Part shown: positions 1 through 64,000 of the stretch, in pieces
Layout: every line of letters begins with the position of its first letter
Numbering within the stretch: position 1 is the stretch's first letter
Assembly (NCBI GenBank): GCA_902770835.1
Contig: CACXUM010000007.1
Coordinates: 53,326 to 117,325 of the forward strand
From: an uncultured Bacteroidia bacterium
GTDB taxonomy: Bacteria; Bacteroidota; Bacteroidia; Bacteroidales; F082
DNA: 64,000 nt
Reading direction: 5' to 3'
Notes under the pieces: generated by a model
The model's input: the letters and a program-made list of their open reading frames with translations, nothing else
Databases searched by the model: none
What the model was told of the DNA's origin: nothing
Program-made: the position numbers and the translations under genes

Positions 1-1278
1 GCCGGCAAAATAGGCGTCGGCAATAACGGGGATGGCGTGGTTGCCAATCATGCAGTAGGTTTCGTTGGCGGCCAATTCCCAAACGGGCAGGATATGGTGC
101 GGGTTGGTCTCATATTTATTAATAAAGGTGTTGATGAAATCGAGGGTGCGCTCACGCTGCATGAGGCTGAAAAGTGGATGCAAGCTGCGGAAGGTGTCCC
201 AAAGCGAAAACACCGTATAGACAGGCCTTTCCGACTTGTAAACCTTCAAATCGTGGGCACGATAGCGGCCATCGGCATCGCTGAAGAGGTTGGGGGCAAC
301 CATGGCGTGATACAATGCAGAATAGAACACCGTCTTGTTCGATTCGTTGGGGTCGCTCACAGCGTAGCGTTTCAGTTCGGTGTTCCATTTGTCGTAAGCC
401 TTTTGTTTCAGCGCGTCGAAGTCGAAGTCGTTGGCTGCCAATTCGTTGTTCAGGTTGTTTTTCGCGCCTTCCACATCGACGGCGGAAATGGCGATACGCA
501 TCACGATTTGCTCATTTTCCTCGGTATCGAAGTCGAACCAAGCCTTGATGAAGTCGCTTTCCACGCGCTTCTCTTCGGTCGGAACGCCCTTATTAATAAA
601 GGTATGGCTCTTGAAGGGTTTCGAGAATTCGGCGTAGAAATAGAGATGTTGTTCTCTTGCCCAATCTCTTGTGCGGCGGAAACCGCTGATGGCATTGTCG
701 CCCTCCACTTGAAGCCACGAGTCGTAAACAAACTCGTCGTTCACGCCTTCCACCATGTCCAAAAACATGTGCGCGTTGTCGCTCTTGGGAAAGGTGCAGC
801 GCATCATCCCGACACGGTCGCCAGTAGTGAGTTCCACTTTGGTGTTGTAATCATCGAGCAGCACGGCATAATAGCCCGCCTTGGCATCCTCGTTCTCATG
901 TTTGAACGCTGAACGATAGCCCGAAGCGGTGTTTTCTTCATCACCTTTGTCGGTTTTCACTTCGCCGACAATGGGCATGAAGCGGAAGTCGCCATAGTCG
1001 GAGCAGCCCGTGCCGCTGAGGTGGGTGGTGCTGAAGCCGAGGATGGTGTGGTCGCTGGTGTGGTAGCCCGAGCAGCCATCCCAGTCGTTCATTCTTGTGT
1101 CGGGGCTGAACTGCACCATGCCGAAGGGCACCGTCGCGCCCGGGAAGGTGTGGCCGTGGCCGCCCGTCCCGATGAATGGGTCAACATAGTTAGCAGGGTC
1201 GGCTACATAGTCGGCCTTGGGTGCCGTCGAGCAAGCCGCCAAAGCCATTAAGAGTAAAGGTAGTAATAGTTTTTTCAT
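1..1278 (-). CDS. GH92 family alpha-mannosidase lipoprotein (C-terminus beyond window)
   Basis: The N-terminal 426 residues are present and the frame stays open to the window edge, so the gene is partial. It starts with a lipoprotein signal (MKKLLLPLLLMALAACS) followed by YVDPFIGTGGHGHTFPG and VPFGMVQFSPDT, which are hallmark N-terminal motifs of glycoside hydrolase family 92. GH92 enzymes are Ca-dependent exo-acting alpha-mannosidases that trim N-glycan or yeast mannan mannose. The visible part covers the N-terminal beta-sandwich and the beginning of the (alpha/alpha)6 domain; the catalytic acids lie downstream. The lipobox Cys suggests anchoring in the outer membrane or facing the periplasm. 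Family assignment is firm; linkage specificity cannot be read here. Confidence 0.9.
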   Translation of the reverse strand, partial: MKKLLLPLLLMALAACSTAPKADYVADPANYVDPFIGTGGHGHTFPGATVPFGMVQFSPDTRMNDWDGCSGYHTSDHTILGFSTTHLSGTGCSDYGDFRFMPIVGEVKTDKGDEENTASGYRSAFKHENEDAKAGYYAVLLDDYNTKVELTTGDRVGMMRCTFPKSDNAHMFLDMVEGVNDEFVYDSWLQVEGDNAISGFRRTRDWAREQHLYFYAEFSKPFKSHTFINKGVPTEEKRVESDFIKAWFDFDTEENEQIVMRIAISAVDVEGAKNNLNNELAANDFDFDALKQKAYDKWNTELKRYAVSDPNESNKTVFYSALYHAMVAPNLFSDADGRYRAHDLKVYKSERPVYTVFSLWDTFRSLHPLFSLMQRERTLDFINTFINKYETNPHHILPVWELAANETYCMIGNHAIPVIADAYFAG

Positions 1279-1355
1279 ATTGAATGAGATTTTTGACGCT
1301 GTAAAAGTAGGAATAATACTTTTTTGTTTCGCAATAGCGAAAAACTTTTTTTGCT

Positions 1356-1499
1356 GTGCTTTGTCTATTGCGCCGCTTCGCGTCATTGCGAGGAGGAACG
1401 ACGAAGCAATCCAGACAAACAACTATAGTGCTTTGTCTATTGCGTCGCTTTGCGTCATTGCGAGGAGGAACGACGAAGCAATCCAGACAAACAACTACA
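1356..1499. repeat. Two 72-bp direct copies of a REP-like repeat (left cluster)
   Basis: Copies begin at 1356 and 1428. Each carries the core GTCATTGCGAGG, then AGGAACG, then ACGAAGCAATCC, with partial self-complementarity. The same core lies in opposite orientation at 1856-2033 and as a closed inverted pair at 34570-34665. The second copy runs into the last codons of the GIY-YIG gene. Confidence 0.85.
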
Positions 1500-1791
1500 A
1501 CGAATCGAACAAATCCTCCCAGTTTGGATTCATTGCCTCAACCAAAGCCAACTTCGCAGCCCTTGAGCCTCCTTTTATCTGCTTCTCTCTTGCTATTGCC
1601 TCTTTGATGGAAACAAATTCCTCGAAATACCCCAATTTATCAACTGAATACTTTGCCGTAAAACTTTCAGGATGAATTTTGGTCTTGTGCTCATAGACAC
1701 GACGTTTCAAAAATGATGTCACACCTGTATATAACGTGCCATTGCGTTGGTTAAAAAGAATGTAGACGTATCCTTTGCGATTTGTGTTCAT
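1495..1791 (-). CDS. GIY-YIG nuclease domain protein (UPF0213/YhbQ type)
   Basis: 98 residues. The GIY-YIG motif appears as GYVYILFNQRNGTLYTGVT (residues 7-25), followed by the catalytic-type Arg in LKRRVYEHK and a family-typical stretch EAIAREKQIKGGSR (64-77); a Glu-containing end is present. Single-domain proteins of this size form the UPF0213 class of putative structure-specific or homing-like endonucleases. The start at 1791 is chosen because a -7 box lies at 1809-1816; the frame stays open further upstream but only through repeat DNA. The gene sits exactly between two inverted clusters of REP-like repeats (1356-1499 and 1856-2033), suggesting a mobile or repeat-maintenance role. That role is inference. 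Confidence 0.85.
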   Translation of the reverse strand: MNTNRKGYVYILFNQRNGTLYTGVTSFLKRRVYEHKTKIHPESFTAKYSVDKLGYFEEFVSIKEAIAREKQIKGGSRAAKLALVEAMNPNWEDLFDSL

Positions 1792-1808
1792 GGGTTTTGT
1801 TTTGATTG

Positions 1809-1816
1809 CAAAAATA
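1809..1816 (-). promoter_or_regulatory. -7 box of the GIY-YIG gene
   Basis: Minus strand reads TATTTTTG (TAnnTTTG). It lies 17 nt before the chosen ATG, inside the repeat-bounded segment, so the gene carries its own promoter. Confidence 0.55.
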
Positions 1817-1855
1817 TGGTTTTTCAGTTTATGAAAGCCAAAAAAGGTGTTGTTC

Positions 1856-2033
1856 TGGATTGCTTCGTGCCTCGCAATGACGCAAAGCGCGTCCTTCTTT
1901 GTGGATTGCTTCGTGCCTCGCAATGACGCAAAGCGTGTCCTTCTTTGTGGATTGCTTCGTGCCTCGCAATGACGCGAAGCGTGTCCTACTTTGTGGATTG
2001 CTTCGTGCCTCGCAATGACGCGAAGCGCGTGTG
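1856..2033. repeat. Four 46-bp tandem copies of the REP-like repeat (right cluster)
   Basis: Copies start at 1856, 1902, 1948 and 1994 (period 46). Each contains TGGATTGCTTCGTGCCTCGC then AATGACGC. The reverse complement gives GTCATTGCGAGG...ACGAAGCAATCC, the same core as the left cluster but inverted. Confidence 0.9.
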
Positions 2034-2137
2034 GAAGCGAAATGTTACTGGTGTAAGTTTTTTCTGGCACAAAAATTGCTGTTCCCCAAAAAATGTAAAA
2101 AAAAAGTCGTTTTGGGTGTTATTATTTCCAAAATGAC

Positions 2138-2145
2138 TATATTTG
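2138..2145 (+). promoter_or_regulatory. -7 box of the 2205 secreted-protein gene
   Basis: TATATTTG. A TTTG at 2111-2114 could be the -33 element with a rather long spacer of 23 bp. It supports the ATG at 2205 rather than upstream in-frame codons. Confidence 0.5.
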
Positions 2146-2204
2146 CAGCCCAAATAGAAAGACTAAAACACAATTATCAATTACCTAATCAAAACAAAAT
2201 CACC

Positions 2205-4298
2205 ATGAAGAAAGTTTTATTCGTGTCGCTCGCAATGGCCGTCGCAATGACCGGCTTTGCACAAAGAGTAAACGTGAGCACCGCGATGAAGAATGCGAGT
2301 GCCACCGCCCAGAAACCCAGCGAACTCAGAATCGCTGACGGCTCACAAGCCCAAGGCATGCAATTCAACATGCCCCAGCACATGGTCCAAACCTCCAACC
2401 GCAACAGAGGTTACGAAGAAGAAATGACCATGTACACCAACTACGACCTGCAGTCGAACTCAGCCCTCGGCAACCGTATGGCCTCTTGGGCTGATGGCAC
2501 TGTTGCCATCACTGCCACTTGGGACCCCTCGGGCGTCTCCAGTTTCCCCGACCGTGGTACCGGTTACAACTACTATGATGGCGGTTTCGGCGATTTCCCC
2601 GAGGTGCGTCAAGAACCCATGAAGTCGGGCTGGCCGAGCATCGCCGCTTGCGGTGATGGCGAAGTCCTCGCTTCTCACGCCACTGGCGTCAACCTTTACT
2701 ATCGTCCCACCAAGGGTCAAGGCGACTGGGAACTCATCTACAACTGGGGCAACGACTTCGGTACTCCCACTTGGCCGAGAGTGGTCTGCAGCGGCCCCAA
2801 TGATGAGTACATCCACGTTGTGATGTGCAAGCAAATCAGCATGCCCGATGGTTCCTTGGACAACCACATCTACTATGTCCGCGTCAAGCATGAGAATGGC
2901 AATTGGGACATTCCCGCTGAAATGAACGACTTCCCCGGCCTCGACAACGACCTCGATGGCGACTACCGTAACCAACTCAGTGCCGACGACTATGTGCTGG
3001 CCGCCAACGGCAACAATGTGGCCTGCATGTTCGCCTCCTACACCACCGACGTGTTCTACATGATTTCGCACGACAACGGTGCCACTTGGGAACGCCAGAT
3101 TGTGGCTCCTTTGTGTGTAAAACAAAACGGCAATCCCGTCCATGCCATCGACTTTGACGACTATCCGGATGGCATGGCCGACACCCTGTTCACCAGCGAC
3201 AACTCGCACAGCATCGCCATCGACAACAACGGCACTGTGCACTGCGCCTTCGGCCTGTTTGCCTGGCGTCCTTCCAGTGCCACCCAATACAACTATTGGA
3301 AGGTCTACAACCACGGCATCGTTTACTGGAATTCCAACTTCACCAACGAACAAGGCGGTCACGAAATTCCGCTGTTCGGCGACTGGAGTGGCGATGCTGC
3401 CTTGGTTGCTGAAGACCCCAACTGGCTGCTCAACGGCGGCGATGGTATCTGCAACTCACTGAATATTGAGCGTCTTTACAACATGATTATCGCCATGGGT
3501 TCCAATAACTTGAACTGGTTTGGCTATCAAGTCGATGAAGACGGCGACGGCGAGTGGAATACTGATTTTATTTTGGGCGTTGATGCTGCTTGGCATTACC
3601 GTTCTTATGGCGTTTCAACAATGCCTGGTGTTTCCGTTGACGAACAAGGCAATGTCGCCATCGTTTACAACACGCTTTCAGAAGTTAGACATAGTAACGG
3701 TACGGGAAGCGTAGACCATGCTTTAAGAAGCGCTTGGGTAACACTCAGAGACTACACCGGCACTTGGTTCGAAGACGTCTACAACCTGAGCTATGGCTTC
3801 GACCACGAACTGTCGGAGGTTTATCCTACCTTTGCCGCCACCAGAGCCTACAACGGCGAATTCTGGGTCGGTTATTCAGAGGACGACAAGCAAGGCCTCT
3901 ACCTCGACATCGACGCCGACAACTACCCGAACAGCAACGGTGGTGACCTGACCGAAAACTACATCTGGGCTGTGAAGATTGTTCCTTCGCCCGAGGATCC
4001 CGGTCTTGAAACTTGGGCTGTTGAAGAGCACAACGCCATCAACCCGATGACCACCACCCGCGTGTATCCCAACCCTGCCACCGATGTGCTGAACCTCGAA
4101 GTGAACGCTTCGCAGTCGTCAGAAATGAGCGTCAGCGTTTTCAACCTGATGGGTCAGAAGGTGATGGAGCAGCAAGTGAACCTCAACACGGGCATCAACA
4201 CCACGAACATCAGCACCAGCGACCTCAGCAGCGGCATCTACTTCGTCACTGTGAAGGCCAACGGTTTTGAAAACACGATGAAGTTCGTTGTGAAATAA
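2205..4298 (+). CDS. T9SS-secreted protein with type A sorting domain
   Basis: 697 residues. Signal peptide MKKVLFVSLAMAVAMTGFAQ, then a beta-rich body with BNR/sialidase-like phrases (ISHDNGATWERQIV, TDGTVAI-like strands), and a C-terminal type A sorting domain starting at VYPNPATDVLNLEV and ending with GIYFVTVKANG...KFVVK. Such domains direct export across the outer membrane by the type IX system and cleavage or anchoring at the surface. The body resembles exo-alpha-sialidase/BNR propeller strands but no catalytic set is recognisable, so function is unknown. It is followed by a strong terminator and by a paralogue at 4453. The start at 2205 is set by the signal peptide and the -7 box. Confidence 0.85.
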   Translation: MKKVLFVSLAMAVAMTGFAQRVNVSTAMKNASATAQKPSELRIADGSQAQGMQFNMPQHMVQTSNRNRGYEEEMTMYTNYDLQSNSALGNRMASWADGTVAITATWDPSGVSSFPDRGTGYNYYDGGFGDFPEVRQEPMKSGWPSIAACGDGEVLASHATGVNLYYRPTKGQGDWELIYNWGNDFGTPTWPRVVCSGPNDEYIHVVMCKQISMPDGSLDNHIYYVRVKHENGNWDIPAEMNDFPGLDNDLDGDYRNQLSADDYVLAANGNNVACMFASYTTDVFYMISHDNGATWERQIVAPLCVKQNGNPVHAIDFDDYPDGMADTLFTSDNSHSIAIDNNGTVHCAFGLFAWRPSSATQYNYWKVYNHGIVYWNSNFTNEQGGHEIPLFGDWSGDAALVAEDPNWLLNGGDGICNSLNIERLYNMIIAMGSNNLNWFGYQVDEDGDGEWNTDFILGVDAAWHYRSYGVSTMPGVSVDEQGNVAIVYNTLSEVRHSNGTGSVDHALRSAWVTLRDYTGTWFEDVYNLSYGFDHELSEVYPTFAATRAYNGEFWVGYSEDDKQGLYLDIDADNYPNSNGGDLTENYIWAVKIVPSPEDPGLETWAVEEHNAINPMTTTRVYPNPATDVLNLEVNASQSSEMSVSVFNLMGQKVMEQQVNLNTGINTTNISTSDLSSGIYFVTVKANGFENTMKFVVK

Positions 4299-4325
4299 GT
4301 CTTAGTTAGTCATTTTAATTGATTT

Positions 4326-4350
4326 GGAGGCTTCGGCCTCCTTTTTTTTT
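4326..4350 (+). terminator. Intrinsic terminator after the 2205 gene
   Basis: Stem GGAGGC / GCCTCC with a TTCG tetraloop followed by nine T residues. Confidence 0.9.
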
Positions 4351-4381
4351 GCAAAAACGCTTGCGTTTTCAAAAAAAACAC

Positions 4382-4389
4382 TATCTTTG
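4382..4389 (+). promoter_or_regulatory. -7 box of the 4453 gene
   Basis: TATCTTTG. It is followed by a 60-nt leader rich in CAACAAA and AAATCTTTCAAA just before the ATG. Confidence 0.55.
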
Positions 4390-4452
4390 CCCCCAAATAA
4401 TATTGCAACAAACAACAAACAACTAACTAATTATTAATTAAAATCTTTCAAA

Positions 4453-6363
4453 ATGAAGAAGTTATTTACTTTAGCACTTGTTTTGTTGGTGGCCACAGCC
4501 GGCTACTCACAAGTGAGAATGTCGAAGAACGACGTAATGAAGAAATCTGCCATCCAGTATGTTACGAGGGGCATGGAAAGTTTCGAGAACGTGCAAAGCG
4601 AGCCTAACATGACCCGCAGCGACGGCGAACTCGACTACACCACCTACGACTGGCAATCGAATGCCGGTCCGCGTACTTGGACCATCCAATGGCCCGACAA
4701 CAAGATCAACTTTGCCTACACCATGGCCACCGACGACGCTTTCAGCGATCGTGGTACAGGCATTGGCACCTACGACTACAACACCGATGAATGGACTCCG
4801 CTTTGGGGCCGCATCGAGAGCGAAAGAACTGGCTTCGGCTCCATCGCCCGCTACAAGGAAAACGGCATCGTCATTGCCGCCCACACTTCAACCGAGTGCT
4901 GCGTCTACATCCTTGAAGACAGAGAAGGCCTCGCCGATGCCCAAGGCACACTTCCTCGCGCCTTGACCCTCTCCGCCGACAACGATCCCGCTTGGCCTGC
5001 CGTGATGACCTCGGGCGCCAACCGCGACATCATCCATGTGTTGGCTACCGGCTCGGGCGACAACAACATTTATTACTACCGTTCCTCCGACGGCATGACC
5101 TGGGACAAGGAAAACGTTGTTCTGCCTTACTTCACCTCTGAATACGGCAGCGACTGGGGTAGCAATATCATGTATTGGATGGAAACCACTGCTGACAATT
5201 GCCTCGCCTATGTGGTGAACAACGCTTGGAGCGACTGCATGGTGTGCTACAGCTACGACAATGGTGAAACTTGGGAGAGAAAAGTGTTCTGGCACCACCC
5301 CGGCATCAATGTCACCTATGATGACAGCAAATTGGCCTTCTGTTATCCTCGTTGGACTTCCTGCCATTGGGGCCTCAACGGCGAACTCTGCATGGCCTAT
5401 GAATTCAACGGTTCAACTGGCGAGCCTGGCTCGGACAGTTACTATCCTGGCGTTGGCGGTGTCGCTTTCTGGAGCGAAACCCTGCCTTACCACGGTGAGA
5501 GCCAGCCTTTGTATGGCGTTGACCCGACCAACCCGATGCCTCCTATGCCCGGCCAGCCTTTCATCATGGACTCCGCTTACCTGAACTCAGACATCCTCTC
5601 CTCTCTGTGGATTTATAGCGAGACCACCCACGAGATGTGGCCTGAATACTTCGGCTATGTGACACCCTTGGATGGCCAAGGCAATCCCGAGGATCCTTAC
5701 ACTGCCACGGAATTCAACATTGAAGATTTCCAACTGCACGGAAAATACAACTGCGGTATCAGTGCCATGCCTGCGCTTTGCCTGCTTCCTGGCTGCGACG
5801 GTTGGGACATGGTCGCCGTTTGGTCTGCCATGGATGAAAACAACCAAGATGGTCACGGCAACCACTACTTCAAACTCTTTGCCTCCTACTCGGGCGACGC
5901 TGGCCATACTTGGTCTCCCCAAGTGCAACTCACCAAGGGCTTCGACTTCCAGCAGTCAGAGTGCGTCTACACGCAAGCTGCTGTGGTGGGCACCACCCTT
6001 GTCGTTGCCTCTCAACAGGACTTCGAGACGGGTACCTTCGTTCAAAGCGATGACGACGACAGCAGCGACAACTGCTACTTCGGCCTCACCTTCGAACTGA
6101 ACGACCTCTTCCCGGAGGCTGGTGTTGGCGTTGCTGAAGTGAGCCACAACACGCACATGACTGTCTATCCCAATCCTGCTGTTGACCAACTCAATGTCAC
6201 CCTCAGCCAAAACGCTGACATCGAGATCTACAACGTCATGGGTCAGAAAGTGATGACCTTCGAAGGTCATGCTGGTGCCAACACCATCAGCCTGAACGGT
6301 TTGACCAGCGGCGTCTATGTCATCAGTGCTGGTAGCGATGTCCAGAAGTTCATCGTGAAGTAA
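4453..6363 (+). CDS. T9SS-secreted protein with type A sorting domain (paralogue of the 2205 gene)
   Basis: 636 residues. Signal peptide MKKLFTLALVLLVATAGYSQ; propeller-like body with Asp-box-type strands (YSYDNGETWERKVFW, ASYSGDAGHTWSPQV); type A sorting domain from VYPNPAVDQLNVTL to the C-terminus (KFIVK). It shares with the preceding protein the opening MRSxGELxYTTYDWQSNAGxR-like segment, the DRGTG motif and the sorting domain, so the two look like diverged tandem duplicates with separate promoters. Asp boxes suggest a six-bladed sialidase-like fold, but Arg-triad and nucleophile residues cannot be assigned by eye. Likely a surface or released glycan- or protein-binding factor. Confidence 0.85.
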   Translation: MKKLFTLALVLLVATAGYSQVRMSKNDVMKKSAIQYVTRGMESFENVQSEPNMTRSDGELDYTTYDWQSNAGPRTWTIQWPDNKINFAYTMATDDAFSDRGTGIGTYDYNTDEWTPLWGRIESERTGFGSIARYKENGIVIAAHTSTECCVYILEDREGLADAQGTLPRALTLSADNDPAWPAVMTSGANRDIIHVLATGSGDNNIYYYRSSDGMTWDKENVVLPYFTSEYGSDWGSNIMYWMETTADNCLAYVVNNAWSDCMVCYSYDNGETWERKVFWHHPGINVTYDDSKLAFCYPRWTSCHWGLNGELCMAYEFNGSTGEPGSDSYYPGVGGVAFWSETLPYHGESQPLYGVDPTNPMPPMPGQPFIMDSAYLNSDILSSLWIYSETTHEMWPEYFGYVTPLDGQGNPEDPYTATEFNIEDFQLHGKYNCGISAMPALCLLPGCDGWDMVAVWSAMDENNQDGHGNHYFKLFASYSGDAGHTWSPQVQLTKGFDFQQSECVYTQAAVVGTTLVVASQQDFETGTFVQSDDDDSSDNCYFGLTFELNDLFPEAGVGVAEVSHNTHMTVYPNPAVDQLNVTLSQNADIEIYNVMGQKVMTFEGHAGANTISLNGLTSGVYVISAGSDVQKFIVK

Positions 6364-6384
6364 GTTGCTTTACGGAGCAAATGA

Positions 6385-6418
6385 AAAAAGGAGGCTTGTT
6401 TTGAGCCTCCTTTTTTTA
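6385..6418. terminator. Bidirectional terminator between convergent genes
   Basis: Stem GGAGGCT...AGCCTCC (6390-6410) flanked by an A-run and a T-run, serving the plus gene ending at 6363 and the minus gene ending at 6426. Confidence 0.85.
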
Positions 6419-6425
6419 TTGGGTT

Positions 6426-7415
6426 TTATTGGTTTTTGCGCCAATTGACAATATCCGCCGCCAGATACACCGCCTCTCGATAGGAATCAGGCTCGGCCTT
6501 GTTGGCGTTGGCCAATTCGAATGCGGGGCCGTGCATGGGGGCTGTACACACCACGGGCAAGCCCGCCCAATAATAGGCGCAGCCGCCCAAGGCCATCATC
6601 TTCAAGGGCAGCACGCCTTGGTCGTAATACATGGCCACTATGGCATCGTATTTCTTCCACAAGCCCTGCACAAACAATTGGTTGGTCGAGAAGGGGCCGA
6701 AAGCGAAAATGCCTTTCTTTTGTGCGTCGTTGATGGCTTTCATCACTTTGTCGTCGTCTCCGACGGGCATGGAGCCCGCGTGAGGATTCAAGCCAAGTAC
6801 GGCAATCTTGGGCGCGCTGATGCCAAAATCGGTCTTCATGGCCTGCGAAAGCACGGCCAGTTTCCCGAGGATGAAACGGATGTCGATTTGCGCCAAGGCC
6901 TCATTGAGGGGCAAATCGTCAGTGACCAAGCCGACACGCATCTTGTCGCACACTATCACGCGCATCGTTTCCGCCTCCTTGTGGAAGGAAAACAGGAAAT
7001 CGCGGTTGCTTCGCGCCACGATGCGGCTGTCGGGAGCCAACACCAAAGCTGCAATGGCTGAGTTTTCCAAGTCGTCGACCGCCTTTTTCATCGAAAGCAC
7101 CGACATTTCAGCCGACACGTCAGAGGCTTGCCCAGGGTCGATTTTCACCTCGTTTTCCACGATGTTGATGATGTTGAGTTTCTTGTCACCTGCTTGACGC
7201 GCGTCGCGGGTCAGGGAATAGTTGGGACTGTCGAGGCCGAAATTCTTCTTGTAGTAGGAAAAGGCCTTGGATTGCCCATACAAGATTGGTGTCAGCGACT
7301 CGAACATTCGTGAATCGGAAAAGGTCTTCAGGATGACTTCATAGCCGATGCCGTTGATGTCGCCATGGCTAAGCCCGATGCGGGGGAGTTGGGATGGAGT
7401 AGATGTTTCTTGCAT
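6426..7415 (-). CDS. PdxA-like protein with degenerate active site
   Basis: 329 residues with the full-length PdxA fold signature: GLSHGDINGIGYEVILK (residues 14-30), GLNPHAGS (208-215), AMYYDQGVLPLK (261-272). PdxA is the NAD- and metal-dependent 4-hydroxythreonine-4-phosphate dehydrogenase of vitamin B6 synthesis. Key residues are altered here. The His of the THLPL/TGHIP motif is Asp167 (TDDLPL), the His of MYHDQG is Tyr264, the Arg of the RTS motif is Cys290, and the VDHGT Asp is Met294. The middle His212 and the Lys of LPLK remain. It is therefore a paralogue unlikely to perform the classical reaction unaided. It is downstream of waaA on the same strand with a 90-nt gap. Confidence 0.8.
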   Translation of the reverse strand: MQETSTPSQLPRIGLSHGDINGIGYEVILKTFSDSRMFESLTPILYGQSKAFSYYKKNFGLDSPNYSLTRDARQAGDKKLNIINIVENEVKIDPGQASDVSAEMSVLSMKKAVDDLENSAIAALVLAPDSRIVARSNRDFLFSFHKEAETMRVIVCDKMRVGLVTDDLPLNEALAQIDIRFILGKLAVLSQAMKTDFGISAPKIAVLGLNPHAGSMPVGDDDKVMKAINDAQKKGIFAFGPFSTNQLFVQGLWKKYDAIVAMYYDQGVLPLKMMALGGCAYYWAGLPVVCTAPMHGPAFELANANKAEPDSYREAVYLAADIVNWRKNQ

Positions 7416-7505
7416 AGGCGTAATTTTATTGGACTGAATTTCAAAGCGAAATCAGCCTTCAAAATTAGTCAATAAAAACAACAAACCAAAAAAATTTCGC
7501 GTTTT

Positions 7506-8765
7506 TTACAAAAAAAGTGCTTTTTTGAAGCCTTTCAGTATGATTTCAGTGGCTCCAACCTGACTTTTCAGGTAGTCGCGGCAGGTGAGCGAGGCCTTGT
7601 TGAAAAACGCCTCGTCGTCCATCAATCGGTTGAAAACCCTGCGCAAATCCTCTTCGTTCCGAACCGAAAATGCCCCTTGCATGGTCACCAAATCGACGGC
7701 CTCCTTGAAACTCTTGTATTTTGGCCCAAAAACCACAGGGCAACCGAAAGTGACCGGCTCCTGAATGTTGTGGATATTCACGCCGAAGCCTCCGCCGATG
7801 TAGACGAAACGGGCGTATTGGTAGAGTTGGTTGAGTATGCCTATTGTGTTGACGATCAAGATTTTTGATGTTTGTTCCGAATCGAGGTCAGTATAGCAGA
7901 CGCTCTCAGGAAACATGGCCTTGATTTTGGACACATGCGAGGCCGAAACATCGTGCGGCGCAATGATGAGGCAATAGTCGTCGGGCAATTGGGGCAGAAA
8001 ACAGGCCAAAAGTTGCTCGTCGGGCGGCCAAGTGCTGCCCCCGATGATGCACTTCCGTCCCTTGATGAAACGCTCAATTTCCGGGAAGGGCTTGGCCTGT
8101 TGCGCAATGGCAGCAACTCGGTCGAAGCGAGTGTCGCCACATATTGTTACATTGTCAAATCCGCTGTTTTTCAGTAATTTGGATGTTGTTTCGTCTTGCA
8201 CAAAAAAGTGACTGACGGTCCGCAACTGCTTGCGGAACCACGAGCCGTACCATTGGAAGAAATACGAGTCGGGCTTGAGGATGAGGGAGATGTAGAACAA
8301 AGGAATGTCGGCCTCTTTCAAAGCCCTCATATAGTTGAACCAGAACTCGTACTTGATGAAAAACGCCGCCACGAAATGATGCCGATGTACCCATTCTGTG
8401 GCATGGCGTGGAGTGTCGGAGGGGAGGTAAAGCACTTCGTCGGCCAGCGGGTAGTTTTTCCGAATCTCATAGCCCGAAGGCGAGAAAAACGACAGCAGAA
8501 TCTTGAACTGGGGTTGGCTTTCCTTCAAGGCTTCAATGACAGGCCGGCCTTGTTCAAACTCGCCGAGCGAGGCCGCATGGAACCAAATCCATTGTTCGGC
8601 CTGTGTTTCGTCAGGCTCAACGACATTCTGCCTCTGAGCCAGACGAAACACCCGTCGGCCTTCCACCCATTGCTTGGCCTTGGCATGACCCAAGCACGCA
8701 GCTGCTTGCGCACCAAGTGAATAAAGGCGAATGGCTGTAGTGTAGAGCAATCGCACGGCTGTCAA
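7506..8765 (-). CDS. waaA: 3-deoxy-D-manno-octulosonic acid (Kdo) transferase
   Basis: 419 residues, normal length for WaaA. It transfers Kdo from CMP-Kdo to lipid A precursor at the inner membrane. Visible motifs: an N-terminal hydrophobic segment, HAASLGEFEQGRP (63-75) containing the catalytic-type Glu, SFFSPSGYE, KYEFWFNY, and the C-terminal GT-B donor motifs GGSTWPPDE, GGGFGVNIHNIQEP and GCPVVFGPKY. The ATG overlaps the stop of the upstream barrel gene by 4 nt (8762-8765), indicating translational coupling. It sits in a minus-strand run with an outer-membrane protein and a secreted subtilase. Confidence 0.93.
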   Translation of the reverse strand: MTAVRLLYTTAIRLYSLGAQAAACLGHAKAKQWVEGRRVFRLAQRQNVVEPDETQAEQWIWFHAASLGEFEQGRPVIEALKESQPQFKILLSFFSPSGYEIRKNYPLADEVLYLPSDTPRHATEWVHRHHFVAAFFIKYEFWFNYMRALKEADIPLFYISLILKPDSYFFQWYGSWFRKQLRTVSHFFVQDETTSKLLKNSGFDNVTICGDTRFDRVAAIAQQAKPFPEIERFIKGRKCIIGGSTWPPDEQLLACFLPQLPDDYCLIIAPHDVSASHVSKIKAMFPESVCYTDLDSEQTSKILIVNTIGILNQLYQYARFVYIGGGFGVNIHNIQEPVTFGCPVVFGPKYKSFKEAVDLVTMQGAFSVRNEEDLRRVFNRLMDDEAFFNKASLTCRDYLKSQVGATEIILKGFKKALFL

Positions 8766-9553
8766 TTATAGTAGTATTCTTGCGGCTGGCGTTCATAGGT
8801 GGGGATGTTCCATGTGACGCGGATGCCGTAGTAGAGGTCGTTGTAGCGCTTGTGCGGGTCGGTGCGGCCCACGGGCTGGCCGTCGAACACGCGGAAATCG
8901 TAGTCGCGGAGATCGCGGGTGCGGGCGTAAGTCACCTCAAGTGAAATCGAGAGGTTGAGCAATCTTGTATCGCTAAGAAACAGATAGCCGGCCTCAAGAT
9001 GCACCGCCGGACCGCCACGCTTTCGGTCGTAGCCGTATTGGTAGTCGCCATCCACCGGATAAGGCGGGTTGAGGCGTTCTTGCTGATAATCCACGCGGAT
9101 GCGGTTGGTGAGATAGCCCAAACCGCCCTGCACGAAAAAGCCGCTATTGGGATTGGAGCCAAAAGGGAACAGTTTTCCGACCTCAGCCTGAAAATGTAAG
9201 CCACGCTGCTGAATCCAAAGCATGGCCACACTGCCCTCGCCGCCAAAGATTTCGCCATCGACTGTGGTGATGCCTTCGCCGAAAATGTCGATGCGGTCAC
9301 CTTTGATTTTGTTGCCGAAAATGTAGTTGGCATTGGCCGTCAGAAGCCAGTTCGACTCGGTCTTGTACACAAAACTGCCGCCAATATTGTGGCTGATGCC
9401 GTACAAATCCTTGGTGTTCAAACCGGGGATATGGAAAGCGTAGGTGACTTGGAACATGGCCACGGGAATAGGGTCTTTCATAATGTCCTTCGGCATTTGG
9501 GCCTGTAAAGCCAAGCCCGCGAGAAGGAGCAAGGAAATAAAGATTCTGCGCAT
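8762..9553 (-). CDS. Outer-membrane beta-barrel protein, unknown function
   Basis: 263 residues. Signal peptide MRRIFISLLLLAGLALQAQ, then alternating amphipathic strands (GGSFVYKTESNWLLTANANYIFG, ending with YYGIRVTWNIPTYE) typical of a small barrel. The start at 9553 is chosen over an in-frame ATG at 9574 because the latter adds a charged stretch before the signal peptide. It lies 27 nt after the subtilase and overlaps waaA by 4 nt, so it is probably cotranscribed with LPS core synthesis. I do not recognise a named family beyond Bacteroidota-specific barrels. Confidence 0.7.
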   Translation of the reverse strand: MRRIFISLLLLAGLALQAQMPKDIMKDPIPVAMFQVTYAFHIPGLNTKDLYGISHNIGGSFVYKTESNWLLTANANYIFGNKIKGDRIDIFGEGITTVDGEIFGGEGSVAMLWIQQRGLHFQAEVGKLFPFGSNPNSGFFVQGGLGYLTNRIRVDYQQERLNPPYPVDGDYQYGYDRKRGGPAVHLEAGYLFLSDTRLLNLSISLEVTYARTRDLRDYDFRVFDGQPVGRTDPHKRYNDLYYGIRVTWNIPTYERQPQEYYYN

Positions 9554-9580
9554 GTTTTTTCTTTTTCGATACAAACGGAA

Positions 9581-12500
9581 TTAGCGTGTTTTTATTATGC
9601 TGCGGACAAAGATGTCGTCGCCTTTCAGGATGCGGACGGTATAGAGGCCGTTTTCGAGTCCCTCCAACTGGAAAGTGTCTTCATCGACCTCGATTCTTCT
9701 AACCAATTTTCCCTCAGCGGAATACACCTCAATCAGTGTCATGCCTGCACATTGGATGGTCACCTTGTCGGAAGTCGGGTTAGGGAAGATGGTCACTTGA
9801 TTGTCGCTCTCGCCAAGGCCAGTGAAATAGTTGGCGCACGCCTCGTTGGAATGGGCGGAAATACCCTTTTCGTACACGGCCTTCACCGTATAGCAGTGCT
9901 GCATATTGATGGCCATTTCGGTGTCGTTGTATTCCGTATCGGTGAGACCCTCGGCAATCAGTTCGTAGTCGCGGAAGAGATTGTAGGAAAGTGCTCTGTC
10001 GATGCTATTCCAAGACGTGGCCATCTGGCCTTCGTGTATGTCAGTGATTCGGATTTCGGGAACCACGTTGATGACCTCGAAATCGAAGCGGGCGGTAAAG
10101 GCAACACAGTCGTCGCCATAGTCGGGCATCACTTCAATAAAGTGACTGCCTTCCAAGGCTGTTGTGTAGGAAGGTGTTTCAACCGTTTCGGGCAAAAGCC
10201 AATCGTTGTCGATCATCACTTTGTACGATTCGGCATCGCCGTTCCACGTAATGGTAACCAGGGCTCCATCAAAGGAATAGTCGAAGCCATCCACACCAGC
10301 ACACACGTTTTGCGTCAGGCTGACCGGTTCGGAGTCGCAACCATAGTCGGAATGCGCCACCACGATGATTGAATTTGTTCCAACTTGGGCAGCAAATACG
10401 GCATCTGAAGAATAAACTGTTTGGGTGTCCCCGCCATTGCAAGTGACTTCATAATAGCTGTCGTGTGAGGCTCCATCCCAATTGAAATGCAACATACCGT
10501 CAGCATCCAATTTGACAAATCTCAAGTTTTCAACGGGCTTGCAAATGCAAATCTCGACATCGGCATCCAGCGTATAGCAACCGTCTACAACAGGACGAAC
10601 CACGACCGAGGTCAGACCTTCTTCAACCTCGAAAATGTAATGCGTTTCCTCGACCGTTGCCACAACCTCACCTTGGACTTCCACCTCATAAACACCAACA
10701 CCTTCCAAGGCATCCCAAAGCACAGTGGCGGTGAGGTCTTCCAACACATAATTCAAATTCTCCACCGCTCCAACCACGCAAACCTGCACATGGGCATCCT
10801 TTTCGCAACCCTCAAAGACGGCTTTCACATTGATGTCGTGTTCGCCTTCGGCAATGTTGAAGGTATATGTCAAATCGTTGGTCGAACCTATCAGTTCATT
10901 GTCCATATAAACTTGATATTCAATCAGTCCCGATGGATTTTCGGGAGTGTCCCAAGTGAGGGTAAGCAACAAATCGTCGTCCAAAGTGTAGTCCAAATGT
11001 TGCACACCAGAGCAAAGCGAAACCTCCACCTCAACACAAACATACTCGGTTTGGCAGTTTTCGGAATACACGGCATGGACGCAATAGTTGTAAACACCTT
11101 CCTCTACAACATCGTCAAGGGCGGTTGCTGGACTCATCACAAGCATGGTGGAGCCTCTATATACTTCATAAACCGCATTTTCGACATTTTCGGGAGCCTC
11201 CCAAGTCAAGTGGACGATGTTGCCTTCCGTTGTGTAGGTCAGGTTGCGGGCGGGGTCGCAAAACTCAGGTGCAGCTCCTCCGCCAAAGCAGTTGATATGG
11301 AGCGTTTGGGTGCCGTTGAAGCCGCCCGCGTTTTGGAAGATGACCGAGCCGTCATCATAGGTGACCTCAAAACTACATTCTGAAGTCCATTGCCCGTTGT
11401 GCCATGTAAGCGATATGTTGGAACCCGTGGCCAGTTCGCGCGTAAAGTTTGCCGAATAGCCCGATTGAACCGTCATTTGCTCTGATGGCGTGCCGTCGGA
11501 ATAGGTCACTTCAAGGTAGTTGCCTTGCCACCCGTCGCCGTAGGAATCATGCAACGAAAAGATGACGTTGCAGGCATTCCTGATTGCAAATGCCAACTCG
11601 GTATGTCTGCCGTTGCAATCCACGAGATTGAGGGTGAAGGGAATCACGAAGTCGTCGGGAGCCGATGCGTCCAAAGTGACGTTGAAGTCGGCAAAGCCCA
11701 TCAAGTTGGCTCCTATCGTGCTGAAGCTTTGCTCAGGATTGCCCAAGGTGACCAATTCATAATCTGTCGACAAAGTACCAGTTATCATTTCGGCTAACTC
11801 GTTTCCCGCATTGTCGACAAAGATGCGCAAGTCGGCGGTTTCGCCCGGATTGAGGAGTCCGTTGCCGTTGTTGTCATCCAGCACGGCGGTTGTGCCGTAT
11901 TGCAAGAGGTAATCGAAGACCGGGACAACGATGCCGAAGGTTCCCGTTTGCTCGCCATTGAGGTAAACTTCCAAATTGAAACGGATTTCCTGCTTTGCCA
12001 CCACATCATCGCTGACCGTGAAAGCGAAAGCGTTGTCCACCATCAGGGCTTCGTTGGGGGCGAAACTGGGGCAGGAGGCCGTGTTTTGCGTGATGGTAAC
12101 GTTTTCATCTTCAGTTGTCAAGGCAATGGTAACATTGTTCACAGGCTCTTCGGTGGTATTCACCATCACGACACTCATCATAACCGACTCGTTAGGATTC
12201 AAGACGCCGTTATTGTTACCTTCAGGGTCGTGGATTTGATAAAAAGAATTGTATTGGACGGCACCCAATTGGATGGCCTCGACCGCCGCCAGCACATTAA
12301 TGCGGCCAAAGCCGTAGGTGTTGCTCTTGCCTTCTGCCAAAGGCACCGCCGTCTCTTCAAGGATTCGGCAGATGTCGGCAGGCATCAGATTGGGGTCTTT
12401 GCTCAGCATCAAAGCGATGCAACCTGCTGCGCAAGGCGTGGCCATCGAAGTGCCGCTCATGGTGGTATAGCCATTATTGCCTTGATAGTCCAACGACTTG

Positions 12501-13732
12501 ATGTCTACACCCGGGGCGCAAACATCAGGGCGGATGAGGCCGATTTCAGGTTGGTAGGGGTAGTCGCCAAACTCGGTGTTTGTCCATGTGACAGGGCCGC
12601 GCGAGGTGAAATAGGCTGCATTGTCGTTTCCGTCAACTGCGCCGATGCAAATCGAGCAACTCATTTTGCCGGAATTCTCGCCTTGAACGGCATCCATGTA
12701 AGGCGGAGGGCAACTGCCCGGCACGCGCACATTGTTCGGGATGGGATATTGCCATTGGCTGCCGCCTTCGTTGCCCGCTGCAATGGCACCCGCAATGCCC
12801 GCATCCAGCGAGGTTTCGCAGGTGCGGCGCAGCAAAGTGCGCTCTGGAATGGTGGAATTGGCCACGCCGAGCGACATACTGAACACATCGCAACCATGTT
12901 CAACGGCCCATTCCATGCCAGCGGAAATCACTTCGGCCCCGCCATTGCCATTCGAATTGATGCACTTGACGCACATCAGCGTGGCGTTTGGGGCCATGCC
13001 CGTTTGCGAACCTGCCGTGCCATCGCCCAGTACCGTGCCGGCGCAGTGCGAGCCGTGGCCTTGGTCATCCATTGGGTTGTTGTCGTTGTTGTACACATCG
13101 TAGCCGTGGTTGGGGAACTCTTGGCCCCCGTCCCAAAGATGGTCGACCACGTCCAAGTGGTTGTAGTTGACACCCGTATCGACGACGGCCACCACAACAC
13201 CTTCGCCCGTGTAGCCCAACTCCCAGACTTGGTTGGCACCCACTTGTATGACATTTGAGGTGATTTCGCGCGAGGCAGGGGCAGTTCGTGGGGTTTCCTC
13301 TTCGGGAATCCAGCAACGCTCGATGGCGTAGCCGATAACCTCGATGTCGTTGCGTCGGGCAAGGTCGCGAATGGCAGCCTTGTTGGCATGGAAAGTCAAC
13401 GAGTTCGACATCCATAAAGTGCTGGGTGTGGTGACCATGCCGCTGCGCTCCATCTCGGCAAGTGCCTGTTTCAGGTCGTATTGCGAAGAGGCCGCAAACT
13501 CCTTCAACTCATTGACAACGAAGTCGCGGCGTTCCGCTCGGGTGGTGAAATAGTCGGCCCGACGGTTTAGCAAAGCCCTGTCGTAGCGTGCTTTCATAAT
13601 GACAATGACCTTCATTTGTTCGTCATTGCTGCGGCGTTCCATTTCTTCAGCCAACAGCGGGTCGATAGTGGATTGGGCCAAGACGAAAAGTGCGTTCAAG
13701 GCCAGCAAGATTGTGAGTAATGACTTCTTCAT
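9581..13732 (-). CDS. T9SS-secreted S8 subtilisin-like serine protease
   Basis: 1383 residues. Signal peptide (1-20); prodomain-like region to about 150; subtilase domain with catalytic Asp185 (VVDTGV), His226 (GHGSH), oxyanion Asn321 (AAGNEG) and Ser429 (SGTSMATP); then several beta-sandwich/fibronectin-III-like repeats (about 830-1300, e.g. NLTYTTEGNIVHLTWEAP, MATSWNSIDRALSYN); finally a type A sorting domain from IFPNPTSDKVTI. The catalytic triad is complete, so an active secreted endopeptidase is expected, probably for protein nutrition. It is first in a minus-strand run with a barrel gene and waaA, and diverges from an M16 peptidase. Confidence 0.93.
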   Translation of the reverse strand: MKKSLLTILLALNALFVLAQSTIDPLLAEEMERRSNDEQMKVIVIMKARYDRALLNRRADYFTTRAERRDFVVNELKEFAASSQYDLKQALAEMERSGMVTTPSTLWMSNSLTFHANKAAIRDLARRNDIEVIGYAIERCWIPEEETPRTAPASREITSNVIQVGANQVWELGYTGEGVVVAVVDTGVNYNHLDVVDHLWDGGQEFPNHGYDVYNNDNNPMDDQGHGSHCAGTVLGDGTAGSQTGMAPNATLMCVKCINSNGNGGAEVISAGMEWAVEHGCDVFSMSLGVANSTIPERTLLRRTCETSLDAGIAGAIAAGNEGGSQWQYPIPNNVRVPGSCPPPYMDAVQGENSGKMSCSICIGAVDGNDNAAYFTSRGPVTWTNTEFGDYPYQPEIGLIRPDVCAPGVDIKSLDYQGNNGYTTMSGTSMATPCAAGCIALMLSKDPNLMPADICRILEETAVPLAEGKSNTYGFGRINVLAAVEAIQLGAVQYNSFYQIHDPEGNNNGVLNPNESVMMSVVMVNTTEEPVNNVTIALTTEDENVTITQNTASCPSFAPNEALMVDNAFAFTVSDDVVAKQEIRFNLEVYLNGEQTGTFGIVVPVFDYLLQYGTTAVLDDNNGNGLLNPGETADLRIFVDNAGNELAEMITGTLSTDYELVTLGNPEQSFSTIGANLMGFADFNVTLDASAPDDFVIPFTLNLVDCNGRHTELAFAIRNACNVIFSLHDSYGDGWQGNYLEVTYSDGTPSEQMTVQSGYSANFTRELATGSNISLTWHNGQWTSECSFEVTYDDGSVIFQNAGGFNGTQTLHINCFGGGAAPEFCDPARNLTYTTEGNIVHLTWEAPENVENAVYEVYRGSTMLVMSPATALDDVVEEGVYNYCVHAVYSENCQTEYVCVEVEVSLCSGVQHLDYTLDDDLLLTLTWDTPENPSGLIEYQVYMDNELIGSTNDLTYTFNIAEGEHDINVKAVFEGCEKDAHVQVCVVGAVENLNYVLEDLTATVLWDALEGVGVYEVEVQGEVVATVEETHYIFEVEEGLTSVVVRPVVDGCYTLDADVEICICKPVENLRFVKLDADGMLHFNWDGASHDSYYEVTCNGGDTQTVYSSDAVFAAQVGTNSIIVVAHSDYGCDSEPVSLTQNVCAGVDGFDYSFDGALVTITWNGDAESYKVMIDNDWLLPETVETPSYTTALEGSHFIEVMPDYGDDCVAFTARFDFEVINVVPEIRITDIHEGQMATSWNSIDRALSYNLFRDYELIAEGLTDTEYNDTEMAINMQHCYTVKAVYEKGISAHSNEACANYFTGLGESDNQVTIFPNPTSDKVTIQCAGMTLIEVYSAEGKLVRRIEVDEDTFQLEGLENGLYTVRILKGDDIFVRSIIKTR

Positions 13733-13761
13733 AGTGATAAAGTTTGATTTATTTGAAACTG

Positions 13762-13769
13762 CAAATGTA
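13762..13769 (-). promoter_or_regulatory. -7 box of the subtilase gene
   Basis: Minus strand TACATTTG, 29 nt before the subtilase ATG. It lies back to back with the M16 peptidase promoter. Confidence 0.5.
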
Positions 13770-13789
13770 AGAATGTTTTCGGATTGTCG

Positions 13790-13797
13790 TATCTTTG
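13790..13797 (+). promoter_or_regulatory. -7 box of the M16 peptidase gene
   Basis: TATCTTTG. It overlaps an in-frame TTG at 13795, ruling that codon out and fixing the start at ATG 13816. Confidence 0.6.
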
Positions 13798-13815
13798 CGG
13801 CTCATTTTTACGGCT

Positions 13816-15051
13816 ATGTTGGAAAACAAATATAACGAATCCGTTTTACCAAACGGAATCAGGCTGATACACAAACAGAAACAAGGCGAAATCGCCCATT
13901 TGGTGCTGATGGTGGAAACCGGCACCCGCGACGAGCAGGCGCAAGAGAACGGTCTTGCCCACTTCGTGGAGCACACCATATTCAAAGGCACGCAAAACCG
14001 CAAGGCTTACCACATTTTGAGTTGCCTTGACAATGTGGGCGGCGACCTTAACGCCTTCACTACCAAAGAGGAAACCTGCCTGCAAGCCACTTTCCTGAAG
14101 CAGCACTACAAGCGTACCCTCGACCTTTTCGCCGACATCGCTTTCCGTTCCACTTTTCCTGAAAACGAGTTGGCCAAGGAGAAGGAAGTCATCTTGGACG
14201 AAATCAATTCCTACCTCGATTCGCCATCGGATGAGATTTACGACCTCTATGAGGAGATGGTCTTCAAGGGGCATCCGCTTTCACGCAACATCTTGGGAAC
14301 CACGGAATTGGTGAAAGGCTACAAGCGTCAGGACATTCTTGACTTCATGGCGCACAACTACAGCACCGACCAAATGATTTTGGCTTCGGTCGGCAACATC
14401 AGTTTCAAGGAGTTTGAGCGGTTGGCAATGACCTTTTTCGGTAGTCAGCCTGCACACCTTATTAATAAAAAGCGCGAAGTCTTCAAGGACTACGTTCCCA
14501 CTGAGCGCACCTTGACGCGAAACAACCACTTGAGCCACTGCATTATAGGCAACATTGCGCCCGAGTTTTGCAGCCCGCTACGAATGCCTATCGTAATGTT
14601 GAACAATGTGTTGGGTGGCCCGGCAATGAGTTCGCGCCTCGGGCTGAACATACGCGAGAAATACGGCTTCGCTTACACTATCGAATCGCAATACACCGCC
14701 TATTCTGATGTCGGACTCATCAATGTCTATATGGCCGTCGACCCTGACTCGTTGGAAAAGGCCATTGGCTTGGTTCACAAGGAATTGGAGAAGCTTTGCA
14801 TCCAAAAATTGGGCACTTTGCAACTGCACCATGCCAAGCAGCAACTCATCGGTCAAGTCGCGCTGAGTTACGAAAGCGGCATGAACGAACTCCTGAGCGC
14901 AACCCGCTCCCTCATCATGGGTGAACCAATTGAATACATGGACGACATCATCCGCAAGGTGGAAGCCGTCACCGCCGAAGACATCTTGGAAGTGGCTAAT
15001 CGGGTGTTTGATAGGGACAGGCTGAGTAGAATTGTTTTTGAGGGGAAGTAG
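13816..15051 (+). CDS. M16 family zinc peptidase (insulinase/processing peptidase type)
   Basis: 411 residues, typical of a single-chain bacterial M16B peptidase. The inverted zinc motif is HFVEH (residues 49-53), followed by FKGTQNRKAY and the distal Glu region ELAKEKEVILDEINSY. The C-terminal half contains the R/Y substrate-binding signature MSSRLGLNIREKYGFAYTI. No signal peptide is visible, so a cytoplasmic or periplasmic-independent role is likely, such as degrading short peptides. It is a complete active-looking enzyme. Its stop codon lies inside the first unit of a purine-rich repeat that flanks the next gene. Confidence 0.92.
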   Translation: MLENKYNESVLPNGIRLIHKQKQGEIAHLVLMVETGTRDEQAQENGLAHFVEHTIFKGTQNRKAYHILSCLDNVGGDLNAFTTKEETCLQATFLKQHYKRTLDLFADIAFRSTFPENELAKEKEVILDEINSYLDSPSDEIYDLYEEMVFKGHPLSRNILGTTELVKGYKRQDILDFMAHNYSTDQMILASVGNISFKEFERLAMTFFGSQPAHLINKKREVFKDYVPTERTLTRNNHLSHCIIGNIAPEFCSPLRMPIVMLNNVLGGPAMSSRLGLNIREKYGFAYTIESQYTAYSDVGLINVYMAVDPDSLEKAIGLVHKELEKLCIQKLGTLQLHHAKQQLIGQVALSYESGMNELLSATRSLIMGEPIEYMDDIIRKVEAVTAEDILEVANRVFDRDRLSRIVFEGK

Positions 15052-15090
15052 GAGGTATGAAGTAGGAGGTATGAAGTAGGAGGTAGGAGG
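15045..15090. repeat. Left arm: three GTAGGAGGTATGAA units
   Basis: Tandem 14-bp GTAGGAGGTATGAA units, ending exactly at the stop codon of the four-helix-bundle gene (15091). The inverted counterpart is at 15491-15520. Confidence 0.8.
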
Positions 15091-15453
15091 TTATTTGGAG
15101 TTGTTTTCTTTTAGGGTTTTGGTTGAAGTTACGAGGAGTTTGATGATTTCTTCGCAATCTGCATAAATGCTATTGAACATTTCTTTAGAAATGTAATCTG
15201 TTTCAACAAGCAACTCTAACCAATACCCGGTTTCTTCAGCTTCTTTGAGCGAGATAAAGAGTTTTGCGTTAAAATCAGGCTTCGACTGCGCCCGTTTTGC
15301 TTCCCGCACATTAGCTCCGATGCTGGTGCCACTCCTCAAAACCTGCTTGGAAAGGACAAACTCTTTTTTCTCCTCACATAGATATTGATACATCCTTATT
15401 ATCCTCACAGCAAAAGCCTTGCTCTTTTTCTGTAACACGGTCTCCTTCATCAT
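15091..15453 (-). CDS. Four-helix-bundle protein (23S rRNA intervening-sequence/S23 family)
   Basis: 120 residues, all-alpha. It has the family features FAVRIIRMYQYLCEEKKEF, SKQVLRSGTSIGANVREA (39-56) and SLKEAEETGYWLELL. These are diagnostic of the S23 / TIGR02436 four-helix-bundle family, first known from insertions in 23S rRNA genes and structurally related to the Avd accessory proteins of retroelements. The function of free-standing copies is unknown. The gene is bounded on both sides by inverted purine-rich repeats, which argues it moves as a unit. A second ATG one codon later is equally possible as start. Confidence 0.9.
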   Translation of the reverse strand: MMKETVLQKKSKAFAVRIIRMYQYLCEEKKEFVLSKQVLRSGTSIGANVREAKRAQSKPDFNAKLFISLKEAEETGYWLELLVETDYISKEMFNSIYADCEEIIKLLVTSTKTLKENNSK

Positions 15454-15490
15454 TTTGTGTTTTATGTATTTCCGTTATTCTAAAAAAGTT

Positions 15491-15520
15491 CCTACCTCAT
15501 ACTTCCTACCTCCTACCTCA
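15491..15520. repeat. Right arm, inverted copy of the GTAGGAGG repeat
   Basis: Plus strand contains CCTACCTC and ACTTCCTACCTCCTACC. Its reverse complement matches the left arm units. It lies 38 bp upstream of the four-helix-bundle start. Confidence 0.75.
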
Positions 15521-15523
15521 CAT

Positions 15524-16030
15524 TTAGTTCGTCTTAAATTGATACTTCACTTCCTTCAATTCCGCATTAGCCTTCGTGATTTTTTTCTTCAGATTTTCCT
15601 TGTAATTCAACACTTTAGTCGCTATCTGCACATCGCTGAGCGCGAGCATTTCGGCAGCGAGGATGGCGGCGTTCAAGGCACCATTCACGCCCACCGTGGC
15701 CACGGGAATCCCGGGAGGCATTTGGATGATGGACAGCATGGCGTCTAAGCCGTCAAGCATACCTTTCACGGGTACGCCGATGACGGGCAAGGTGGTGTTA
15801 GCGGCAATCACGCCCGGCAAGGCGGCGGCCATGCCAGCGGCAGCGATAATCACTTTGATTCCACGGCCTTGGGCTTCGCGGGCAAATTGTTCAACTTCGT
15901 GCGGTGTGCGGTGCGCACTGAGAGCGTTCATCTCAAACGGGATTTCCATCTCATCGAAGAATTGAGCGGCTTTTTCAAGAACGGGAAGGTCGGAAGTGCT
16001 TCCCATAATAATGCTTACTATTGGGGTCAT
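15524..16030 (-). CDS. purE: N5-carboxyaminoimidazole ribonucleotide mutase
   Basis: 168 residues, the usual class I PurE length. It converts N5-CAIR to CAIR in purine synthesis. Motifs: IIMGSTSDLPVLEKA (substrate phosphate loop), SAHRTPHEV (catalytic His), AAAGMAAALPGVIA and GVPVKGMLDGLDAMLSI. The start at 16030 gives the canonical N-terminus MTPIVSIIMG. An in-frame ATG at 16165 would add 45 residues with no family match, so I treat that stretch as leader. It is transcribed divergently from hpt, another purine gene, 266 bp apart. Confidence 0.93.
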   Translation of the reverse strand: MTPIVSIIMGSTSDLPVLEKAAQFFDEMEIPFEMNALSAHRTPHEVEQFAREAQGRGIKVIIAAAGMAAALPGVIAANTTLPVIGVPVKGMLDGLDAMLSIIQMPPGIPVATVGVNGALNAAILAAEMLALSDVQIATKVLNYKENLKKKITKANAELKEVKYQFKTN

Positions 16031-16196
16031 AATTTTCTGATTTTTTTTCACAATACCGTCAAAACTTGCAAACCCCTTTTGTTGCTTGGGAAAGTCGCCA
16101 ACCGGCTTTTTCCCTGCGGCGAGGCGGTTGTCGAGCCGCATCCTTTCATAATTGAAGTTTTGCATTGTTTTGAGAGTTTTGTGATTAATTACTCCG
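16031..16196 (-). promoter_or_regulatory. Structured 5' leader of purE (candidate RNA regulator)
   Basis: Between the -7 box and purE are about 160 nt. On the minus strand there is a first hairpin, TGCGGC/GCCGCA (16140-16135 with 16120-16115), and a second, GGGAAA/TTTCCC with inner GCC/GGC (16114-16088). The loop of the first contains CAACCG, complementary to CGGTTG in the second, giving a possible pseudoknot or switch. The frame is also open through this region from ATG 16165, so an N-terminal extension or upstream peptide is the alternative reading. No known riboswitch consensus was matched by eye. Confidence 0.45.
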
Positions 16197-16204
16197 CAAA
16201 AGTA
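16197..16204 (-). promoter_or_regulatory. -7 box of purE
   Basis: Minus strand TACTTTTG, placing the transcript start about 160 nt before the purE ATG. Confidence 0.55.
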
Positions 16205-16244
16205 GTTTTTTTCCCAATGCGGTTCACCCAATAAAAGCATTTTG

Positions 16245-16252
16245 TATATTTG
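16245..16252 (+). promoter_or_regulatory. -7 box of hpt
   Basis: TATATTTG, 44 nt before ATG 16297 and divergent from the purE promoter. It overlaps upstream in-frame codons, which favours the downstream ATG. Confidence 0.6.
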
Positions 16253-16296
16253 TGTCGCCTTACCCACAAAGGCAAGCAAATACTAATCCTTTGAAA

Positions 16297-16833
16297 ATGA
16301 AAACGGTAAAAGTTTTAGACAAGGAATTTGGGCTGTATATCCCCCAAGAAAAAATCGAGGCCGAAATCCAAAATGTGGCCGACCAAATCAGCCACGATAT
16401 GGAAGGCATGAATCCGCTGTTTCTCGTGGTGCTCAATGGGGCTTTCATGTTTGCCTCCGAATTGTTCAAGCGCGTGACCATCCCATGCGAAATCAGTTTC
16501 GTGAAACTGTCGTCATACGCTGGCACCGAAACCACCAATGTCATCCGCGAACTCATTGGCTTGGACCATCCTCTGGACGGTCGCCATGTGGTCATCGTGG
16601 AGGACATCGTCGACACGGGTCACACCATGCGCTACACCATCAAGAAGCTCCGCGACTTGAGAGCCGCCGACGTGCGCATTGCCACGCTGTTCTTCAAGCC
16701 CAACTCGTTCCAATACGACTATCCCATCGACTACAAAGGCATGGACATTGGCAACGACTTCATCGTGGGCTACGGCCTTGATTATGACCAACAAGGAAGA
16801 AATTTACCAGATATTTACAAAATAATTGAATAA
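16297..16833 (+). CDS. hpt: Hypoxanthine phosphoribosyltransferase
   Basis: 178 residues. It salvages hypoxanthine (and often guanine) with PRPP. The PRPP-binding loop is VVIVEDIVDTGHTM (98-111), with the acidic pair Glu102/Asp103. The flexible-loop region SSYAGTET and the purine-contact end DIGNDFIVGYGLDYD are present. The start is set by the promoter at 16245 and by the N-terminus KVLDKEFGLYI, typical of Bacteroidota Hpt. It is followed by adk after a palindromic spacer, forming a purine nucleotide cluster with purE. Confidence 0.93.
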   Translation: MKTVKVLDKEFGLYIPQEKIEAEIQNVADQISHDMEGMNPLFLVVLNGAFMFASELFKRVTIPCEISFVKLSSYAGTETTNVIRELIGLDHPLDGRHVVIVEDIVDTGHTMRYTIKKLRDLRAADVRIATLFFKPNSFQYDYPIDYKGMDIGNDFIVGYGLDYDQQGRNLPDIYKIIE

Positions 16834-16835
16834 GA

Positions 16836-16926
16836 ATGTGGAATTATGAATGCGGAATGCGGAATAGCGCAAAGCGGCGCCAGGCTTCGCCCCTCATTCC
16901 GAATTCCGAATTCAGCATTCCGAATT
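16836..16926. repeat. Long imperfect palindrome between hpt and adk
   Basis: Left arm GAATGCGGAATGCGGAAT pairs with right arm ATTCCGAATTCCGAATTC / GCATTCCGAATT, with a GC-rich centre GGCGCC. It is not followed by a T-run, so it is more likely a dispersed palindromic repeat than a terminator. Confidence 0.6.
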
Positions 16927-16940
16927 AAAATAATAACATC

Positions 16941-17510
16941 ATGCTAAACATCATATTATTCGGCCCTCCTGGGGCTGGCAAAGGTACCCAATCGCAGTTC
17001 TTGCGCGAAAAATACAACCTGACTTACATCTCGACGGGTGAAATCCTTCGTGAGGAAATCGCCGCCGAGAGCGAACTAGGCCTCCAAGTGAAGGAAATCA
17101 TTGGCCGAGGCGGTCTCGTCTCCGACGAAATCGTGGCCAAAATCATTGAAAAGAAGCTCTCTGACCACATGGATTCGGCTGGTTTCCTCTTCGACGGCTA
17201 TCCGCGCACGGTGCGCCAAGCCGAAATCCTTGAGGAAATGATGGAGAAATTCGACATGTCGCTGACGGGTGTTTTAAGCCTCGAAGTGCCAGAAGAACTT
17301 CTCATCGAGCGCATGTTGGAGCGCGGCAAGACCAGCGGTCGCGCCGACGACAATCTCGACTCCATCAAGCATCGTTTTGAGGAATATTACGAGAAGACGC
17401 ACCCCGTGACGGATTTCTATTTGGAGAGAGGTAACCTGCATCCAGTGAACGGCGTGGGCGAAATCCCGCAAATCTTTGAGAACCTCTGCACGGTGATTGA
17501 TGCTTTATGA
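16941..17510 (+). CDS. adk: Adenylate kinase
   Basis: 189 residues, the short form without a zinc lid. It interconverts ATP+AMP and 2 ADP. Motifs: P-loop GPPGAGKGT (7-15), NMP-binding YISTGEILREE, FDGYPRTVRQAE (88-99 region) and the lid-side Arg signature GKTSGRADDNLDSIKHRF. All catalytic arginines appear present. It sits downstream of hpt on the same strand. It is followed by an AT-rich palindromic stretch before the convergent acyltransferase gene. Confidence 0.95.
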   Translation: MLNIILFGPPGAGKGTQSQFLREKYNLTYISTGEILREEIAAESELGLQVKEIIGRGGLVSDEIVAKIIEKKLSDHMDSAGFLFDGYPRTVRQAEILEEMMEKFDMSLTGVLSLEVPEELLIERMLERGKTSGRADDNLDSIKHRFEEYYEKTHPVTDFYLERGNLHPVNGVGEIPQIFENLCTVIDAL

Positions 17511-17520
17511 TTTTTGGGGA

Positions 17521-17638
17521 TTGCTTTGCAAGAAATCTATCAAAAATCAAATAAAAATCTTTCAAAATCAAATGATTGTATTTTGATTAGATTTTAAAAT
17601 AGATTTTTGAATGATTTCTACACGAAGTGTATTCCACA
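17521..17638. repeat. AT-rich inverted and direct repeat spacer
   Basis: Repeated AAATCTATCAAA / AAATCTTTCAAAATC units, then inverse-complement-like TTTTGATTAGATTTT and GATTTTTGAAT. It separates the convergent adk and acyltransferase genes and may act as a weak bidirectional transcription stop. Confidence 0.45.
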
Positions 17639-17639
17639 A

Positions 17640-18302
17640 TCAATGTTCCCAACGGATGTCTCTTTTGAGGATAGCAGGCGGGTTGCCGCCAATCACTTGA
17701 TATTCGCTTGAAAAGTTCGATTTTACCATCGTTCCGGCTGCAACCACCGTATTGTCAGGCACTTCCGCACCTTTCAGTAATACACACTTGCAGCCTATCC
17801 AAACATGGTTGCCCACGATGATGGCCTTGTCAGGATTGATGCGCTCGTTTTCCTTATTATATAATGGATGTTCGTCGGTATCCATCACGAGGATGTCCCA
17901 ACTCAGCAAGCAATCGCGCCCGAAACTGATTTCCTTGGCGCAGACGATGGTGCTTTCCGCCGTCATGTTGAAGTCCGCACCGAGGCTCAAATGTCCGCGC
18001 ACCGATATTTTCGATCCGTGCCCGATGCTTGCCTTGCCCCCAAAACTGACCGTTCCGCTCACCTGCCAAATCATGCGTGAACGCTTGCGGTCATAATGCC
18101 CCACATCGCCAAAACCGATTTTCACCATTGCCGTTTCCACGTTTTCAGGCAGTTCCACCTTGCCATGCAGTTCGCGCAAATAGGTACGATGCGACACAAC
18201 AACGGGCAGTTTCAAGGCCGTTTTCAGCGGAAAATAATGCAGATTGAAACGCAAGGTCTTCGGAATCGAGCGGATGATATTGAAGAAATCGAAAGCGGTC
18301 AT
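17640..18302 (-). CDS. Left-handed beta-helix (hexapeptide) acyltransferase
   Basis: 220 residues. The C-terminal half has hexapeptide turns (ASIGHGSKISVRGHLSLGAD, IVGNHVWIGCKCVLLKGAEV, VVAAGTMVKS, VIGGNPPAIL). This is the pattern of CoA-dependent O-acetyltransferases acting on sugars in surface polysaccharide or LPS. The catalytic-type His is probably in TDEHPLYN. The N-terminal 70 residues are basic and family-variable. It stands alone on the minus strand. Whether it is maltose/serine-type or an O-antigen acetyltransferase cannot be decided from sequence reading. Confidence 0.82.
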   Translation of the reverse strand: MTAFDFFNIIRSIPKTLRFNLHYFPLKTALKLPVVVSHRTYLRELHGKVELPENVETAMVKIGFGDVGHYDRKRSRMIWQVSGTVSFGGKASIGHGSKISVRGHLSLGADFNMTAESTIVCAKEISFGRDCLLSWDILVMDTDEHPLYNKENERINPDKAIIVGNHVWIGCKCVLLKGAEVPDNTVVAAGTMVKSNFSSEYQVIGGNPPAILKRDIRWEH

Positions 18303-18371
18303 GGACTATGATTTGAAAGAGGCAAAAATAGGAAATAAACAATTATGAATTTTGGTTTTGCGAAAAATCAG

Positions 18372-18379
18372 TATTTTTG
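18372..18379 (+). promoter_or_regulatory. -7 box of the 18407 gene
   Basis: TATTTTTG, 27 nt before the ATG. Confidence 0.5.
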
Positions 18380-18406
18380 CACCCACTTAACCGATGAAAG
18401 GAAACA

Positions 18407-19003
18407 ATGATGAAAAGATACGCATTAGTATTGCTAACTATTCTGCTGACAATTAGCGGTTTCGCGCAAAAGCAAGACGCATTTACGGAAGAGGATGCCA
18501 AACAGTTTTATCGCACCATGCAGGGCGATTATGTCATGCAAGTGAACGACTCGACCACGGCGATGGTGCATTTTACGCCGATTTGGGAAAATTTGGGAAA
18601 CCGTTTCCAATGGCTCTATTTGGAGGCCGTGATGGACAAGCAGGTGGTTTTGCAGAAGGTGCTTGAAATGACACCGAAGAACAGCAAAATTTTCATGGTG
18701 AAGGTGTATGACCTGAAGAATCCGCAGCAGTTTGCCGGCAAATGGGCTAACCGCAATTATTTCGACGGTTTCACGCCGAGCATTTTGAAATCGGGCAAAC
18801 GTATGAACTTCGTTAAAACCTCCGATTTTTCCTATCAGACGAATGTCGGCCCCAAGCGTTTTGGTTTCATTGATTGTTTTCCGAAAGGCGACCTGTTGCA
18901 TTTCAAGTTTGTGCAGGAGGACGAGCGTTTCTACATCAAGCGGATACCAAAAGGAACAAATCGAATCCTTGGCTATCAAGGTCTTAAGGAACTGACAGAC
19001 TAA
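18407..19003 (+). CDS. Secreted CpeT/CpcT-like domain protein
   Basis: 198 residues with a signal peptide (YALVLLTILLTISGFAQ). The arrangement FYRTMQGDYVMQ, VHFTPIWENLG, RFQWLYLEAVMDKQVV, GKWANRNYFDGFTP recalls the CpeT/CpcT family, a lipocalin-like fold. In cyanobacteria these are bilin lyases; in Bacteroidota they are of unknown role. The similarity is by pattern only, so the call is tentative. It is a monocistronic gene with its own -7 box and a shared terminator downstream. Confidence 0.55.
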   Translation: MMKRYALVLLTILLTISGFAQKQDAFTEEDAKQFYRTMQGDYVMQVNDSTTAMVHFTPIWENLGNRFQWLYLEAVMDKQVVLQKVLEMTPKNSKIFMVKVYDLKNPQQFAGKWANRNYFDGFTPSILKSGKRMNFVKTSDFSYQTNVGPKRFGFIDCFPKGDLLHFKFVQEDERFYIKRIPKGTNRILGYQGLKELTD

Positions 19004-19006
19004 AAG

Positions 19007-19030
19007 AAAAGCGGCCTAAACCGCTTTTTT
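19007..19030. terminator. Bidirectional terminator
   Basis: AAAAGCGG CCTAAA CCGCTTTTTT between convergent genes. The hairpin touches the stop codon of the fucosidase. Confidence 0.85.
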
Positions 19031-20754
19031 CATTTCATCTTGAACACCCAAGCCGCAGTGCTTTTCAAGTCGCTGTATTTCAGGCTGCTTGTGTCGATGA
19101 TGAGTTGGCCGTTTTCGTATTTCCAAGGCAATGTTTTGGGGCAGCCCAAGAGCGTGATTTTCGTGTCTTTTTCGGGTTTTTCGATGTTCAAGACCAACTG
19201 GTCTTCAGGATATTCCAATGTGATGGCGTAAAGTGCATCCTTGCCTTGCGTGTAGCAAACGCTGGGTTGCTCGCAGGTGTAAGTGGCCTTCAATCCTTCC
19301 GTGGGTAGCATTGCTCCCATCTTAAAGCCGTGCATCACCTGCTTCTCCATCTTTTTCGACGACCAATACAGGGTGATGGTGGCTTCCATGTCGTCTTCTT
19401 CGTAGAAAACTTCGATGTTGTGCTGACCGGCTTCGAGTTTCATTTTCCCAGATTTCGATACCTGAGAGTTTTCAATTACGGTTTTGCCGTCAATGACTAA
19501 TTTGGCCTTGTCATCAGTCTGGATTTCAAAGGTATAGGTGTCGGTCAAACAGGAGAACGAGCCTTGCCAATGTGCTTGGAAGTGGTCGCAGCTGATGCTG
19601 GGGTCAGGCGAATTGCGCTTCCAGTCGAAGTTGATTTTATCGTCCATACGCCAAATGCTGACGGGTTTCATCTCGTAGAACTTCTTGTAAGGTCGCGTTC
19701 CGTAAATGGCTTCCCCGTTGATCTCCAACCACTTGCCAAGATCTAAAAGCCGCTCTTGTTGCAACAATGGGATTTTGCCGTCGGCGGCAGGCCCTACGTT
19801 GAGCGTCATACCACCTCCAGCCGCCACGAGGATGCAGAAATGACGGATGAGTTCGTCAGAGGTCAGGTAGTTTTCCAAAGGCTCGTTGCGGTTGAGGCCG
19901 AAACTACGCCCCAATCCACGACATTCCGCCCAAGGCCTGTCGGTGAGGGTGATGCCTGCACTGTATTCGGGAGTGCGGAAGCCGTGCTGCTGTCCGTCGC
20001 CCCAGCGGTCGTTGACGATGGCATCCTTGCCAATGGTGTTGTAGTACCACGAAATCAGTTCGGTGGCGTGCCATTGCTCCGCACTGTTGCGCCACTCGCC
20101 ATCGGTGAAAAGGACGGTCGGTTTGTATTTGGTAATCAACTCCTTGAATTGGGGAATCATGTGCGTATAGACGTAAGTGCCAATGTTTTCATCAGGGTCA
20201 ACGTACCAGCGGTGGATGTCGCTTTTCCATTCGGGCAGGGAGTAGTAGAAACCCATTTTGAGGCCTTTTTTGCGGACGGCCTCGGTCAGTTCGCCGCAGA
20301 TGTCGCGTTTTGGCCCCACTTCCACGGAATTCCAATTCGGAGCATATTGGCTCGGCCAAAGGCAAAAACCGTCGTGGTGCTTCGAGACCAGAAGCACATA
20401 CTTCGCCCCCGATTTTTGGAACAGTTCCGCCCATTCGTCGGGATTCCAAAGTTCGGCTTTCCACATCGGCGCAAAGTATTCATACTGAAAGTCTTTGCCA
20501 TAAATTCGCTCTTGGAAGGCCTTGCAGTCGTCGTTGGTCATCAGGCCGCGATAGTACCATTCGGCGTAGCCTTCGAGGCTGGCGTAGGCGGGCACGGAAT
20601 ACACGCCCCAATGGATGAAAATGCCCAATTTGGCATCGGAAAACCACTGCGGATAACCGCGCTCGTTGATGGATTCCCAGGTGGGCTGGACTTGGGCGGA
20701 GAGGAGGTTGCATTGCAACAGCAAGGCTATGATAATTAGTATGTTATTTTTCAT
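19030..20754 (-). CDS. GH29 alpha-L-fucosidase with PA14 domain
   Basis: 574 residues. Signal peptide (1-20). GH29 catalytic barrel: WFSDAKLGIFIHWGVYSVPAY-type entry, KHHDGF (125-130), MGFYYSLPEW, and nucleophile Asp218 in LFTDGEW. A PA14-like carbohydrate-binding domain spans about 385-490 (YTFEIQTDDKAKLVIDG, GQHNIEVFYEEDD), followed by a beta-sandwich end. It removes alpha-L-fucose from host or dietary glycans in the periplasm. Its ATG lies inside the last codons of a 52-codon upstream gene, so the two are cotranscribed. Confidence 0.93.
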   Translation of the reverse strand: MKNNILIIIALLLQCNLLSAQVQPTWESINERGYPQWFSDAKLGIFIHWGVYSVPAYASLEGYAEWYYRGLMTNDDCKAFQERIYGKDFQYEYFAPMWKAELWNPDEWAELFQKSGAKYVLLVSKHHDGFCLWPSQYAPNWNSVEVGPKRDICGELTEAVRKKGLKMGFYYSLPEWKSDIHRWYVDPDENIGTYVYTHMIPQFKELITKYKPTVLFTDGEWRNSAEQWHATELISWYYNTIGKDAIVNDRWGDGQQHGFRTPEYSAGITLTDRPWAECRGLGRSFGLNRNEPLENYLTSDELIRHFCILVAAGGGMTLNVGPAADGKIPLLQQERLLDLGKWLEINGEAIYGTRPYKKFYEMKPVSIWRMDDKINFDWKRNSPDPSISCDHFQAHWQGSFSCLTDTYTFEIQTDDKAKLVIDGKTVIENSQVSKSGKMKLEAGQHNIEVFYEEDDMEATITLYWSSKKMEKQVMHGFKMGAMLPTEGLKATYTCEQPSVCYTQGKDALYAITLEYPEDQLVLNIEKPEKDTKITLLGCPKTLPWKYENGQLIIDTSSLKYSDLKSTAAWVFKMK

Positions 20755-20902
20755 ATTGGTAGTTATTAAAATGTGATTCTGCTTCTTCTGATGAATGTAG
20801 TCTTCCTGCTTTGATGTCTGCTAAAGCAAGTTCAACTTGTTCATGTAGTTCTTCAATTGTCCAACAGCAAGGAGGTTGTATTTCTTTTTTCTTTGCTTTC
20901 AT
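20744..20902 (-). CDS. Small antitoxin-like protein overlapping the fucosidase start
   Basis: 52 codons. Sequence features: basic start MKAKKKEIQPP, then WTIEELHEQVELALADIKAG and RLHSSEEAESHF. The pattern ALxDIxAGRxxSxEE resembles C-termini of ParD/Phd-like type II antitoxins, but no toxin gene is next to it. A -7 box at 20910-20917 puts the transcript start almost at its ATG. The last 11 nt overlap the GH29 start. Expression is therefore likely real; the function is not known. Confidence 0.6.
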   Translation of the reverse strand: MKAKKKEIQPPCCWTIEELHEQVELALADIKAGRLHSSEEAESHFNNYQYEK

Positions 20903-20909
20903 AATTGGG

Positions 20910-20917
20910 CAAAAGTA
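20910..20917 (-). promoter_or_regulatory. -7 box driving the small gene and GH29
   Basis: Minus strand TACTTTTG, 7 nt before the small gene's ATG, giving a near-leaderless message. Confidence 0.55.
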
Positions 20918-20958
20918 GTACATTTTTCAATTAATGATGAATTTGTGTGGAATTTTTC

Positions 20959-20966
20959 TAATTTTG
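20959..20966 (+). promoter_or_regulatory. -7 box of the GH13 gene
   Basis: TAATTTTG ending 4 nt before ATG 20971, so the mRNA is probably leaderless. Confidence 0.55.
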
Positions 20967-20970
20967 CGGT

Positions 20971-22500
20971 ATGAATATTTACCAACTCTTTCCACGACTT
21001 TTCGGAAACAAGCAAACTTCATTCCGAATCAACGGCAGCAAGACAGAAAACGGCTGCGGCACTTTTGACGATATTGACGAAACCGCCCTCAACGCGATTA
21101 AGGATTTGGGCATCACGCACATTTGGCTGACGGGCATTCTGGAACACGCTTCCGAATCGACGGGCACGCATCCCGACATTACCAAGGGCCGCGCAGGCTC
21201 GCCATATGCCGTCACTAATTATCGTTCCGTTGACCCTGATTTGGGTACGATGGCGGGCTTTGAGCAATTGGTCAAGCGTATTCATCAGCACGGAATGAAA
21301 GTAATTATCGACTTCATTCCCAATCATTTGGCGCGACAAAACAAGGACTTTGATCCTTGTAATTTCTATTATTGCGAGGGACAGGCGTTTGTTTCGCCAA
21401 GGCGAATCAGCGAACAGCCTTACGAGGAGTTTCCCGCCAAGGCGACGGGAAACAATGTGTTTGTGCCCAATCCGAGCATCAATGATTGGTACGACACGGT
21501 GAAACTGAACTACGACAATCACGACACTTGGGAGAAAATGCTTGGCATTTTGCGTTTTTGGTGCGCCAAGCAGGTGGACGGTTTTCGTGTGGATATGGCC
21601 GAGATGGTGCCGGTGGCCTTTTGGCAATGGGTGATTGCCGAATTGCGCAAGGATTACCATCCTTTGATGATTGCAGAAATCTATCAACCAGCACTTTATA
21701 AGCGTTTTCTTGAAGCGGGTTTCGATTATTTGTACGATAAAGTTGGATTGTACAACACTTTGGAAAACATCTTTTGCCACGGTCACGAAGCCAAGGAAAT
21801 TAGTCAGGTGTGGAAGGATTTGGACGAAATGGATGCCCAAATGCTGCGCTTTATGGAGAACCACGACGAGAAGCGTTTGGCCTCGCCGCAGTTTGTGGGC
21901 GATGCTTTTGCCGCCTTGCCCGCCGTGTCGCTTTCCGCTTTGATGAACACGGGACCGTTTATGGTATACAACGGTCAGGAGAGCGGCGAAACTGCCATCG
22001 GCGAAATTGGCTACAGCGGCGACGATGGGCGCACTTCCATCTTCGACTATTGCAATATGCCCGAACATCAGAAGTGGATGAACGGCGGCCAATTCGATGG
22101 CGGCCAGTTTGACGAAAAGCAAAGAAAACTCTTCGGTTATTATCGTAACCTGTTGCATTTCAGGAATGAACATTCCGCCATCAGCGAGGGCAAGTTCTAC
22201 GATTTGATGTGGTGCAACCCGTGGTATATGAACTTCGACCCGCAGTTTGTGTATGCTTTTTTGCGCTATTCCAAAACGGAACGCTTGCTGGTCGTTGTGA
22301 ATTTCAACCGCAACGAGCCTCGCGATATGGAAGTGAAAATCCCGCACGATGCCTTGGCCATGATGGGCCGGAGCAAGGCAAACGAGTTCGACATGAATGA
22401 CTTTGCCTCGGAGGTGCATGCAATCCATTTGGAACCATCCGAGACGAAAGTCATAGATTTAGATTCGAAGGAGCTTATTTTGGGTAATTCCTTGGATTGA
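20971..22500 (+). CDS. GH13 alpha-amylase family glycosidase
   Basis: 509 residues without signal peptide, so cytoplasmic. The (beta/alpha)8 catalytic motifs are complete: IIDFIPNH (112-119), GFRVDMAEM with nucleophile Asp208, MIAEIYQP with acid/base Glu236, and FMENHDEKR with Asp299. A C-terminal beta domain follows (YAFLRYSKTERLLVVVNFN). It probably hydrolyses or rearranges maltodextrin or glycogen, matching the nearby branching enzyme. The start MNIYQLFPRLFGN is canonical. Exact specificity is not readable. Confidence 0.9.
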   Translation: MNIYQLFPRLFGNKQTSFRINGSKTENGCGTFDDIDETALNAIKDLGITHIWLTGILEHASESTGTHPDITKGRAGSPYAVTNYRSVDPDLGTMAGFEQLVKRIHQHGMKVIIDFIPNHLARQNKDFDPCNFYYCEGQAFVSPRRISEQPYEEFPAKATGNNVFVPNPSINDWYDTVKLNYDNHDTWEKMLGILRFWCAKQVDGFRVDMAEMVPVAFWQWVIAELRKDYHPLMIAEIYQPALYKRFLEAGFDYLYDKVGLYNTLENIFCHGHEAKEISQVWKDLDEMDAQMLRFMENHDEKRLASPQFVGDAFAALPAVSLSALMNTGPFMVYNGQESGETAIGEIGYSGDDGRTSIFDYCNMPEHQKWMNGGQFDGGQFDEKQRKLFGYYRNLLHFRNEHSAISEGKFYDLMWCNPWYMNFDPQFVYAFLRYSKTERLLVVVNFNRNEPRDMEVKIPHDALAMMGRSKANEFDMNDFASEVHAIHLEPSETKVIDLDSKELILGNSLD

Positions 22501-22502
22501 CC

Positions 22503-23408
22503 TTATTTCATTCCTTCAACGGTATAGCCTAAACCTTCAAGCAGTTTCAGCACACCTTGCTCGCCGCACAAGTGTCCCGCCCCAACGACGAAAAGGGTTG
22601 GCTTTTCGGTCATTATGCCAGGCATCACTTTGATCCAGTTGTGGTTGCGGTTGTCTAGTAATGCGGCCTCTTCTTCGGGGGATGCGGCACATTCGCCTTC
22701 TAACTCTTCTTCTAATACTGCTTCAAGTTGTTTAAATTCTTGTGCGAAATAAGCGGTGGTGATGCGGTCGACCAATACCATACTTTCTTCAAAGTGGTCT
22801 ACCATGCACATGAGGTCCTCCACTTGCTTCGGTAGCTCTGTGCCATAAAGTACGTCCATCTGGAAATCGACAGTCTCGAATCCTATGACGCTTTTGCCGT
22901 TTTGCAGGGCAAGCATCTGGAAGTAATTGTCAAGCAATTCCATGGGATTGAATGACTGGGTCTTTTTCATGTATTCTGCCAGCGAGAGGGTGGTGGAGAG
23001 GGCAACGGGTTTCATCTTTTCTACTTGAGCGGCATAAGCCTCATCATCGAGATTGGTGCCTAACACTTTAAGCAGCAAGGCGTTTAGTCGTGTGCGCTCC
23101 TCGGCGGTGAGCAGTGAGGACAGCGTGACCCCTTCGGGCAACATCTGCGACTGCATCAGGCGAGCGGCGTTCTCGGGTTTGAAAGCATCCATTATGTCCA
23201 ATTCACCACATACTTGGTTGGTTTGCTCGATAGCTTGGCGCATACCAGGGATGCTGTCGGCAAACGATGCTGGGGCCAAATGGTAGGTGCCGACTATGTA
23301 GCTGGGTGATTCAAGGCCGTTGCCGGAAATGCGGTAAAGGAGTTGCGCATGTGCGTTAAATGCGAAGCTGACGATAAGCGCCGCTGCCAAAAGAATAGTT
23401 TTTCTCAT
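22503..23408 (-). CDS. TraB/GumN family protein
   Basis: 301 residues with signal peptide (MRKTILLAAALIVSFAFNAHA). Family motifs: YIVGTYHLAPASF near the N-terminus, CGELD, and the C-terminal LFVVGAGHLCGEQGVLKLLEGLGY. GumN/TraB proteins of the Tiki-like superfamily carry paired GX2H motifs and are thought to be metal-dependent proteases or structural homologues of them. The substrate is unknown. It is monocistronic, convergent with the GH13 gene (2 nt apart) and divergent from the AlbA_2 protein. Confidence 0.88.
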   Translation of the reverse strand: MRKTILLAAALIVSFAFNAHAQLLYRISGNGLESPSYIVGTYHLAPASFADSIPGMRQAIEQTNQVCGELDIMDAFKPENAARLMQSQMLPEGVTLSSLLTAEERTRLNALLLKVLGTNLDDEAYAAQVEKMKPVALSTTLSLAEYMKKTQSFNPMELLDNYFQMLALQNGKSVIGFETVDFQMDVLYGTELPKQVEDLMCMVDHFEESMVLVDRITTAYFAQEFKQLEAVLEEELEGECAASPEEEAALLDNRNHNWIKVMPGIMTEKPTLFVVGAGHLCGEQGVLKLLEGLGYTVEGMK

Positions 23409-23434
23409 ATTTTAAGATTTTGTGATTTCTCGGG

Positions 23435-23442
23435 CAAAAATA
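23435..23442 (-). promoter_or_regulatory. -7 box of the TraB/GumN gene
   Basis: Minus strand TATTTTTG, 26 nt before the start. Confidence 0.5.
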
Positions 23443-23482
23443 GAGATTATTTCCAAAAGTGTTGCAAACGAGATTATTTTTT

Positions 23483-23490
23483 TACTTTTG
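23483..23490 (+). promoter_or_regulatory. -7 box of the AlbA_2 gene and glgB
   Basis: TACTTTTG, 18 nt before ATG 23509. Confidence 0.55.
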
Positions 23491-23508
23491 CACTATCATT
23501 GAAAGAGT

Positions 23509-24978
23509 ATGACCGAATCCAACAGAATAGAATTCAAACGTGAGTTGACCGATGAACTCGACATCGAGAAAGAAGTTGTCGCTTTCCTTAACTATAGAGA
23601 GGGAGGCATCCTTTACATTGGCATTGACGATGATGGCAGATCCGTAGGCGTGTCGGACATCGACGGCGACATGCTAAAAATCAAGGACCGCATCCGAAAG
23701 AATGTCATGCCTTCGCCGATGGGCCTGTTTGATGTGACAGCCGAGATGGTTGATGGAGTGAAAGTTATTAAGGTGTTTGTGGCATCGGGAAGCGAAAAGC
23801 CTTATTACAAAGCCAAATACGGCATGAGTACGCGAGGATGCTACATCAGAGTTGGGACAGCCGCCGAACCGATGACCACCACGATGATTGAGGACTTGTT
23901 TGCCCATCGGGTCAGGAATTCGCTGGGGCGTATTAGGTCGCCACGACAGGATTTGACTTTCAGTCAGTTGCGGATTTATTACGAAGAAAAGAAGCATCCG
24001 CTTAATGAGAACTATTTGCGCAATCTGGAACTTTTGACCGAAGATGGAGCGTTGAACTATGTTGCTTATCTGTTGGCTGACGAAAATGGTAATTCTATCA
24101 AAGTGGCAAAATATTCAGGCAAGGATAGGGTTGACCTCATTTCGAATAATGAATACGGCTATTGTTGCTTGCTGACCGCGACAAGGCGGGTGTTGGAGAA
24201 ACTGAAAGTTGAGAATGCCATTTCGACGGAATTGACCTATATGAGCCGCATCGACACGCCACTTTGGGATGAGCGGGCGATTCATGAGGCAGTCATCAAT
24301 TTTATCGTTCACAATGACTATAGTCGCGAGGTGCCGCCAAAGTTCGAGATTTTCTCCGACAGACTTGAAATCACCTCATACGGTCGTCTGCCTGAAAATA
24401 TGTCAGAAGATGAGTTTTTCAATGGCGTTTCCATCCCACGTAACAAAGAATTGATGCGGATTTTCAGGGACGTTGAGATGGTGGAGTCGTTAGGCTCTGG
24501 AATGCCGAGAATTATGCAGGTTTATGGTCGCGAATGTTTCACTTTTATGGAGCATTTCATTCGGTTTACTGTGCCGTTTTACAAAGATGTCACCGATAGT
24601 GTCACCGATAATGTCACCGAAGGAAAAGCAGACTCACAAAAACACGTGGAGAAAGACCGAAAACACGTGGGAAAGGATATAGAACACGTGGAAAAAGATG
24701 AAAAACACGTGGAAAAAGATGAAAAACACGTGGAGAAAAGACGAGAATACGTGGGGAAAGACGAGAAACACGTGGAGAAAACTTCGGAGAAAATAATTAC
24801 GTTAATCAAAGAAAGACCCGAAATTTCAATAGCGGAGATGGGAATAATACTGGGTTTGAATCGGAGAAGTATTGAAGATCAAATCAAAAGAATGAAACAG
24901 AAGTGTCTTATTCGCCGTATTGGTCCCGACAAAGGCGGCCATTGGGAAATCATCGAAAACAAAACAAAAACAGAATAA
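23509..24978 (+). CDS. AlbA_2 (Schlafen-type) DNA-binding, HATPase_c_4 and winged-helix protein
   Basis: 489 residues. Domain order: AlbA_2/SLFN-like (about 1-130: NRIEFKRELTDELDIEKEVVAFLN, GGILYIGIDDDG, GCYIRVG), GHKL-type ATPase remnant (about 240-350: IHEAVINFIVHNDYSREV, VESLGSGMPRI), a VTDxVTDNVTE linker, seven heptads of KHVEKDE type (378-426), and a C-terminal winged helix (ISIAEMGIILGLNRRSIEDQI). Such proteins are annotated as transcriptional regulators or defence-linked ATPases; the role is not established. The stop is 1 nt before glgB, indicating translational coupling. The heptads suggest coiled-coil oligomerisation. Confidence 0.88.
   Translation: MTESNRIEFKRELTDELDIEKEVVAFLNYREGGILYIGIDDDGRSVGVSDIDGDMLKIKDRIRKNVMPSPMGLFDVTAEMVDGVKVIKVFVASGSEKPYYKAKYGMSTRGCYIRVGTAAEPMTTTMIEDLFAHRVRNSLGRIRSPRQDLTFSQLRIYYEEKKHPLNENYLRNLELLTEDGALNYVAYLLADENGNSIKVAKYSGKDRVDLISNNEYGYCCLLTATRRVLEKLKVENAISTELTYMSRIDTPLWDERAIHEAVINFIVHNDYSREVPPKFEIFSDRLEITSYGRLPENMSEDEFFNGVSIPRNKELMRIFRDVEMVESLGSGMPRIMQVYGRECFTFMEHFIRFTVPFYKDVTDSVTDNVTEGKADSQKHVEKDRKHVGKDIEHVEKDEKHVEKDEKHVEKRREYVGKDEKHVEKTSEKIITLIKERPEISIAEMGIILGLNRRSIEDQIKRMKQKCLIRRIGPDKGGHWEIIENKTKTE
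24639..24785 (+). repeat. Seven 21-bp tandem repeats inside the AlbA_2 gene
   Basis: Units AAACACGTGGAGAAAGAC-like (21 bp) encode KHVEKDE heptads and each contains a CACGTG or near palindrome. They are followed by a unique winged-helix sequence. Unit number could vary by slippage without frameshift. Confidence 0.85.
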
Positions 24979-24979
24979 T

Positions 24980-26980
24980 ATGCTCCCTCTCGTACAAAAC
25001 GACCCCTGGCTAAACCCCGTCAGCAATGCCGTTGACGACCGCCACAACCGCTACGAATGGCGGTTGAATGACATCAAAAACCGTTATGGTAGCCTTAAAA
25101 ATTTCGCTTCGGCGCATCAGTTTTTGGGCTTCAATTATGATAAGCGTCGCCACGGCTGGTGGTACCGTGAATGGGCACCTGCCGCGCATTACCTTTCGCT
25201 GATGGGCGACTTCAATAATTGGAACCGCTATGAGTTCCCTTTGGAGAACATCGGCAACGGCATTTGGGAAATCTTCTTGCCAGATAGCGAGTTTGGAAAA
25301 ACGCTTGTCCACGGCAGCAAACTGAAGGTGCTGGTGCAGTCGCAAATCGGTGAGCACGAGCGTATTCCCGTGTATATCAAGCGGGTGATTCAGGATGAAG
25401 GCACCAAGGACTACGACGCCCAATTCTGGAATCCGCCCACACCTTATATATATAAGCACACTGCGCCGCAACTAAAAAACGAGCCGCTGCTGATTTACGA
25501 GGCGCATGTTGGTATGGCGCAAGAAGAGGGGAAGGTCGGGACTTACAAGGAATTCACCGAGAAGATATTGCCGCGCATCAAGGCGGACGGCTACAACGCC
25601 ATTCAACTTATGGCTATTGCCGAGCATCCGTATTACGGATCATTTGGTTACCATGTATCCAATTTCTTTGCGCCGAGTTCGCGTTTCGGTACGCCCGAAG
25701 AATTGAAGGAACTGATTGATACTGCACACGGTATGGGCTTGATGGTCATTATGGACTTGGTTCATTCCCACACGGTGAAGAACATCCGCGAAGGCATCAA
25801 CTTGTTTGACGGAACTGATTTTCAATATCTTCATGCGGGCGAGCGCGGCAACCACAACCTTTGGGATTCCAAACTCTTCGACTACGGCAAGGAGGAAACG
25901 CTTCAATTTTTGCTTTCCAACGTGCGCTATTGGTTGGAGGAGTTTCGTTTCGACGGCTTCCGTTTTGATGGTGTGACCTCGATGCTTTATCTTGACCACG
26001 GCGAGGGTCTTGTCATTGACGACCCATGGAAGTATTTCAATGAAAATGTGGATGCCGATGCGGTGACTTACTTACAATTGGCCAACACGCTTTGCCACGA
26101 GTTGAATCCGCAGGCCATCACCATCGCGGAGGATGTGAGCGGTATGGCGGGCATTTGCCACCCGATTGCCGACGGCGGCATGGGTTTCGACTATCGATTG
26201 GGCATGGGCGAACCTGATTTTTGGATTAAGGTGCTGAAAGACCAGCCTGAGAACCAATGGAACATGAACGACTTCTTTTTCACCATGACCAACCATCAGC
26301 CGCAGACCAAGACGGTGGCCTACGCCGAAAGTCACGACCAAGCCTTGGTGGGCGACCAAACCATTGCGTTCCGACTGATAGGCAGCGAGATGTACAACGC
26401 TATGAGTATCGACACGCCTTCTATGACAGTTGACCGTGGCATTGCCTTGCACAAGATGATTCGCTTGTTCACCCTCACTTTGGGCGGCGAGGCGTGGCTC
26501 AACTTCATGGGTAATGAGTTCGGCCATCCCGAATGGATTGATTTTCCGCGCGAAGGCAACAATTGGAGTTACCAATACGCCCGCCGCCAGTGGTCGTTGG
26601 TGGACAACGAGCATTTGAAATATCGCTTCATGGGTGCTTTCGACAAGGCCATGCTCGATTTTGTGAAAAACCATATTGTGATGAACGCCTTGCCCGCATG
26701 GTTGTTGTTGGCCGACGAGAACAACAAGACCATCGTTTATGAGCGTGGTAACCTGATTTTCGTCTTCAATTGGGGGTCAAATTCCATCCCTGATTATGTG
26801 ATACCCGTCAGGCAGACAGGCGATTACCGCATCATTCTCACCACCGATGAACCTGCTTTCGGCGGCTTCAACAACATCGATACAAGCGTGAGATTCCCCT
26901 CCGAGCAGCACGGCGACAGCATTACGATGAAGATTTACAACGTGAGCCGTGTGGCGACGGTGTATCAACGCATTCCATAA
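24980..26980 (+). CDS. glgB: 1,4-alpha-glucan branching enzyme (eukaryote-like short form)
   Basis: 666 residues. It makes alpha-1,6 branches in glycogen. It has an N-terminal CBM48 (WYREWAPAAHYLSLMGDFNNWNR-like, 61-82) and a GH13 barrel with Asp330 (FRFDGV), Glu384 (TIAEDVSG) and Asp453 (AESHDQALVG). The motif EAHVGMAQEEGKVGTY and DFQYLHAGERGNHNLWDS match the eukaryotic GBE1-like clade found in Bacteroidota. The start at 24980 directly follows the upstream stop. It shares a transcript with the AlbA_2 regulator and ends at a bidirectional terminator. Confidence 0.95.
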   Translation: MLPLVQNDPWLNPVSNAVDDRHNRYEWRLNDIKNRYGSLKNFASAHQFLGFNYDKRRHGWWYREWAPAAHYLSLMGDFNNWNRYEFPLENIGNGIWEIFLPDSEFGKTLVHGSKLKVLVQSQIGEHERIPVYIKRVIQDEGTKDYDAQFWNPPTPYIYKHTAPQLKNEPLLIYEAHVGMAQEEGKVGTYKEFTEKILPRIKADGYNAIQLMAIAEHPYYGSFGYHVSNFFAPSSRFGTPEELKELIDTAHGMGLMVIMDLVHSHTVKNIREGINLFDGTDFQYLHAGERGNHNLWDSKLFDYGKEETLQFLLSNVRYWLEEFRFDGFRFDGVTSMLYLDHGEGLVIDDPWKYFNENVDADAVTYLQLANTLCHELNPQAITIAEDVSGMAGICHPIADGGMGFDYRLGMGEPDFWIKVLKDQPENQWNMNDFFFTMTNHQPQTKTVAYAESHDQALVGDQTIAFRLIGSEMYNAMSIDTPSMTVDRGIALHKMIRLFTLTLGGEAWLNFMGNEFGHPEWIDFPREGNNWSYQYARRQWSLVDNEHLKYRFMGAFDKAMLDFVKNHIVMNALPAWLLLADENNKTIVYERGNLIFVFNWGSNSIPDYVIPVRQTGDYRIILTTDEPAFGGFNNIDTSVRFPSEQHGDSITMKIYNVSRVATVYQRIP

Positions 26981-26983
26981 ACG

Positions 26984-27017
26984 AAAAAAGCCGCCCAAAC
27001 GAGCGGCTTTTCTTTTT
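26984..27017. terminator. Bidirectional terminator
   Basis: AAAAAAGCCGC...GCGGCTTTTCTTTTT between convergent glgB and the barrel gene. Confidence 0.88.
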
Positions 27018-27029
27018 GGATCTCTATGA

Positions 27030-27518
27030 TTAGAAGTTGTAGTACAAGCCTAAACGCGGGGCTGCAGTTTCGAAATCGAGGCAGAAAGCCTTGTTATGAT
27101 ACAAGTTGTCGTACCCCAAGAAACCCACTGAAAAAGCGGCTGTCCAGTGTTCAGTGGCCATCCAAGCGATGATGGGTCTGATGCCCAGTCTGTAACCTTC
27201 AACATCTTTGACACCGATTTCGCCCATGGCATCCAGAGCTACGCTGAACTTTTCAATCGTAGCAACAGTGTAACGGACATAAGGGGTCAGGGTCAATGTG
27301 GAGCCTTTGACGAGGTTGTCTTTGTAGAAATCGAAGTCAGCAGCAACAGCGATAGTCAGAGGCACCTCGGCGAAACTATAACCGAGTTCTGGGGCTACGC
27401 CAAAGGATTTGACGTCCTTGTTCATCATGGCGTTAACAGAACCGCCCAACCAAACTTGAGCGTTTGCAGTGAAGATGCCTGCGAAGGCAATGACCAAGGT
27501 CAAAAACAATTTTTTCAT
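27030..27518 (-). CDS. Small outer-membrane beta-barrel protein
   Basis: 162 residues. Signal peptide MKKLFLTLVIAFAGIFTANA; about eight amphipathic strands (APELGYSFAEVPLTIAVAADF, TPYVRYTVATIEKFSVALD) ending in the aromatic LGLYYNF typical of BAM substrates. It resembles OmpX/OmpA-N-type barrels. The start at 27518 is set by the signal peptide; an upstream in-frame start (27590) is rejected. No operon partner; 86 nt downstream of the carboxyltransferase gene on the same strand. Confidence 0.8.
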   Translation of the reverse strand: MKKLFLTLVIAFAGIFTANAQVWLGGSVNAMMNKDVKSFGVAPELGYSFAEVPLTIAVAADFDFYKDNLVKGSTLTLTPYVRYTVATIEKFSVALDAMGEIGVKDVEGYRLGIRPIIAWMATEHWTAAFSVGFLGYDNLYHNKAFCLDFETAAPRLGLYYNF

Positions 27519-27604
27519 TTTTTTTGTGATTTTAATTAAACATTTAGTGAATTGATTTCTGTTTTCAATGAACTGGCGTGGCATTATCAATTTCCGTGCC
27601 AGAA

Positions 27605-29371
27605 TTATTTCTCGATGAACGCTATGGTTTCACCTTTGCTGACACGCTTGCCTTGCTCGGCAGTGGCTTCCACGATCTTGCCAGACCAGAGGGCATAAAC
27701 GGGTTCCATGCCATGCTCACTGTTGATGGCGCAGAGCAGGTCGCCTTCCTTATACACCTTTCCGGGAGCAGGGGCAATCGACTTGTCGTCGAAGTCGACT
27801 TCCCACATCACGATGCCGCTCACGGGAGCGATGACGGGTTCGGCATTCGGATGACGCAAAGCGCGCAAGTCCGGAATCTTGGCCTCGCCGCCGGCCTTTT
27901 CGAACTTGGCCTTCATCTTGGCTTCCAACTCTTGGTTGAAACGGCGCTTGGCCTCGCCCGACTTGTATTCGCGGTATTGCTTTTCGTGCATGGCAAACTC
28001 GAAGAGTTCCTCGTCGTCCTGTCCACGGTCCCAGCCTTCTTTCTTCATCATTTCGATGAAGTGCGGCAAGGCGTTGGGGTAGTTGTCCTGCGGGTTGCCG
28101 GTGAAGAACTCAAAGCCTTTCTTCTTGGCTAACTCCACGATTTCGGGAGCCAGTGTGCCAGGCAGTTTTCCGGCCTTGCCGAGAATCATGTCCCAAGCGG
28201 CGGGGTCGATGCTGGTTTCGTAACGCGGTTCGCCCTTGCTCAATGCGAAAAGGTTCATCAGGGCGATGTTCTTGGTGTATTGGCTGAACGGGGTGACCAA
28301 AGGAGGATTGCCGAGTTTCGGCCAGATGTCCTGCACTTCCTGGAACATCTCGACGAGCATCTCGTCTTCGCTGAGTTCGGGCAGTCCGTCTTTCTTGCGG
28401 TTCATGTTGATGGCGGCGTGTACCGGCTTGAGGTCGGCCATCAGCGAACCCATCATGCCTCCGGGCAGACCACAACCCAGCAGCAACGAGTTGATGTAAC
28501 GGTTGCGCGGGTCGATCCAATAGCCGAGGAAGTCGTCGATGAAGCTCTGCGTCATGCTGCGGGCGGCCATGTAGGTCTTCATGTCGATGTCCTTCACGAG
28601 GAAGCCGGCATCCTTCAACATAGCCTGAACGCTAATCACGTCGGGATGGACGGTGCCCCACGACAGCGGCTCCATGGCCACATCGACATAGTCGCAACCA
28701 GCCTTGCACACTTCGAGCATCGAAGCCATCGAGAGGCCGGGAGTGGTATGGCCGTGGTATTGCACCTTGATTTCGGGGTGCTGTGTCTTGATGTGGTTCA
28801 CAATTTTGCCCAACGAAACAGGGCGACCCACACCAGCCATGTCCTTCAAAGCGATTTCCTTGGCACCAGCGGCGATGAGCTGGTCAGCCATCTTCATGTA
28901 ATACTCGGCGGTATGCACCTGCGAGTAGGTGATACTCATGGCGGCTTGAGAAACCATGCCCGCTTCGTTGGCCCATTGGATGGACGGGATGATGTTGCGC
29001 ACGTCGTTGAGGCCGCAGAAGATACGGGTGATGTCAACGCCTTGGGCTTTCTTCACTTTATACATCAGTTGGCGCACGTCGGCGGGCACAGGGTTCATCC
29101 TCAATGCGTTGAGGGCGCGGTCGAGCATGTGGCACTCGATGCCGCCTTTATGCAATGCCGCAGTGAAAGCACGTACCGATGGGTTCGGGTTCTCGCCATA
29201 GAGCAGGTTCACTTGCTCGGCTGCGCCGCCGTTGGTCTCAACTCGGTCGAAGCAGCCCATTTCGATAATCAGGGGAGCGATTTGCTCCAATTGGTCCTTG
29301 CGTGGCACGTATTTGCCTGACGACTGCCACATATCGCGGTAAACCAGGCTGAATTTTACTTCTTTTTTCAT
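27605..29371 (-). CDS. Oxaloacetate decarboxylase alpha / pyruvate carboxylase B-like carboxyltransferase lacking the biotin motif
   Basis: 588 residues. The carboxyltransferase barrel begins at KFSLVYRDMWQSSGKY and has the metal/substrate motifs MLDRALNALRMNPV, EIALKDMAGVGRP and VQYHGHTTPG. It continues through the PYC_OADA region (SLLLGCGLPGGMMGSLMADL; GKAGKLPGTLAPE). The C-terminal domain (about 505-588) folds like a biotinyl/lipoyl domain, but the EAMK(M/T) motif is replaced by NSEH (550-553), so the biotin-accepting Lys is absent. It may work with a separate carrier or have another role. A promoter lies at 29409. Confidence 0.85.
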   Translation of the reverse strand: MKKEVKFSLVYRDMWQSSGKYVPRKDQLEQIAPLIIEMGCFDRVETNGGAAEQVNLLYGENPNPSVRAFTAALHKGGIECHMLDRALNALRMNPVPADVRQLMYKVKKAQGVDITRIFCGLNDVRNIIPSIQWANEAGMVSQAAMSITYSQVHTAEYYMKMADQLIAAGAKEIALKDMAGVGRPVSLGKIVNHIKTQHPEIKVQYHGHTTPGLSMASMLEVCKAGCDYVDVAMEPLSWGTVHPDVISVQAMLKDAGFLVKDIDMKTYMAARSMTQSFIDDFLGYWIDPRNRYINSLLLGCGLPGGMMGSLMADLKPVHAAINMNRKKDGLPELSEDEMLVEMFQEVQDIWPKLGNPPLVTPFSQYTKNIALMNLFALSKGEPRYETSIDPAAWDMILGKAGKLPGTLAPEIVELAKKKGFEFFTGNPQDNYPNALPHFIEMMKKEGWDRGQDDEELFEFAMHEKQYREYKSGEAKRRFNQELEAKMKAKFEKAGGEAKIPDLRALRHPNAEPVIAPVSGIVMWEVDFDDKSIAPAPGKVYKEGDLLCAINSEHGMEPVYALWSGKIVEATAEQGKRVSKGETIAFIEK

Positions 29372-29408
29372 TATATTAGTGTGTTTTATGCGATTTTGTT
29401 TGGGGCTG

Positions 29409-29416
29409 CAAAGGTA
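29409..29416 (-). promoter_or_regulatory. -7 box of the carboxyltransferase gene
   Basis: Minus strand TACCTTTG, 37 nt before the start. Confidence 0.55.
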
Positions 29417-29469
29417 CGATTTTTCGATGAAAAAACTCAAAAAACACTTTTACTTTGTCAAAACTTTTG

Positions 29470-29477
29470 TAATTTTG
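29470..29477 (+). promoter_or_regulatory. -7 box of the 29485 gene
   Basis: TAATTTTG ending 7 nt before the first ATG. A second ATG at 29509 is the alternative start. Confidence 0.5.
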
Positions 29478-29484
29478 CAGTCGT

Positions 29485-29889
29485 ATGATTAAAGAGAATA
29501 GGACTTTTATGAAAACAAACAAAAATAGGGGTAATAATGCCTTATTGATAATGCTTGTAACAAGTCCTATCTGGATTATTCCGTTTGCGTTGCTCGTGGA
29601 TTATTTAGATGAAAGATACTCAGCTCCAAAAGTGGAGAAGGTGTATAATTATCCAAGGTATGAATATCCAGATGATACCATTTTAGCTCACCCAGAAAGA
29701 ATCCCTAAAAAAGGAGAATCTATTATGCCAAGGGTAAATGGCTATGCTGGGAACAATGGAGTAGTCTTAACTTTACCTGGTGATAACAAGATAAATACCG
29801 GCCTGTCTTCAGAGGAAATCTTAGAACAATTAGACTTTGATTATCAAGATGTCTACGATTACTATGGAGGGGCCGAGGAGTTATACTAA
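29485..29889 (+). CDS. Hypothetical membrane-anchored protein
   Basis: 134 residues. One N-terminal transmembrane segment (ALLIMLVTSPIWIIPFALLV, about 19-38), then a Tyr/Pro-rich soluble tail ending DYQDVYDYYGGAEELY. No family recognised. Codon use is AT-rich compared with flanking genes, like the next three genes, marking the start of an accessory island. It is 31 nt upstream of the DNA glycosylase gene and likely cotranscribed. Start uncertain between 29485 and 29509. Confidence 0.6.
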   Translation: MIKENRTFMKTNKNRGNNALLIMLVTSPIWIIPFALLVDYLDERYSAPKVEKVYNYPRYEYPDDTILAHPERIPKKGESIMPRVNGYAGNNGVVLTLPGDNKINTGLSSEEILEQLDFDYQDVYDYYGGAEELY

Positions 29890-29920
29890 TCTGTCTTATC
29901 TTCATTAAAATTTAACTGAC

Positions 29921-30427
29921 ATGAAAAAAAATGATTCAACTATTGTAGAAGGTTTTCCTCCACTAATGTGTCATGAGCCTCGAGTATTGATTTTGGGAAC
30001 AATACCAGGGAAGAATTCTATTAGTGCCAATGAGTATTATTATGACAATAAAAATCGGATGTGGAAGATGTTGGCAAAATTAGCAACACAAAAAATGCCT
30101 ACAAATTACACCGAGAAAAAGTTGTTATTAGAACATTTGCATGTCGTACTTTGGGATTATTATCAGTTTGTTGAGCGAACTAATGGTACGGATAAAGGTA
30201 TCTTAGAAGGAATTCCAAACGACATTGTTGGTTTTGTTAGAAAAAATCCGACTATAACAAAGATAGCCATAAATGGTTATGGAAAATACAAAGAGTTTGG
30301 CGAAAAACTGCAAAAGCAGTTCGGACAATCCATCAAAGTGTTTCGTTTGCCAGAAACAAGCGGTCTCAACGCTTCTTGGACTTTAGAAAAACTGTGTAAG
30401 GAATGGAGCGTTGTGTTTGAACCATGA
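29921..30427 (+). CDS. Uracil/hypoxanthine-DNA glycosylase family protein
   Basis: 168 residues. It matches the DNA-deoxyinosine (hypoxanthine) glycosylase branch of the UDG superfamily: GFPPLMCHEPRVLILGTIPG (10-29) with the water-activating loop, NEYYYDNKNRMW, HVVLWDYYQF, and the C-terminal LPETSGLNASW motif equivalent to LPSTSPANA. These enzymes excise deaminated bases. AT-rich composition and position beside a toxin-antitoxin pair suggest acquired DNA. Substrate is an inference from family motifs. Confidence 0.82.
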   Translation: MKKNDSTIVEGFPPLMCHEPRVLILGTIPGKNSISANEYYYDNKNRMWKMLAKLATQKMPTNYTEKKLLLEHLHVVLWDYYQFVERTNGTDKGILEGIPNDIVGFVRKNPTITKIAINGYGKYKEFGEKLQKQFGQSIKVFRLPETSGLNASWTLEKLCKEWSVVFEP

Positions 30428-30476
30428 CCTGTTGAAGCTCCGCCTCAGCATTTGCAATACGAGACAAAAGTTAAAC

Positions 30477-30512
30477 AAAAGGCGCGACATCAGTGTCGAG
30501 GCCTTTGTGTTT
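30477..30512. terminator. Bidirectional terminator-like hairpin
   Basis: GGCGCGACA TCAG TGTCGAGGCC with A-rich and T-rich flanks, between the convergent glycosylase and toxin genes. Confidence 0.65.
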
Positions 30513-31182
30513 AGTCGGTTTTCTCCATCTTCTCCAAAATTGGAATCTGCTCCATCAAATCCTCCGATACAAATTCCCAGTATTTGCCTTTTAGACATCT
30601 TATTTCTGTATAGTCGTTGAGCGAAGGTATTCTTTTAAAACCATCGATAATCTTGTCTAAGGTTAATGACCAAGGGTATCTTTTCAAAGCAAATGAGACC
30701 ATATCTTCAATGGAATAAGTTTCCAAAAGGTCGTGAATGTCCCAAAAGTCCTTTTTGCGCTGTCTGTCTTGGGCGATAGCGTTGAGTTTCATGGCGGCAA
30801 TGTCCTTTTCGGAAACCATTCGGATTCCTTCGATTTGAACCAACGGAAAGATTGGGTTGTCATCATAGCAAATGTCGAGTTTGATGCAGTCATCGCTGTT
30901 AGTTCCAACATACAATGAATAAACCATCAAAGTCTCGTCAAGTCTTTCGAGGTTTTCGGTGTAAGGGAACATCTTGATGAGGGCTTTTTTGATTTCGTCC
31001 GTTTTCATTTCGCCATACAAGGCGTTTGAGAACATATCAATGTCAATGGAGATGCGGTGGCCTCTTTGTAAGGCGAGCGCTGTTCCACCAACGAGATAAT
31101 GATTGTCAAATGCTTTGTTTGCCATGATTTTGCGTAGGCAGTCGAGCAGCAATGGCGAGGCAATGTTAGTTCTCAATCTCAT
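30511..31182 (-). CDS. AbiEii-type nucleotidyltransferase toxin
   Basis: 223 residues. Nucleotidyltransferase (DUF1814) motif HYLVGGTALALQRGHRISID followed by IDMF gives the GG-x-D-x-D site; KDFWDIHDLLETY is the family's second conserved block. AbiEii-like enzymes transfer nucleotides (for example to tRNA) and stop growth until neutralised. The start overlaps the end of the XRE antitoxin gene by 17 nt, a typical TA arrangement with antitoxin first. Confidence 0.88.
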   Translation of the reverse strand: MRLRTNIASPLLLDCLRKIMANKAFDNHYLVGGTALALQRGHRISIDIDMFSNALYGEMKTDEIKKALIKMFPYTENLERLDETLMVYSLYVGTNSDDCIKLDICYDDNPIFPLVQIEGIRMVSEKDIAAMKLNAIAQDRQRKKDFWDIHDLLETYSIEDMVSFALKRYPWSLTLDKIIDGFKRIPSLNDYTEIRCLKGKYWEFVSEDLMEQIPILEKMEKTD

Positions 31183-31696
31183 GACCTAAATACTTTTGAA
31201 TATTGTTGTTTCTATTCTCCGAATTCCAACTGTCCTTAATGTCGCCTAAAACCTTGGTAATCTTTGCTTTGCCATAATATCGAATGGTTTCTTTGATTTC
31301 GTTTTCATTACCATATTCAAAAGCCCTTTGGATAATCCATTCTGCATTGCGTTGCCAGTCAAGCGACTCAAAATCAGTGTCCCAAAACAAGGCTTTCCTG
31401 AATCTTGACTTGTCGGGTTGTGGTTGTTCAGAAATATGACTCGTCGCGAGGAAAATCTCATAATTGGTTTGGATTTGGTAAAAGAAACATTGATAATCAA
31501 CACCTAAAGCCTTTTCCAGTTTAAGAGAGTTCTCGGGAGAAATCCTTCTGCGGTTGGCAATAAAATCGTTGATTCTTTGGTAAGGTATTTCGGAACGGGA
31601 TGCAAGTTCGCGTTGGGTGAGATGCTCTTTTGTCCTGATTCTGTCAAGTACCGCACCGCAGGGTATGTGATGATATGTCAGGTATTGTTCGTACAT
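31166..31696 (-). CDS. XRE-family antitoxin with DUF6922-like C-terminus
   Basis: 176 residues. An N-terminal helix-turn-helix (DRIRTKEHLTQRELASRSEI, about 18-37; PYQRINDFIANRRRISPENS) is followed by FRKALFWDTDFESLDWQRNAEWIIQRAFEYG, a block seen in antitoxins paired with AbiEii-like toxins. It probably binds the palindrome at 31731-31748 to autoregulate. The start at 31696 is chosen because the -7 box is at 31717; the in-frame ATG-like codon at 31738 lies upstream of it. Confidence 0.85.
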   Translation of the reverse strand: MYEQYLTYHHIPCGAVLDRIRTKEHLTQRELASRSEIPYQRINDFIANRRRISPENSLKLEKALGVDYQCFFYQIQTNYEIFLATSHISEQPQPDKSRFRKALFWDTDFESLDWQRNAEWIIQRAFEYGNENEIKETIRYYGKAKITKVLGDIKDSWNSENRNNNIQKYLGHEIEN

Positions 31697-31716
31697 TGGA
31701 AAAAGTTTTTCGGCTG

Positions 31717-31748
31717 CAAAATTAGTAAAAATAACCAAATCTGGTTAT
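31717..31748 (-). promoter_or_regulatory. Promoter and likely operator of the toxin-antitoxin operon
   Basis: -7 box TAATTTTG (31717-31724, minus) adjoins the inverted repeat ATAACCA-AATC-TGGTTAT (31731-31748). Perfect 7-bp arms overlapping the upstream promoter region are what an autoregulating HTH dimer would bind. Confidence 0.6.
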
Positions 31749-31758
31749 AATTTGAATA

Positions 31759-31785
31759 AAAAAACCGCCCCGAAATGGAGCGGTT
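31759..31785 (-). terminator. Terminator of the hutU-lipoprotein transcript
   Basis: On the minus strand, AACCGCTCC...GGGGCGGTT followed by a T-run. Confidence 0.8.
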
Positions 31786-31821
31786 CGTTGTTAATCAAAG
31801 TGAGAGGTTTCCTGCAATATT

Positions 31822-32508
31822 TCAGTTGAACTTTCTGAGGAGGCTCTTCATCTGATTGTTCACATCTCTCCTGCTCAACGGGTGATCGGCGTTGGAGAGA
31901 ACACTGTTGAAATAAATGACTCGGTCGGTTTGCGTGTCAATGACGGCCGTGTAGAGCGCATTGCCTACCTGATCGCCTGCGGTGTAGCGCTTTGGCTCGT
32001 CGAAAACTGTTCTTATGATGTTGCCCACAAGCTCTTCTAGTTTTTTCTGGTCATAAAGTTCATTGCTCATGATATAGCCGTATGCATGTACAACGATACC
32101 ATAGCGGTGCCCCGTGGACTTAATCAACTCGGTAAGTGCTTTTGGAACTCTAAGATGCTTGATGTCTGATGATTCGAGGTTCGGGAAGGTGCCAATCCAT
32201 TTCGCGATGGGTGCGCCTTCGTCTTCATAGTCGGCTGGAACGGGGTCTGTGAATGGGTATCGGTTGGTCGTCAAAAGGTCGGTAAGCAGTTGCTCAGAAG
32301 CGGAGGCCAACGACGGGTCGCGATAGCCGGAGTTCGGCTTGTCGTAATAAATCATAATCGACATTGGCTCAATCAGGGCAAGTTCGTCGATTTTGGAAAC
32401 ATTCGTGCCGCTGGCTGTGTAGGTGGCACCACAAGAGGAGAACACGGTTGCTATGAGCAGGATTCCCAATATCGACACGAAAAATCTTTTGCTCTTGTTC
32501 ATAAACAT
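31822..32508 (-). CDS. Putative lipoprotein of unknown function
   Basis: 228 residues. Lipoprotein signal with the lipobox ATVFSSCG. The mature part is mixed alpha/beta with LALIEPMSIMIYYD, GTFPNLESSDIKHLRVPKALTEL, RYGIVVHAYGYIMS and ALYTAVIDTQTDRVIYFNSV. It is reminiscent of GNA1162/CsgG-adjacent lipoproteins that report on periplasmic status, but I cannot name the family. It follows hutU by 17 nt and ends at a terminator, so it shares the hutU message. Confidence 0.7.
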   Translation of the reverse strand: MFMNKSKRFFVSILGILLIATVFSSCGATYTASGTNVSKIDELALIEPMSIMIYYDKPNSGYRDPSLASASEQLLTDLLTTNRYPFTDPVPADYEDEGAPIAKWIGTFPNLESSDIKHLRVPKALTELIKSTGHRYGIVVHAYGYIMSNELYDQKKLEELVGNIIRTVFDEPKRYTAGDQVGNALYTAVIDTQTDRVIYFNSVLSNADHPLSRRDVNNQMKSLLRKFN

Positions 32509-32525
32509 AATAGTTTAATCGTTCA

Positions 32526-34526
32526 TCAGAACAACCCTTCCAAAATCTTATCCTCCACCAAATTCGGCAATGTGACCTTCAATTTAGGCTCTGCCTCCAT
32601 GGCGCGTTTGATGGCGAAGGTGGCGCCTTCGTTGCGTGCCCAGTTGCGGCGGGCGATGCCGTTGTTCACGTCCCAGTGCAGCATGCAGTGGAGTCGGCGG
32701 TCAGCATCGGCAGTGCCATCTAAGACCATACCAAAGCCGCCGTTGATGACTTCGCCCCAGCCTACGCCGCCGCCGTTGTGGATGCTCACCCAAGTGGCAC
32801 CACGGAAACCGTCGCCGATGACGTTTTGCACAGCCATGTCGGCAGTGAACGACGAACCGTCGTAGATGTTGGAGGTCTCACGGAACGGGCTGTCGGTGCC
32901 GCTCACGTCGTGGTGGTCGCGACCAAGTACAACTGGACCGCTCAGGCGACCATCAGCGATGGCCTTGTTGAACTCAGCGGCAATCTTGGTGCGGCCTTCG
33001 CAGTCGGCATAGAGGATACGGGCTTGCGAACCCACCACGAGGTGGTTCTCTTGTGCGCCACGGATCCACTGGATGTTGTCGCGCATCTGCTGTTGGATCT
33101 CAGCAGGAGCGGTACGGGCAATGTTCTCAAGCACTTCGCAGGCGATATCGTCGGTGACGGCCAAGTCTTCAGGCTTGCCGGAGGCGCATACCCAACGGAA
33201 GGGGCCGAAGCCGTAGTCAAAGCACATGGGACCCATGATGTCTTGCACATAGCTGGGATAACGGAAGGTGCCGTCTTCTTTCATAATGTCGGCGCCAGCG
33301 CGGCTGCTCTGCAGCAAGAAAGCGTTGCCGTAGTCGAAGAAATACATTCCTTTGGCAGTCAGTTTGTTGATGGCGGCCACATGGCGGCGCAACGAAGCCT
33401 GAACCTTCTCCTTGAACATTTCGGGATTCTCGGCCATCATGGTCTTGGATTCCTCAAACGACAGCCCGACAGGATAGTAACCACCTGCCCACGGGTTGTG
33501 GAGCGAGGTCTGGTCGGAACCGAGGTCGACGTGGATGTCGTGCTCGGCGGCATATTCCCAAAGGTCCACCACATTGCCTTGGTAGGCATACGAGCGGGCT
33601 TCCTTCTTGGCGAGGCTTGCGTTCACATGCTTGAACAGTTCCTCGATGTTGTCGTACACCTCATCGACCCAGCCTTGCTGATAGCGCTTCTGCGTGGCAG
33701 CCGGGTTGATTTCGGCGGTGATGCTCACCACTCCCGCGATGTTGCCAGCCTTGGGCTGGGCACCGCTCATGCCGCCGAGGCCAGCGGTGACGAACAACTT
33801 ACCAGCGGTGCTGCCGCCGTGCTTGCGGGCTGCGTTTAGCACGGTGATGGTCGTGCCGTGGACGATGCCTTGAGGCCCAATATACATATAGGAGCCGGCG
33901 GTCATCTGGCCGTATTGCGTCACGCCAAGGGCGTTGTAGCGCTCCCAGTCGTCGGGTTTCGAGTAGTTCGGAATCATCATGCCGTTGGTGACCACCACAC
34001 GCGGTGCGTCCTTATGCGACGGGAACAAGCCCATCGGGTGACCGCTGTACATGGCCAAGGTTTGGTCTTCGTCCATGTTGGCCAAATATTGCATCACGAG
34101 GCGGTATTGTGCCCAGTTTTGGAAGATGGCGCCGTTGCCGCCGTAGATGATGAGTTCGTGCGGATGTTGTGCCACGGCGGGGTCGAGGTTGTTCTGGATC
34201 ATCAGCATGATGGCTGCGGCCTGTTGGCATTTGGCGGGATATTCCTCAATCGGGCGGGCGTACATCTTGTAGGACGGACGGAAACGGTACATGTAGATGC
34301 GGCCGTATTTTTCCAGTTCCTCGGCAAATTCGGGAGCCAGCGTGGCGTGGAACTTGGCGGGGAAATAGCGCAAAGCGTTACGGATGGCCAATTTCTTCTC
34401 GGCCTTGGTCAAGATGTCCTTGCGCTTGGGCGCGTGGTTGATGGTGGTGTCGTAAGGTTTCACTTCCGGCAATTCGTCAGGGATGCCGGCAAGAATCTCT
34501 TTTTGGAAATCGTTTAATGCGTTCAT
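32526..34526 (-). CDS. hutU: Urocanate hydratase
   Basis: 666 residues, the long form common in Bacteroidota. It converts urocanate to imidazolone propionate using tightly bound NAD in histidine breakdown. Motifs: IIYGGNGAIFQNWAQY, TNGMMIPNYSKPDDWE, MTAGSYMYIGPQGIVHGT and the NAD loop VTAGLGGMSGAQ; FDYGNAFLLQSSRAGAD and the C-terminal SVHNGGGVGWGEVINGG-type region are present. No other hut gene is in the window. The 5' UTR (34527-34680) contains a REP-like hairpin. Confidence 0.96.
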   Translation of the reverse strand: MNALNDFQKEILAGIPDELPEVKPYDTTINHAPKRKDILTKAEKKLAIRNALRYFPAKFHATLAPEFAEELEKYGRIYMYRFRPSYKMYARPIEEYPAKCQQAAAIMLMIQNNLDPAVAQHPHELIIYGGNGAIFQNWAQYRLVMQYLANMDEDQTLAMYSGHPMGLFPSHKDAPRVVVTNGMMIPNYSKPDDWERYNALGVTQYGQMTAGSYMYIGPQGIVHGTTITVLNAARKHGGSTAGKLFVTAGLGGMSGAQPKAGNIAGVVSITAEINPAATQKRYQQGWVDEVYDNIEELFKHVNASLAKKEARSYAYQGNVVDLWEYAAEHDIHVDLGSDQTSLHNPWAGGYYPVGLSFEESKTMMAENPEMFKEKVQASLRRHVAAINKLTAKGMYFFDYGNAFLLQSSRAGADIMKEDGTFRYPSYVQDIMGPMCFDYGFGPFRWVCASGKPEDLAVTDDIACEVLENIARTAPAEIQQQMRDNIQWIRGAQENHLVVGSQARILYADCEGRTKIAAEFNKAIADGRLSGPVVLGRDHHDVSGTDSPFRETSNIYDGSSFTADMAVQNVIGDGFRGATWVSIHNGGGVGWGEVINGGFGMVLDGTADADRRLHCMLHWDVNNGIARRNWARNEGATFAIKRAMEAEPKLKVTLPNLVEDKILEGLF

Positions 34527-34567
34527 TATGTTTAATTGTTGATTGTTTAATCGTTGAATTGTTGTTT
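34527..34567. repeat. CAACAATTAAACAA-type leader before hutU
   Basis: On the minus strand, immediately before the ATG: repeated CAACAATT / AAACAAT / CAACAATTAAACATA units, the same style as before fabZ. Confidence 0.6.
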
Positions 34568-34569
34568 CT

Positions 34570-34665
34570 TGACGCGCTTTGCGTCATGGCGAGGAGGAAC
34601 GACGAAGCAATCCAGAGTAAAACAGGTTTACTGGACTGCTTCGTGCCTCGCAGTGACGCGAAGCA
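34570..34665. repeat. REP-like element as a closed inverted pair
   Basis: Left arm GCGTCATGGCGAGGAGG plus ACGAAGCAATCCAG; short loop GTAAAACAGGTTTAC; right arm CTGGACTGCTTCGTGCCTCG plus CAGTGACGC. It is the same family as the clusters around the GIY-YIG gene, but without a gene in the loop. Confidence 0.85.
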
Positions 34666-34680
34666 ACCCAAATTTGGCTG

Positions 34681-34688
34681 CAAATTTA
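34681..34688 (-). promoter_or_regulatory. -7 box of hutU
   Basis: Minus strand TAAATTTG. The REP-like hairpin lies downstream of it and so within the hutU 5' UTR. Confidence 0.45.
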
Positions 34689-34718
34689 GGGAAAATTTCA
34701 TCATTTCTCAAAAATTCG

Positions 34719-34748
34719 TTTGCACCACCATAAATTTCCCTATTTTTG
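34719..34748 (+). promoter_or_regulatory. Promoter upstream of the hairpin RNA
   Basis: TTTG (34719-34722), 18-bp spacer, TATTTTTG (34741-34748): a good match to the Bacteroidota -33/-7 pattern. The predicted start is about 34754. Confidence 0.6.
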
Positions 34749-34812
34749 CCCCCGAATTGGTTCGCCAGTGCTTCGATGTACTCAGCAACCATTCGCGACA
34801 TTTTGAACTTTA

Positions 34813-34979
34813 GAAGCGTTATGCTTCCTTGTACTTGAGAACGTCGGAACTTTTCAAGTCTACAATAAAAGAGGGTTGTATAACGGCTCTACGCATTATG
34901 CGTGGGCTGTTATTATATTCTTTTATTGGGTAATCCGACGACCTTCAAGTACGATGTGATATAACACAGCGCACGCTTC
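34813..34979 (+). ncRNA. Candidate 6S-like structured RNA (167-nt long hairpin)
   Basis: Nested complementary segments: GAAGCGT/ACGCTTC (34813-34819 with 34973-34979), GTACTTGA/TCAAGTAC (34831-34838 with 34945-34952), CGTCGG/CCGACG (34842-34847 with 34935-34940), AATAAAAG/CTTTTATT (34864-34871 with 34920-34927), TAACGGCTC/GGGCTGTTA (34881-34889 with 34904-34912) and apex ACGCA/TGCGT. An asymmetric bubble lies between the third and fourth helices. A closing stem, central bubble and terminal stem at this length are the 6S RNA layout. It could also be a long 5' UTR element of the 35065 gene. Confidence 0.5.
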
Positions 34980-35064
34980 TTTTGTTTGGTGTTGACGGAG
35001 GAAGATCCTGTTAAGTGGTTTGAAAATCGGTTACTAACAACTTTATAAACAACAAAAAAGAACT

Positions 35065-35448
35065 ATGGGCAAAATGAAAATGAGAACGAAAACAATCGTG
35101 ATTTTGCTGGCAATGGTAGGGAATGTGGTTTTGTCGCCGCTGATGGTAGCACAAAATGACGGCTCCCGAGGGTTGTTCGGACGAGGAGGCAACAATGATT
35201 ACGCCAATCGGAGTGAGGTTGGCGCATCTGGGTTGCTGAATCAAGGCTTCGGAGCAACAGCTGGCAACCTCACCAACCAAGGCTTTGGCTTCACCCAAGA
35301 CGGCCTTGACAATCAGGGCTTTGGTGCCACCAATGGCGGCATCACCAACCAAACCTTTGGCGAAACGCCAACGGGTAGCGGATTACTTATTTTGCTTGCG
35401 GCAGGCGCAGGCTATGCAATATTAAAGAAAAGAAAATCAAATCGTTAA
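35065..35448 (+). CDS. Small repeat protein with C-terminal PxGSG/hydrophobic/basic anchor
   Basis: 127 residues. Signal-like N-terminus (IVILLAMVGNVVLSPLMVAQ), then four near-repeats of GLxNQGFGAT (residues 51-110), then PTGSG, a hydrophobic segment LLILLAAGAGYAIL and the basic end KKRKSNR. This tripartite end resembles sorting signals recognised by exosortase/sortase-like systems and recurs in Bacteroidota small proteins, though I cannot name a processing enzyme. It is followed after 12 nt by a fimbrillin-like lipoprotein and is probably cotranscribed with it. Confidence 0.7.
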   Translation: MGKMKMRTKTIVILLAMVGNVVLSPLMVAQNDGSRGLFGRGGNNDYANRSEVGASGLLNQGFGATAGNLTNQGFGFTQDGLDNQGFGATNGGITNQTFGETPTGSGLLILLAAGAGYAILKKRKSNR

Positions 35449-35460
35449 AAAAGAATTGAA

Positions 35461-37140
35461 ATGAAAAGATTTAGCACAATCGTAATGGCATTGGCACTGG
35501 TGCTGAGCCTTTCGCAATGCAAGAAGAACGAACAAAATAACGCAGAAAACCAAGGCGAAGCTGTGACCATCACTCTTGATGTGATCGGTGCTTCGACAGG
35601 CTCGACAACCGATGGCTCAAGGGTGGTTGTGAACCCAAACACAGGAACCGTCGATTTTGAGAACAACGATCAAATCATTGTGGCCAGCGGCGGCAAGTAT
35701 GTGGGTACGCTGACTTACAACGGCAACCTTTTCACGGGAGCCATTAGCAACGCGACGGAAGGCTATCCGCTGCAATTCTACTTCCTCGGCAATGTGACCC
35801 CAGCCGAAACGCTTACTTCGGGTGTTACAGAATCCTGTTCGGTGGTCATCAGTGACCAAACTGAGCATCTGCCCGTGATTTCGGCGGCATCATCCAACGA
35901 GAACTATACCGCAAGCACGACGGACTACACTGCCCATTTGCTGAACAAGTGTGCCTTGGTGAAGTTTAATGTGACCACGGCCTCCGAAGCGGCTATTTGC
36001 GTGACTGGTTTTAATAATAAGGTGACAGTGAATTTCATGGAAAACACTTTGACCAATGGCCAAGAAAGCAATGGTGTTGTCACTTTGCCCGCTGGCAACG
36101 GAGAGAAGTGGGCTATTTTATTGCCACAAGAGGCTTTGGAAGAAGGTCTTGCCTATTCCGAAGATGGAGATTATACTGGCACACGCGGTGCAGTGCCTGC
36201 TGTTTATGAGAATGGATACTTTACGGTGGGCATCGAAGTGAATGTGACAACTGAAGTAAACCCTGGTGAGGTTCCTGTTGGTGCAATTAGTGGAAAGTTT
36301 ACTATCAATGTTGATGGTGACCAAGTGTATTTCTCGCAGGGGAATTTGCAGTATCAGGCTTCTACAAATACTTGGCGTTTTGCTGAGAACCAATATGATT
36401 ATGTTGGAACCCAAATTCCCGGTTTTGCAGGGTACATGGGTGGAACTGTAAGTGACAGTGACAATATAAACATCTCTCAGACTTACAACGGTTGGATAGA
36501 TCTTTTCGGTTGGGGCACAAGCGGCTGGAACAATGGAAACATATACTATCAGCCTTACGATGCCGAGAGCTTTTGGGACAGCGAATCAGGCTATGGTTAT
36601 GGTCCAACGGATGGAACTACATACACTTACAATTTGACAGGTTCATATTCTAACGCTGATTGGGGTGTGTATAATGCCATTCTAAATGGTGGCAATGTGC
36701 CTAATCAGTGGCGCACTTTGACCTTATCTGAGTGGAATTATTTGTTGAATACTAGAGCGACTCCTTCTGGAATCCGATATGCAAAGGCTTGTGTGTGTGG
36801 TGTGAACGGCATTATACTTTTGCCTGATGACTGGAATAGTACCATATATGCGCTGAATTATTCCAACAAATCCCAAGCACCATATAATAGCAATGTGATT
36901 ACCAATGTAGATTGGGCTACTATGGAAATACATGGTGCTGTATTCATGCCCGCAGCTGGTATGCGTGGTAGTACTTCCATTGATTATGCAAGTGTTATCG
37001 GCTGGTATTGGTCAGCTTCATCTTATTATGATAGTAGTGCAGCATATACAGTGGAAATTGGTGATAGTTTCATGCATACAAGCTATAATGGTAATCGCCG
37101 TGGTGCTTTTTCTGTCCGACTTGTTCATGACTCAGATTAA
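35461..37140 (+). CDS. Fimbrillin-like lipoprotein with C-terminal FGE/C-type-lectin-like domain
   Basis: 559 residues. Lipoprotein signal MKRFSTIVMALALVLSLSQC. The N-terminal half (about 30-270) has fimbrillin-type beta-sandwich features (ITLDVIGASTG, DQIIVASGGKYVGTLTYNG). The C-terminal half (about 285-555) reads FSQGNLQYQASTNTWRFAE ... LTLSEWNYLLNTR ... GWYWSASSYYDSSAAYTVE ... RGAFSVRLV. This is typical of FISUMP/formylglycine-enzyme-like domains and of retroelement-diversified lectin folds. It is likely a surface adhesin. No template repeat or reverse transcriptase was found nearby. Confidence 0.75.
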   Translation: MKRFSTIVMALALVLSLSQCKKNEQNNAENQGEAVTITLDVIGASTGSTTDGSRVVVNPNTGTVDFENNDQIIVASGGKYVGTLTYNGNLFTGAISNATEGYPLQFYFLGNVTPAETLTSGVTESCSVVISDQTEHLPVISAASSNENYTASTTDYTAHLLNKCALVKFNVTTASEAAICVTGFNNKVTVNFMENTLTNGQESNGVVTLPAGNGEKWAILLPQEALEEGLAYSEDGDYTGTRGAVPAVYENGYFTVGIEVNVTTEVNPGEVPVGAISGKFTINVDGDQVYFSQGNLQYQASTNTWRFAENQYDYVGTQIPGFAGYMGGTVSDSDNINISQTYNGWIDLFGWGTSGWNNGNIYYQPYDAESFWDSESGYGYGPTDGTTYTYNLTGSYSNADWGVYNAILNGGNVPNQWRTLTLSEWNYLLNTRATPSGIRYAKACVCGVNGIILLPDDWNSTIYALNYSNKSQAPYNSNVITNVDWATMEIHGAVFMPAAGMRGSTSIDYASVIGWYWSASSYYDSSAAYTVEIGDSFMHTSYNGNRRGAFSVRLVHDSD

Positions 37141-37191
37141 CCCAATAGCAATCTAATCCGCAAAACAATGAAGAAAAGGCGAGGCTTTGCC

Positions 37192-37215
37192 GACAACGGG
37201 GAATGCCCCATTGTC
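37192..37215. repeat. Hairpin GACAACGGGG / CCCCATTGTC
   Basis: Ten-bp arms with one mismatch and a 4-nt loop. It is the first of several palindromes in the gene-free stretch 37141-37555. Confidence 0.6.
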
Positions 37216-37333
37216 CTTATAAGCGGCGAAACTTTGCCAATAACGAAATCTGCCCTTCCGCTCTTTGGGAAAACCTTGGAGGGGGAGGGCGGTTGTGTTT
37301 TCCTGCTGTCCCGCCGGGGCTTTGTTTGGTATG

Positions 37334-37470
37334 TCGGCAGGGGTTCCATTGCATTTCACCGCCTGCCTACTATCCGCCGTCACTCCGTGACTTGGGCTAT
37401 GGCACGAAGGAACCCCAAAGGGGTGAGAGGATGTTAGGCAGGCGGTGGAGCATGGCGGAACCCCTGCCGA
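37334..37470. repeat. 137-bp nested perfect inverted repeat element
   Basis: Outer arms TCGGCAGGGGTTCC (37334-37347) and its exact complement (37457-37470); inner arms CACCGCCTGCCTA (37357-37369) and its exact complement (37435-37447). The centre holds two more hairpins, GTCAC-TCC-GTGAC (37379-37391) and CCCC-AAA-GGGG (37414-37424). It lies just upstream of the AlbA_2 gene promoter and contains no credible gene. Confidence 0.85.
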
Positions 37471-37528
37471 TGAAAACAACGCAAACCAACCCGAAAAACA
37501 AAAATGCGCCAATGTTGGCAAATTTGTT

Positions 37529-37536
37529 TATTTTTG
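37529..37536 (+). promoter_or_regulatory. -7 box of the 37556 gene
   Basis: TATTTTTG, 19 nt before the TTG start, ruling out longer N-termini. Confidence 0.55.
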
Positions 37537-37555
37537 CGGCAAAATCTATTGGGCA

Positions 37556-38149
37556 TTGAAAGAACTAACCTTTAGTGATATTCAAGAGATTATTCGAAAT
37601 GATGAAGGCAGGACGCTGGAGGTCAAGGAGACGACGGGCGAAATCGTCAAGGCGATGTGTGCGGCTTGTGCTTTCCTCAATTCGGACGGCGGATGGCTTG
37701 TATTTGGCGTTACTCCCAAACTTAAGATTGTCGGCCAACAAGTGACCGACAACACCAAACAGGAGATTGCCAACCATTTGCGCAAGATAGAGCCGTCCAT
37801 AAATGTTTCTGTACAGTATCTTGATGTTCCTGGAAAGACAGACTATCAGGTGATTGCCCTCTATTTTAATCCAACAACTTTCTCCAATGCACCTTATACT
37901 TATGATGGTCGAGCCTATTACAAGCTCGCCACGAATGGCGGATTAAATGGCGGATTAAAACTGACTGAACGGGAAACACAAGTCGTTGAAAGACTGAGGG
38001 AAGTCCCTGGACAAACCGTTGAGGAAGTTGCGTTAGCATTAGACATTCCCAAACGAACATTGGAGAGAACCTTTGCCTTATTAAAGCAAAAAGGATTTAT
38101 TGAGAAGGAAGGTAGTAGAAAAAATGGTATTTGGAAAGTCATTCTGTAG
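37556..38149 (+). CDS. Short AlbA_2 (Schlafen-type) protein with winged helix, ATPase part missing
   Basis: 197 residues from a TTG start. AlbA_2 domain: LTFSDIQEIIRNDEGRTLEV, GEIVKAMCAACAFLNSDGGW, DGRAYYKLATN. It then jumps to the linker NGGLNGGLKLTERETQ and a winged helix (TVEEVALALDIPKRTLERTF). Full-length relatives, such as the 23509 protein, carry a GHKL-like ATPase between these parts, so this copy looks internally deleted yet in frame. The upstream ATG at 37445 lies within the palindromic element and before the promoter. Probably a DNA-binding regulator. Confidence 0.72.
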   Translation: MKELTFSDIQEIIRNDEGRTLEVKETTGEIVKAMCAACAFLNSDGGWLVFGVTPKLKIVGQQVTDNTKQEIANHLRKIEPSINVSVQYLDVPGKTDYQVIALYFNPTTFSNAPYTYDGRAYYKLATNGGLNGGLKLTERETQVVERLREVPGQTVEEVALALDIPKRTLERTFALLKQKGFIEKEGSRKNGIWKVIL

Positions 38150-38168
38150 TTTTTTAAATTCATCACCA

Positions 38169-39920
38169 ATGAAACGAATCACGATCCTGCTAATTTACTT
38201 GTTTTCAATACCTATTTTGTCATTATCCCAAAATAGAGAAAACCAAAACCATAGACTCGCTTTTGAAGCCGCTTACGAGGCCTGCCCTGATATTCCAAAA
38301 GGCCTCCTCGAAGCCATCTCCTTCACCAACACGCATTGTAATCACCTGACTGACAACAACTATTTCCACGACGGCCCCGATGTCATGCCACGTGCCTACG
38401 GCTTGATGGGTTTGGTGAAGGACGGCAAAGGCTATTTCCGTGAAAACCTGCATCTTGTGTCGGATTTGTCGGGGATTTCGGAAACGGAGATTTTGCAAAG
38501 TCCCGAAAAGAATGTGCTGGCCTACGCGAAGGCTTTTGAACGTTTGGCTGAGGAAAGCAAAGCTAATGAAATCAAAGGCTATCTTTCAGTCATTCAGCAA
38601 CTTTCGGAGTTGCCGATAGGGGAGGAAAAGGACATTTATCCCATGCAAAGCATGTTGTATTCGGTGTGCCTTTTCCTGAATGACGAGAAAAAAGCGGAAC
38701 AATTTGGTTTTTCAAAACATGAAATTGACCTGAAGTCGGTTTTCGCCGAGCATTACGATATGCTTACCGCGCCTGAGTTGGGTATTTTCCGCAGTCCCGA
38801 CTATCCGCCTGCCATTTGGGACCCCGCGCCGGAGTGTAATTGGGAGCCGCGCACCAAAGAGGTGAGTGCGGTCGTAATCCATTATACAGAAGGCTCTTAC
38901 GCAGGCTGCATCAGTTGGTTCAAGAATTGCGATGCTGAGGTTTCGGCGCATTATGTCATCCGCTCTGCCGATGGACAAATTACCCAAATGGTGCGTGAAA
39001 AAGACAAGGCTTGGCACGCGGGCACGGCCAACGGCTACACTATTGGCATTGAGCATGAAGCCTACGGCAATATTTGGGAGTTTTTCACGGAGGAAATGTA
39101 CCAGTCGTCGGCGGCATTGGTGCGGAGCATTTGTTCTCGTTACAGACCTATCAACGGGCAACGCACCCACGACCGCGACACTTTAGACAACGGTTTTTGC
39201 CTCAACAATGGTCTCTACAACCTCGGTGGGGAAGGGGCTTGCGTGCAAATTCGTGGGCATCAGCATTATCCCGACCAAACCCACACTGACCCGGGGCCGT
39301 ATTGGGATTGGAATTATTATTACAAACTCATTAACGATGTCACGCCCGTCACCGTTTTGGAAGGCGATTCGGGCCGTCTCGACCATCAGAATTACGACAA
39401 CGATGAGCGCAAGATTTGGGTGATTCGTGGGCCTGAAGAATCGACTATCGAACTGGATTTCAGTAGTTTCAGTTTGGAAACAGATTTTGATTTTCTTTGG
39501 ATTTACGACGGCGACAACGTGTTTGCCCCGAAAATCGGGCGATGGAACACGCAAAGTCCGGGCTTGGTGCAATCTTCATCGAATGTGATGTGTGTCGAGT
39601 TCCGCTCCGACTGCCTCACCACCGACACGGGCTGGGAGGCTTCTTGGAAGGCCTTGATGCCCACGCCCGTCGCGCCGGAAATGCCTGAAATTGAGTCGGG
39701 TGTTTTCCCTAATCCGACTAATGGCAAGTTCGCGGTGAAGTCGGATAGTGAAGGTTTTACGGATGTGACGGTCTTCGATGTTTTCGGCAACGAAATGGTG
39801 AGAAAGCGTTTCGTCGGCTCAGTAGAGATTGACGCAAGCAATTGGGCAGCAGGTGTTTATGTGGTCAATTACGGTGTGCCAATCCGTTTGGGCAAGGTGG
39901 TCAAGTTGGTGAAGTTCTAA
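38169..39920 (+). CDS. T9SS-secreted N-acetylmuramoyl-L-alanine amidase with CUB domain
   Basis: 583 residues. Signal peptide (ITILLIYLFSIPILSLSQ); an N-terminal helical region (25-210) reminiscent of lysozyme-like domains (GLLEAISFTNTHCNH, RAYGLMGLV); an amidase_2 domain (about 225-400) with zinc/catalytic His in VVIHYTEGSYAG, AWHAGTANGYTIGIEHEAYG and GHQHYPDQTHTDPG; a CUB domain (about 415-505: DFDFLWIYDGDNVFAPKIG); and a type A sorting domain from VFPNPTNGKFAV. It likely cleaves peptidoglycan outside the cell, acting on competitors or in turnover. Confidence 0.9.
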   Translation: MKRITILLIYLFSIPILSLSQNRENQNHRLAFEAAYEACPDIPKGLLEAISFTNTHCNHLTDNNYFHDGPDVMPRAYGLMGLVKDGKGYFRENLHLVSDLSGISETEILQSPEKNVLAYAKAFERLAEESKANEIKGYLSVIQQLSELPIGEEKDIYPMQSMLYSVCLFLNDEKKAEQFGFSKHEIDLKSVFAEHYDMLTAPELGIFRSPDYPPAIWDPAPECNWEPRTKEVSAVVIHYTEGSYAGCISWFKNCDAEVSAHYVIRSADGQITQMVREKDKAWHAGTANGYTIGIEHEAYGNIWEFFTEEMYQSSAALVRSICSRYRPINGQRTHDRDTLDNGFCLNNGLYNLGGEGACVQIRGHQHYPDQTHTDPGPYWDWNYYYKLINDVTPVTVLEGDSGRLDHQNYDNDERKIWVIRGPEESTIELDFSSFSLETDFDFLWIYDGDNVFAPKIGRWNTQSPGLVQSSSNVMCVEFRSDCLTTDTGWEASWKALMPTPVAPEMPEIESGVFPNPTNGKFAVKSDSEGFTDVTVFDVFGNEMVRKRFVGSVEIDASNWAAGVYVVNYGVPIRLGKVVKLVKF

Positions 39921-39975
39921 AGTGCCTGTTGAAACAATAATCGCGCACATGTTGCGTTCATCTTTGGAAATTTCC

Positions 39976-39983
39976 TATTTTTG
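39976..39983 (+). promoter_or_regulatory. -7 box of the 40002 gene
   Basis: TATTTTTG, 18 nt before ATG 40002. Confidence 0.5.
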
Positions 39984-40001
39984 CAACCTATTTCAACAAG
40001 G

Positions 40002-41225
40002 ATGAGAAACAAAACCATCATATTCAAAACTTTGCTGCTGCTTTCGGCCTTGGTTTTTGCGATGTCTGCGAAGGCGCAAGACCCTTGCGAAATCACTTGC
40101 AGCGCCGAAATGCCCGTTTGCAGCGAGTCGCCAGTAACGCTCACTGTGCCAAATAATTATCAGTATTCCTTTAGTTGGTCGCCGGGCGGACAAACCACCA
40201 ACAGCATCACCGTGCGACCTTTTTCGTCCACGACTTATCGTGTGGAAGTCCGCGAGAAGGAAACCGATACGTTGATTTGCCAAAACGAGTTCAGGGTGGA
40301 AGTGTTGCCGCGTTTCGAGGTGAAATTCCGCCAAGTGAAACTAACATGCAGCAACCACGAGGAGGAGAATGGCCGCGATGCGCAGATGATTTCCTACGTC
40401 GACAGCCTCAACGGGGTTTACAATCCGCCTTTCAATTACCAGTGGGAAGTTAGCCCGTTGCACATTGCCCCGGGCGACCCTTCTTGGGCCATCGGCTTGC
40501 AGGCCTACAAATACTATCATATCAAGGTGACTGACGGGCGTGGCTGTATGCAGCGCGACAGCGTCAGTCCGAGGGCTTATCCCAATCCCTTGGTTGAAAT
40601 CAGCACCGACCCTGGCGATACGGTGTATCTGCAAAACCCGCATGAGACTTATTCTTTCGAGAATCTTTCGGCTGATACGCTGGATGTCAGCAGTTTCTAT
40701 TGGATTTTGAACCAGCAATATAACATCACCTCCACGGCAGACGAGCCGCGCTTCACCTATGTTGAAGTGGGCGACTTTACTACGGAATTAAAGGTTTACA
40801 ATCCGCAAGGCTGCGACACTACCTATTTTAAGACGATCAGAGTGGAGCCTGTGAAACTGAAAATCCCGAATGTGTTCACGCCCAACGGCGACGGCACCAA
40901 CGACTATTTCATCATCTCTTTAGACGGCGGAGGCGATACGCCTTCGGGTGGCGGCAACGCTACTCGTGGCTTTAGCGAAACGACCTATGAATATGAGAAT
41001 TACGAGCCACTGAGCCGCTATTATGAGGCCTCGGAACTGACCATTTTCAACCGCTGGGGACGCATCGTTTACCATTCCAAGAACTACCAGAACGACTGGG
41101 ACGGCGACAACCTTTCGGACGGCACCTATTTCTATGTGCTGAAATGCCACGGCCTGAAAAACGATGCCACCTACCAAGGCTCGGTGATGATTATCAGAAC
41201 AGCAAGACAATCAACAGGACAATGA
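40002..41225 (+). CDS. Secreted protein with gliding-motility type (type B) T9SS C-terminal domain
   Basis: 407 residues. Signal peptide (LLLLSALVFAMSAKAQ); two Ig/PKD-like beta-sandwich regions (PVTLTVPNNYQYSFSWSPGG; FTYVEVGDFTTELKVYNPQG); C-terminal type B domain starting IPNVFTPNGDGTNDYF and ending GTYFYVLKCHG...GSVMIIR, as in gliding-motility-associated proteins. Type B domains need the PorP/SprF-like route for surface attachment. The stop overlaps the next gene's ATG by 4 nt. Precise function unknown. Confidence 0.85.
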   Translation: MRNKTIIFKTLLLLSALVFAMSAKAQDPCEITCSAEMPVCSESPVTLTVPNNYQYSFSWSPGGQTTNSITVRPFSSTTYRVEVREKETDTLICQNEFRVEVLPRFEVKFRQVKLTCSNHEEENGRDAQMISYVDSLNGVYNPPFNYQWEVSPLHIAPGDPSWAIGLQAYKYYHIKVTDGRGCMQRDSVSPRAYPNPLVEISTDPGDTVYLQNPHETYSFENLSADTLDVSSFYWILNQQYNITSTADEPRFTYVEVGDFTTELKVYNPQGCDTTYFKTIRVEPVKLKIPNVFTPNGDGTNDYFIISLDGGGDTPSGGGNATRGFSETTYEYENYEPLSRYYEASELTIFNRWGRIVYHSKNYQNDWDGDNLSDGTYFYVLKCHGLKNDATYQGSVMIIRTARQSTGQ

Positions 41226-41677
41226 AACAATTTTTTTCCATCTTGGTTTTGGCTTTGTGCTTCCTGACCGCCTGCAACACCGACAGCGGCGACGGAAAAC
41301 TTTCCACCGATTTGGTGACTAATCCCAAAACGGCGGGCAAGTCGGACGAAAAGCAAGCCATCATCACTTTCAACAAGAAGGAACACGACTTTGGCACTTT
41401 GCTGCAAGGCGAGGTGGTGACTTATTCTTTCCATTTCACCAACACGGGCAACGCGCCCTTGCTCATCAGCAGTGTGAATTCGAGTTGCGGTTGCACGGTG
41501 GGTTCTTATCCTCGCGAGCCTATCGCCCCGGGTAAGGAGGGCAGCATCAAAGTGTCTTACGACAGCAAGTCGCATCATGGGATGCAAAACCGCACGCTCA
41601 CGGTAATGTCGAACACGATGCCCGCCAAGAACATTTTGCGCATTAAGGCTAAGGTGCAAACGCCCAATCAGTATTAG
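41222..41677 (+). CDS. DUF1573 domain lipoprotein
   Basis: 151 residues. Lipoprotein signal (LVLALCFLTAC). One ASPM/SPD-2/Hydin-like Ig fold typical of DUF1573: HDFGTLLQGEVVTYSFHFTN, SVNSSCGCTVGSYPREPIAPG and GSIKVSYDSKSH. These are common periplasmic proteins of unknown function in Bacteroidota, often encoded just upstream of yajC as here. The ATG overlaps the upstream stop, suggesting translational coupling. Confidence 0.88.
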   Translation: MKQFFSILVLALCFLTACNTDSGDGKLSTDLVTNPKTAGKSDEKQAIITFNKKEHDFGTLLQGEVVTYSFHFTNTGNAPLLISSVNSSCGCTVGSYPREPIAPGKEGSIKVSYDSKSHHGMQNRTLTVMSNTMPAKNILRIKAKVQTPNQY

Positions 41678-41726
41678 TTTAGAGTTTAGCGTTTAGTGTT
41701 GGTGGTTGCCAGTTGAATTTTGAATA

Positions 41727-41778
41727 TTAAATCTTGAAATCGGAAATCTTGAAATCATAAATCTTTAAATCACAGAAT
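41727..41778 (+). repeat. AAATCTTGAAAT leader repeats before yajC
   Basis: Three to four AATCTTGAAATC-like units directly upstream of ATG 41779, similar to those before iorA, iorB and acpP. Confidence 0.65.
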
Positions 41779-42102
41779 ATGAACAACTTATTTATTCTTT
41801 TGCAAGCCGAAGGCCAGCCTCAACCGGGCGGTTCGCAGTGGTCGAGCCTCATCTTCATCGTTTTGCTCATCGTCGTTTTCTGGCTGTTCTTCATTCGTCC
41901 GCAGTCGAAGAAGGCCAAGGAGGAACAGAAGTTCCGCGAGGGCCTCAAGAAGGGCGACAAGGTGGTCACCATCGGTGGTTTCCACGGCAAGGTGGTGGAT
42001 GTGAAAGAGTCCACCGTCGTCATTTCGATTGCTCCCAACACCGAAGTGGAAGTGGAGAAGACCGCTCTCGTGCAGAACGGCGCCAAGGTCGGACAGGCTT
42101 GA
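41779..42102 (+). CDS. yajC: Preprotein translocase subunit YajC
   Basis: 107 residues. One transmembrane segment (SSLIFIVLLIVVFWLFFI, 21-38) followed by RPQSKKAKEEQKFREGLKKG and the SH3-like VVTIGGFHGKVVDVKESTVV, all canonical for YajC, the SecDF-associated inner-membrane subunit. The stop is 1 nt from the YbbR gene, and coaE follows, the usual Bacteroidota order. Confidence 0.95.
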   Translation: MNNLFILLQAEGQPQPGGSQWSSLIFIVLLIVVFWLFFIRPQSKKAKEEQKFREGLKKGDKVVTIGGFHGKVVDVKESTVVISIAPNTEVEVEKTALVQNGAKVGQA

Positions 42103-42103
42103 T

Positions 42104-43069
42104 ATGGACAAACTTGTTGAAATCAAACAGAAGGTGGAGCGAAAAAGCAACCGCTCCATCCTCACTTTTCTTGTGTTTCTTGCGATTTCCACGGGCGCGT
42201 GGTTTTTGGTCAAGTTGTCGGAAAACTACACTACCCAAACCGTTTTCCGCTTGCAGTTTACCGAAGTGCCTGCCGACCAGTGGATTCCGTCGAAAGACCA
42301 TTTGGTGAAGATGTCGCTGAACATCGACGGCTTCCACACGCTGCGCTACAAGATGATTCGCGAGCCTAAGAGGATGGTCACCATCGCCTTGAACGAGGTG
42401 CCTTACCGTCAGGAAGACGAAAACACCTATTCGTTCAGTAGCCAATACGTGGCCGAAAAGGTCGCTGACATGCTGGACATCAGCCCGTCCGACATTACCA
42501 TGAACGACAGCAAAATCTATTTCGACATGGATTGGCTGAAATCGAAGGTGGTGCCGGTGGTTTTGCGCTCCGATATCAAGACCCAACGGCAATACGACCT
42601 CTACGGCATCCCCGTGCTCGACCCGTCATCGGTTACGATTTATGGCCCGCAGGAGGTCATCGATACGGTGCGGTCGGTGCGTACCGAATTGGTTTCGAGG
42701 GCCAATGTGAGCGAGAGTTTCAGCGAGACGGTCAACCTCGATTTGTCGGGCGGAAAAATCCATTCCAACACCAAGGCAGTGCGTGCGACCGTGAATGTGG
42801 AGAAATACACCGAAATGGATGTTGAAGTGCCGATTCGCGTGGCCGACAGCCTGAGAATGAGGTTTTTCCCCGAAACAATGACGGTGAAATGCCTCGTGGC
42901 GATGAAGGACTACGCCTCGGTTGTCCCCGACGATTTCAGCGTGACCGTCGACGTGCGGCAGTTGCAGGTCTTGGAGCCTTTGCTCGACTTGCGCCTTGCG
43001 GCATGGCCCAAGACGGTGAAAATCCTCAGCACTCGCCCTGACAAGGTCGAATACTTGATTGTGCAATGA
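42104..43069 (+). CDS. YbbR-like domain protein
   Basis: 321 residues. One N-terminal transmembrane segment (ILTFLVFLAISTGAWFLV), then repeated YbbR-type beta modules (DLYGIPVLDPSSVTIYGPQEV; INVEKYTEMDVEVPI-like). In Bacteroidota a YbbR protein lies between yajC and coaE. YbbR proteins in other phyla regulate diadenylate cyclase; no such cyclase is nearby. The start at 42104 follows the yajC stop by 1 nt, and the end overlaps coaE by 4 nt. Confidence 0.85.
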   Translation: MDKLVEIKQKVERKSNRSILTFLVFLAISTGAWFLVKLSENYTTQTVFRLQFTEVPADQWIPSKDHLVKMSLNIDGFHTLRYKMIREPKRMVTIALNEVPYRQEDENTYSFSSQYVAEKVADMLDISPSDITMNDSKIYFDMDWLKSKVVPVVLRSDIKTQRQYDLYGIPVLDPSSVTIYGPQEVIDTVRSVRTELVSRANVSESFSETVNLDLSGGKIHSNTKAVRATVNVEKYTEMDVEVPIRVADSLRMRFFPETMTVKCLVAMKDYASVVPDDFSVTVDVRQLQVLEPLLDLRLAAWPKTVKILSTRPDKVEYLIVQ

Positions 43070-43656
43070 AAAAGGTTGCGATTACTGGAAACATCGGCAG
43101 CGGCAAGTCGTGGGTGTGCGAACTTTTTCGGCAACGCTTGGACATTCCCGTCTACAACAGCGATGATGCCGCCAAGCGGATGTATTTCGAGCATGATGCG
43201 CAGGAGAAATTGGTGAAACGTTTCGGCAAATCCATTTATCTTTCTGATTCCGAAATTGATAGGAAATATTTGGCCGACTTGGTTTTCCATGACGAAACAG
43301 CCCAACGCGATTTGGAAGGCATACTTTATCCCGCCTTGTTCGTCGACTTTGGACGATGGATGGAACGGCAGAACGCGCCTTACGTCCTGTTTGAATCCGC
43401 GTTGGTTTTTGAGAAGCGTTTGGAGAAACGGTTTGATGCCGTGGTGATGGTTTCGGCTTCGGAACAAACCCGTTTGCGTCGAGCCATGCTCCGCGACCAT
43501 TGCGATGAGGCCACCGTGCGCGCAAGAATGGCCAAACAATGGCCCGAAGAAGGCAAACGCCTCTTGGCCGATTACGTCATTTGGCATGAAAAGGACGATG
43601 AGGATGAGGCCCTTTGGGAACAGATTGTAAAGGTGAATGAAAGTGTTTCATTCTAA
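43066..43656 (+). CDS. coaE: Dephospho-CoA kinase
   Basis: 196 residues. It phosphorylates dephospho-CoA in the last step of CoA synthesis. P-loop GNIGSGKS (8-15), VYNSDDAAKRM substrate motif (DxD-type DD), FESALVFE and the lid Arg region RRAMLRDHCDEATVRARMAKQW. The start overlaps ybbR by 4 nt. The gene ends 9 nt inside the convergent DUF4143 ATPase gene. Confidence 0.93.
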   Translation: MKKVAITGNIGSGKSWVCELFRQRLDIPVYNSDDAAKRMYFEHDAQEKLVKRFGKSIYLSDSEIDRKYLADLVFHDETAQRDLEGILYPALFVDFGRWMERQNAPYVLFESALVFEKRLEKRFDAVVMVSASEQTRLRRAMLRDHCDEATVRARMAKQWPEEGKRLLADYVIWHEKDDEDEALWEQIVKVNESVSF

Positions 43657-45009
43657 CCCCGTCAAGTCGAATTTCACAATCAGGTCGTCCAATTTGGGCT
43701 GGTCGAGAAACATCAGCATATAAATTGGCAAATAAACCGCCTTTTCACGCACCGATACATTATCTTGGCAGAACACGAAAGCCTGATTGACAGCGTATTG
43801 CTCGTTCCTCACGACATTGGAGAGGGCGCGGTGCCGCTCATAGTTCTTCCCTGACTTCACCTCAATAGGCAACACCGCACCGTTGTACTCGATGACAAAG
43901 TCGAGCTCGCCCTGTTTTTTGCTGTTGAAGTAATACAAACCGTGGCCATTGGCAAAGCTGTGGGCGTTGAGTTCTTGTGCTACAAAGTTCTCATACACAG
44001 CACCATAATTGATGTAGTTATCACCGCTTAATAGGCGCAGTTGGATGTTGTCGCCGTACGTGGCAGCTAACAATCCCACATCGTTCAGGAACAGTTTGAA
44101 CAGGTTGCGTTGTTTGTTGAGCAACAAGGGCACTTTTGGTTCCTCCACATTGTAGGTGGGAATGGCCACACCAGCATCGTTCAGCCAAAGGAGGCCGCCT
44201 TCATAGCGGGCAAAGCGGGCTTTTTCGCCTAACTCTTTCAAAGTGAAGCGTTTGTTCTTTGCGTTCAATTCGGCGGGAATCAGGTCGTAAATCTCCTCGA
44301 TTTGCAGTTTGTGTCCGGCATCGTATTTCGTGATGTCGCGCTTGTAGGTGCGGATAATGCCGCGCTGCTGCTCAAGCACGCTTTTCAGGTTGTTCGTGTC
44401 AAGGTATTTTTGCACCACGGCGGGCATTCCACCTATTAATAAATAATGTCGCACCAAATCCAACATCCTTCCATGAATGAAAGCGTCCACGGGCTTGCGC
44501 TGCTCGAAACATTCCCGCAAATGCGCAATCACATCGTCGGAAATGCCTAAGGCGTTTGCAAATTCCTCCAAGTCAAGCGGATACATTTCCATTTCGTCCA
44601 AATAACCCACGGGAACGCTGCGCAAGTCGTTCAATTCGACACCCAAGAGCGAGCCACTCATTACATACTTGTAACTGCCTTCTTCGACCAAAAACTTGAC
44701 GGCGGTCACCATTTCCTTGCACTCTTGCACCTCATCGAAAAAGATGAGCGTTTTGCCCGGCACCAATTTGCGGTTCGTGAACGCCGACAGGCGCAGAAGC
44801 AGGTCTTGGGTGCCTTCAGCCTCCTCAAACAATTTCAGGGCTTCGGGCCGTTCAACGAAATTGACCTCGACAAAATGTTCAAAACATGCCTTTCCCACCT
44901 TTCGGATGGTGAAGGTTTTCCCCACCTGACGGGCACCTGTAACGAGCAATGCACGCTTGTTATTGAGGAGATAATTTTGCATCTCATTTTCCTTCTTGCG
45001 TTTGATCAT
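43648..45009 (-). CDS. AAA_14 ATPase with DUF4143 C-terminal domain
   Basis: 453 residues. Walker A TGARQVGKTF (19-28), Walker B TLIFFDEVQE, sensor-like YVMSGSLLG, then DUF4143 (about 205-410). It ends with a nuclease-like D...E-x-K pattern (GELDFVIEYNGAVLPIEVKSG). The family is very widespread in gut bacteria and archaea; its function is unproven. Upstream is an array of five TTACACTTTTCCAA sites every 33 bp (45083-45230) and a -7 box at 45035. An internal ATG at 44982 is an alternative start. Its 3' end overlaps coaE. Confidence 0.88.
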   Translation of the reverse strand: MIKRKKENEMQNYLLNNKRALLVTGARQVGKTFTIRKVGKACFEHFVEVNFVERPEALKLFEEAEGTQDLLLRLSAFTNRKLVPGKTLIFFDEVQECKEMVTAVKFLVEEGSYKYVMSGSLLGVELNDLRSVPVGYLDEMEMYPLDLEEFANALGISDDVIAHLRECFEQRKPVDAFIHGRMLDLVRHYLLIGGMPAVVQKYLDTNNLKSVLEQQRGIIRTYKRDITKYDAGHKLQIEEIYDLIPAELNAKNKRFTLKELGEKARFARYEGGLLWLNDAGVAIPTYNVEEPKVPLLLNKQRNLFKLFLNDVGLLAATYGDNIQLRLLSGDNYINYGAVYENFVAQELNAHSFANGHGLYYFNSKKQGELDFVIEYNGAVLPIEVKSGKNYERHRALSNVVRNEQYAVNQAFVFCQDNVSVREKAVYLPIYMLMFLDQPKLDDLIVKFDLTGLE

Positions 45010-45034
45010 GGCCTTATCTGTTATAAATCAGCCG

Positions 45035-45042
45035 CAAAGATA
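45035..45042 (-). promoter_or_regulatory. -7 box of the first DUF4143 gene
   Basis: Minus strand TATCTTTG, 26 nt before ATG 45009. The repeat array begins about 40 bp further upstream. Confidence 0.6.
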
Positions 45043-45082
45043 CGGAAATTTTACATTCCGCAATACAAATTTACCCATTTTT

Positions 45083-45230
45083 TTACACTTTTCCAATGGA
45101 AAATCATGCTGTTTTTTACACTTTTCCAATATTAAAATGGCTAAAAAATTACACTTTTCCAATACTAAATTGCCTGATTTTTTACACTTTTCCAACATTG
45201 AAAAATGCCTTTTTTCACACTTTTCTTGCC
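45083..45230. repeat. Five direct repeats of TTACACTTTTCCAA at exact 33-bp spacing
   Basis: Copies at 45083, 45116, 45149 and 45182, and a degenerate one whose ACACTTTTC core starts at 45217. Cores are exactly 33 bp apart (about three helical turns). The intervening 17-19 bp are unrelated to each other. The array fills the space between the divergent promoters of the DUF4143 gene and iorA. Confidence 0.9.
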
Positions 45231-45247
45231 CGTGTCAATTTTTTTCG

Positions 45248-45255
45248 TACCTTTG
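45248..45255 (+). promoter_or_regulatory. -7 box of iorA
   Basis: TACCTTTG; the last array copy falls about where its -33 element would be. Confidence 0.55.
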
Positions 45256-45264
45256 CCCAAACTC

Positions 45265-45313
45265 AAATGTAGAAATCTTGAAATCGTGAAATCTGAAATT
45301 TAGAAATAAAGAA
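45265..45313 (+). repeat. AAATCTTGAAAT leader repeats before iorA
   Basis: GAAATCTTGAAATCGTGAAA, TCTGAAATTTAGAAAT and similar units fill the leader up to ATG 45314. Confidence 0.65.
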
Positions 45314-46894
45314 ATGGAGAAATTATTGCTTTTAGGCGATGAGGCCATTGCACAGGGCTTCATCGACGCGGGCGGCTCGGCCATCAACAGCTATCCGGGC
45401 ACGCCTTCAACCCAAATCACAGAGTATGTCATCAACTCGAAACAGGCCAAGGAACTCGGTGTGATCGCCAACTGGTGCGCCAACGAGAAGACGGCCCTTG
45501 AGGCCTCCATCGGCGTGGCCTACGCCGGCAAACGCGCCATGACGTGCATGAAGCATGTGGGTCTCAACGTGTGCGGCGACCCCTTCATGAACGCCGCCAT
45601 CATCGGCACGAAGGGCGTCCTCGTCGTGGTGGCCGACGACCCGAGCATGTTCTCGTCGCAAGACGAACAAGACAGCCGCTACTACGGTCACTGGGCCATG
45701 ATTCCCATGCTGGAGCCCTCCAACCAACAGGAGGCCTACGACATGGTTCACTACGGCTTCGAGCTCAGCGAGCAACTTGGCACGCCGGTGCTCTACCGCA
45801 TCCCGACCCGCTTGGCCCACAGCCGCGCTGGTGTGGTGCGCAAGCCCGTGCGTCCGCAAAACGAACTGACCGAGCCTGCCGACGCCAAGTCGTTTGTGCT
45901 GCTGCCTGCCAACGCCAAGCGCCTCTACCGCGACCTCATCGACAAGCAGCCCAAGTTCACCGAAGCCTCGGAGAAATCGGGCTACAACAAGTATTTCGAC
46001 GGCCCGAAAAAGAACCTCGGCATCATCACCACGGGTATCGCCTACAACTACCTGATGGAAAACTTCCCCGATGGCAAGTGCCCGTATCCCGTCGTCAAGA
46101 TTACGCAGTATCCGCTGCCTTACGACATGATTAATAAGTTGTACGACGAGTGCGACGAAATCCTTGTCCTTGAAGACGGACAGCCGTTTGTGGAAGAACA
46201 TATCAAGGGCTTCCTCGGCAAGGGCAAGAACGTGATGGGCCGTTTGGACGAAACCATCCGTCGCGACGGTGAACTCAACGCCGAAAAGGTCGCCAAGGCC
46301 CTCGGCATGGATGTTCCCACCATGTTCAAAGTGCCGGAAGTGGTCACCAACCGCCCGCCCGCGCTTTGCCAAGGCTGCCCGCACGTCGACAGTTACAATG
46401 CCTTGAACGAAGTGATGGCCAACCACAAGGGCGGCAAGGTGTTTGGCGACATCGGTTGCTACACTTTGGGCTTCAACATGGGTGCCATCCACACCACCGT
46501 GTGCATGGGAGCCTCCATCACCATGGCCAAGGGCGCGAGCGAGGTGGGTATCTTCCCGAGCGTGGCGGTCATCGGCGACGGCACCTTCGGACACAGCGGC
46601 TTGACGGGCCTCATGGATTGCGTGAACGAGAAAGCCAACGTCGTGGTCATGATTCTCGACAACGACATCACCGCCATGACGGGCGGCCAGCCTTCGTCGG
46701 CACACAACAAGATCCGCCGCATCTGCGAAGGTCTCGGCGTGGAACCTGAGCACATTCGCGACATCGTTCCGCTGCCGAAGAACCACGAAGAGAACGTGAA
46801 AATCATCGAGGAAGAGGTGAACTACAACGGTGTGTCGGTCATCATCCCGCACCGCACCTGCATCGTGGAATTGAAGAAACACATGAAAAAATAA
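45314..46894 (+). CDS. iorA: Indolepyruvate ferredoxin oxidoreductase, alpha subunit
   Basis: 526 residues. Pyrimidine-binding half: SYPGTPSTQITEYV, NEKTALEASIGVAYAGKRAM. TPP-binding half: CQGCPHVDSY, GDIGCYTLGF, VIGDGTFGHSGLTGL and DNDITAMTGGQ. It decarboxylates aryl-pyruvates from aromatic amino acids to acyl-CoA with reduced ferredoxin in anaerobes. It lacks the C-terminal 8Fe ferredoxin domain of longer archaeal IorA, as do other Bacteroidota forms as far as I recall. Together with iorB it forms an operon ending at a terminator. Confidence 0.94.
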   Translation: MEKLLLLGDEAIAQGFIDAGGSAINSYPGTPSTQITEYVINSKQAKELGVIANWCANEKTALEASIGVAYAGKRAMTCMKHVGLNVCGDPFMNAAIIGTKGVLVVVADDPSMFSSQDEQDSRYYGHWAMIPMLEPSNQQEAYDMVHYGFELSEQLGTPVLYRIPTRLAHSRAGVVRKPVRPQNELTEPADAKSFVLLPANAKRLYRDLIDKQPKFTEASEKSGYNKYFDGPKKNLGIITTGIAYNYLMENFPDGKCPYPVVKITQYPLPYDMINKLYDECDEILVLEDGQPFVEEHIKGFLGKGKNVMGRLDETIRRDGELNAEKVAKALGMDVPTMFKVPEVVTNRPPALCQGCPHVDSYNALNEVMANHKGGKVFGDIGCYTLGFNMGAIHTTVCMGASITMAKGASEVGIFPSVAVIGDGTFGHSGLTGLMDCVNEKANVVVMILDNDITAMTGGQPSSAHNKIRRICEGLGVEPEHIRDIVPLPKNHEENVKIIEEEVNYNGVSVIIPHRTCIVELKKHMKK

Positions 46895-47008
46895 GCTGTC
46901 AGCCATCAGCGGTCAGCTATCAGCTCGGTTATAGCGTGCTGAAAGCTGATTGCTGAGAGCTGAAAGCCAATCTTGAAATTAGAAATCTTGAATTTTAAAT
47001 TTAGAAAT
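46895..47008. repeat. AGCTGATAGCT-type palindromes and AATCTTGAAAT leader between iorA and iorB
   Basis: 46895-46965 holds degenerate GTCAGCCATCAGC / GGTCAGCTATCAGC / GCTGAAAGCTGA units in both orientations. 46971-47008 holds AATCTTGAAATTAGAAATCT and related units up to the iorB ATG. Confidence 0.6.
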
Positions 47009-47581
47009 ATGAAAAAAGACATAGTTTTATGCGGCGTGGGTGGCGACGGCATCGTTTCGGTGGCCAAGATCATCTCTGACGCTGCCTTGAATATGGGCAT
47101 GAACCTGAAACAGAGCGAAATCCACGGCATGTCGCAGCGCGGCGGCTCGGTGTTCTCGCACCTTCGCATCTCCGACGATGAGATTTTCGCCGACGTCATT
47201 CCCGAAGGTCAGGCCGACATCATCCTCTCGTCTGAGCCGATGGAAGCCCTGCGTTATCTGCCTTGGCTGAGCAAAGAAGGCTGGGTGATCACCAACAACG
47301 AGCCGTTTGTCAATATCGGCAACTATCCTGACATGGAGGTGATTAACGCCGAGTTGGGCAAGTTGGAGCATGTGGTTTCCTTCAACGCCAACGAAATCGC
47401 CAAGCAGCTGAAGGCCCGTTCCAATATGGTGCTATTGGGTGCCACGGTGCCTTATCTCGGCATCTCGATGGAGAAGGTCGAGGAGGCCATCGCCCACATC
47501 TTTGGCAAAAAAGGCCAAGAGGTTGTGGACCTCAATGTGCAGGCCGTGCGTGCCGGTTACGAACAGGCAACGCAGAAGTAA
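47009..47581 (+). CDS. iorB: Indolepyruvate oxidoreductase, beta (gamma-domain) subunit
   Basis: 190 residues. The gamma-type oxidoreductase domain begins VLCGVGGDGIVSVAKI and contains QSEIHGMSQRGGSVFSHLR, ADIILSSEPMEALRYLPWL and VVSFNANEIAKQL. It pairs with IorA for catabolism of aromatic amino acids. The start at 47009 matches the family N-terminus; an in-frame ATG at 46973 lies in leader repeats. Followed by a strong terminator. Confidence 0.93.
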   Translation: MKKDIVLCGVGGDGIVSVAKIISDAALNMGMNLKQSEIHGMSQRGGSVFSHLRISDDEIFADVIPEGQADIILSSEPMEALRYLPWLSKEGWVITNNEPFVNIGNYPDMEVINAELGKLEHVVSFNANEIAKQLKARSNMVLLGATVPYLGISMEKVEEAIAHIFGKKGQEVVDLNVQAVRAGYEQATQK

Positions 47582-47600
47582 CCTCTGCCGTCCAAATGAA

Positions 47601-47640
47601 AAATGCCCGATTGGTTTTTCCAGTCGGGCATTTGTTTGTG
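47601..47640 (+). terminator. Terminator of iorAB
   Basis: AAATGCCCGA ... TCGGGCATTTGTTTGT. Confidence 0.8.
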
Positions 47641-47684
47641 GTATTGCCTTCGTCAAGAAATGCTTATCATTCAACTAAGTAAAA

Positions 47685-48424
47685 AACAATTATCCGCAAT
47701 TATCCTCACTTTCGTAAAGTCGGTGTTTGAAGGTGGGGTTGTAGGTTATGGAGGCGACGACAAGCTTGTCGAACAGCCCGTCCCCGAAGTGCATCCTGTT
47801 GAACTTGTAGCAGAACTCGTCGAGATACCATTGCAGGAACTCCAGCCTCACGCCGTGGTACATGTCCCTCATCAAAGCCTTGGCGTTGGATATGGCGATG
47901 TGAACCCACGGGAACAGTTTCGGGGCTCCCTTCCCGGGGATGGTCTGCCGCTCCGACTTGCTCGTGACCTCCTCCACGCCGCAATGGCTGGAGAAATTGT
48001 CCATCACCACCATGGCCGACTTATTCACCGAGCCTTCCACCGCCTGCTTGAGGGTGTCAGACTTCAGGCAGGGGATGACCTTCATCTTGACATGGCCGCA
48101 CCTGCGCCCCTTCTGGCCGCTCTTGGGATTGTCGACCTTTTCGCTCTCCATCATCACCAGCACTTTGGCCTTGCGCTGGCTCCCAACCTCGCACTTCAAC
48201 TCCTCGCCTTCCTCACGCCTGCTGTCGATACTGAAGTATTCCTCGTCCAACTCGATGGTGTCCTTCAGCTTGTACATCGAGCCAAGCTCGCTTTCTCAAG
48301 GGGTAGTGCTCACGCGCAGCCTCGCTGTCGAATCTCTTCGAAAACTCTGTCAGTTTCAGATCCCTGTAGGTTTTACTTTTACGACGCAAAAACACATAAT
48401 TTAGATCAATTGAGGACAATCATT
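47685..48424 (-). mobile_element. Truncated IS1595-family insertion sequence
   Basis: Terminal inverted repeats AACAATTATCCGCAATTAT (left, 47685) and AATGATTGTCCTCAATTGAT (right, minus strand, from 48424) match at most positions. The 740-bp length is short for the family (about 1 kb or more). No target duplication was seen. It sits beside the fabG terminator. Confidence 0.75.
47690..48419 (-). pseudogene. IS1595 (ISXO2-like) transposase, internally deleted
   Basis: The C-terminal 195 codons (47690-48277) keep the DDE domain: YKLKDTIELDEEYFSI (first Asp), MVVMDNFSSHC (second Asp) and LQWYLDEFCYKFNR (Glu). Upstream, another frame gives LTEFSKRFDSEAA, the family N-terminus, followed directly by material just before the DDE domain. 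The zinc-ribbon region is thus deleted and the frames no longer join. Inactive remnant; a terminal copy could still be mobilised in trans. Confidence 0.8.
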
Positions 48425-48426
48425 AA

Positions 48427-48454
48427 CCAAAAAAGCCCCACCGTTTGGCGAGGC
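48427..48454 (-). terminator. Terminator of the fab gene block
   Basis: On the minus strand GCCTCGCC-AAAC-GGTGGGGC with two G-T wobbles, then TTTTTT. Confidence 0.7.
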
Positions 48455-48487
48455 TTTCCTTCTGCTATCGTTTTCAAAATAAGTGTT

Positions 48488-49234
48488 TTAGCAATTCATT
48501 CCGCCGCAGCAGTGAATCACCTGACCCGTGACATACGAGCTGAGGTCGCTGGCGAGGAAGAGCGCCACATTGGCCACATCCTCAGGCGTGCCACCGCGAC
48601 GCAGCGGAATCAGGCTTTCCCATTGTTTGCGGACATCTTCGGGAAGGGCATCGGTCATGGCGGTGATGATGAAGCCAGGAGCGATGGCGTTGTGGCGAAT
48701 GTTACGCACACCCATCTCCTTGGCCGCACTCTTCGTGAAGCCGATGATGCCAGCCTTCGAGGCGCTGTAGTTGCACTGGTTGGCATTGCCCGAAACGCCC
48801 ACCACCGAGCTCATGTTGATGACGCTGCCGCCAGCCTGCTTCCACATGACAGGCTGCACGGCCTTGGTGAAGTTGAACACCGACTTGAGGTTCACGTTGA
48901 TGACGGCATCCCACTGTTCTTCGGTCATACGCTTCAATGCAGTATCCTTAGTGATACCAGCATTGTTGACAAGAATGTCGATGCGACCGAAGTCCTTGAC
49001 GATTTCGTCCACCACCTTGTGGGTTTCCTCGAAGTTGGCGGCGTTTGAGGCGTAGGCCTTGACCTTCACGCCAAGGGCTTGCAGTTCCTTTTCCGTTTCC
49101 ATGACGACATCGTTCAAAGCAATGTCGGTGAAGGCGATGTTGCAGCCTTCTTGGGCAAAACGCAGGGCAATGGCCTTGCCGATGCCACGACCGGCTCCCG
49201 TAATCAGAGCCACTTTATTTTCCAAGAGTTTCAT
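48488..49234 (-). CDS. fabG: 3-oxoacyl-[acyl-carrier-protein] reductase
   Basis: 248 residues. Rossmann NADPH motif ALITGAGRGIGKAIA (9-23), LVNNAGITKD, catalytic Ser (INMSSVVG) and YSASKAG (Tyr/Lys). It reduces 3-oxoacyl-ACP. The end VTGQVIHCCGGMNC is of the Bacteroidota FabG style, unlike the neighbouring condensing enzymes, which look Firmicutes-like. Last gene of the fabH-fabF-fabZ-acpP-fabG row, ending at a terminator. Confidence 0.93.
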   Translation of the reverse strand: MKLLENKVALITGAGRGIGKAIALRFAQEGCNIAFTDIALNDVVMETEKELQALGVKVKAYASNAANFEETHKVVDEIVKDFGRIDILVNNAGITKDTALKRMTEEQWDAVINVNLKSVFNFTKAVQPVMWKQAGGSVINMSSVVGVSGNANQCNYSASKAGIIGFTKSAAKEMGVRNIRHNAIAPGFIITAMTDALPEDVRKQWESLIPLRRGGTPEDVANVALFLASDLSSYVTGQVIHCCGGMNC

Positions 49235-49274
49235 TTCAGATTTAAGATTTGTTTTTGTTATGATTTTCTTTTTT

Positions 49275-49421
49275 AACTACGGATTCCACGGATAAATCGG
49301 ATTATTTCGGAATCACGAATTTTGCAACTTCGTTGCGGATGATGCGGATATCCGTAAAATGTGCAGCTTTAGCTGCTAAATTCACGAATCGTCATCCGTA
49401 AAATCCGCTTAATCCGTAGTT
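49275..49421. repeat. 147-bp imperfect palindrome between acpP and fabG
   Basis: Outer arms AACTACGGATT (49275-49285) and AATCCGTAGTT (49411-49421); further in, ACGGATAAATCGGATT-like and ATCCGTAAAATCCGCTT-like arms; an inner hairpin GCAGC-TTTA-GCTGC. The right arm reaches the acpP stop codon. Confidence 0.7.
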
Positions 49422-49656
49422 ACTTGGCATAATGCTCAATCAGTTCATACAAGTCGCCGACGGTCTTTACCTTCGCGGTGTCGTCTTCGGTGAACTTCAC
49501 GTTAAATTCGCGTTCCAATAGCATGGACAGTTCCACGAAGTCCAACGAATCGGCACCCAAATCGTTGAAGATATGCTTTTCCGGTACGACCTCGCTCTCG
49601 CTGATTTTCAGTTTCGAGGCTATCAACGCCCGCGCCTTGTCTTGAATCCGAGACAT
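49420..49656 (-). CDS. acpP: Acyl carrier protein
   Basis: 78 residues, acidic, with the phosphopantetheine attachment Ser in GADSLDFVELSM (residues 34-45). Four-helix ACP pattern is complete. It carries the growing chain for the neighbouring FabH/F/Z/G enzymes. The leader holds AATCTTGAAAT repeats in the sense orientation. Confidence 0.95.
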   Translation of the reverse strand: MSRIQDKARALIASKLKISESEVVPEKHIFNDLGADSLDFVELSMLLEREFNVKFTEDDTAKVKTVGDLYELIEHYAK

Positions 49657-49695
49657 AATTCCTATTATTTCAAGATTTCAAATTTCAAGATTCAT
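49657..49695. repeat. AATCTTGAAAT leader repeats before acpP
   Basis: On the minus strand, GAATCTTGAAATTTGAAATC then TTGAAAT precede the ATG. Same family as at yajC, iorA and iorB. Confidence 0.6.
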
Positions 49696-50123
49696 TGCTT
49701 GTTCCTCGTGTCGGGGAGCAGTGCAAAGGAAAGCTCGCCTTTGACACACATCTTGCCGCCCACGCTGAGCTCGGCTGAGCAGATGTAGATGTTGCGCATG
49801 TGGTAGGTCAATGTGGCTTCCACTTCGACGGTGTCGCCCGGCTTGACGCTGTTCTTGAAGCGCACCTTGTCGATGCCTGTATAGAAAGTCAGTTTGCCTA
49901 TGAGGTCGTCTTTCATCAGCAAGGCGCACGATTGAGCCATGATTTCGCAAAGGATGACGCCCGGAACTACGGGTTCGCCCGGAAAGTGGCCTTGCAGGAA
50001 GAACTCCTCGCCCGTCACATGGTACTTGGAATGGGCCACATGGTTCTCGTCGAGGGTCATTTCGTCGACCAAGAGCATAGGCTCGCGGTGAGGGAGATAC
50101 TGTTTGATTTCGTCTCTGTTCAT
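49692..50123 (-). CDS. fabZ: 3-hydroxyacyl-[acyl-carrier-protein] dehydratase
   Basis: 143 residues, hot-dog fold. Motifs: IKQYLPHREPMLLVDEM, catalytic His in FLQGHFPGEPVVPGVILCE, MAQSCALL. It dehydrates 3-hydroxyacyl-ACP. In Bacteroidota FabZ is usually fused to LpxC; this is a stand-alone Firmicutes-style copy, suggesting a second pathway or transfer. Its leader is a CAACAATTAAACAA-type repeat. Confidence 0.92.
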   Translation of the reverse strand: MNRDEIKQYLPHREPMLLVDEMTLDENHVAHSKYHVTGEEFFLQGHFPGEPVVPGVILCEIMAQSCALLMKDDLIGKLTFYTGIDKVRFKNSVKPGDTVEVEATLTYHMRNIYICSAELSVGGKMCVKGELSFALLPDTRNKQ

Positions 50124-50268
50124 ATTAGTTGTTGAATTGTTGAGTTGTTTAATTGTTTAATTGTTGTTTGGCCTATGGTTTATGACTATGGCCTATGGCA
50201 GCTTTGACCGAGGGTAGTAGTTCCATCTTCTGATGAAGCTGCCATCAGCCATTGGCTATGAGCCATAG
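50124..50268. repeat. Simple-sequence leader and stem-loops between fabF and fabZ
   Basis: 50124-50172 carries TTGTTGAATTGTT / TTTAATTG units (leader of fabZ on the minus strand). 50173-50268 has complementary GGCAGCTT...AAGCTGCC and CTATGGC...GAGCCATAG arms. Confidence 0.55.
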
Positions 50269-51513
50269 TTACCTTATCTTTCTCACCGCCAAGCAACCAT
50301 TATGTCCGCCGAAACCCAGGGAATTAGAGATGGCGATGTCCACGTTGGCCTTGACGGGAGTGTTGGGCGTGTAGTTCAGGTCACATTCGGGGTCGGGTTC
50401 GTCCAAGTTGATGGTGGGCGGAATGATGCCATTGTTCAAAGTCATCACACTGATGATGAGCTCGATGGCACCAGCGGCACCGAGGGCGTGACCCATTTCT
50501 GACTTTGTGGAACTGATGATGGCCTTGCGGGCTTCGTTTTCGCCCAGCGCAATCTTGATGGCACGGGTCTCGCCGCTGTCGTTCATGGGCGTACCTGTGC
50601 CGTGTGCGTTGATGTAGATGCTCTCGCCAGCCTTGAAATTGGCCTCCTGCAAAGCCTGCTTGATGGCCAAAGATTGTGTCGTCCCGTCGGGACGCGGGGC
50701 GGTGCTGTGATAAGCATCGCATGAGTTGCCATAGCCACAAAGCTCGGCGTAAATCGTTGCGCCGCGCTGCTTGGCGTGTTCGTATTCCTCAAGGAGGACA
50801 ATGCCCGAACCCTCAGCGATGACGAAACCCGCACGGTTCTTATTGAACGGCAACGAAGCATATTTCGGGTCTTCAGCCTTGGTGAGGGCCTTGCAGTTGG
50901 CGAAAGCGCCAATCGAAACGGGGTTGATGCCTGCCTCCGAGCCGCCCGTGATGATGGCGTCGGCATAGCCGTGCTTGATGGCGCGATAGGCCTCGCCGAT
51001 ACTGTGTGTGCCCGTGGCGCAAGCCGTCACGATGGGCACGCACGGGCCTTGGGCGTTGTAGCGAATGGCCACGCTGCCCGAAGCCATGTTGCCAATCATG
51101 GTGGGAATCATCAAGGGCGAAATCCACCGTGCGCCTTCTTCCTTATATTTGATGACACCATTCATAATGGTATCAAAACCGCCGATGCCCGATCCGACGT
51201 AAACGCCCAAGCGTTCTGGACTCAAGTGCATGTCCTCATTGTCCTTCATGGCCTGATAAGCGGCGGCCAAAGTGTAAATCGCGAAACGGTCGTTGCGTTT
51301 CACGAAACCCTTGTCGACGCCACAAGCCTCGGGATTGAAGTCTTTCAGTTCGGCTGCGATTTTCACGGGAAGGTCGGTGGTGTCGAACGACTTGATGAAG
51401 TCAATGCCACAATAGCCTTTCATCAGGTTATCCCAAATGGTCGGCAGGTCGTTGCCAATCGGGGAAACTGCACCCATGCCGGTTATAACTACTCTTCTAT
51501 TATTGTTTTCCAT
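50269..51513 (-). CDS. fabF: 3-oxoacyl-[acyl-carrier-protein] synthase II
   Basis: 414 residues. Thiolase-fold elongating enzyme with Cys-His-His triad in VTACATGTHSIG, NAHGTGTPMND and STKSEMGHALGAAG. It extends acyl-ACP with malonyl-ACP. The wording RVVITGMGAVSPIGND and YVGSGIGGFDT follows the general FabF pattern. It lies between fabH and fabZ on the same strand; TTTAGAG repeats precede its ATG. Confidence 0.94.
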   Translation of the reverse strand: MENNNRRVVITGMGAVSPIGNDLPTIWDNLMKGYCGIDFIKSFDTTDLPVKIAAELKDFNPEACGVDKGFVKRNDRFAIYTLAAAYQAMKDNEDMHLSPERLGVYVGSGIGGFDTIMNGVIKYKEEGARWISPLMIPTMIGNMASGSVAIRYNAQGPCVPIVTACATGTHSIGEAYRAIKHGYADAIITGGSEAGINPVSIGAFANCKALTKAEDPKYASLPFNKNRAGFVIAEGSGIVLLEEYEHAKQRGATIYAELCGYGNSCDAYHSTAPRPDGTTQSLAIKQALQEANFKAGESIYINAHGTGTPMNDSGETRAIKIALGENEARKAIISSTKSEMGHALGAAGAIELIISVMTLNNGIIPPTINLDEPDPECDLNYTPNTPVKANVDIAISNSLGFGGHNGCLAVRKIR

Positions 51514-51546
51514 TTCTCTAAACTTTAAACTCTAAACTCTAAACTC
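51514..51546. repeat. TTTAGAG leader repeats before fabF
   Basis: On the minus strand, GAGTTTAGAGTTTAGAGTTT then AAAGTTTAGAGAA run up to the ATG; they continue slightly into the end of fabH. Confidence 0.6.
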
Positions 51547-52500
51547 TCAAAACTCCCATTCCCAAAGGCAGGCGGCGGAAACGAATCCCGCGCCGAAAGC
51601 ACTCATCACAATCTTTTCGCCAGCCTTGATTTTGTTGTCGGCAATCATTTCGTCGAGCATAATCGGGATGCTTGCCGAGGAGGTGTTGCCGTATTTCTCA
51701 ATGATGGTCGGATATTTCGCCACCGGGCCGCCCACGATGTTGCGGATGCCCTCGATGATGCGCTTGTTGGCCTGATGCAGCAAGAACCAGTCGATGTCGT
51801 CGCTCTGCAAGTCGTTACGTTTCAGCAGGGCTTGAATGTCCTTGGCCGATTCCGTAACGGCGGTGCGGAACAATTCCTTGCCCCTCATCACCAATGGCTG
51901 CCCAACGACGTATTTCTCCTGAAAAGGCGTGGGTTCCATACCTCTTTCATAATAAAGCACATCGCGGTCGCTGATCATGGTGAGTTTCACATCCTTGAAG
52001 GCATTGCCCTCGGTGAGGACCACCGCACCGGCGCCGTCGCCAAAGAGAACGCTGCAATCACGTTCCTTCCAGTTGCAGTATTTGGTGGGTTCCTCGGCAC
52101 ATAGTAATAAAATGTTCTTGGCGTGACCCGCCTTCATCATGCCGTCGGCAAGCATCAACGCATTGACAAAGCCGGCACAAGCCACGTTGATGTCGAGGCC
52201 GGCGCAGGTTAGGCCGATGCGTTTCTGCACGATGCAACTCAATCCGGGAGTGACGTGGCGGTTGGCCACATTCGAGACCAAAAGAAAGTCGATTTCGTCC
52301 GGACGCAAGCCCGAAGCCTTGATGGCTTTCGTGGCGGCCTCCACGGAGATGTCGTACAAATCTTCGGTCGATAATAAATGACGCGCCTGAATGCCCGTGC
52401 GGGTGGTGATCCACTCGTCGTTGGTGTCCAAAAACTTGGTCAAGTCTTCGTTGGTCACCGTCAAGGCAGGCAGTGCGCTTCCTGTTCCAATTATTTTCAT
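51547..52500 (-). CDS. fabH: 3-oxoacyl-[acyl-carrier-protein] synthase III
   Basis: 317 residues. Initiating condensing enzyme; catalytic Cys in NVACAGFVNAL, His in LLHQANKRIIEG, Asn in KYGNTSSASIP. The N-terminus MKIIGTGSALPALTVTNEDL and FLDTNDEWITTRTGI resemble clostridial FabH more than the typical Bacteroidota protein. The start at 52500 lies downstream of a -7 box at 52549. First gene of the fab row. Confidence 0.93.
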   Translation of the reverse strand: MKIIGTGSALPALTVTNEDLTKFLDTNDEWITTRTGIQARHLLSTEDLYDISVEAATKAIKASGLRPDEIDFLLVSNVANRHVTPGLSCIVQKRIGLTCAGLDINVACAGFVNALMLADGMMKAGHAKNILLLCAEEPTKYCNWKERDCSVLFGDGAGAVVLTEGNAFKDVKLTMISDRDVLYYERGMEPTPFQEKYVVGQPLVMRGKELFRTAVTESAKDIQALLKRNDLQSDDIDWFLLHQANKRIIEGIRNIVGGPVAKYPTIIEKYGNTSSASIPIMLDEMIADNKIKAGEKIVMSAFGAGFVSAACLWEWEF

Positions 52501-52548
52501 TTTCGATTCGATTAAAATAAAACTCGTTTTCGGTTTGATAAAACGTCG

Positions 52549-52556
52549 CAAAAGTA
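52549..52556 (-). promoter_or_regulatory. -7 box of the fab gene row
   Basis: Minus strand TACTTTTG, 48 nt before fabH. Confidence 0.55.
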
Positions 52557-52691
52557 CAGTATCGTGCGTTGGCGCGTGGAAAATGTGCCGAATACAGGCA
52601 AAAAGTGGCGAAATTCGGCTATTTGGGGTGAAATTCGGCCTTTTTTGTGGCGAAAAATCGCGTTTCTACCCTTCGTTAGGCCAATTTTCCC

Positions 52692-52699
52692 TAATTTTG
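52692..52699 (+). promoter_or_regulatory. -7 box of the 52746 gene
   Basis: TAATTTTG. Upstream, two GAAATTCGGC direct repeats 22 bp apart (52607-52640 region) may be regulatory. Confidence 0.5.
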
Positions 52700-52745
52700 T
52701 GGCCTCAAAACAATCATTACCACGAACAAATAATAGCGACTTGAT

Positions 52746-54266
52746 ATGAAAAAAGGTAGACTTATTTCCCTCACCCGCATCTTTGCGGTAGCGTTTTTGC
52801 TCCTCAGCACAGCATTTGCCTATGCCCAAGAGGAGGCCACTTTCATTGGCAGCATCGATTCACTTTGGTCTAAACCCGGCAATTGGGCCGATGGTTTGAA
52901 ACCCAACGAAAACGTCAATAATGTAATCATCAACGCCGATGTCCTCGTTGATGAAGACGTGACCATCCTAAACCTTCGTGATGCCATGCCCTGCTCGCTG
53001 ACCGTGAAAGCAGGCAAGAAATTGACCGTTTTAGCCTCCATCGATTGGCACGATGGCGACTTCATCCTTGAGGACGGTGCGCAATTGGTTTACCAAGACG
53101 ATTTACACGCCATTGTGAAAAAGAAAATCGCCGCCTACGACCAAGACACTCATGCCTTGGAATTCATCGCTTCGCCTGTCATGGAAACTATCACGCCTTC
53201 GCTCGAAAACGGTTTCCTCACCGACCCTGACACTGGCTTCGACCTCGTCTATTACGATGAGCAGAATCGACAATGGGTGAATTTCCACGACACGCCTTTC
53301 AGTTTGGAAAACGGGCGTGGATATGCCTACATCAATGTCTTTGACACTTTGCTGCTCTTTGAAGGTGCGCTCAAGGGAAGTGCCGCACCCGTTGAGGTAA
53401 GTCTTGATTATCATGCCAGCAATGGCGGCCTCGCAGGATGCAATTTGGTGGGTAATCCGCTGTCTTGCAATGCTTTGACCAACCGTAGTTATTACGCCTT
53501 GGACGGAAAAGGCAAATCGTTGTTTGCCGTTCCAGCCTCTTCAGCCACGGCCATTCCACCTTGCAAAGGCATTTTCATGAAAGCCGAAAGTGTAGGTGAG
53601 GTTGTTTCGTTCAGCAAAACGGAAGACTTTCAAATGGTGGAAAACGGAGGCTATGTGGAGCTTTCCGTCAGCAAGACCACGGCACAAGATGTGGCCATCG
53701 ACAATGCCATCATCAGTTTCAATGCTGGCGACGACTTAGGGAAATTCCTGATGTTCGAGGAACAGCCTTCGCTTTTTTTCGCCAAAGACAACAAGGAATT
53801 GGCCATTATCAGTGTCGATAGCCTGGATGCCATGCCACTGAAGTTCAAGGCTGCCGAGAGCACCTCATACACGATGAAATTTGAGCAGAAAGACTTGAAT
53901 CTGAGTTATTTGCACCTCATCGACAACCTTTCAGGAAACAACATCGACTTGTTGACTACTCCAACTTATACCTTCACAGCCAATACCAGCGACTACGCCT
54001 CACGTTTCAGACTGATATTCGACCCGCATTATGGTGTGGAAGAATATGAGCATCAGGAATTTGCGTATTATGCTGACGGGAAAATCCGTTTTATTGCGGA
54101 CACACATGATGCGTCCCTACAGGTGATTGACATGACGGGGCGCGTGGTGGTTTCCGTTGGCGGAAACACGCGGTGTGTCACTACCAGTGGGATGCCTGCT
54201 GGCGTTTATGTCCTGCGGCTGATGGACGGGAATAGTGTTAGGGTGCAGAAGATTATGATTGAATAA
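52746..54266 (+). CDS. T9SS-secreted protein of unknown function
   Basis: 506 residues. Signal peptide (IFAVAFLLLSTAFAYAQ); the N-terminal region (ATFIGSIDSLWSKPGNWADG; VNNVIINADVLVDEDV; LTVKAGKKLTV) is a parallel beta-helix-like surface module seen in many Bacteroidota secreted proteins. Mid-region FIASPVMETITPS and GNPLSCNALTN; C-terminal sorting-like domain (LQVIDMTGRVVVSVGG, MPAGVYVLRLMDG) of type A. Its role is probably surface exposure, substrate unknown. Confidence 0.8.
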   Translation: MKKGRLISLTRIFAVAFLLLSTAFAYAQEEATFIGSIDSLWSKPGNWADGLKPNENVNNVIINADVLVDEDVTILNLRDAMPCSLTVKAGKKLTVLASIDWHDGDFILEDGAQLVYQDDLHAIVKKKIAAYDQDTHALEFIASPVMETITPSLENGFLTDPDTGFDLVYYDEQNRQWVNFHDTPFSLENGRGYAYINVFDTLLLFEGALKGSAAPVEVSLDYHASNGGLAGCNLVGNPLSCNALTNRSYYALDGKGKSLFAVPASSATAIPPCKGIFMKAESVGEVVSFSKTEDFQMVENGGYVELSVSKTTAQDVAIDNAIISFNAGDDLGKFLMFEEQPSLFFAKDNKELAIISVDSLDAMPLKFKAAESTSYTMKFEQKDLNLSYLHLIDNLSGNNIDLLTTPTYTFTANTSDYASRFRLIFDPHYGVEEYEHQEFAYYADGKIRFIADTHDASLQVIDMTGRVVVSVGGNTRCVTTSGMPAGVYVLRLMDGNSVRVQKIMIE

Positions 54267-54330
54267 CAGCCAGTTATAAATGCAGAAGCAAATTACCTCA
54301 CTTCAATTGTCAGGTTTTTGAAAAAAGTTG

Positions 54331-54338
54331 TATCTTTG
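54331..54338 (+). promoter_or_regulatory. -7 box of the 54367 gene
   Basis: TATCTTTG; overlaps codons of a longer frame, fixing the start at 54367. Confidence 0.55.
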
Positions 54339-54366
54339 CTCCGTCGGAACAAGAAAACGACGCATT

Positions 54367-54630
54367 ATGACGACACGACGCGAGAAATCGAAGCCACAGC
54401 ATAACAAGCAATGGGAGGCAACAACGGAACAGAAACCGAAGGAGAGCCGAAGCATAGCCTTAGAAGCGGGCAAGTTCTGTTTAGACATAGCCAAGTTGGT
54501 GTTCGGTGGTGTAATCCTTGCCGGAATTATGCAACAAGGCATAGAGTTCAACTCGCTTTTCCTCATCGGTTTGGGGGTTGTGTTGCTATTCGTCGTGTTC
54601 GGCTTCTACCTGATTAAGAAATCAAAATAA
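54367..54630 (+). CDS. Small two-helix membrane protein (DUF6722-like)
   Basis: 87 residues. A charged N-terminus (about 1-30) precedes two transmembrane helices (LDIAKLVFGGVILAGIM and SLFLIGLGVVLLFVVFGFYL). The phrase GKFCLDIAKLVFGGVILAGIM is reminiscent of DUF6722 proteins in Bacteroidota; function unknown. It is followed after 15 nt by a 35-residue membrane peptide gene and then a terminator. Confidence 0.7.
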   Translation: MTTRREKSKPQHNKQWEATTEQKPKESRSIALEAGKFCLDIAKLVFGGVILAGIMQQGIEFNSLFLIGLGVVLLFVVFGFYLIKKSK

Positions 54631-54645
54631 ATAGGAGATATTATT

Positions 54646-54753
54646 ATGACACTAACATCTTTCCTTCTGATTGTGGGACTCATCGGCCTCGCGGCTTTCA
54701 TCGGAACCATCATCTACTTCCGTCATCAGGACAATATGATGAAAGGAAACTGA
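54646..54753 (+). CDS. 35-residue single-pass membrane peptide
   Basis: MTLTSFLLIVGLIGLAAFIG then TIIYFRHQDNMMKGN. Preceded by ATAGGAGATATT, one of the few AGGAG-like sites in the window, 8 nt before the ATG. One transmembrane helix with a basic C-terminus. It forms a two-gene unit with the 54367 gene; both end at the 54776 terminator. Too small for family assignment. Confidence 0.65.
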   Translation: MTLTSFLLIVGLIGLAAFIGTIIYFRHQDNMMKGN

Positions 54754-54775
54754 CTGTAGAGTATCTATGTAGATT

Positions 54776-54806
54776 AAAAATCCCGCCATCACTGGCGGGA
54801 TTTTTA
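54776..54806. terminator. Bidirectional terminator
   Basis: CCCGCCA-TCAC-TGGCGGG flanked by A and T runs, between the small membrane genes and the convergent receptor gene. Confidence 0.88.
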
Positions 54807-54812
54807 ATATTA

Positions 54813-57275
54813 TCACATCCCTCCCATCCCCTGCGGGGCACCTTGTGAGTCGTCGCCGCCTTGGCGGGCGCGCTGCTCGAGTTCCATCTTGCCGAAACGG
54901 AAGGTCACGCCGACGGACACGCTGCGGCTGTTGTACTTGGAATTGGACGTGGACTCAACATACGGGCTGTAGTTCGTGTTGCCCCAGCTGTTCCAGTTGA
55001 AGATGTCGCTGGCATTGACGAACACCGAAAGTTTGCGGTCGAAGAAGTCGGCGCGAAGACCAGCATTGATTCCATAGCGGGCGTGACGCTCACTGAACAA
55101 CGATTGCGTCGGCGAACTGTAATAGCCCGAAGCCGTCACCTCGACCTTGTTCCAAAGTTTTGCCCACATATTGAGGCGGAAACTGTACGACCACATATCA
55201 GACTCGTAGGGTTTCCCATTGTATTCCGTATAAATGTAGGAATCGTAAAGGTTGGCGTAGAAACGCAAGTTGAAGAAGCCGCTCGGACGATACATCACAT
55301 TGGCCTCCAAGCCCGTGCTATAGCTCTTGCCCACATTGACGGGATAGCTGTACGACACCGGGCGACCGTAAAGCCAATACATAGTGCTATCGGACGAAAT
55401 CTTTATCGAATTGACTTCGTTTGACTTGCCGCGATAGTAGGCCGACAAGCCCACCGAGCCGAAACTCATCCAATATTTGGTCCAGCCAGCTTCAATCGAG
55501 TTGGTGTAGATGCGCTCCAAATCGGGATTGCCGCTGCTGTAGATGTCCTCGTGATACATCGGGAAGGCACTCAATTGCTCCGCTTCGGGCGCGGCAATGC
55601 GGCGCGTGTAGCTCAACTTGAAGTTGTGCATCGATTCCGTCCTATAAGAAAGGTGCAACGAAGGCCTCACACTGAAGAAATGCTTGCGGAAGTCGTATTT
55701 CGACGAGTCGGGATAGGCGCCGCTGACCAATTCGCTGACGAAACGGATGCCGGGCTTCACCGTGAAACCACCAAACTTGTGCTGCAAGGTGATGAAGGCC
55801 TCGTTGTTCAGTTTGTTGAAGTTGGCTCTGTAGGAACGGTAAACGTCGTTGTCCCATTCGTACTGTCCGCCAATCTGGTCAGGATTGGTCACCGTATCGG
55901 TGATGAGATACCGCTTTTCGGGGTCGATGCCGAAAGTGTAGCCCACCGAAACCTCGCCGTCCTCGGAATAGGGACGGTTGTAGATGATCTCGCCTTCCGC
56001 ACCGAAGGAACTGAATTGGCTCTCTTGACGCATGATTTTGCGATAGGTGTAGGGTGAAGTGAACGACCTCGTCACCTCGCCGCCGTCGCCACTGCCCCAA
56101 CCCATGGCATCTATGCTGACCGATAGGTTGTGGCCGTCATTGTCGAACTTGTGTTGGTAATACAGTCCGCCATTGACAAAATAACTACGGTCCCATGCGG
56201 TGCTGTTTTCGTCGAAGACGGTCGTCAAAGTATCTGGCAGGAACTCATCGCGATGCACCGACATACTGTTGGTATTGCGTCCCCAATTGGGCCAGCCGCT
56301 GAACCAAACATTGATGCTATTGGCTGTATCTATCTCATAATCAAGGCTGAAATAACCGCCTGTGTTATAACCCTTGTTGCTGTAAATGGAAGTGTCGATT
56401 TCGTGGTTGGCCAACTGGTGCGCCTCGGTGAACAGCGACTGTTCCGAGAACATATTGCCTTTCCAAATGGAATAGCCGCCGTTGATGTAGGCATTGAAAG
56501 TCAGTTTGTCGTTCGACCAAACGTATGACATCCAAGGTGTTACCGAAGGCCTCGTGGAGCCGTTCACGCCGAAGCTGAAGAACTCGTTCTTTTGGATTTT
56601 GGCGTTGGTCACGATGTTGATGATGCCGTCGGCATTGGATCCGTAGCGTGCCGAGGGGTTGGTGATGACTTCCACGCGGTCGATGCTGTTGGCGGGCATC
56701 GTCTGGATGTAGGTCTTGAGGTTTTCGGCGGTCATGTGCGAGGGCTTGTCGTTGATCCACACCTCCACGCTCGACGTGCCGCGCAGGGTGATGTTGCCCT
56801 CCACGTCCACCTCCACGCCGGGCGCGTTCTGCAAGGCATCGGAGGCCGTTCCCGTCTGGATGCTGGGGTCTTCGGCCACGTTGTACATAGTCTTTTCGCC
56901 CTCGACGGCAAACAATGGACGCTTCTCGGTGATAACCACCTCATTGAGTTTGGTTGAGCCTTCCGAAAGTTTCAGTTGGCCAAGGTCTTGGTTGCCTTTC
57001 ACAGTCAAAAGTTGCTCAAAGGTTTGGAAACCGATGGCCGAAACCGCCAAGCGATAGTCGCCGTTGGGCGCCAAAAGCTCGATACGGCCTTTGTCGTCGC
57101 TGGCGGCACCGCTCACGAAGACGCTATCCGCCTGCCTAAACAAACCCACATTGACGAAAGGAATAGCCTTGCCATTGGCTTCCTCGACGATGGTTCCGGT
57201 GATTTTGCTTTGGGCAAATGCCGTTGACGAAATGCCCATCAAAGCGATAATGAACGATAATACAAGTTTTTTCAT
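54813..57275 (-). CDS. TonB-dependent-receptor-like outer-membrane beta-barrel protein
   Basis: 820 residues. Signal peptide (1-21), carboxypeptidase-regulatory-like domain (22-105: ITGTIVEEANGKAIPFVNVG), plug (about 110-220: SDALQNAPGVEVDVEGNITL, RVEVITNPSARYGSNADGI), then a large barrel with many aromatic-girdle strands. It ends with a Gly/Met-rich tail (GAPQGMGGM) typical of the OMP_b-brl family. There is no SusD partner gene, so it is not a classical glycan uptake pair. Likely peptide, metal or signalling transport. Confidence 0.88.
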   Translation of the reverse strand: MKKLVLSFIIALMGISSTAFAQSKITGTIVEEANGKAIPFVNVGLFRQADSVFVSGAASDDKGRIELLAPNGDYRLAVSAIGFQTFEQLLTVKGNQDLGQLKLSEGSTKLNEVVITEKRPLFAVEGEKTMYNVAEDPSIQTGTASDALQNAPGVEVDVEGNITLRGTSSVEVWINDKPSHMTAENLKTYIQTMPANSIDRVEVITNPSARYGSNADGIINIVTNAKIQKNEFFSFGVNGSTRPSVTPWMSYVWSNDKLTFNAYINGGYSIWKGNMFSEQSLFTEAHQLANHEIDTSIYSNKGYNTGGYFSLDYEIDTANSINVWFSGWPNWGRNTNSMSVHRDEFLPDTLTTVFDENSTAWDRSYFVNGGLYYQHKFDNDGHNLSVSIDAMGWGSGDGGEVTRSFTSPYTYRKIMRQESQFSSFGAEGEIIYNRPYSEDGEVSVGYTFGIDPEKRYLITDTVTNPDQIGGQYEWDNDVYRSYRANFNKLNNEAFITLQHKFGGFTVKPGIRFVSELVSGAYPDSSKYDFRKHFFSVRPSLHLSYRTESMHNFKLSYTRRIAAPEAEQLSAFPMYHEDIYSSGNPDLERIYTNSIEAGWTKYWMSFGSVGLSAYYRGKSNEVNSIKISSDSTMYWLYGRPVSYSYPVNVGKSYSTGLEANVMYRPSGFFNLRFYANLYDSYIYTEYNGKPYESDMWSYSFRLNMWAKLWNKVEVTASGYYSSPTQSLFSERHARYGINAGLRADFFDRKLSVFVNASDIFNWNSWGNTNYSPYVESTSNSKYNSRSVSVGVTFRFGKMELEQRARQGGDDSQGAPQGMGGM

Positions 57276-57372
57276 GACTTTACTAATGATTAAGGTATTA
57301 ACTGATAATTTTTACTTTTCGTATGGTCGAAAACAATTTTTGTTTTTAGTGTATCAGTAAACTATAACGCTG

Positions 57373-57380
57373 CAAAAGTA
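57373..57380 (-). promoter_or_regulatory. -7 box of the receptor-like barrel gene
   Basis: Minus strand TACTTTTG, about 97 nt before the start, leaving an AT-rich leader. Confidence 0.5.
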
Positions 57381-57441
57381 CGGCTTTTTTTGATACTGTC
57401 AAGGGAAAAGTTGATTTTTTTGAAAAATAATCTCATTTGTT

Positions 57442-57464
57442 CCGCTGGATTTGCAATCCAGCGG
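57442..57464. repeat. Perfect 10-bp-arm hairpin
   Basis: CCGCTGGATT-TGC-AATCCAGCGG with no T-run; a stand-alone dyad between divergent promoters. Confidence 0.8.
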
Positions 57465-57520
57465 CATTGGGTTAGACAACAAAAGTAGGGAAATGCTACA
57501 AGAATTCAGGGGGAAATTTG

Positions 57521-57528
57521 TATGTTTG
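57521..57528 (+). promoter_or_regulatory. -7 box of the 57567 gene
   Basis: TATGTTTG. It overlaps an ATG at 57522 that cannot be used, so the start moves to 57567. Confidence 0.55.
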
Positions 57529-57566
57529 CAGCCGAAAACATCCATCTTTTTCTATTAGAGCAAATC

Positions 57567-58115
57567 ATGGCGGAATTGGATATAGCATTGGAATTGACAA
57601 AACTGCACTCTATAAGAGGTGTCGCATTTGTTCGTCAATTGAAGATGCTGACCAATCTCAACATATTCAAACCTATTGAAAACGAAAGAGATATTTTCGC
57701 TGCTGAAGCAAGCCATCGCGACGATTGGCCGTTGCTTCTTGATGCTGCCCGAAAAGCCGTTTCACATGGTAACAAGGTCTTTATCCTTCCCAATCCAAAA
57801 GGGACCAAAACGGCCGACTATATATTTGAAAACAAGGGAGTTTGTAAGTTGTTTGATTTGAAAACAATAACAGGCAAAGCTTCGCTTGGGAACAGGCTGG
57901 TGGAATCTGTTGACCAAACCAATCGGGTGCTTGTGAATGTCTGCACCACCTACAACCCGCGACTGATGGCCACACAAATCAAGAACTATTTCGATTCCAA
58001 TCCTTTTGCCGTGGAAGTATTGATTTACAAAGGCAAAAAGGCCATTTCCATAACTCGTCGTTTCACCGAGAACCCCCTCTACATGGTTCTGTTCAGACAG
58101 AAATATATGCAATAA
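57567..58115 (+). CDS. CdiA C-terminal tRNase-like (PD-(D/E)XK fold) protein
   Basis: 182 residues without signal peptide. The segment LLLDAARKAVSHGNKVFILP, then KTADYIFENKGVCKLFDLKT (Asp and DLK spacing of PD-(D/E)XK nucleases), QTNRVLVNV and VEVLIYKGKKAISITR parallels the CdiA-CT tRNase-like domain found at the ends of contact toxins and in mobile elements. Here it is free-standing with its own promoter and terminator and no immunity gene. The match is by pattern; nuclease activity is inference. Confidence 0.5.
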   Translation: MAELDIALELTKLHSIRGVAFVRQLKMLTNLNIFKPIENERDIFAAEASHRDDWPLLLDAARKAVSHGNKVFILPNPKGTKTADYIFENKGVCKLFDLKTITGKASLGNRLVESVDQTNRVLVNVCTTYNPRLMATQIKNYFDSNPFAVEVLIYKGKKAISITRRFTENPLYMVLFRQKYMQ

Positions 58116-58145
58116 AAAAGCCACCTTTTAAGGGTGGCCTTTTTA
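58115..58145 (+). terminator. Terminator of the 57567 gene
   Basis: AAAAAAGCCACC ... GGGTGGCCTTTTT. Confidence 0.88.
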
Positions 58146-58264
58146 ATTGGGGCAGGGTCGATAAGGGCTTACCCCCACTCGGCAAGTACCGGATTAGTCA
58201 TTTCTGACACTGCAAAATTACAAACTTTTTTCCATCCCGCAAGGGTTTTATGAATATTTTGTAT

Positions 58265-59524
58265 CTACTGCCTAATCAATCGCTCGCAGAAATCGTCCAA
58301 TTTGTCTTTTCTCCATATCCAACCGATGGAGAACGATTTGTTAGTAACGCCATGCAAAGACGTGAAATTCGTCTTGTGATACACCATGCCATCAACAACC
58401 AAGGCAATGTCCAACGACTTGATTTTCTCTCCAGTTTGGAAATAGTCATGCCAAAGTTGTCCAGCCTCGGGTGTCAAGCGAATGATAACGGGAATCTTTT
58501 CCTCTTGGTCTTTGTTGAAAACAGACTCTCGTGCCACCACTTCTTCTACCACTGGCTTACCTCCAATGCGTGCCGAACTGACAATCGGCCCCTCGGGCGA
58601 ATTCATTTTCAGCGCATAGAGTTGCACTTGTGCCTCGTTGTCACCAAATCCTTTCATCACCACAAGTGATTCATTTTGTTGCCATTTTTCCGTCACCGCC
58701 GAAACTTCGGTTGGTGCGACAACCGTGTCGGCATAGACTTCCCAAACCGACAGTTGTTCCTCCGCCGGAATCTTGGTGTCAGGGCGTTTATAGGTCACGT
58801 TGCGCCACATCGGCGGCAGTTTCAGATAGGTTCCGACAATCGTGTATGCCCAAATGTCGAGACCGATGAATGCGACAAGCATGGCGATGCAGAACCACTG
58901 CTGTTTCTTATTGAAACCTGTTTCTTTATTTGTTGTTGTCTCAAAAGCCTCAATTTGTCGAATAATCTCGTCGCAAGGCCTTGTCTTATAGCGAATTTCA
59001 CTAATCCCCAAAACTATCATTCCAACAACAACTGCCAAAAATGTCAACATCATTGGCTTTCCACTATAGTTTTCGCCCACCAATGACATTAACAAGCCAC
59101 AAACAAGGATGAGTCCAGTGGAATAATTCAGGACGGTAAAGACGGAAAAGAGTTTCTTGAAACTTCGAGCGGTGTGGGAAAGAACGAGCAAATCGTCGTT
59201 TTCCAATGTTTTTCGCTGGAATTTGCGAGTCAAAACAAGTTCAATGACCAGGCAAGTGAACATAAATGCGACCCAAAACAGACTTAACGAAAGATTGTTG
59301 CCAAACCACAATTTGATTCCTAATAGACCAAAAATGGCAGCCAACGGACACATTATAATGCTCCTCATCCGGTTGCGTCTGTAGAAGTCCGTGCCCTGCT
59401 TGATGGATGACTTCATCAACCTATCATTGACGATTTCCTGTTGTTCGAACTGTTGTTTCAGCGTTTCGTATTGCGCTTTCAGTTGGTCGAGTTCGTTCAG
59501 ATTGTTGTTTTCGTTGTTTTCCAT
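58265..59524 (-). CDS. Membrane protein cotranscribed with an ECF sigma factor
   Basis: 419 residues. An N-terminal coiled coil (LNELDQLKAQYETLKQQFEQ), then about five transmembrane helices (IIMCPLAAIFGLLGIKLWF, LFWVAFMFTCLVIELVL, YSTGLILVCGLLMSLV, MLTFLAVVVGMIVLGI, WFCIAMLVAFIGLDIWAYTI), then a periplasmic or soluble tail of about 170 residues. Similar proteins follow ECF sigma genes in Bacteroidota and may act as sensors or anti-sigma-like partners; that role is inference. It starts 12 nt after the sigma gene. Confidence 0.7.
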   Translation of the reverse strand: MENNENNNLNELDQLKAQYETLKQQFEQQEIVNDRLMKSSIKQGTDFYRRNRMRSIIMCPLAAIFGLLGIKLWFGNNLSLSLFWVAFMFTCLVIELVLTRKFQRKTLENDDLLVLSHTARSFKKLFSVFTVLNYSTGLILVCGLLMSLVGENYSGKPMMLTFLAVVVGMIVLGISEIRYKTRPCDEIIRQIEAFETTTNKETGFNKKQQWFCIAMLVAFIGLDIWAYTIVGTYLKLPPMWRNVTYKRPDTKIPAEEQLSVWEVYADTVVAPTEVSAVTEKWQQNESLVVMKGFGDNEAQVQLYALKMNSPEGPIVSSARIGGKPVVEEVVARESVFNKDQEEKIPVIIRLTPEAGQLWHDYFQTGEKIKSLDIALVVDGMVYHKTNFTSLHGVTNKSFSIGWIWRKDKLDDFCERLIRQ

Positions 59525-59536
59525 GATGATTCCCTT

Positions 59537-60025
59537 TCATTCTTTTTTCGACATTTTCACCAATTTTTCCTTGATGCGCGCCAGCCTCACCCCTACGTTG
59601 TTGGGCGTGATGCCGATGATGGCCCCGATTTCGTCGTAACTGACGCCTTCGAGCCAAAGCAGGATGAGGCTTCGGTCGATGAGGTCTAAGCGCGAGATGC
59701 GGTCGTAGAGTTCGCGGATTTGTTGTGTCTTGGGGTCATCGGCCTCGTAGGGGTCGATGTCCACCGTCAGCGGCACGGTCTCAATGCGCCGGCGTTCCTT
59801 CTTGTCTTGGTTGATGGCCGTGTTGAGCGCGACGCGATAGATCCAAGTCTGCGCGGTGCTGCGTCCCTCGTAGTTGTCGAAGCCGTTCCAAAGCCTGATG
59901 AGGATTTCCTGAAACAGGTCGTCGATTTCGGCCTTGTTGCGCGAGAACATATAGCACACCGTGTAGATGGTCCGCTTGTGCTGCCGCACCAAAAGTTCAA
60001 ACTGATGTTCCTTGTCGTTGTTCAT
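59537..60025 (-). CDS. ECF-type RNA polymerase sigma factor
   Basis: 162 residues. Region 2 (FELLVRQHKRTIYTVCYMFS, DLFQEILIRLWNGFDNYEG, TWIYRVALNTAINQ) and region 4 (LLWLEGVSYDEIGAIIGITP, VGVRLARIKEKLV) are complete. The start at 60025 (MNNDKEH) is preferred over 60043. Paired with the membrane protein downstream. Target promoters unknown. Confidence 0.93.
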   Translation of the reverse strand: MNNDKEHQFELLVRQHKRTIYTVCYMFSRNKAEIDDLFQEILIRLWNGFDNYEGRSTAQTWIYRVALNTAINQDKKERRRIETVPLTVDIDPYEADDPKTQQIRELYDRISRLDLIDRSLILLWLEGVSYDEIGAIIGITPNNVGVRLARIKEKLVKMSKKE

Positions 60026-60106
60026 AATGCGTTTTCGTTGCAACGTTCATAAAGTAGGGAAATATTACAAAAGAACAAACATTTTTGACAAAATACCAAA
60101 ATATAG

Positions 60107-60198
60107 GCCAACTGCCACATCAAAAACACGCCAACTGCCACATCAAAAACACGCCAACTGCCATATCAAAAACACGCCAACTGCCACATCAAAAACAA
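60107..60198. repeat. Four 23-bp tandem repeats upstream of the second DUF4143 gene
   Basis: Copies start at 60107, 60130, 60153 and 60176; each begins GCCAACTGCCACATC and ends AAAAACAC. One substitution in copy three and one at the end of copy four. They lie 67-158 bp before the -7 box. Confidence 0.92.
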
Positions 60199-60264
60199 TT
60201 AAATACTATTATATCAATAATTTACAATTTTTCAAAAATTTTCTATTTTTATTGAAATTTTTGC

Positions 60265-60272
60265 TAATTTTG
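60265..60272 (+). promoter_or_regulatory. -7 box of the second DUF4143 gene
   Basis: TAATTTTG, 22 nt before ATG 60295. Confidence 0.55.
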
Positions 60273-60294
60273 CATCCGAAAAACTGCGTATTTT

Positions 60295-61587
60295 ATGAAA
60301 GAATACAAAAACAGAATTGCCGACCAAATCCTAACCGAAAAGTTGGAAGCGATGGGTGCAGTACTCATCGAAGGACCAAAGTATTGCGGAAAGACTTCGC
60401 TTGCCGCGCAACAGGCGAAAAGCATCCTTTATATGTCGGACCCCGAAACAAGAAACCAAAATTTGGCTTTGGCCAAAACCAACATCAAGCGACTTTTGGA
60501 GGGCGACACGCCTCGGCTTATCGACGAATGGCAACTTGCTCCGCAATTCTGGGACGCTGTGCGGAACGAGGTGGACAGACGTGACGAAGACGGACAATTT
60601 ATGCTGACTGGCTCTGCCGTTCCGCCCAAACCCAAAGACGAGGACGAGCAAATCTTCCATTCGGGCGCGGGCCGCATCGCCTATCTCAAACTACACACGA
60701 TGAGCCTTTGGGAATCTGAGGACTCAACGGGAGAGGTCAGTTTGGGAAGACTTTTCGAATCGACCGAGCAGGTTGAAGGGACGAGCCACATCGACCTTGA
60801 CCGTTTGGCCTTCCTCACTTGCCGAGGCGGATGGCCCAAGGCCGTGTTGAAAAAAAACGAGAAAGCAGCATTGGCGCAGGCCATCGAGTATTATGAGGCC
60901 GTGGTGCGCGCCGACATCTCGCGCGTGGATGACGTGGAAAGAGACCCAGACTTGGCCATACGACTGATGCGTTCCTATGCCCGGCACCAAGGCGCACAGG
61001 CCACGGCAGGCACCATTTTGGAAGACATCAGGACCAACGAGGCTGACTCTTTGAGCGAGAACACCATCTACAACTATATCAAGGCGTTGAAGAAGATTTT
61101 TGTCATTGAGGATGCTGCGGCGTGGAATCCCAATTTAAGGAGCAAGACCGCCATCAGGACCTCCGACACAAGGTATTTCTCCGACCCTTCCGTCGCCACG
61201 GCTGCCTTGGGACTTGGCCCAAAAGACCTCATCAACGACTTGAACACCTTCGGACTGTTCTTCGAAACGCTCTGTATGAGAGACCTCCGCGTCTATGCCG
61301 ATGCTCTTGGTGGAACTGTCTATCATTACCGCGACAAGAGCAACCTCGAATGTGACGCTGTTGTACATTTGCGCAACGGATCTTACGGCCTCATCGAAAT
61401 CAAGTTGGGAGGGAAAGACCTCATAGAGGAAGGGTCAAAAACGCTGAAAAATTTGGCTGAAAAAATCGACACCACCAAAATGAAAAAGCCTTCATTTATG
61501 ATGGTGCTGACAGGCATTGGCGACTATGCCTACAAAAGACCGAAGGACGACGTTTTAGTTGTTCCCGTGGGATGCTTGAAGCATTAA
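60295..61587 (+). CDS. AAA_14 ATPase with DUF4143 domain (second copy)
   Basis: 430 residues. Variant Walker A EGPKYCGKTS (26-35), Walker B PRLIDEWQLAP, sensor FMLTGSAVPP, arginine-rich HSGAGRIAYLKLHTMSLWES. DUF4143 follows from about 200, with the C-terminal D...E-x-K pattern (LECDAVVHLRNGSYGLIEIK). It is only distantly similar to the 43648 protein, yet again preceded by a direct-repeat array. Function unproven; both may be self-controlled selfish or defence-type ATPases. Confidence 0.88.
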   Translation: MKEYKNRIADQILTEKLEAMGAVLIEGPKYCGKTSLAAQQAKSILYMSDPETRNQNLALAKTNIKRLLEGDTPRLIDEWQLAPQFWDAVRNEVDRRDEDGQFMLTGSAVPPKPKDEDEQIFHSGAGRIAYLKLHTMSLWESEDSTGEVSLGRLFESTEQVEGTSHIDLDRLAFLTCRGGWPKAVLKKNEKAALAQAIEYYEAVVRADISRVDDVERDPDLAIRLMRSYARHQGAQATAGTILEDIRTNEADSLSENTIYNYIKALKKIFVIEDAAAWNPNLRSKTAIRTSDTRYFSDPSVATAALGLGPKDLINDLNTFGLFFETLCMRDLRVYADALGGTVYHYRDKSNLECDAVVHLRNGSYGLIEIKLGGKDLIEEGSKTLKNLAEKIDTTKMKKPSFMMVLTGIGDYAYKRPKDDVLVVPVGCLKH

Positions 61588-61637
61588 ACTTTGTTTCTTT
61601 TTCCTACCTCCCCGGTCATTTTTACCCTATAAACATT

Positions 61638-61691
61638 CCGTCCACTATTTACACGGAAGAGATATTTGCCTAACGTGTAGTGAGTGGACGG
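61638..61691. repeat. 54-bp two-step hairpin between convergent genes
   Basis: Outer arms CCGTCCACT/AGTGGACGG and inner arms TACACG/CGTGTA. No T-run. The 126-bp spacer holds no credible gene. Confidence 0.65.
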
Positions 61692-61713
61692 ATAATCAGG
61701 CTGTAAGGATGGA

Positions 61714-62784
61714 TTACCTTTCGCTCTTGCGAACAAATTCAAAGTGGAACGGCTTGTTGAAATGGCGGCGGGAGTAGTAGGTTATGGACGGGTTTTTCAG
61801 GTCCATTACAAGAGTCCAGGCAGTGCCTATAGGTTTGCCCTCCATTGGCGGCAAAGAAACGGAAGCCATTGCTTGGGTGAGTTGCTGCCTGTCCATTACG
61901 CCTTCGGCGGCATTGAGCTGGCTGCACAGGAATTCATATCGACGGTCTCCTTCTTTCAGGCCAACGTTCAGTTTGGAAGCACACAGATAGTGATTGGCTA
62001 CGGCGGCTGATTCAACGATTTCCATTTGGTTGTCAACATACTCGACCACAACACTCCGGCCAGAAGCATCGGAAATAGCATAGTGATGAGCGGCACCGAT
62101 GTCCGAGTTCATATCAATTCCCCGAAGCAAATCCAAAGCCTCGTCCACTGTAGCGGCATTTTTAAGAAGGTAGCAGATGGCAGATGTGGTAGTTAGGGCT
62201 GGTTTTCCGCTGTCTTGATGAGTTTGTGCGTCGTCTCCCGCCATCAAGTCGGCGACGGCCAGACCCTTTTCGTTGATACCGTCCAAGGCGAAAAACAGCA
62301 CGGAGAGCGCCATATACTGATTCTTGAAACCTTCCGGGAGCCACCCTTCCCCGAAACCGAGGTAGTCGAGGTTGAAGGTGGTGTAGGTCTCATAACCCTG
62401 CTCGGGAACCGTGTGAAGTACAATTCCTGTCGCTGAAGAGGAATCGAAGTTGCGACCCATCAAGACGCCGCCTTCTTGCGTCCGTACCGTCAAGGCTGAA
62501 CAACCGTACTTCGCTGGTGTGGTTTTTCCTTCCTTCGGTTGATAGAAACCCTTTGAGAGGAAACGCATAACGTATCCTGACAGTTCACTGGCACTGCGTC
62601 CGCCGCCGTTCTCCATCAGACCAGCGAAGCCGTCATCTCCTTTATATTCCATATAATACAGTCCGTCGTCAAGTTTTCTGACGGACATCGCGCCCTGTTC
62701 AAGCGGGTCGACTTGTGCCTTTGCGCTTGCTCCGATAAGAAACACAAACACACTCCATAAAACGGTTTTGACTATCTTTTTCAT
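61714..62784 (-). CDS. Secreted Ntn hydrolase of the choloylglycine/linear amide hydrolase family
   Basis: 356 residues. Signal peptide (1-23). The Ntn core shows Cys95 in AKYGCSALTVRTQEGG, the typical GRNFD (110-114), a mid-region GINEKGLAVADLMAGDD and a late SVVVEYVDNQMEIVESAAVANHYL. The family includes bile salt hydrolases, penicillin acylases and C45-like acyl amidases; unlike BSH the nucleophile Cys is internal, so processing would be needed. Third gene of an operon with a membrane protein and a winged-helix regulator (7-nt gap). Substrate unknown. Confidence 0.82.
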   Translation of the reverse strand: MKKIVKTVLWSVFVFLIGASAKAQVDPLEQGAMSVRKLDDGLYYMEYKGDDGFAGLMENGGGRSASELSGYVMRFLSKGFYQPKEGKTTPAKYGCSALTVRTQEGGVLMGRNFDSSSATGIVLHTVPEQGYETYTTFNLDYLGFGEGWLPEGFKNQYMALSVLFFALDGINEKGLAVADLMAGDDAQTHQDSGKPALTTTSAICYLLKNAATVDEALDLLRGIDMNSDIGAAHHYAISDASGRSVVVEYVDNQMEIVESAAVANHYLCASKLNVGLKEGDRRYEFLCSQLNAAEGVMDRQQLTQAMASVSLPPMEGKPIGTAWTLVMDLKNPSITYYSRRHFNKPFHFEFVRKSER

Positions 62785-62791
62785 TTTTCGA

Positions 62792-63088
62792 TTATTTATT
62801 TGCCGAAAGGTATTCTTTCAGCGATTCCACATATTTGTTGAAAGCCTCCTGGCCAGTCGTGGTAATCTTGCAGGTAGTGTGGGGCATCTTTCCTTTGAAG
62901 CCTTTTTCCACCGTGATGTATCCGGCAGCCATAAGTTTGTCAATCTGCACGCTGAGGTTTCCTGACGTGGCGCCTGTCTGTTTCTTGAGGTAGGTAAAGT
63001 CGGCTTCATCTACTCCAATCAGGATAGACATCACGGCCAATCTTAACTCAGAATGGAGAATCGGGTCGAGTTTCGGGAACATAGTCAT
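62792..63088 (-). CDS. Winged-helix transcriptional regulator (HTH_34 type)
   Basis: 98 residues. LDPILHSELRLAVMSILIGV, LKKQTGATSGNLSVQIDKLM (recognition helix) and AGYITVEKGFKGKMPHTTCK (wing) match the small ArsR/MarR-like HTH_34 regulators. No ligand domain. ATG overlaps the upstream membrane protein stop by 4 nt, and the hydrolase gene follows after 7 nt, so it likely controls this operon. Confidence 0.9.
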   Translation of the reverse strand: MTMFPKLDPILHSELRLAVMSILIGVDEADFTYLKKQTGATSGNLSVQIDKLMAAGYITVEKGFKGKMPHTTCKITTTGQEAFNKYVESLKEYLSANK

Positions 63089-63672
63089 TGGTATTGACGT
63101 TTGACAATCAGACCAGTAGCGGCGAGGATAAGTCCGCCTGCGGCAAAGACGAGCAACTGCGCTTCAGACCTAACCAACATCGCCACGACAGCACCGCCCA
63201 CGCCAAGGATGAACCCACCTATGATAATAGGCCAGTTTTTCAGCAAAAGTCCCGACGAACATTCAGCAAAGCCGAGGAGTGCGACGAGGAGGAGCGTGAT
63301 GCACGATGGCATCTCGAACATTGCGACGATGCTGATGACAACCGCAAAAGCACAGTAAGCGAGCCAAACATAGTGAAGTTGGCCGCTGATGACGTTTTGC
63401 GGAACGACGGTTCCCTTTTTTCCGAGAAGTCGTGCCAAAGGGAAGCCCAAAACAGGCATCGCAAACCACAACAGATTCCAACGGAGGTCTCTTGTGACGT
63501 GCAGCAACTCGTAAATGACGATGGAGAACACCAAAAGCAACGCTCCCCACAGGATGAAGTGCTTTGCACTGTTTTGAAGGATGCAGCGACGGTTGTTGTT
63601 CAACATTTCACTGATCAGGTCAAGGCTCTCTTGAGCCGTCATTTCCTTGTTTTGTTCATTACTTTTTTCCAT
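63085..63672 (-). CDS. Integral membrane protein with six predicted helices
   Basis: 195 residues. A short cytoplasmic N-terminus (QESLDLISEMLNNNRR) is followed by about six transmembrane segments (FILWGALLLVFSIVIYELL, WNLLWFAMPVLGFPLARLL, VWLAYCAFAVVISIVAMF, CITLLLVALLGFAECSSGLL, PIIIGGFILGVGGAVVAMLV, LLVFAAGGLILAATGLIV). Such proteins are commonly encoded next to HTH_34 regulators in Bacteroidota; the function is unknown. First gene of the three-gene operon, with a -7 box at 63724. Confidence 0.82.
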   Translation of the reverse strand: MEKSNEQNKEMTAQESLDLISEMLNNNRRCILQNSAKHFILWGALLLVFSIVIYELLHVTRDLRWNLLWFAMPVLGFPLARLLGKKGTVVPQNVISGQLHYVWLAYCAFAVVISIVAMFEMPSCITLLLVALLGFAECSSGLLLKNWPIIIGGFILGVGGAVVAMLVRSEAQLLVFAAGGLILAATGLIVKRQYQ

Positions 63673-63723
63673 AATGCGTAAAGTTTAGGTTATGATGTTT
63701 AGTGTTTGTGTCATTTGACTCTG

Positions 63724-63731
63724 CAAAAATA
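63724..63731 (-). promoter_or_regulatory. -7 box of the membrane protein-regulator-hydrolase operon
   Basis: Minus strand TATTTTTG, 51 nt before the first gene. Confidence 0.5.
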
Positions 63732-63937
63732 AACAAGTTTATGTTATAAACTATACTATTTTTCAAACTATTTTTGAAAATAGTTGTATTATATTGATTA
63801 TCAATGAAAAACAATTTGTTTCATTGATAAACCATTGTAATCGATTCCGAGAAAGTGTTGCCTACAGACAGCAGTTTTTATGGAAAAGTGTTGGTTGGAG
63901 GCTGTAAGTTCAACTTGGAAAGTTATAAAGGAGGTGA

Positions 63938-63965
63938 CAAAAAACCCCGCCTTGTGTGACGGGGC
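63938..63965 (-). terminator. Terminator of a minus-strand gene entering from the right edge
   Basis: On the minus strand, GCCCCGTCACACAAGGCGGG followed by GTTTTTT. Confidence 0.75.
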
Positions 63966-64000
63966 TAACGGAAAAAATGCCACATTTGCGGTCTCAAAAA
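63965..64000 (-). other. Possible last 11 codons of a gene beyond the window
   Basis: Minus-strand frame reads FLRPQMWHFFR then TAG immediately before the terminator. Placement fits a gene end, but the fragment is too short to identify. Confidence 0.3.

Follow-up and report, generated by a model that had tools for sequence, protein, structure and literature searches.

Two genes for DUF4143 proteins lie in the window (the whole stretch of 64,000 nucleotides analysed here, from an uncultured Bacteroidia bacterium), each preceded by an ordered array of direct repeats, and the locus raises the question of whether such arrays are general in this family, whether each protein reads its own array and what the arrays are for. 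Gene 1 (positions 43648 to 45009, reverse strand, 453 amino acids) belongs to the subfamily with 32- to 33-bp arrays, and gene 2 (60295 to 61587, forward strand, 430 amino acids) belongs to the subfamily with 23-bp arrays. The preliminary description had assigned to both an AAA_14 ATPase and a D...E-x-K motif, and these assignments held. The Pfam scores for AAA_14 and DUF4143 were above the gathering cut-off in gene 1 (88.4 and 109.3 bits, respectively; its C-terminal part is read as a winged HTH plus a PD-(D/E)XK domain) and in gene 2 (49.2 and 102.3 bits). In gene 2 the motif runs from D354 to E368-x-K370 (61354 to 61404, forward strand). Its three residues were invariant in 21 and in 56 aligned gene-2-type homologues (the 21 proteins of alignment A1 had been picked from genes with a 23-bp array), and the AF2 model (pLDDT, 93.9; 81.3 for gene 1) places them on neighbouring strands (352 to 359 and 364 to 370). 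By this motif both proteins would belong to the PD-(D/E)XK nuclease superfamily, and nuclease activity is predicted.

Upstream of gene 1, a 33-bp period was found at 45061 to 45225. It includes four exact units (TTGGAAAAGTGTAA, reverse strand; 45083-45096, 45116-45129, 45149-45162 and 45182-45195) with a spacing of exactly 33 bp (45083 to 45195 overall). With degenerate end copies included, a chain model gave seven units, spaced 32, 33, 33, 33, 33 and 32 bp, between about 45043 and 45228 (the outer limits are approximate and were set by eye). Gene 2 is preceded by four 23-bp units (GCCAACTGCCACATCAAAAACAC, forward strand; 60107 to 60197) that start at 60107, 60130, 60153 and 60176. The -7 box of Bacteroidota promoters has the consensus TAnnTTTG, and by-eye reading placed one at 45035 to 45042 for gene 1 (TATCTTTG, reverse strand) and a putative one at 60265 to 60272 for gene 2 (TAATTTTG, forward strand), so that the earlier figure of 40 to 160 bp between arrays and boxes is about right.

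Both arrays were thus as first described, and the suggestion drawn from these two cases, that the arrangement is general, was borne out by a large enrichment over control genes. Of 54 DUF4143 matches in the host genome, 3 are fragments (contig end, internal stops or 49 amino acids), and 49 genes were used for the TRF test (score of at least 90 within 400 bp upstream). Arrays were detected in 29 of these 49 genes versus 23 of 784 other ORFs (Fisher, 1.6e-26; another tally of the controls gives 27 of 784). Several of the positive control ORFs either lie divergently on the far side of an array already counted or are paralogues that had escaped recognition. Across eight genomes, a period scan gave z values of at least 5 for 90 of 132 family genes, leaving 42 below that level, versus 54 of 922 controls that had no DNA in common with the family upstream regions. 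At a TRF score of at least 60, few arrays appeared in two genomes (0 of 4 genes in G005 and 1 of 6 in G010), and 10 weak family proteins of G000 (own-HMM score below 100) had no array at a TRF score of at least 50. Arrays are, in all, strongly enriched upstream of DUF4143 family genes.

Unit spacing follows protein subfamily, at 23 bp for the gene-2 type, 32 to 33 bp for the gene-1 type and 22 bp in some others. When gene-2-type genes were picked by P-loop motif and not by array, 21 of 21 showed a period of 23 or 46, while 26 of 32 genes of the long gene-1 type reached a z value of at least 5, all 26 at 32 or 33. Among 28 gene-1-type loci of the order, 20 scored best at 32 or 33 out of 45 periods (two of the 28 had already been counted; 19 of the 26 new ones were best there). 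Eighty named relatives from several phyla, many of them MAGs, were found by protein alone; 3 with less than 200 bp upstream were excluded, and 75 of the 77 usable loci, which still include the duplicate-genome records L142 and L209, had a best period of 23 or 46. A gene-2 relative was found in 40 plasmid and 4 phage records, of which 10 and 4 were examined; among 27 plasmid, phage and distant members, with identities as low as about 30%, the top period was 23 or 46 in 24.

The 98 gene-2-type arrays retained for covariation hold 2 to 9 copies each, in constant orientation. A motif chain trained on these arrays passed its threshold in 96 of them when the period was 23 (in 11 at 22 and in 10 at 24), on the reverse strand in 2 of 98 and in 0 of 922 controls; since the 98 had been chosen beforehand by such a chain score, this result shows period and strand, not frequency. 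In the 23-bp type, core identity was 0.88 versus 0.61 for the spacer, and in the 33-bp type core columns reached 0.74 to 0.94 versus 0.29 to 0.73 elsewhere, although the chain search itself rewards core identity in both. The 23-bp units lie head to tail, and the 33-bp units consist of a conserved 13-bp core and a filler that drifts at fixed length; from these repeats alone, a CRISPR array was rejected. The subfamily backbones are GCCAAnnnnCnnAA and TGGAAAAnTGT.

In most genes, not all, the array is also phased with its own promoter. For Bacteroidota genes with a -7 box, the box lies 50 to 56 bp after the start of the last unit in 42 of 57, gene 2 of the window being an outlier at 89 bp. Outside Bacteroidota, a -35 hexamer follows the last core by 4 to 7 bp in 21 of 37 genes, and 8 of the 37 have it within the last unit. 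In the 33-bp type, 13 of 40 genes have the -7 box at phase 12 of 33, where it overlaps a unit end.

The units are, moreover, largely private to their genes. All four matches to the gene-2 unit with at most 1 mismatch in 3.26 Mb fell inside its own array, with nine 2-mismatch matches elsewhere (3 for the reversed-pattern control). For the gene-1 unit, four of five exact copies were inside its own array and seven 1-mismatch matches elsewhere (reversed-pattern control, 3). Gene-2-type units of the paralogues compared within one genome differed by at least 3 of 14 core positions. The window genes and many others stand singly amid what are presumably ordinary chromosomal genes. Family matches number from 1 to 54 in genomes of the same genus (the eight relatives are 62 to 89% complete), and genes are present or absent between conserved flanks, as in gene turnover and not as in a replicon. 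In one case, that of the sister genome G313, gene 2 is missing and a single relic unit remains beside the break.

Whether each protein recognises its own array was approached through covariation. From 109 gene-2-type genes, those of G000 to G011 having been taken by array presence, 98 gene/array pairs were kept after removal of two duplicate-genome records (L142 and L209), four low-scoring or short ones (L212, L025, L066 and L120) and five viral ones; the tree test used the 98 rows, and mutual information used 100 weighted rows that include the two duplicates. A Mantel test of unit against protein gave an r of 0.275 (0 of 5,000 permutations), versus 0.064 for the control flank. APC-corrected mutual information (APC-MI) was highest for unit base 1 with residue 348 (0.62) and base 12 with residue 256 (0.54), followed by base 2 with 348 (0.40) and base 11 with 256 (0.27); the control maximum was 0.22 over 25,380 flank pairs. 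Residue 256 belongs to the third, or recognition, helix of the HTH (codons 255 to 267, 61057 to 61095, forward strand in gene 2), and K348 (61336 to 61338) occupies the turn of a beta hairpin beside the nuclease motif. On the tree, 9 of 10 changes of residue 348 shared a branch with a change of base 1 (P, 5e-11), as did 11 of 32 changes of residue 256 with base 12 (P, 7e-6), each residue ranking top among protein columns for its own base. Leave-cluster-out prediction was right in 90 of 98 pairs for base 1 (baseline, 78) and 48 of 98 for base 12 (baseline, 31). The code is leaky: T accompanies K348 in 4 of 79 pairs, A accompanies D256 in 4 of 31, and the 28 pairs with E256 divide into 19 with G and 9 with A. 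The units of the 23-bp type thus change in step with residues that read DNA, and each protein is therefore likely to recognise its array and to control its own gene; on this comparison of sequences, own-array recognition appears well supported for that type.

Coevolution, the check proposed earlier, was thus borne out for the 23-bp type, and self-recognition is probable there. The same search among 64 gene-1-type pairs, with 33-bp arrays, gave no unit-residue pair above the control maximum of 0.33, perhaps because the units lacked a common register and K364, the equivalent of residue 348, hardly varies among the 13 proteins of alignment A2. Distant members were held out as a further check, with the phase set in 8 of 27 and the phase rule and thresholds revised for the final version. 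The base-12 rule was right in 5 of 7, and the base-1 rule in 3 of 7 (4 of 7 for a constant G), which leaves the latter unsupported in a small test. Two members with S348 and N256, L229 and L120, have CT...CAC units with 1 or 2 extra bases between half-sites; by eye they are compatible with the code, and they were left uncounted. Within-genome unit pairs differed more than between-genome pairs in most occupied identity bins and less in one, and at 30 pairs they are too few for a claim of selection for orthogonality.

Structure comparison gave the proteins distant relatives. The best Foldseek matches of gene 2 were 2qen (PABY2304; 2e-7) and 2fna (SSO1545; 7e-7), archaeal ATPases of the STAND/MNS type, followed by an NLR, DNA-bound ORC1/Cdc6 and others. 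The MuB filament was also among the best fold matches, and the Foldseek matches included 8bob, a complex of the maltose system, probably that of MalT. TM-scores normalised by query length were modest (2qen, 0.44; 2fna, 0.38; 2v1u, 0.24 to 0.29), so the similarity to the STAND/ORC-Cdc6 fold is partial; gene 1 had no sequence relative in the PDB (best E value, 0.51). As in gene 2, the archaeal STAND-type ATPases and ORC1/Cdc6 carry an AAA+ core followed by a winged HTH, and we know of no operator array for the archaeal enzymes. MalT, a STAND regulator, and PhoB, with a winged HTH, bind direct repeats at their targets. Their boxes control regulons, whereas near-perfect units of either window gene hardly occur away from that gene's promoter.

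The preliminary description knew of no established function for the family; PADLOC models both genes as an unvalidated phage-defence candidate, PDC-S01, reportedly presented by Payne et al. in a 2024 preprint (doi 10.1101/2024.01.29.577857, as cited in PMC12988326) as a candidate anti-phage single-gene system. The models fit most of both window proteins (gene 1, 1.6e-193 over residues 1 to 450 of 453; gene 2, 6.1e-59 over 1 to 394 of 430), the anti-phage role being itself a candidate one. PDC-S01 is described as an ATPase fused to a PD-(D/E)XK domain and, among PDCs that mostly await experimental validation, as the fourth most common (candidate) defence across prokaryotes; its description there mentions no upstream arrays or self-recognition (PMC12988326). 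Among open-licence PMC papers, no title or beginning of an abstract pointed to such arrays, which is weak evidence of absence.

Of the three purposes first offered (autoregulation, copy control and target marking), autoregulation fits best, since most arrays are promoter phased and near copies of either window unit are rarely met outside the array to which it belongs. We consider it quite probable that the arrays are operators through which a STAND/ORC-like ATPase-nuclease regulates its own gene, probably by repression. In each self-regulating module, an ATPase of the STAND/ORC-Cdc6-like kind that carries a winged HTH and a PD-(D/E)XK domain would be paired with a promoter-phased array of predicted binding sites of its own. 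Protein copies would bind side by side, about two or three helical turns apart, and such binding would be cooperative and sense protein concentration. Occupancy would lower transcription of the gene itself, as suggested by units that lie directly against the -35, contribute to it or run into the -7 box. Unit diversity would keep dozens of paralogues from cross-regulation, and a trigger (nucleotide state or an invader) would relieve the repression and release the ATPase-nuclease.

Both the sign of control and the nuclease target we infer. Activation of its own promoter by the array, a positive autoregulation like that of MalT or PhoB, seems to us rather improbable. The gap of 4 to 7 bp between last core and -35 puts the core at the usual activator position, an array that abuts the -35 without covering it is compatible with activation too, and 8bob is among the Foldseek matches, but a -35 inside the last unit and a -7 box overlapping the unit end point to occlusion. 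It is unlikely that the nuclease has the array as its target or docking site, with bases 1 and 2 of each unit read by the hairpin, the enzyme poised there to cut, and the array cut on activation (self-destruction), used in gene mobility or loss, or kept as an armed inactive store. The strongest covarying residue lies just before D354, E368 and K370 and not only in the HTH, the motif is invariant in the 56 homologues, family counts vary widely within the genus, and a relic unit marks the break in G313. Against this, constitutive cutting of its own promoter would presumably be lethal, the 98 arrays keep their copies, promoter phasing is unexplained unless regulation is also involved, and the relic break is one case. 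We advance only tentatively a broader version, of self-addressed ATPase-nucleases in several phyla: a private, helically phased array read by HTH and nuclease hairpin might be both operator and docking site, holding the nuclease assembled and inactive, dozens of modules per genome would diversify the code for orthogonality, and on a trigger the protein would leave or cut the array and become an active effector.

The remaining explanations are harder to reconcile with the units themselves. A separate host transcription factor, the family merely having a common regulator, would account for the common backbone within each subfamily; it is very unlikely, given that gene-2-type units are private within one genome, that the arrangement recurs in several phyla and on plasmids, and that unit bases change together with residues of the adjacent protein. 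Plasmid iterons, read by the adjacent gene's Rep product, which autoregulates, resemble the arrays in that direct repeats follow one another at a distance of about two helical turns, and 22-bp direct repeats with autoregulation, like the ORC1/Cdc6-DNA and MuB matches, recall them. Copy control by a relative of a replication initiator, with arrays as iterons of integrated or former plasmids, is nevertheless highly improbable. Pfam found only AAA_14, DUF4143 and a sub-threshold AAA_16, and no initiator domain, in the window genes; the genes are single and chromosomal, turn over between conserved flanks and, unlike Rep/iteron plasmids, come with private units, a nuclease domain and dozens of paralogous copies in a genome. 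That the arrays are merely tandem repeats due to chance or low complexity in AT-rich intergenic sequence, some of which the controls contain, has a negligible probability, as period (uniform in the 21 and 26 subfamily genes above), strand, promoter phase and rigid spacing are all family specific.

If the arrays are operators of their own genes, as we favour, a cognate DNA site beside many family genes offers a handle on binding, structure, specificity code and regulation together, and the family becomes a natural source of protein/operator pairs that are probably orthogonal. It also provides a case in which a nuclease-domain hairpin seems to take part in operator reading, in a candidate defence family described as the fourth most common across prokaryotes (PMC12988326).

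Each of the two DUF4143 genes of the window was confirmed to have a direct-repeat array upstream, as the preliminary description had claimed. Gene 1 (positions 43648 to 45009, minus strand) is preceded by exact units TTGGAAAAGTGTAA, one per 33 bp, and gene 2 (60295 to 61587, plus strand) by four 23-bp units GCCAACTGCCACATCAAAAACAC, one of which carries a single change within its first 16 bases. PADLOC assigned both proteins to PDC-S01, an unvalidated defence candidate (PMC12988326, PMC13356809), and an NCBIfam search with both proteins gave no match. When the 16 bases of the gene-2 unit were searched in 3.26 Mb with at most one mismatch, four matches were obtained, every one in its own array; two mismatches yielded nine matches elsewhere, versus three for the reversed pattern. 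The gene-1 unit gave five exact matches, four of them in its own array, and with one mismatch seven elsewhere, versus three for the reversed pattern. Among the gene-2-type paralogues compared within one genome, at least 3 of the 14 core positions differed.

The host genome (G000; 85.8% complete) contained 54 DUF4143 matches. Using 60 of its stretches and the 400 bp upstream of each open reading frame of at least 100 amino acids (simple ORF caller), tandem repeats with a TRF score of at least 70 and a period of 18 to 70 were found at 29/49 DUF4143 genes versus 27/784 other frames. Several of these 27 control positives were divergent neighbours at the same array as a DUF4143 gene, and L023_5197 and L056_14279 were paralogues missed by Pfam DUF4143. 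No array was found upstream of the 10 weak HMM matches (score below 100) of this genome. At a TRF score of at least 60, with eight genomes pooled, the family and control counts were 32/60 and 31/785 in G000, 10/18 and 2/37 in G001, 9/15 and 4/41 in G002, 5/12 and 2/36 in G003, 0/4 and 1/13 in G005, 4/7 and 0/16 in G007, 1/6 and 1/14 in G010, and 9/22 and 3/39 in G011. A period scan (best of 45 periods) reached z≥5 in 90/132 family genes versus 54/922 controls. The enrichment held in both analyses, in agreement with the general arrangement suspected from the window. Array period tracked the protein subfamily, and control periods were scattered. All 21 gene-2-type genes showed a period of 23 or 46, and 26 of the 32 genes of the gene-1 long type reached z≥5, all 26 at 32 or 33. 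The same threshold was passed by 8/11 GARR-type genes (33 in seven, 34 in one), 6/14 of the short GARQ type (32 in five, 33 in one), 3/5 of the GPRQ type (32 in two, 44 in one) and 26/49 remaining family genes (17 of the 26 at 22, 32 or 33).

A search with 21 gene-2-type proteins confirmed 584 relatives, the best 80 of which were analysed. These came from Bacteroidota, Firmicutes, Spirochaetes, Fibrobacter, Actinobacteria (Gardnerella) and Proteobacteria, many being MAG contigs for which some taxon labels may be wrong; the isolates include Treponema vincentii, Gardnerella vaginalis, Neglectibacter timonensis and Porphyromonas levii. The best period was 23 or 46 in 75 of the 77 with enough upstream DNA. 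A set of 27 from plasmids, phages, viral contigs and distant members of the phylum gave 23 or 46 in 24, the exceptions being 22 in two Rhizobiaceae members and 25 in one member. The 98 arrays used to train a motif chain had been preselected by a similar chain score, so that its result speaks only for exact period and strand; the chain reached the threshold in 96/98 at period 23, 11 at period 22, 10 at period 24, 2 on the reverse strand and 0/922 controls. A search for the gene-1 type in 149 genomes from the order gave matches in 37; 30 loci were returned, 28 of them readable, and the best period was 32 or 33 in 20/28 (19/26 of those newly counted). Viral-classed contigs and records (L221-L227, L274-L280 and L304-L307) contained both subfamilies, mostly accompanied by arrays. 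Mobile elements may therefore carry these modules, the alternative being prophages or bin errors.

The 23-bp-type unit consists of GCCAAnnnnCnnAA followed by nine A/T-rich bases. Within arrays, identity was 0.88 in the 14-bp core versus 0.61 in the spacer; between genes, core positions 6 to 9, 11, 12 and 14 carried the least information. In the 33-bp type, the 13-bp core of neighbouring copies was 0.74 to 0.94 identical and the remaining columns 0.29 to 0.73, a contrast somewhat inflated because the search favours similar cores; spacing was constant, with 66 pairs at exactly 33. This difference between core and spacer at fixed spacing would be expected from selection on spaced, putative binding sites rather than from a simple recent duplication. 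At 10.5 bp per turn, the periods of 23 and 33 bp would correspond to about 2.2 and 3.1 helical turns.

The distance to the promoter was mostly constant, indicating that the array is mostly tied to the promoter of its own gene. A -7 box was found in 57 of the 61 Bacteroidota 23-bp-type genes scanned, and in 42 of the 57 it began 50 to 56 bp past the last unit's start; window gene 2 was an exception (89 bp). Among the 37 remaining 23-bp-type genes, two of them from viral contigs, 21 had the best -35 hexamer starting 4 to 7 bp past the last core, and 8 had it within the last unit, where it often read TTGCCA. Of 40 genes of the 33-bp type, 13 had the -7 box at phase 12, overlapping the unit end, and 15 had it at phases 20 to 24.

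The preliminary description had further suggested that the protein recognizes its own array and had named coevolution of the two as a test. Mutual information was calculated for unit positions against 423 protein columns; 60 columns of flanking DNA served as control, and the start model and unit registers were set without protein information. In the 23-bp type, five pairs exceeded the control maximum of 0.22: unit base 1 with K348 (0.62), base 12 with N256 (0.54), base 2 with K348 (0.40), base 11 with N256 (0.27) and base 12 with L220 (0.24), in gene-2 numbering. Residues 348 and 256 each ranked first among protein columns for their own base. Lysine or arginine at 348 accompanied G at base 1 in 80/86 cases, serine C in 9/9 and asparagine T in 3/3; at 256, aspartate accompanied G at base 12 in 26/31, asparagine C in 13/17 and lysine A in 4/4, and glutamate went with G in 19/28 and A in 9/28. 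On a tree built without the segments of both residues, and with K and R merged at 348, changes were placed on 10 branches for residue 348 and on 15 for base 1, 9 being shared (hypergeometric, 5e-11); for residue 256 and base 12 the numbers were 32 and 18, with 11 shared (7e-6). We infer that S348, together with C at base 1, arose separately in Treponema, in Rickettsiales and in three branches of Bacteroidales. Leave-cluster-out prediction was right for base 1 in 90/98 versus a baseline of 78/98, and for base 12 in 48/98 versus 31/98. In a small distant held-out test, the base-1 rule was unsupported (3/7), and the base-12 rule performed better (5/7). In 64 gene-1-type pairs, unit-residue covariation was sought and not found. 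Judging from these sequence patterns, the array is very probably read by its own protein, at least in the 23-bp type.

In the AlphaFold2 model of gene 2 (pLDDT 93.9), helices 218-230, 238-247 and 255-267 form a winged HTH, with residue 256 near the beginning of the third helix. Residue 348 lies in the turn joining strands 340-347 and 352-359, immediately preceding the invariant D354 and E368-x-K370. The gene-1 model showed the same element order at lower confidence (pLDDT 81.3, 8 sequences). Foldseek placed the archaeal ATPases 2qen and 2fna at the top for gene 2, then an NLR, DNA-bound ORC1/Cdc6 and 8bob, a maltose-system complex; ORC1/Cdc6 and MuB filaments were top for gene 1.

Family counts in same-genus genomes, which are incomplete, ranged from 1 to 54. 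Gene 1 lies between genes that we take to be coaE and iorA. It was present at 2 of 12 same-genus iorA loci (G000 and the related genome G313) and absent between coaE and iorA in five (L286, L287, L288, L290 and L291), the remaining five having a different upstream neighbour. The G313 copy is 97% identical, its array shorter by one 33-bp unit. The end of gene 1 (43648 to 43656) falls within the 3' end of coaE, whose last codons differ in five genomes of the genus that lack gene 1; the arrival of gene 1 thus seems to have replaced the coaE tail. Gene 2 is absent from G313, where the flanks are 93 to 96% identical and one degenerate unit remains beside the break (L282, approximately 2640-2720), so it was most likely lost there. 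Two non-family genes of the host genome also have upstream arrays (L051, 9588-10413, 41 bp, AAATTGGCCGAT-like; L055, 4175-5588, 33 bp), which may be left over from family members that were lost.

Other repeats were observed. A divergent DUF4143 pair (C14:46296, minus strand, and C14:48135, plus strand) has one common 22-bp array (L001, approximately 10480-10560) whose unit includes an inverted repeat (ATCTAAAGTTTAGAT). A 21-bp tandem repeat at 24638-24780 of the window lies within coding frame 23509-24978 (plus strand) and encodes repeated KHVEKD, probably a flexible protein repeat and no operator array; a coding-like repeat upstream of L058_8270 (EKLVENQ, read by eye from the unit) resembles it. 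Near the window start, 72-bp and 46-bp tandem repeats (1356-1497 and 1856-2030) with the common element GGATTGCTTCGT / CGCAATGACG are unrelated to DUF4143. Short AT-rich tandem repeats between ordinary genes (41729-41772, 45265-45323, 50129-50166 and 51516-51547), with units of 7 to 16 bp and one also of 31 bp, are unlike the DUF4143 arrays.

Among the uses of the array considered earlier, autoregulation is the best supported, a negative sign being more likely. Since a hairpin of the nuclease domain would take part in site reading, the array could also be a docking or target site of the nuclease. Taken as a whole, the earlier proposal stands in stronger form: the sequences point to a family-wide tendency for a putative ATPase-nuclease to be paired with a private, phased array.
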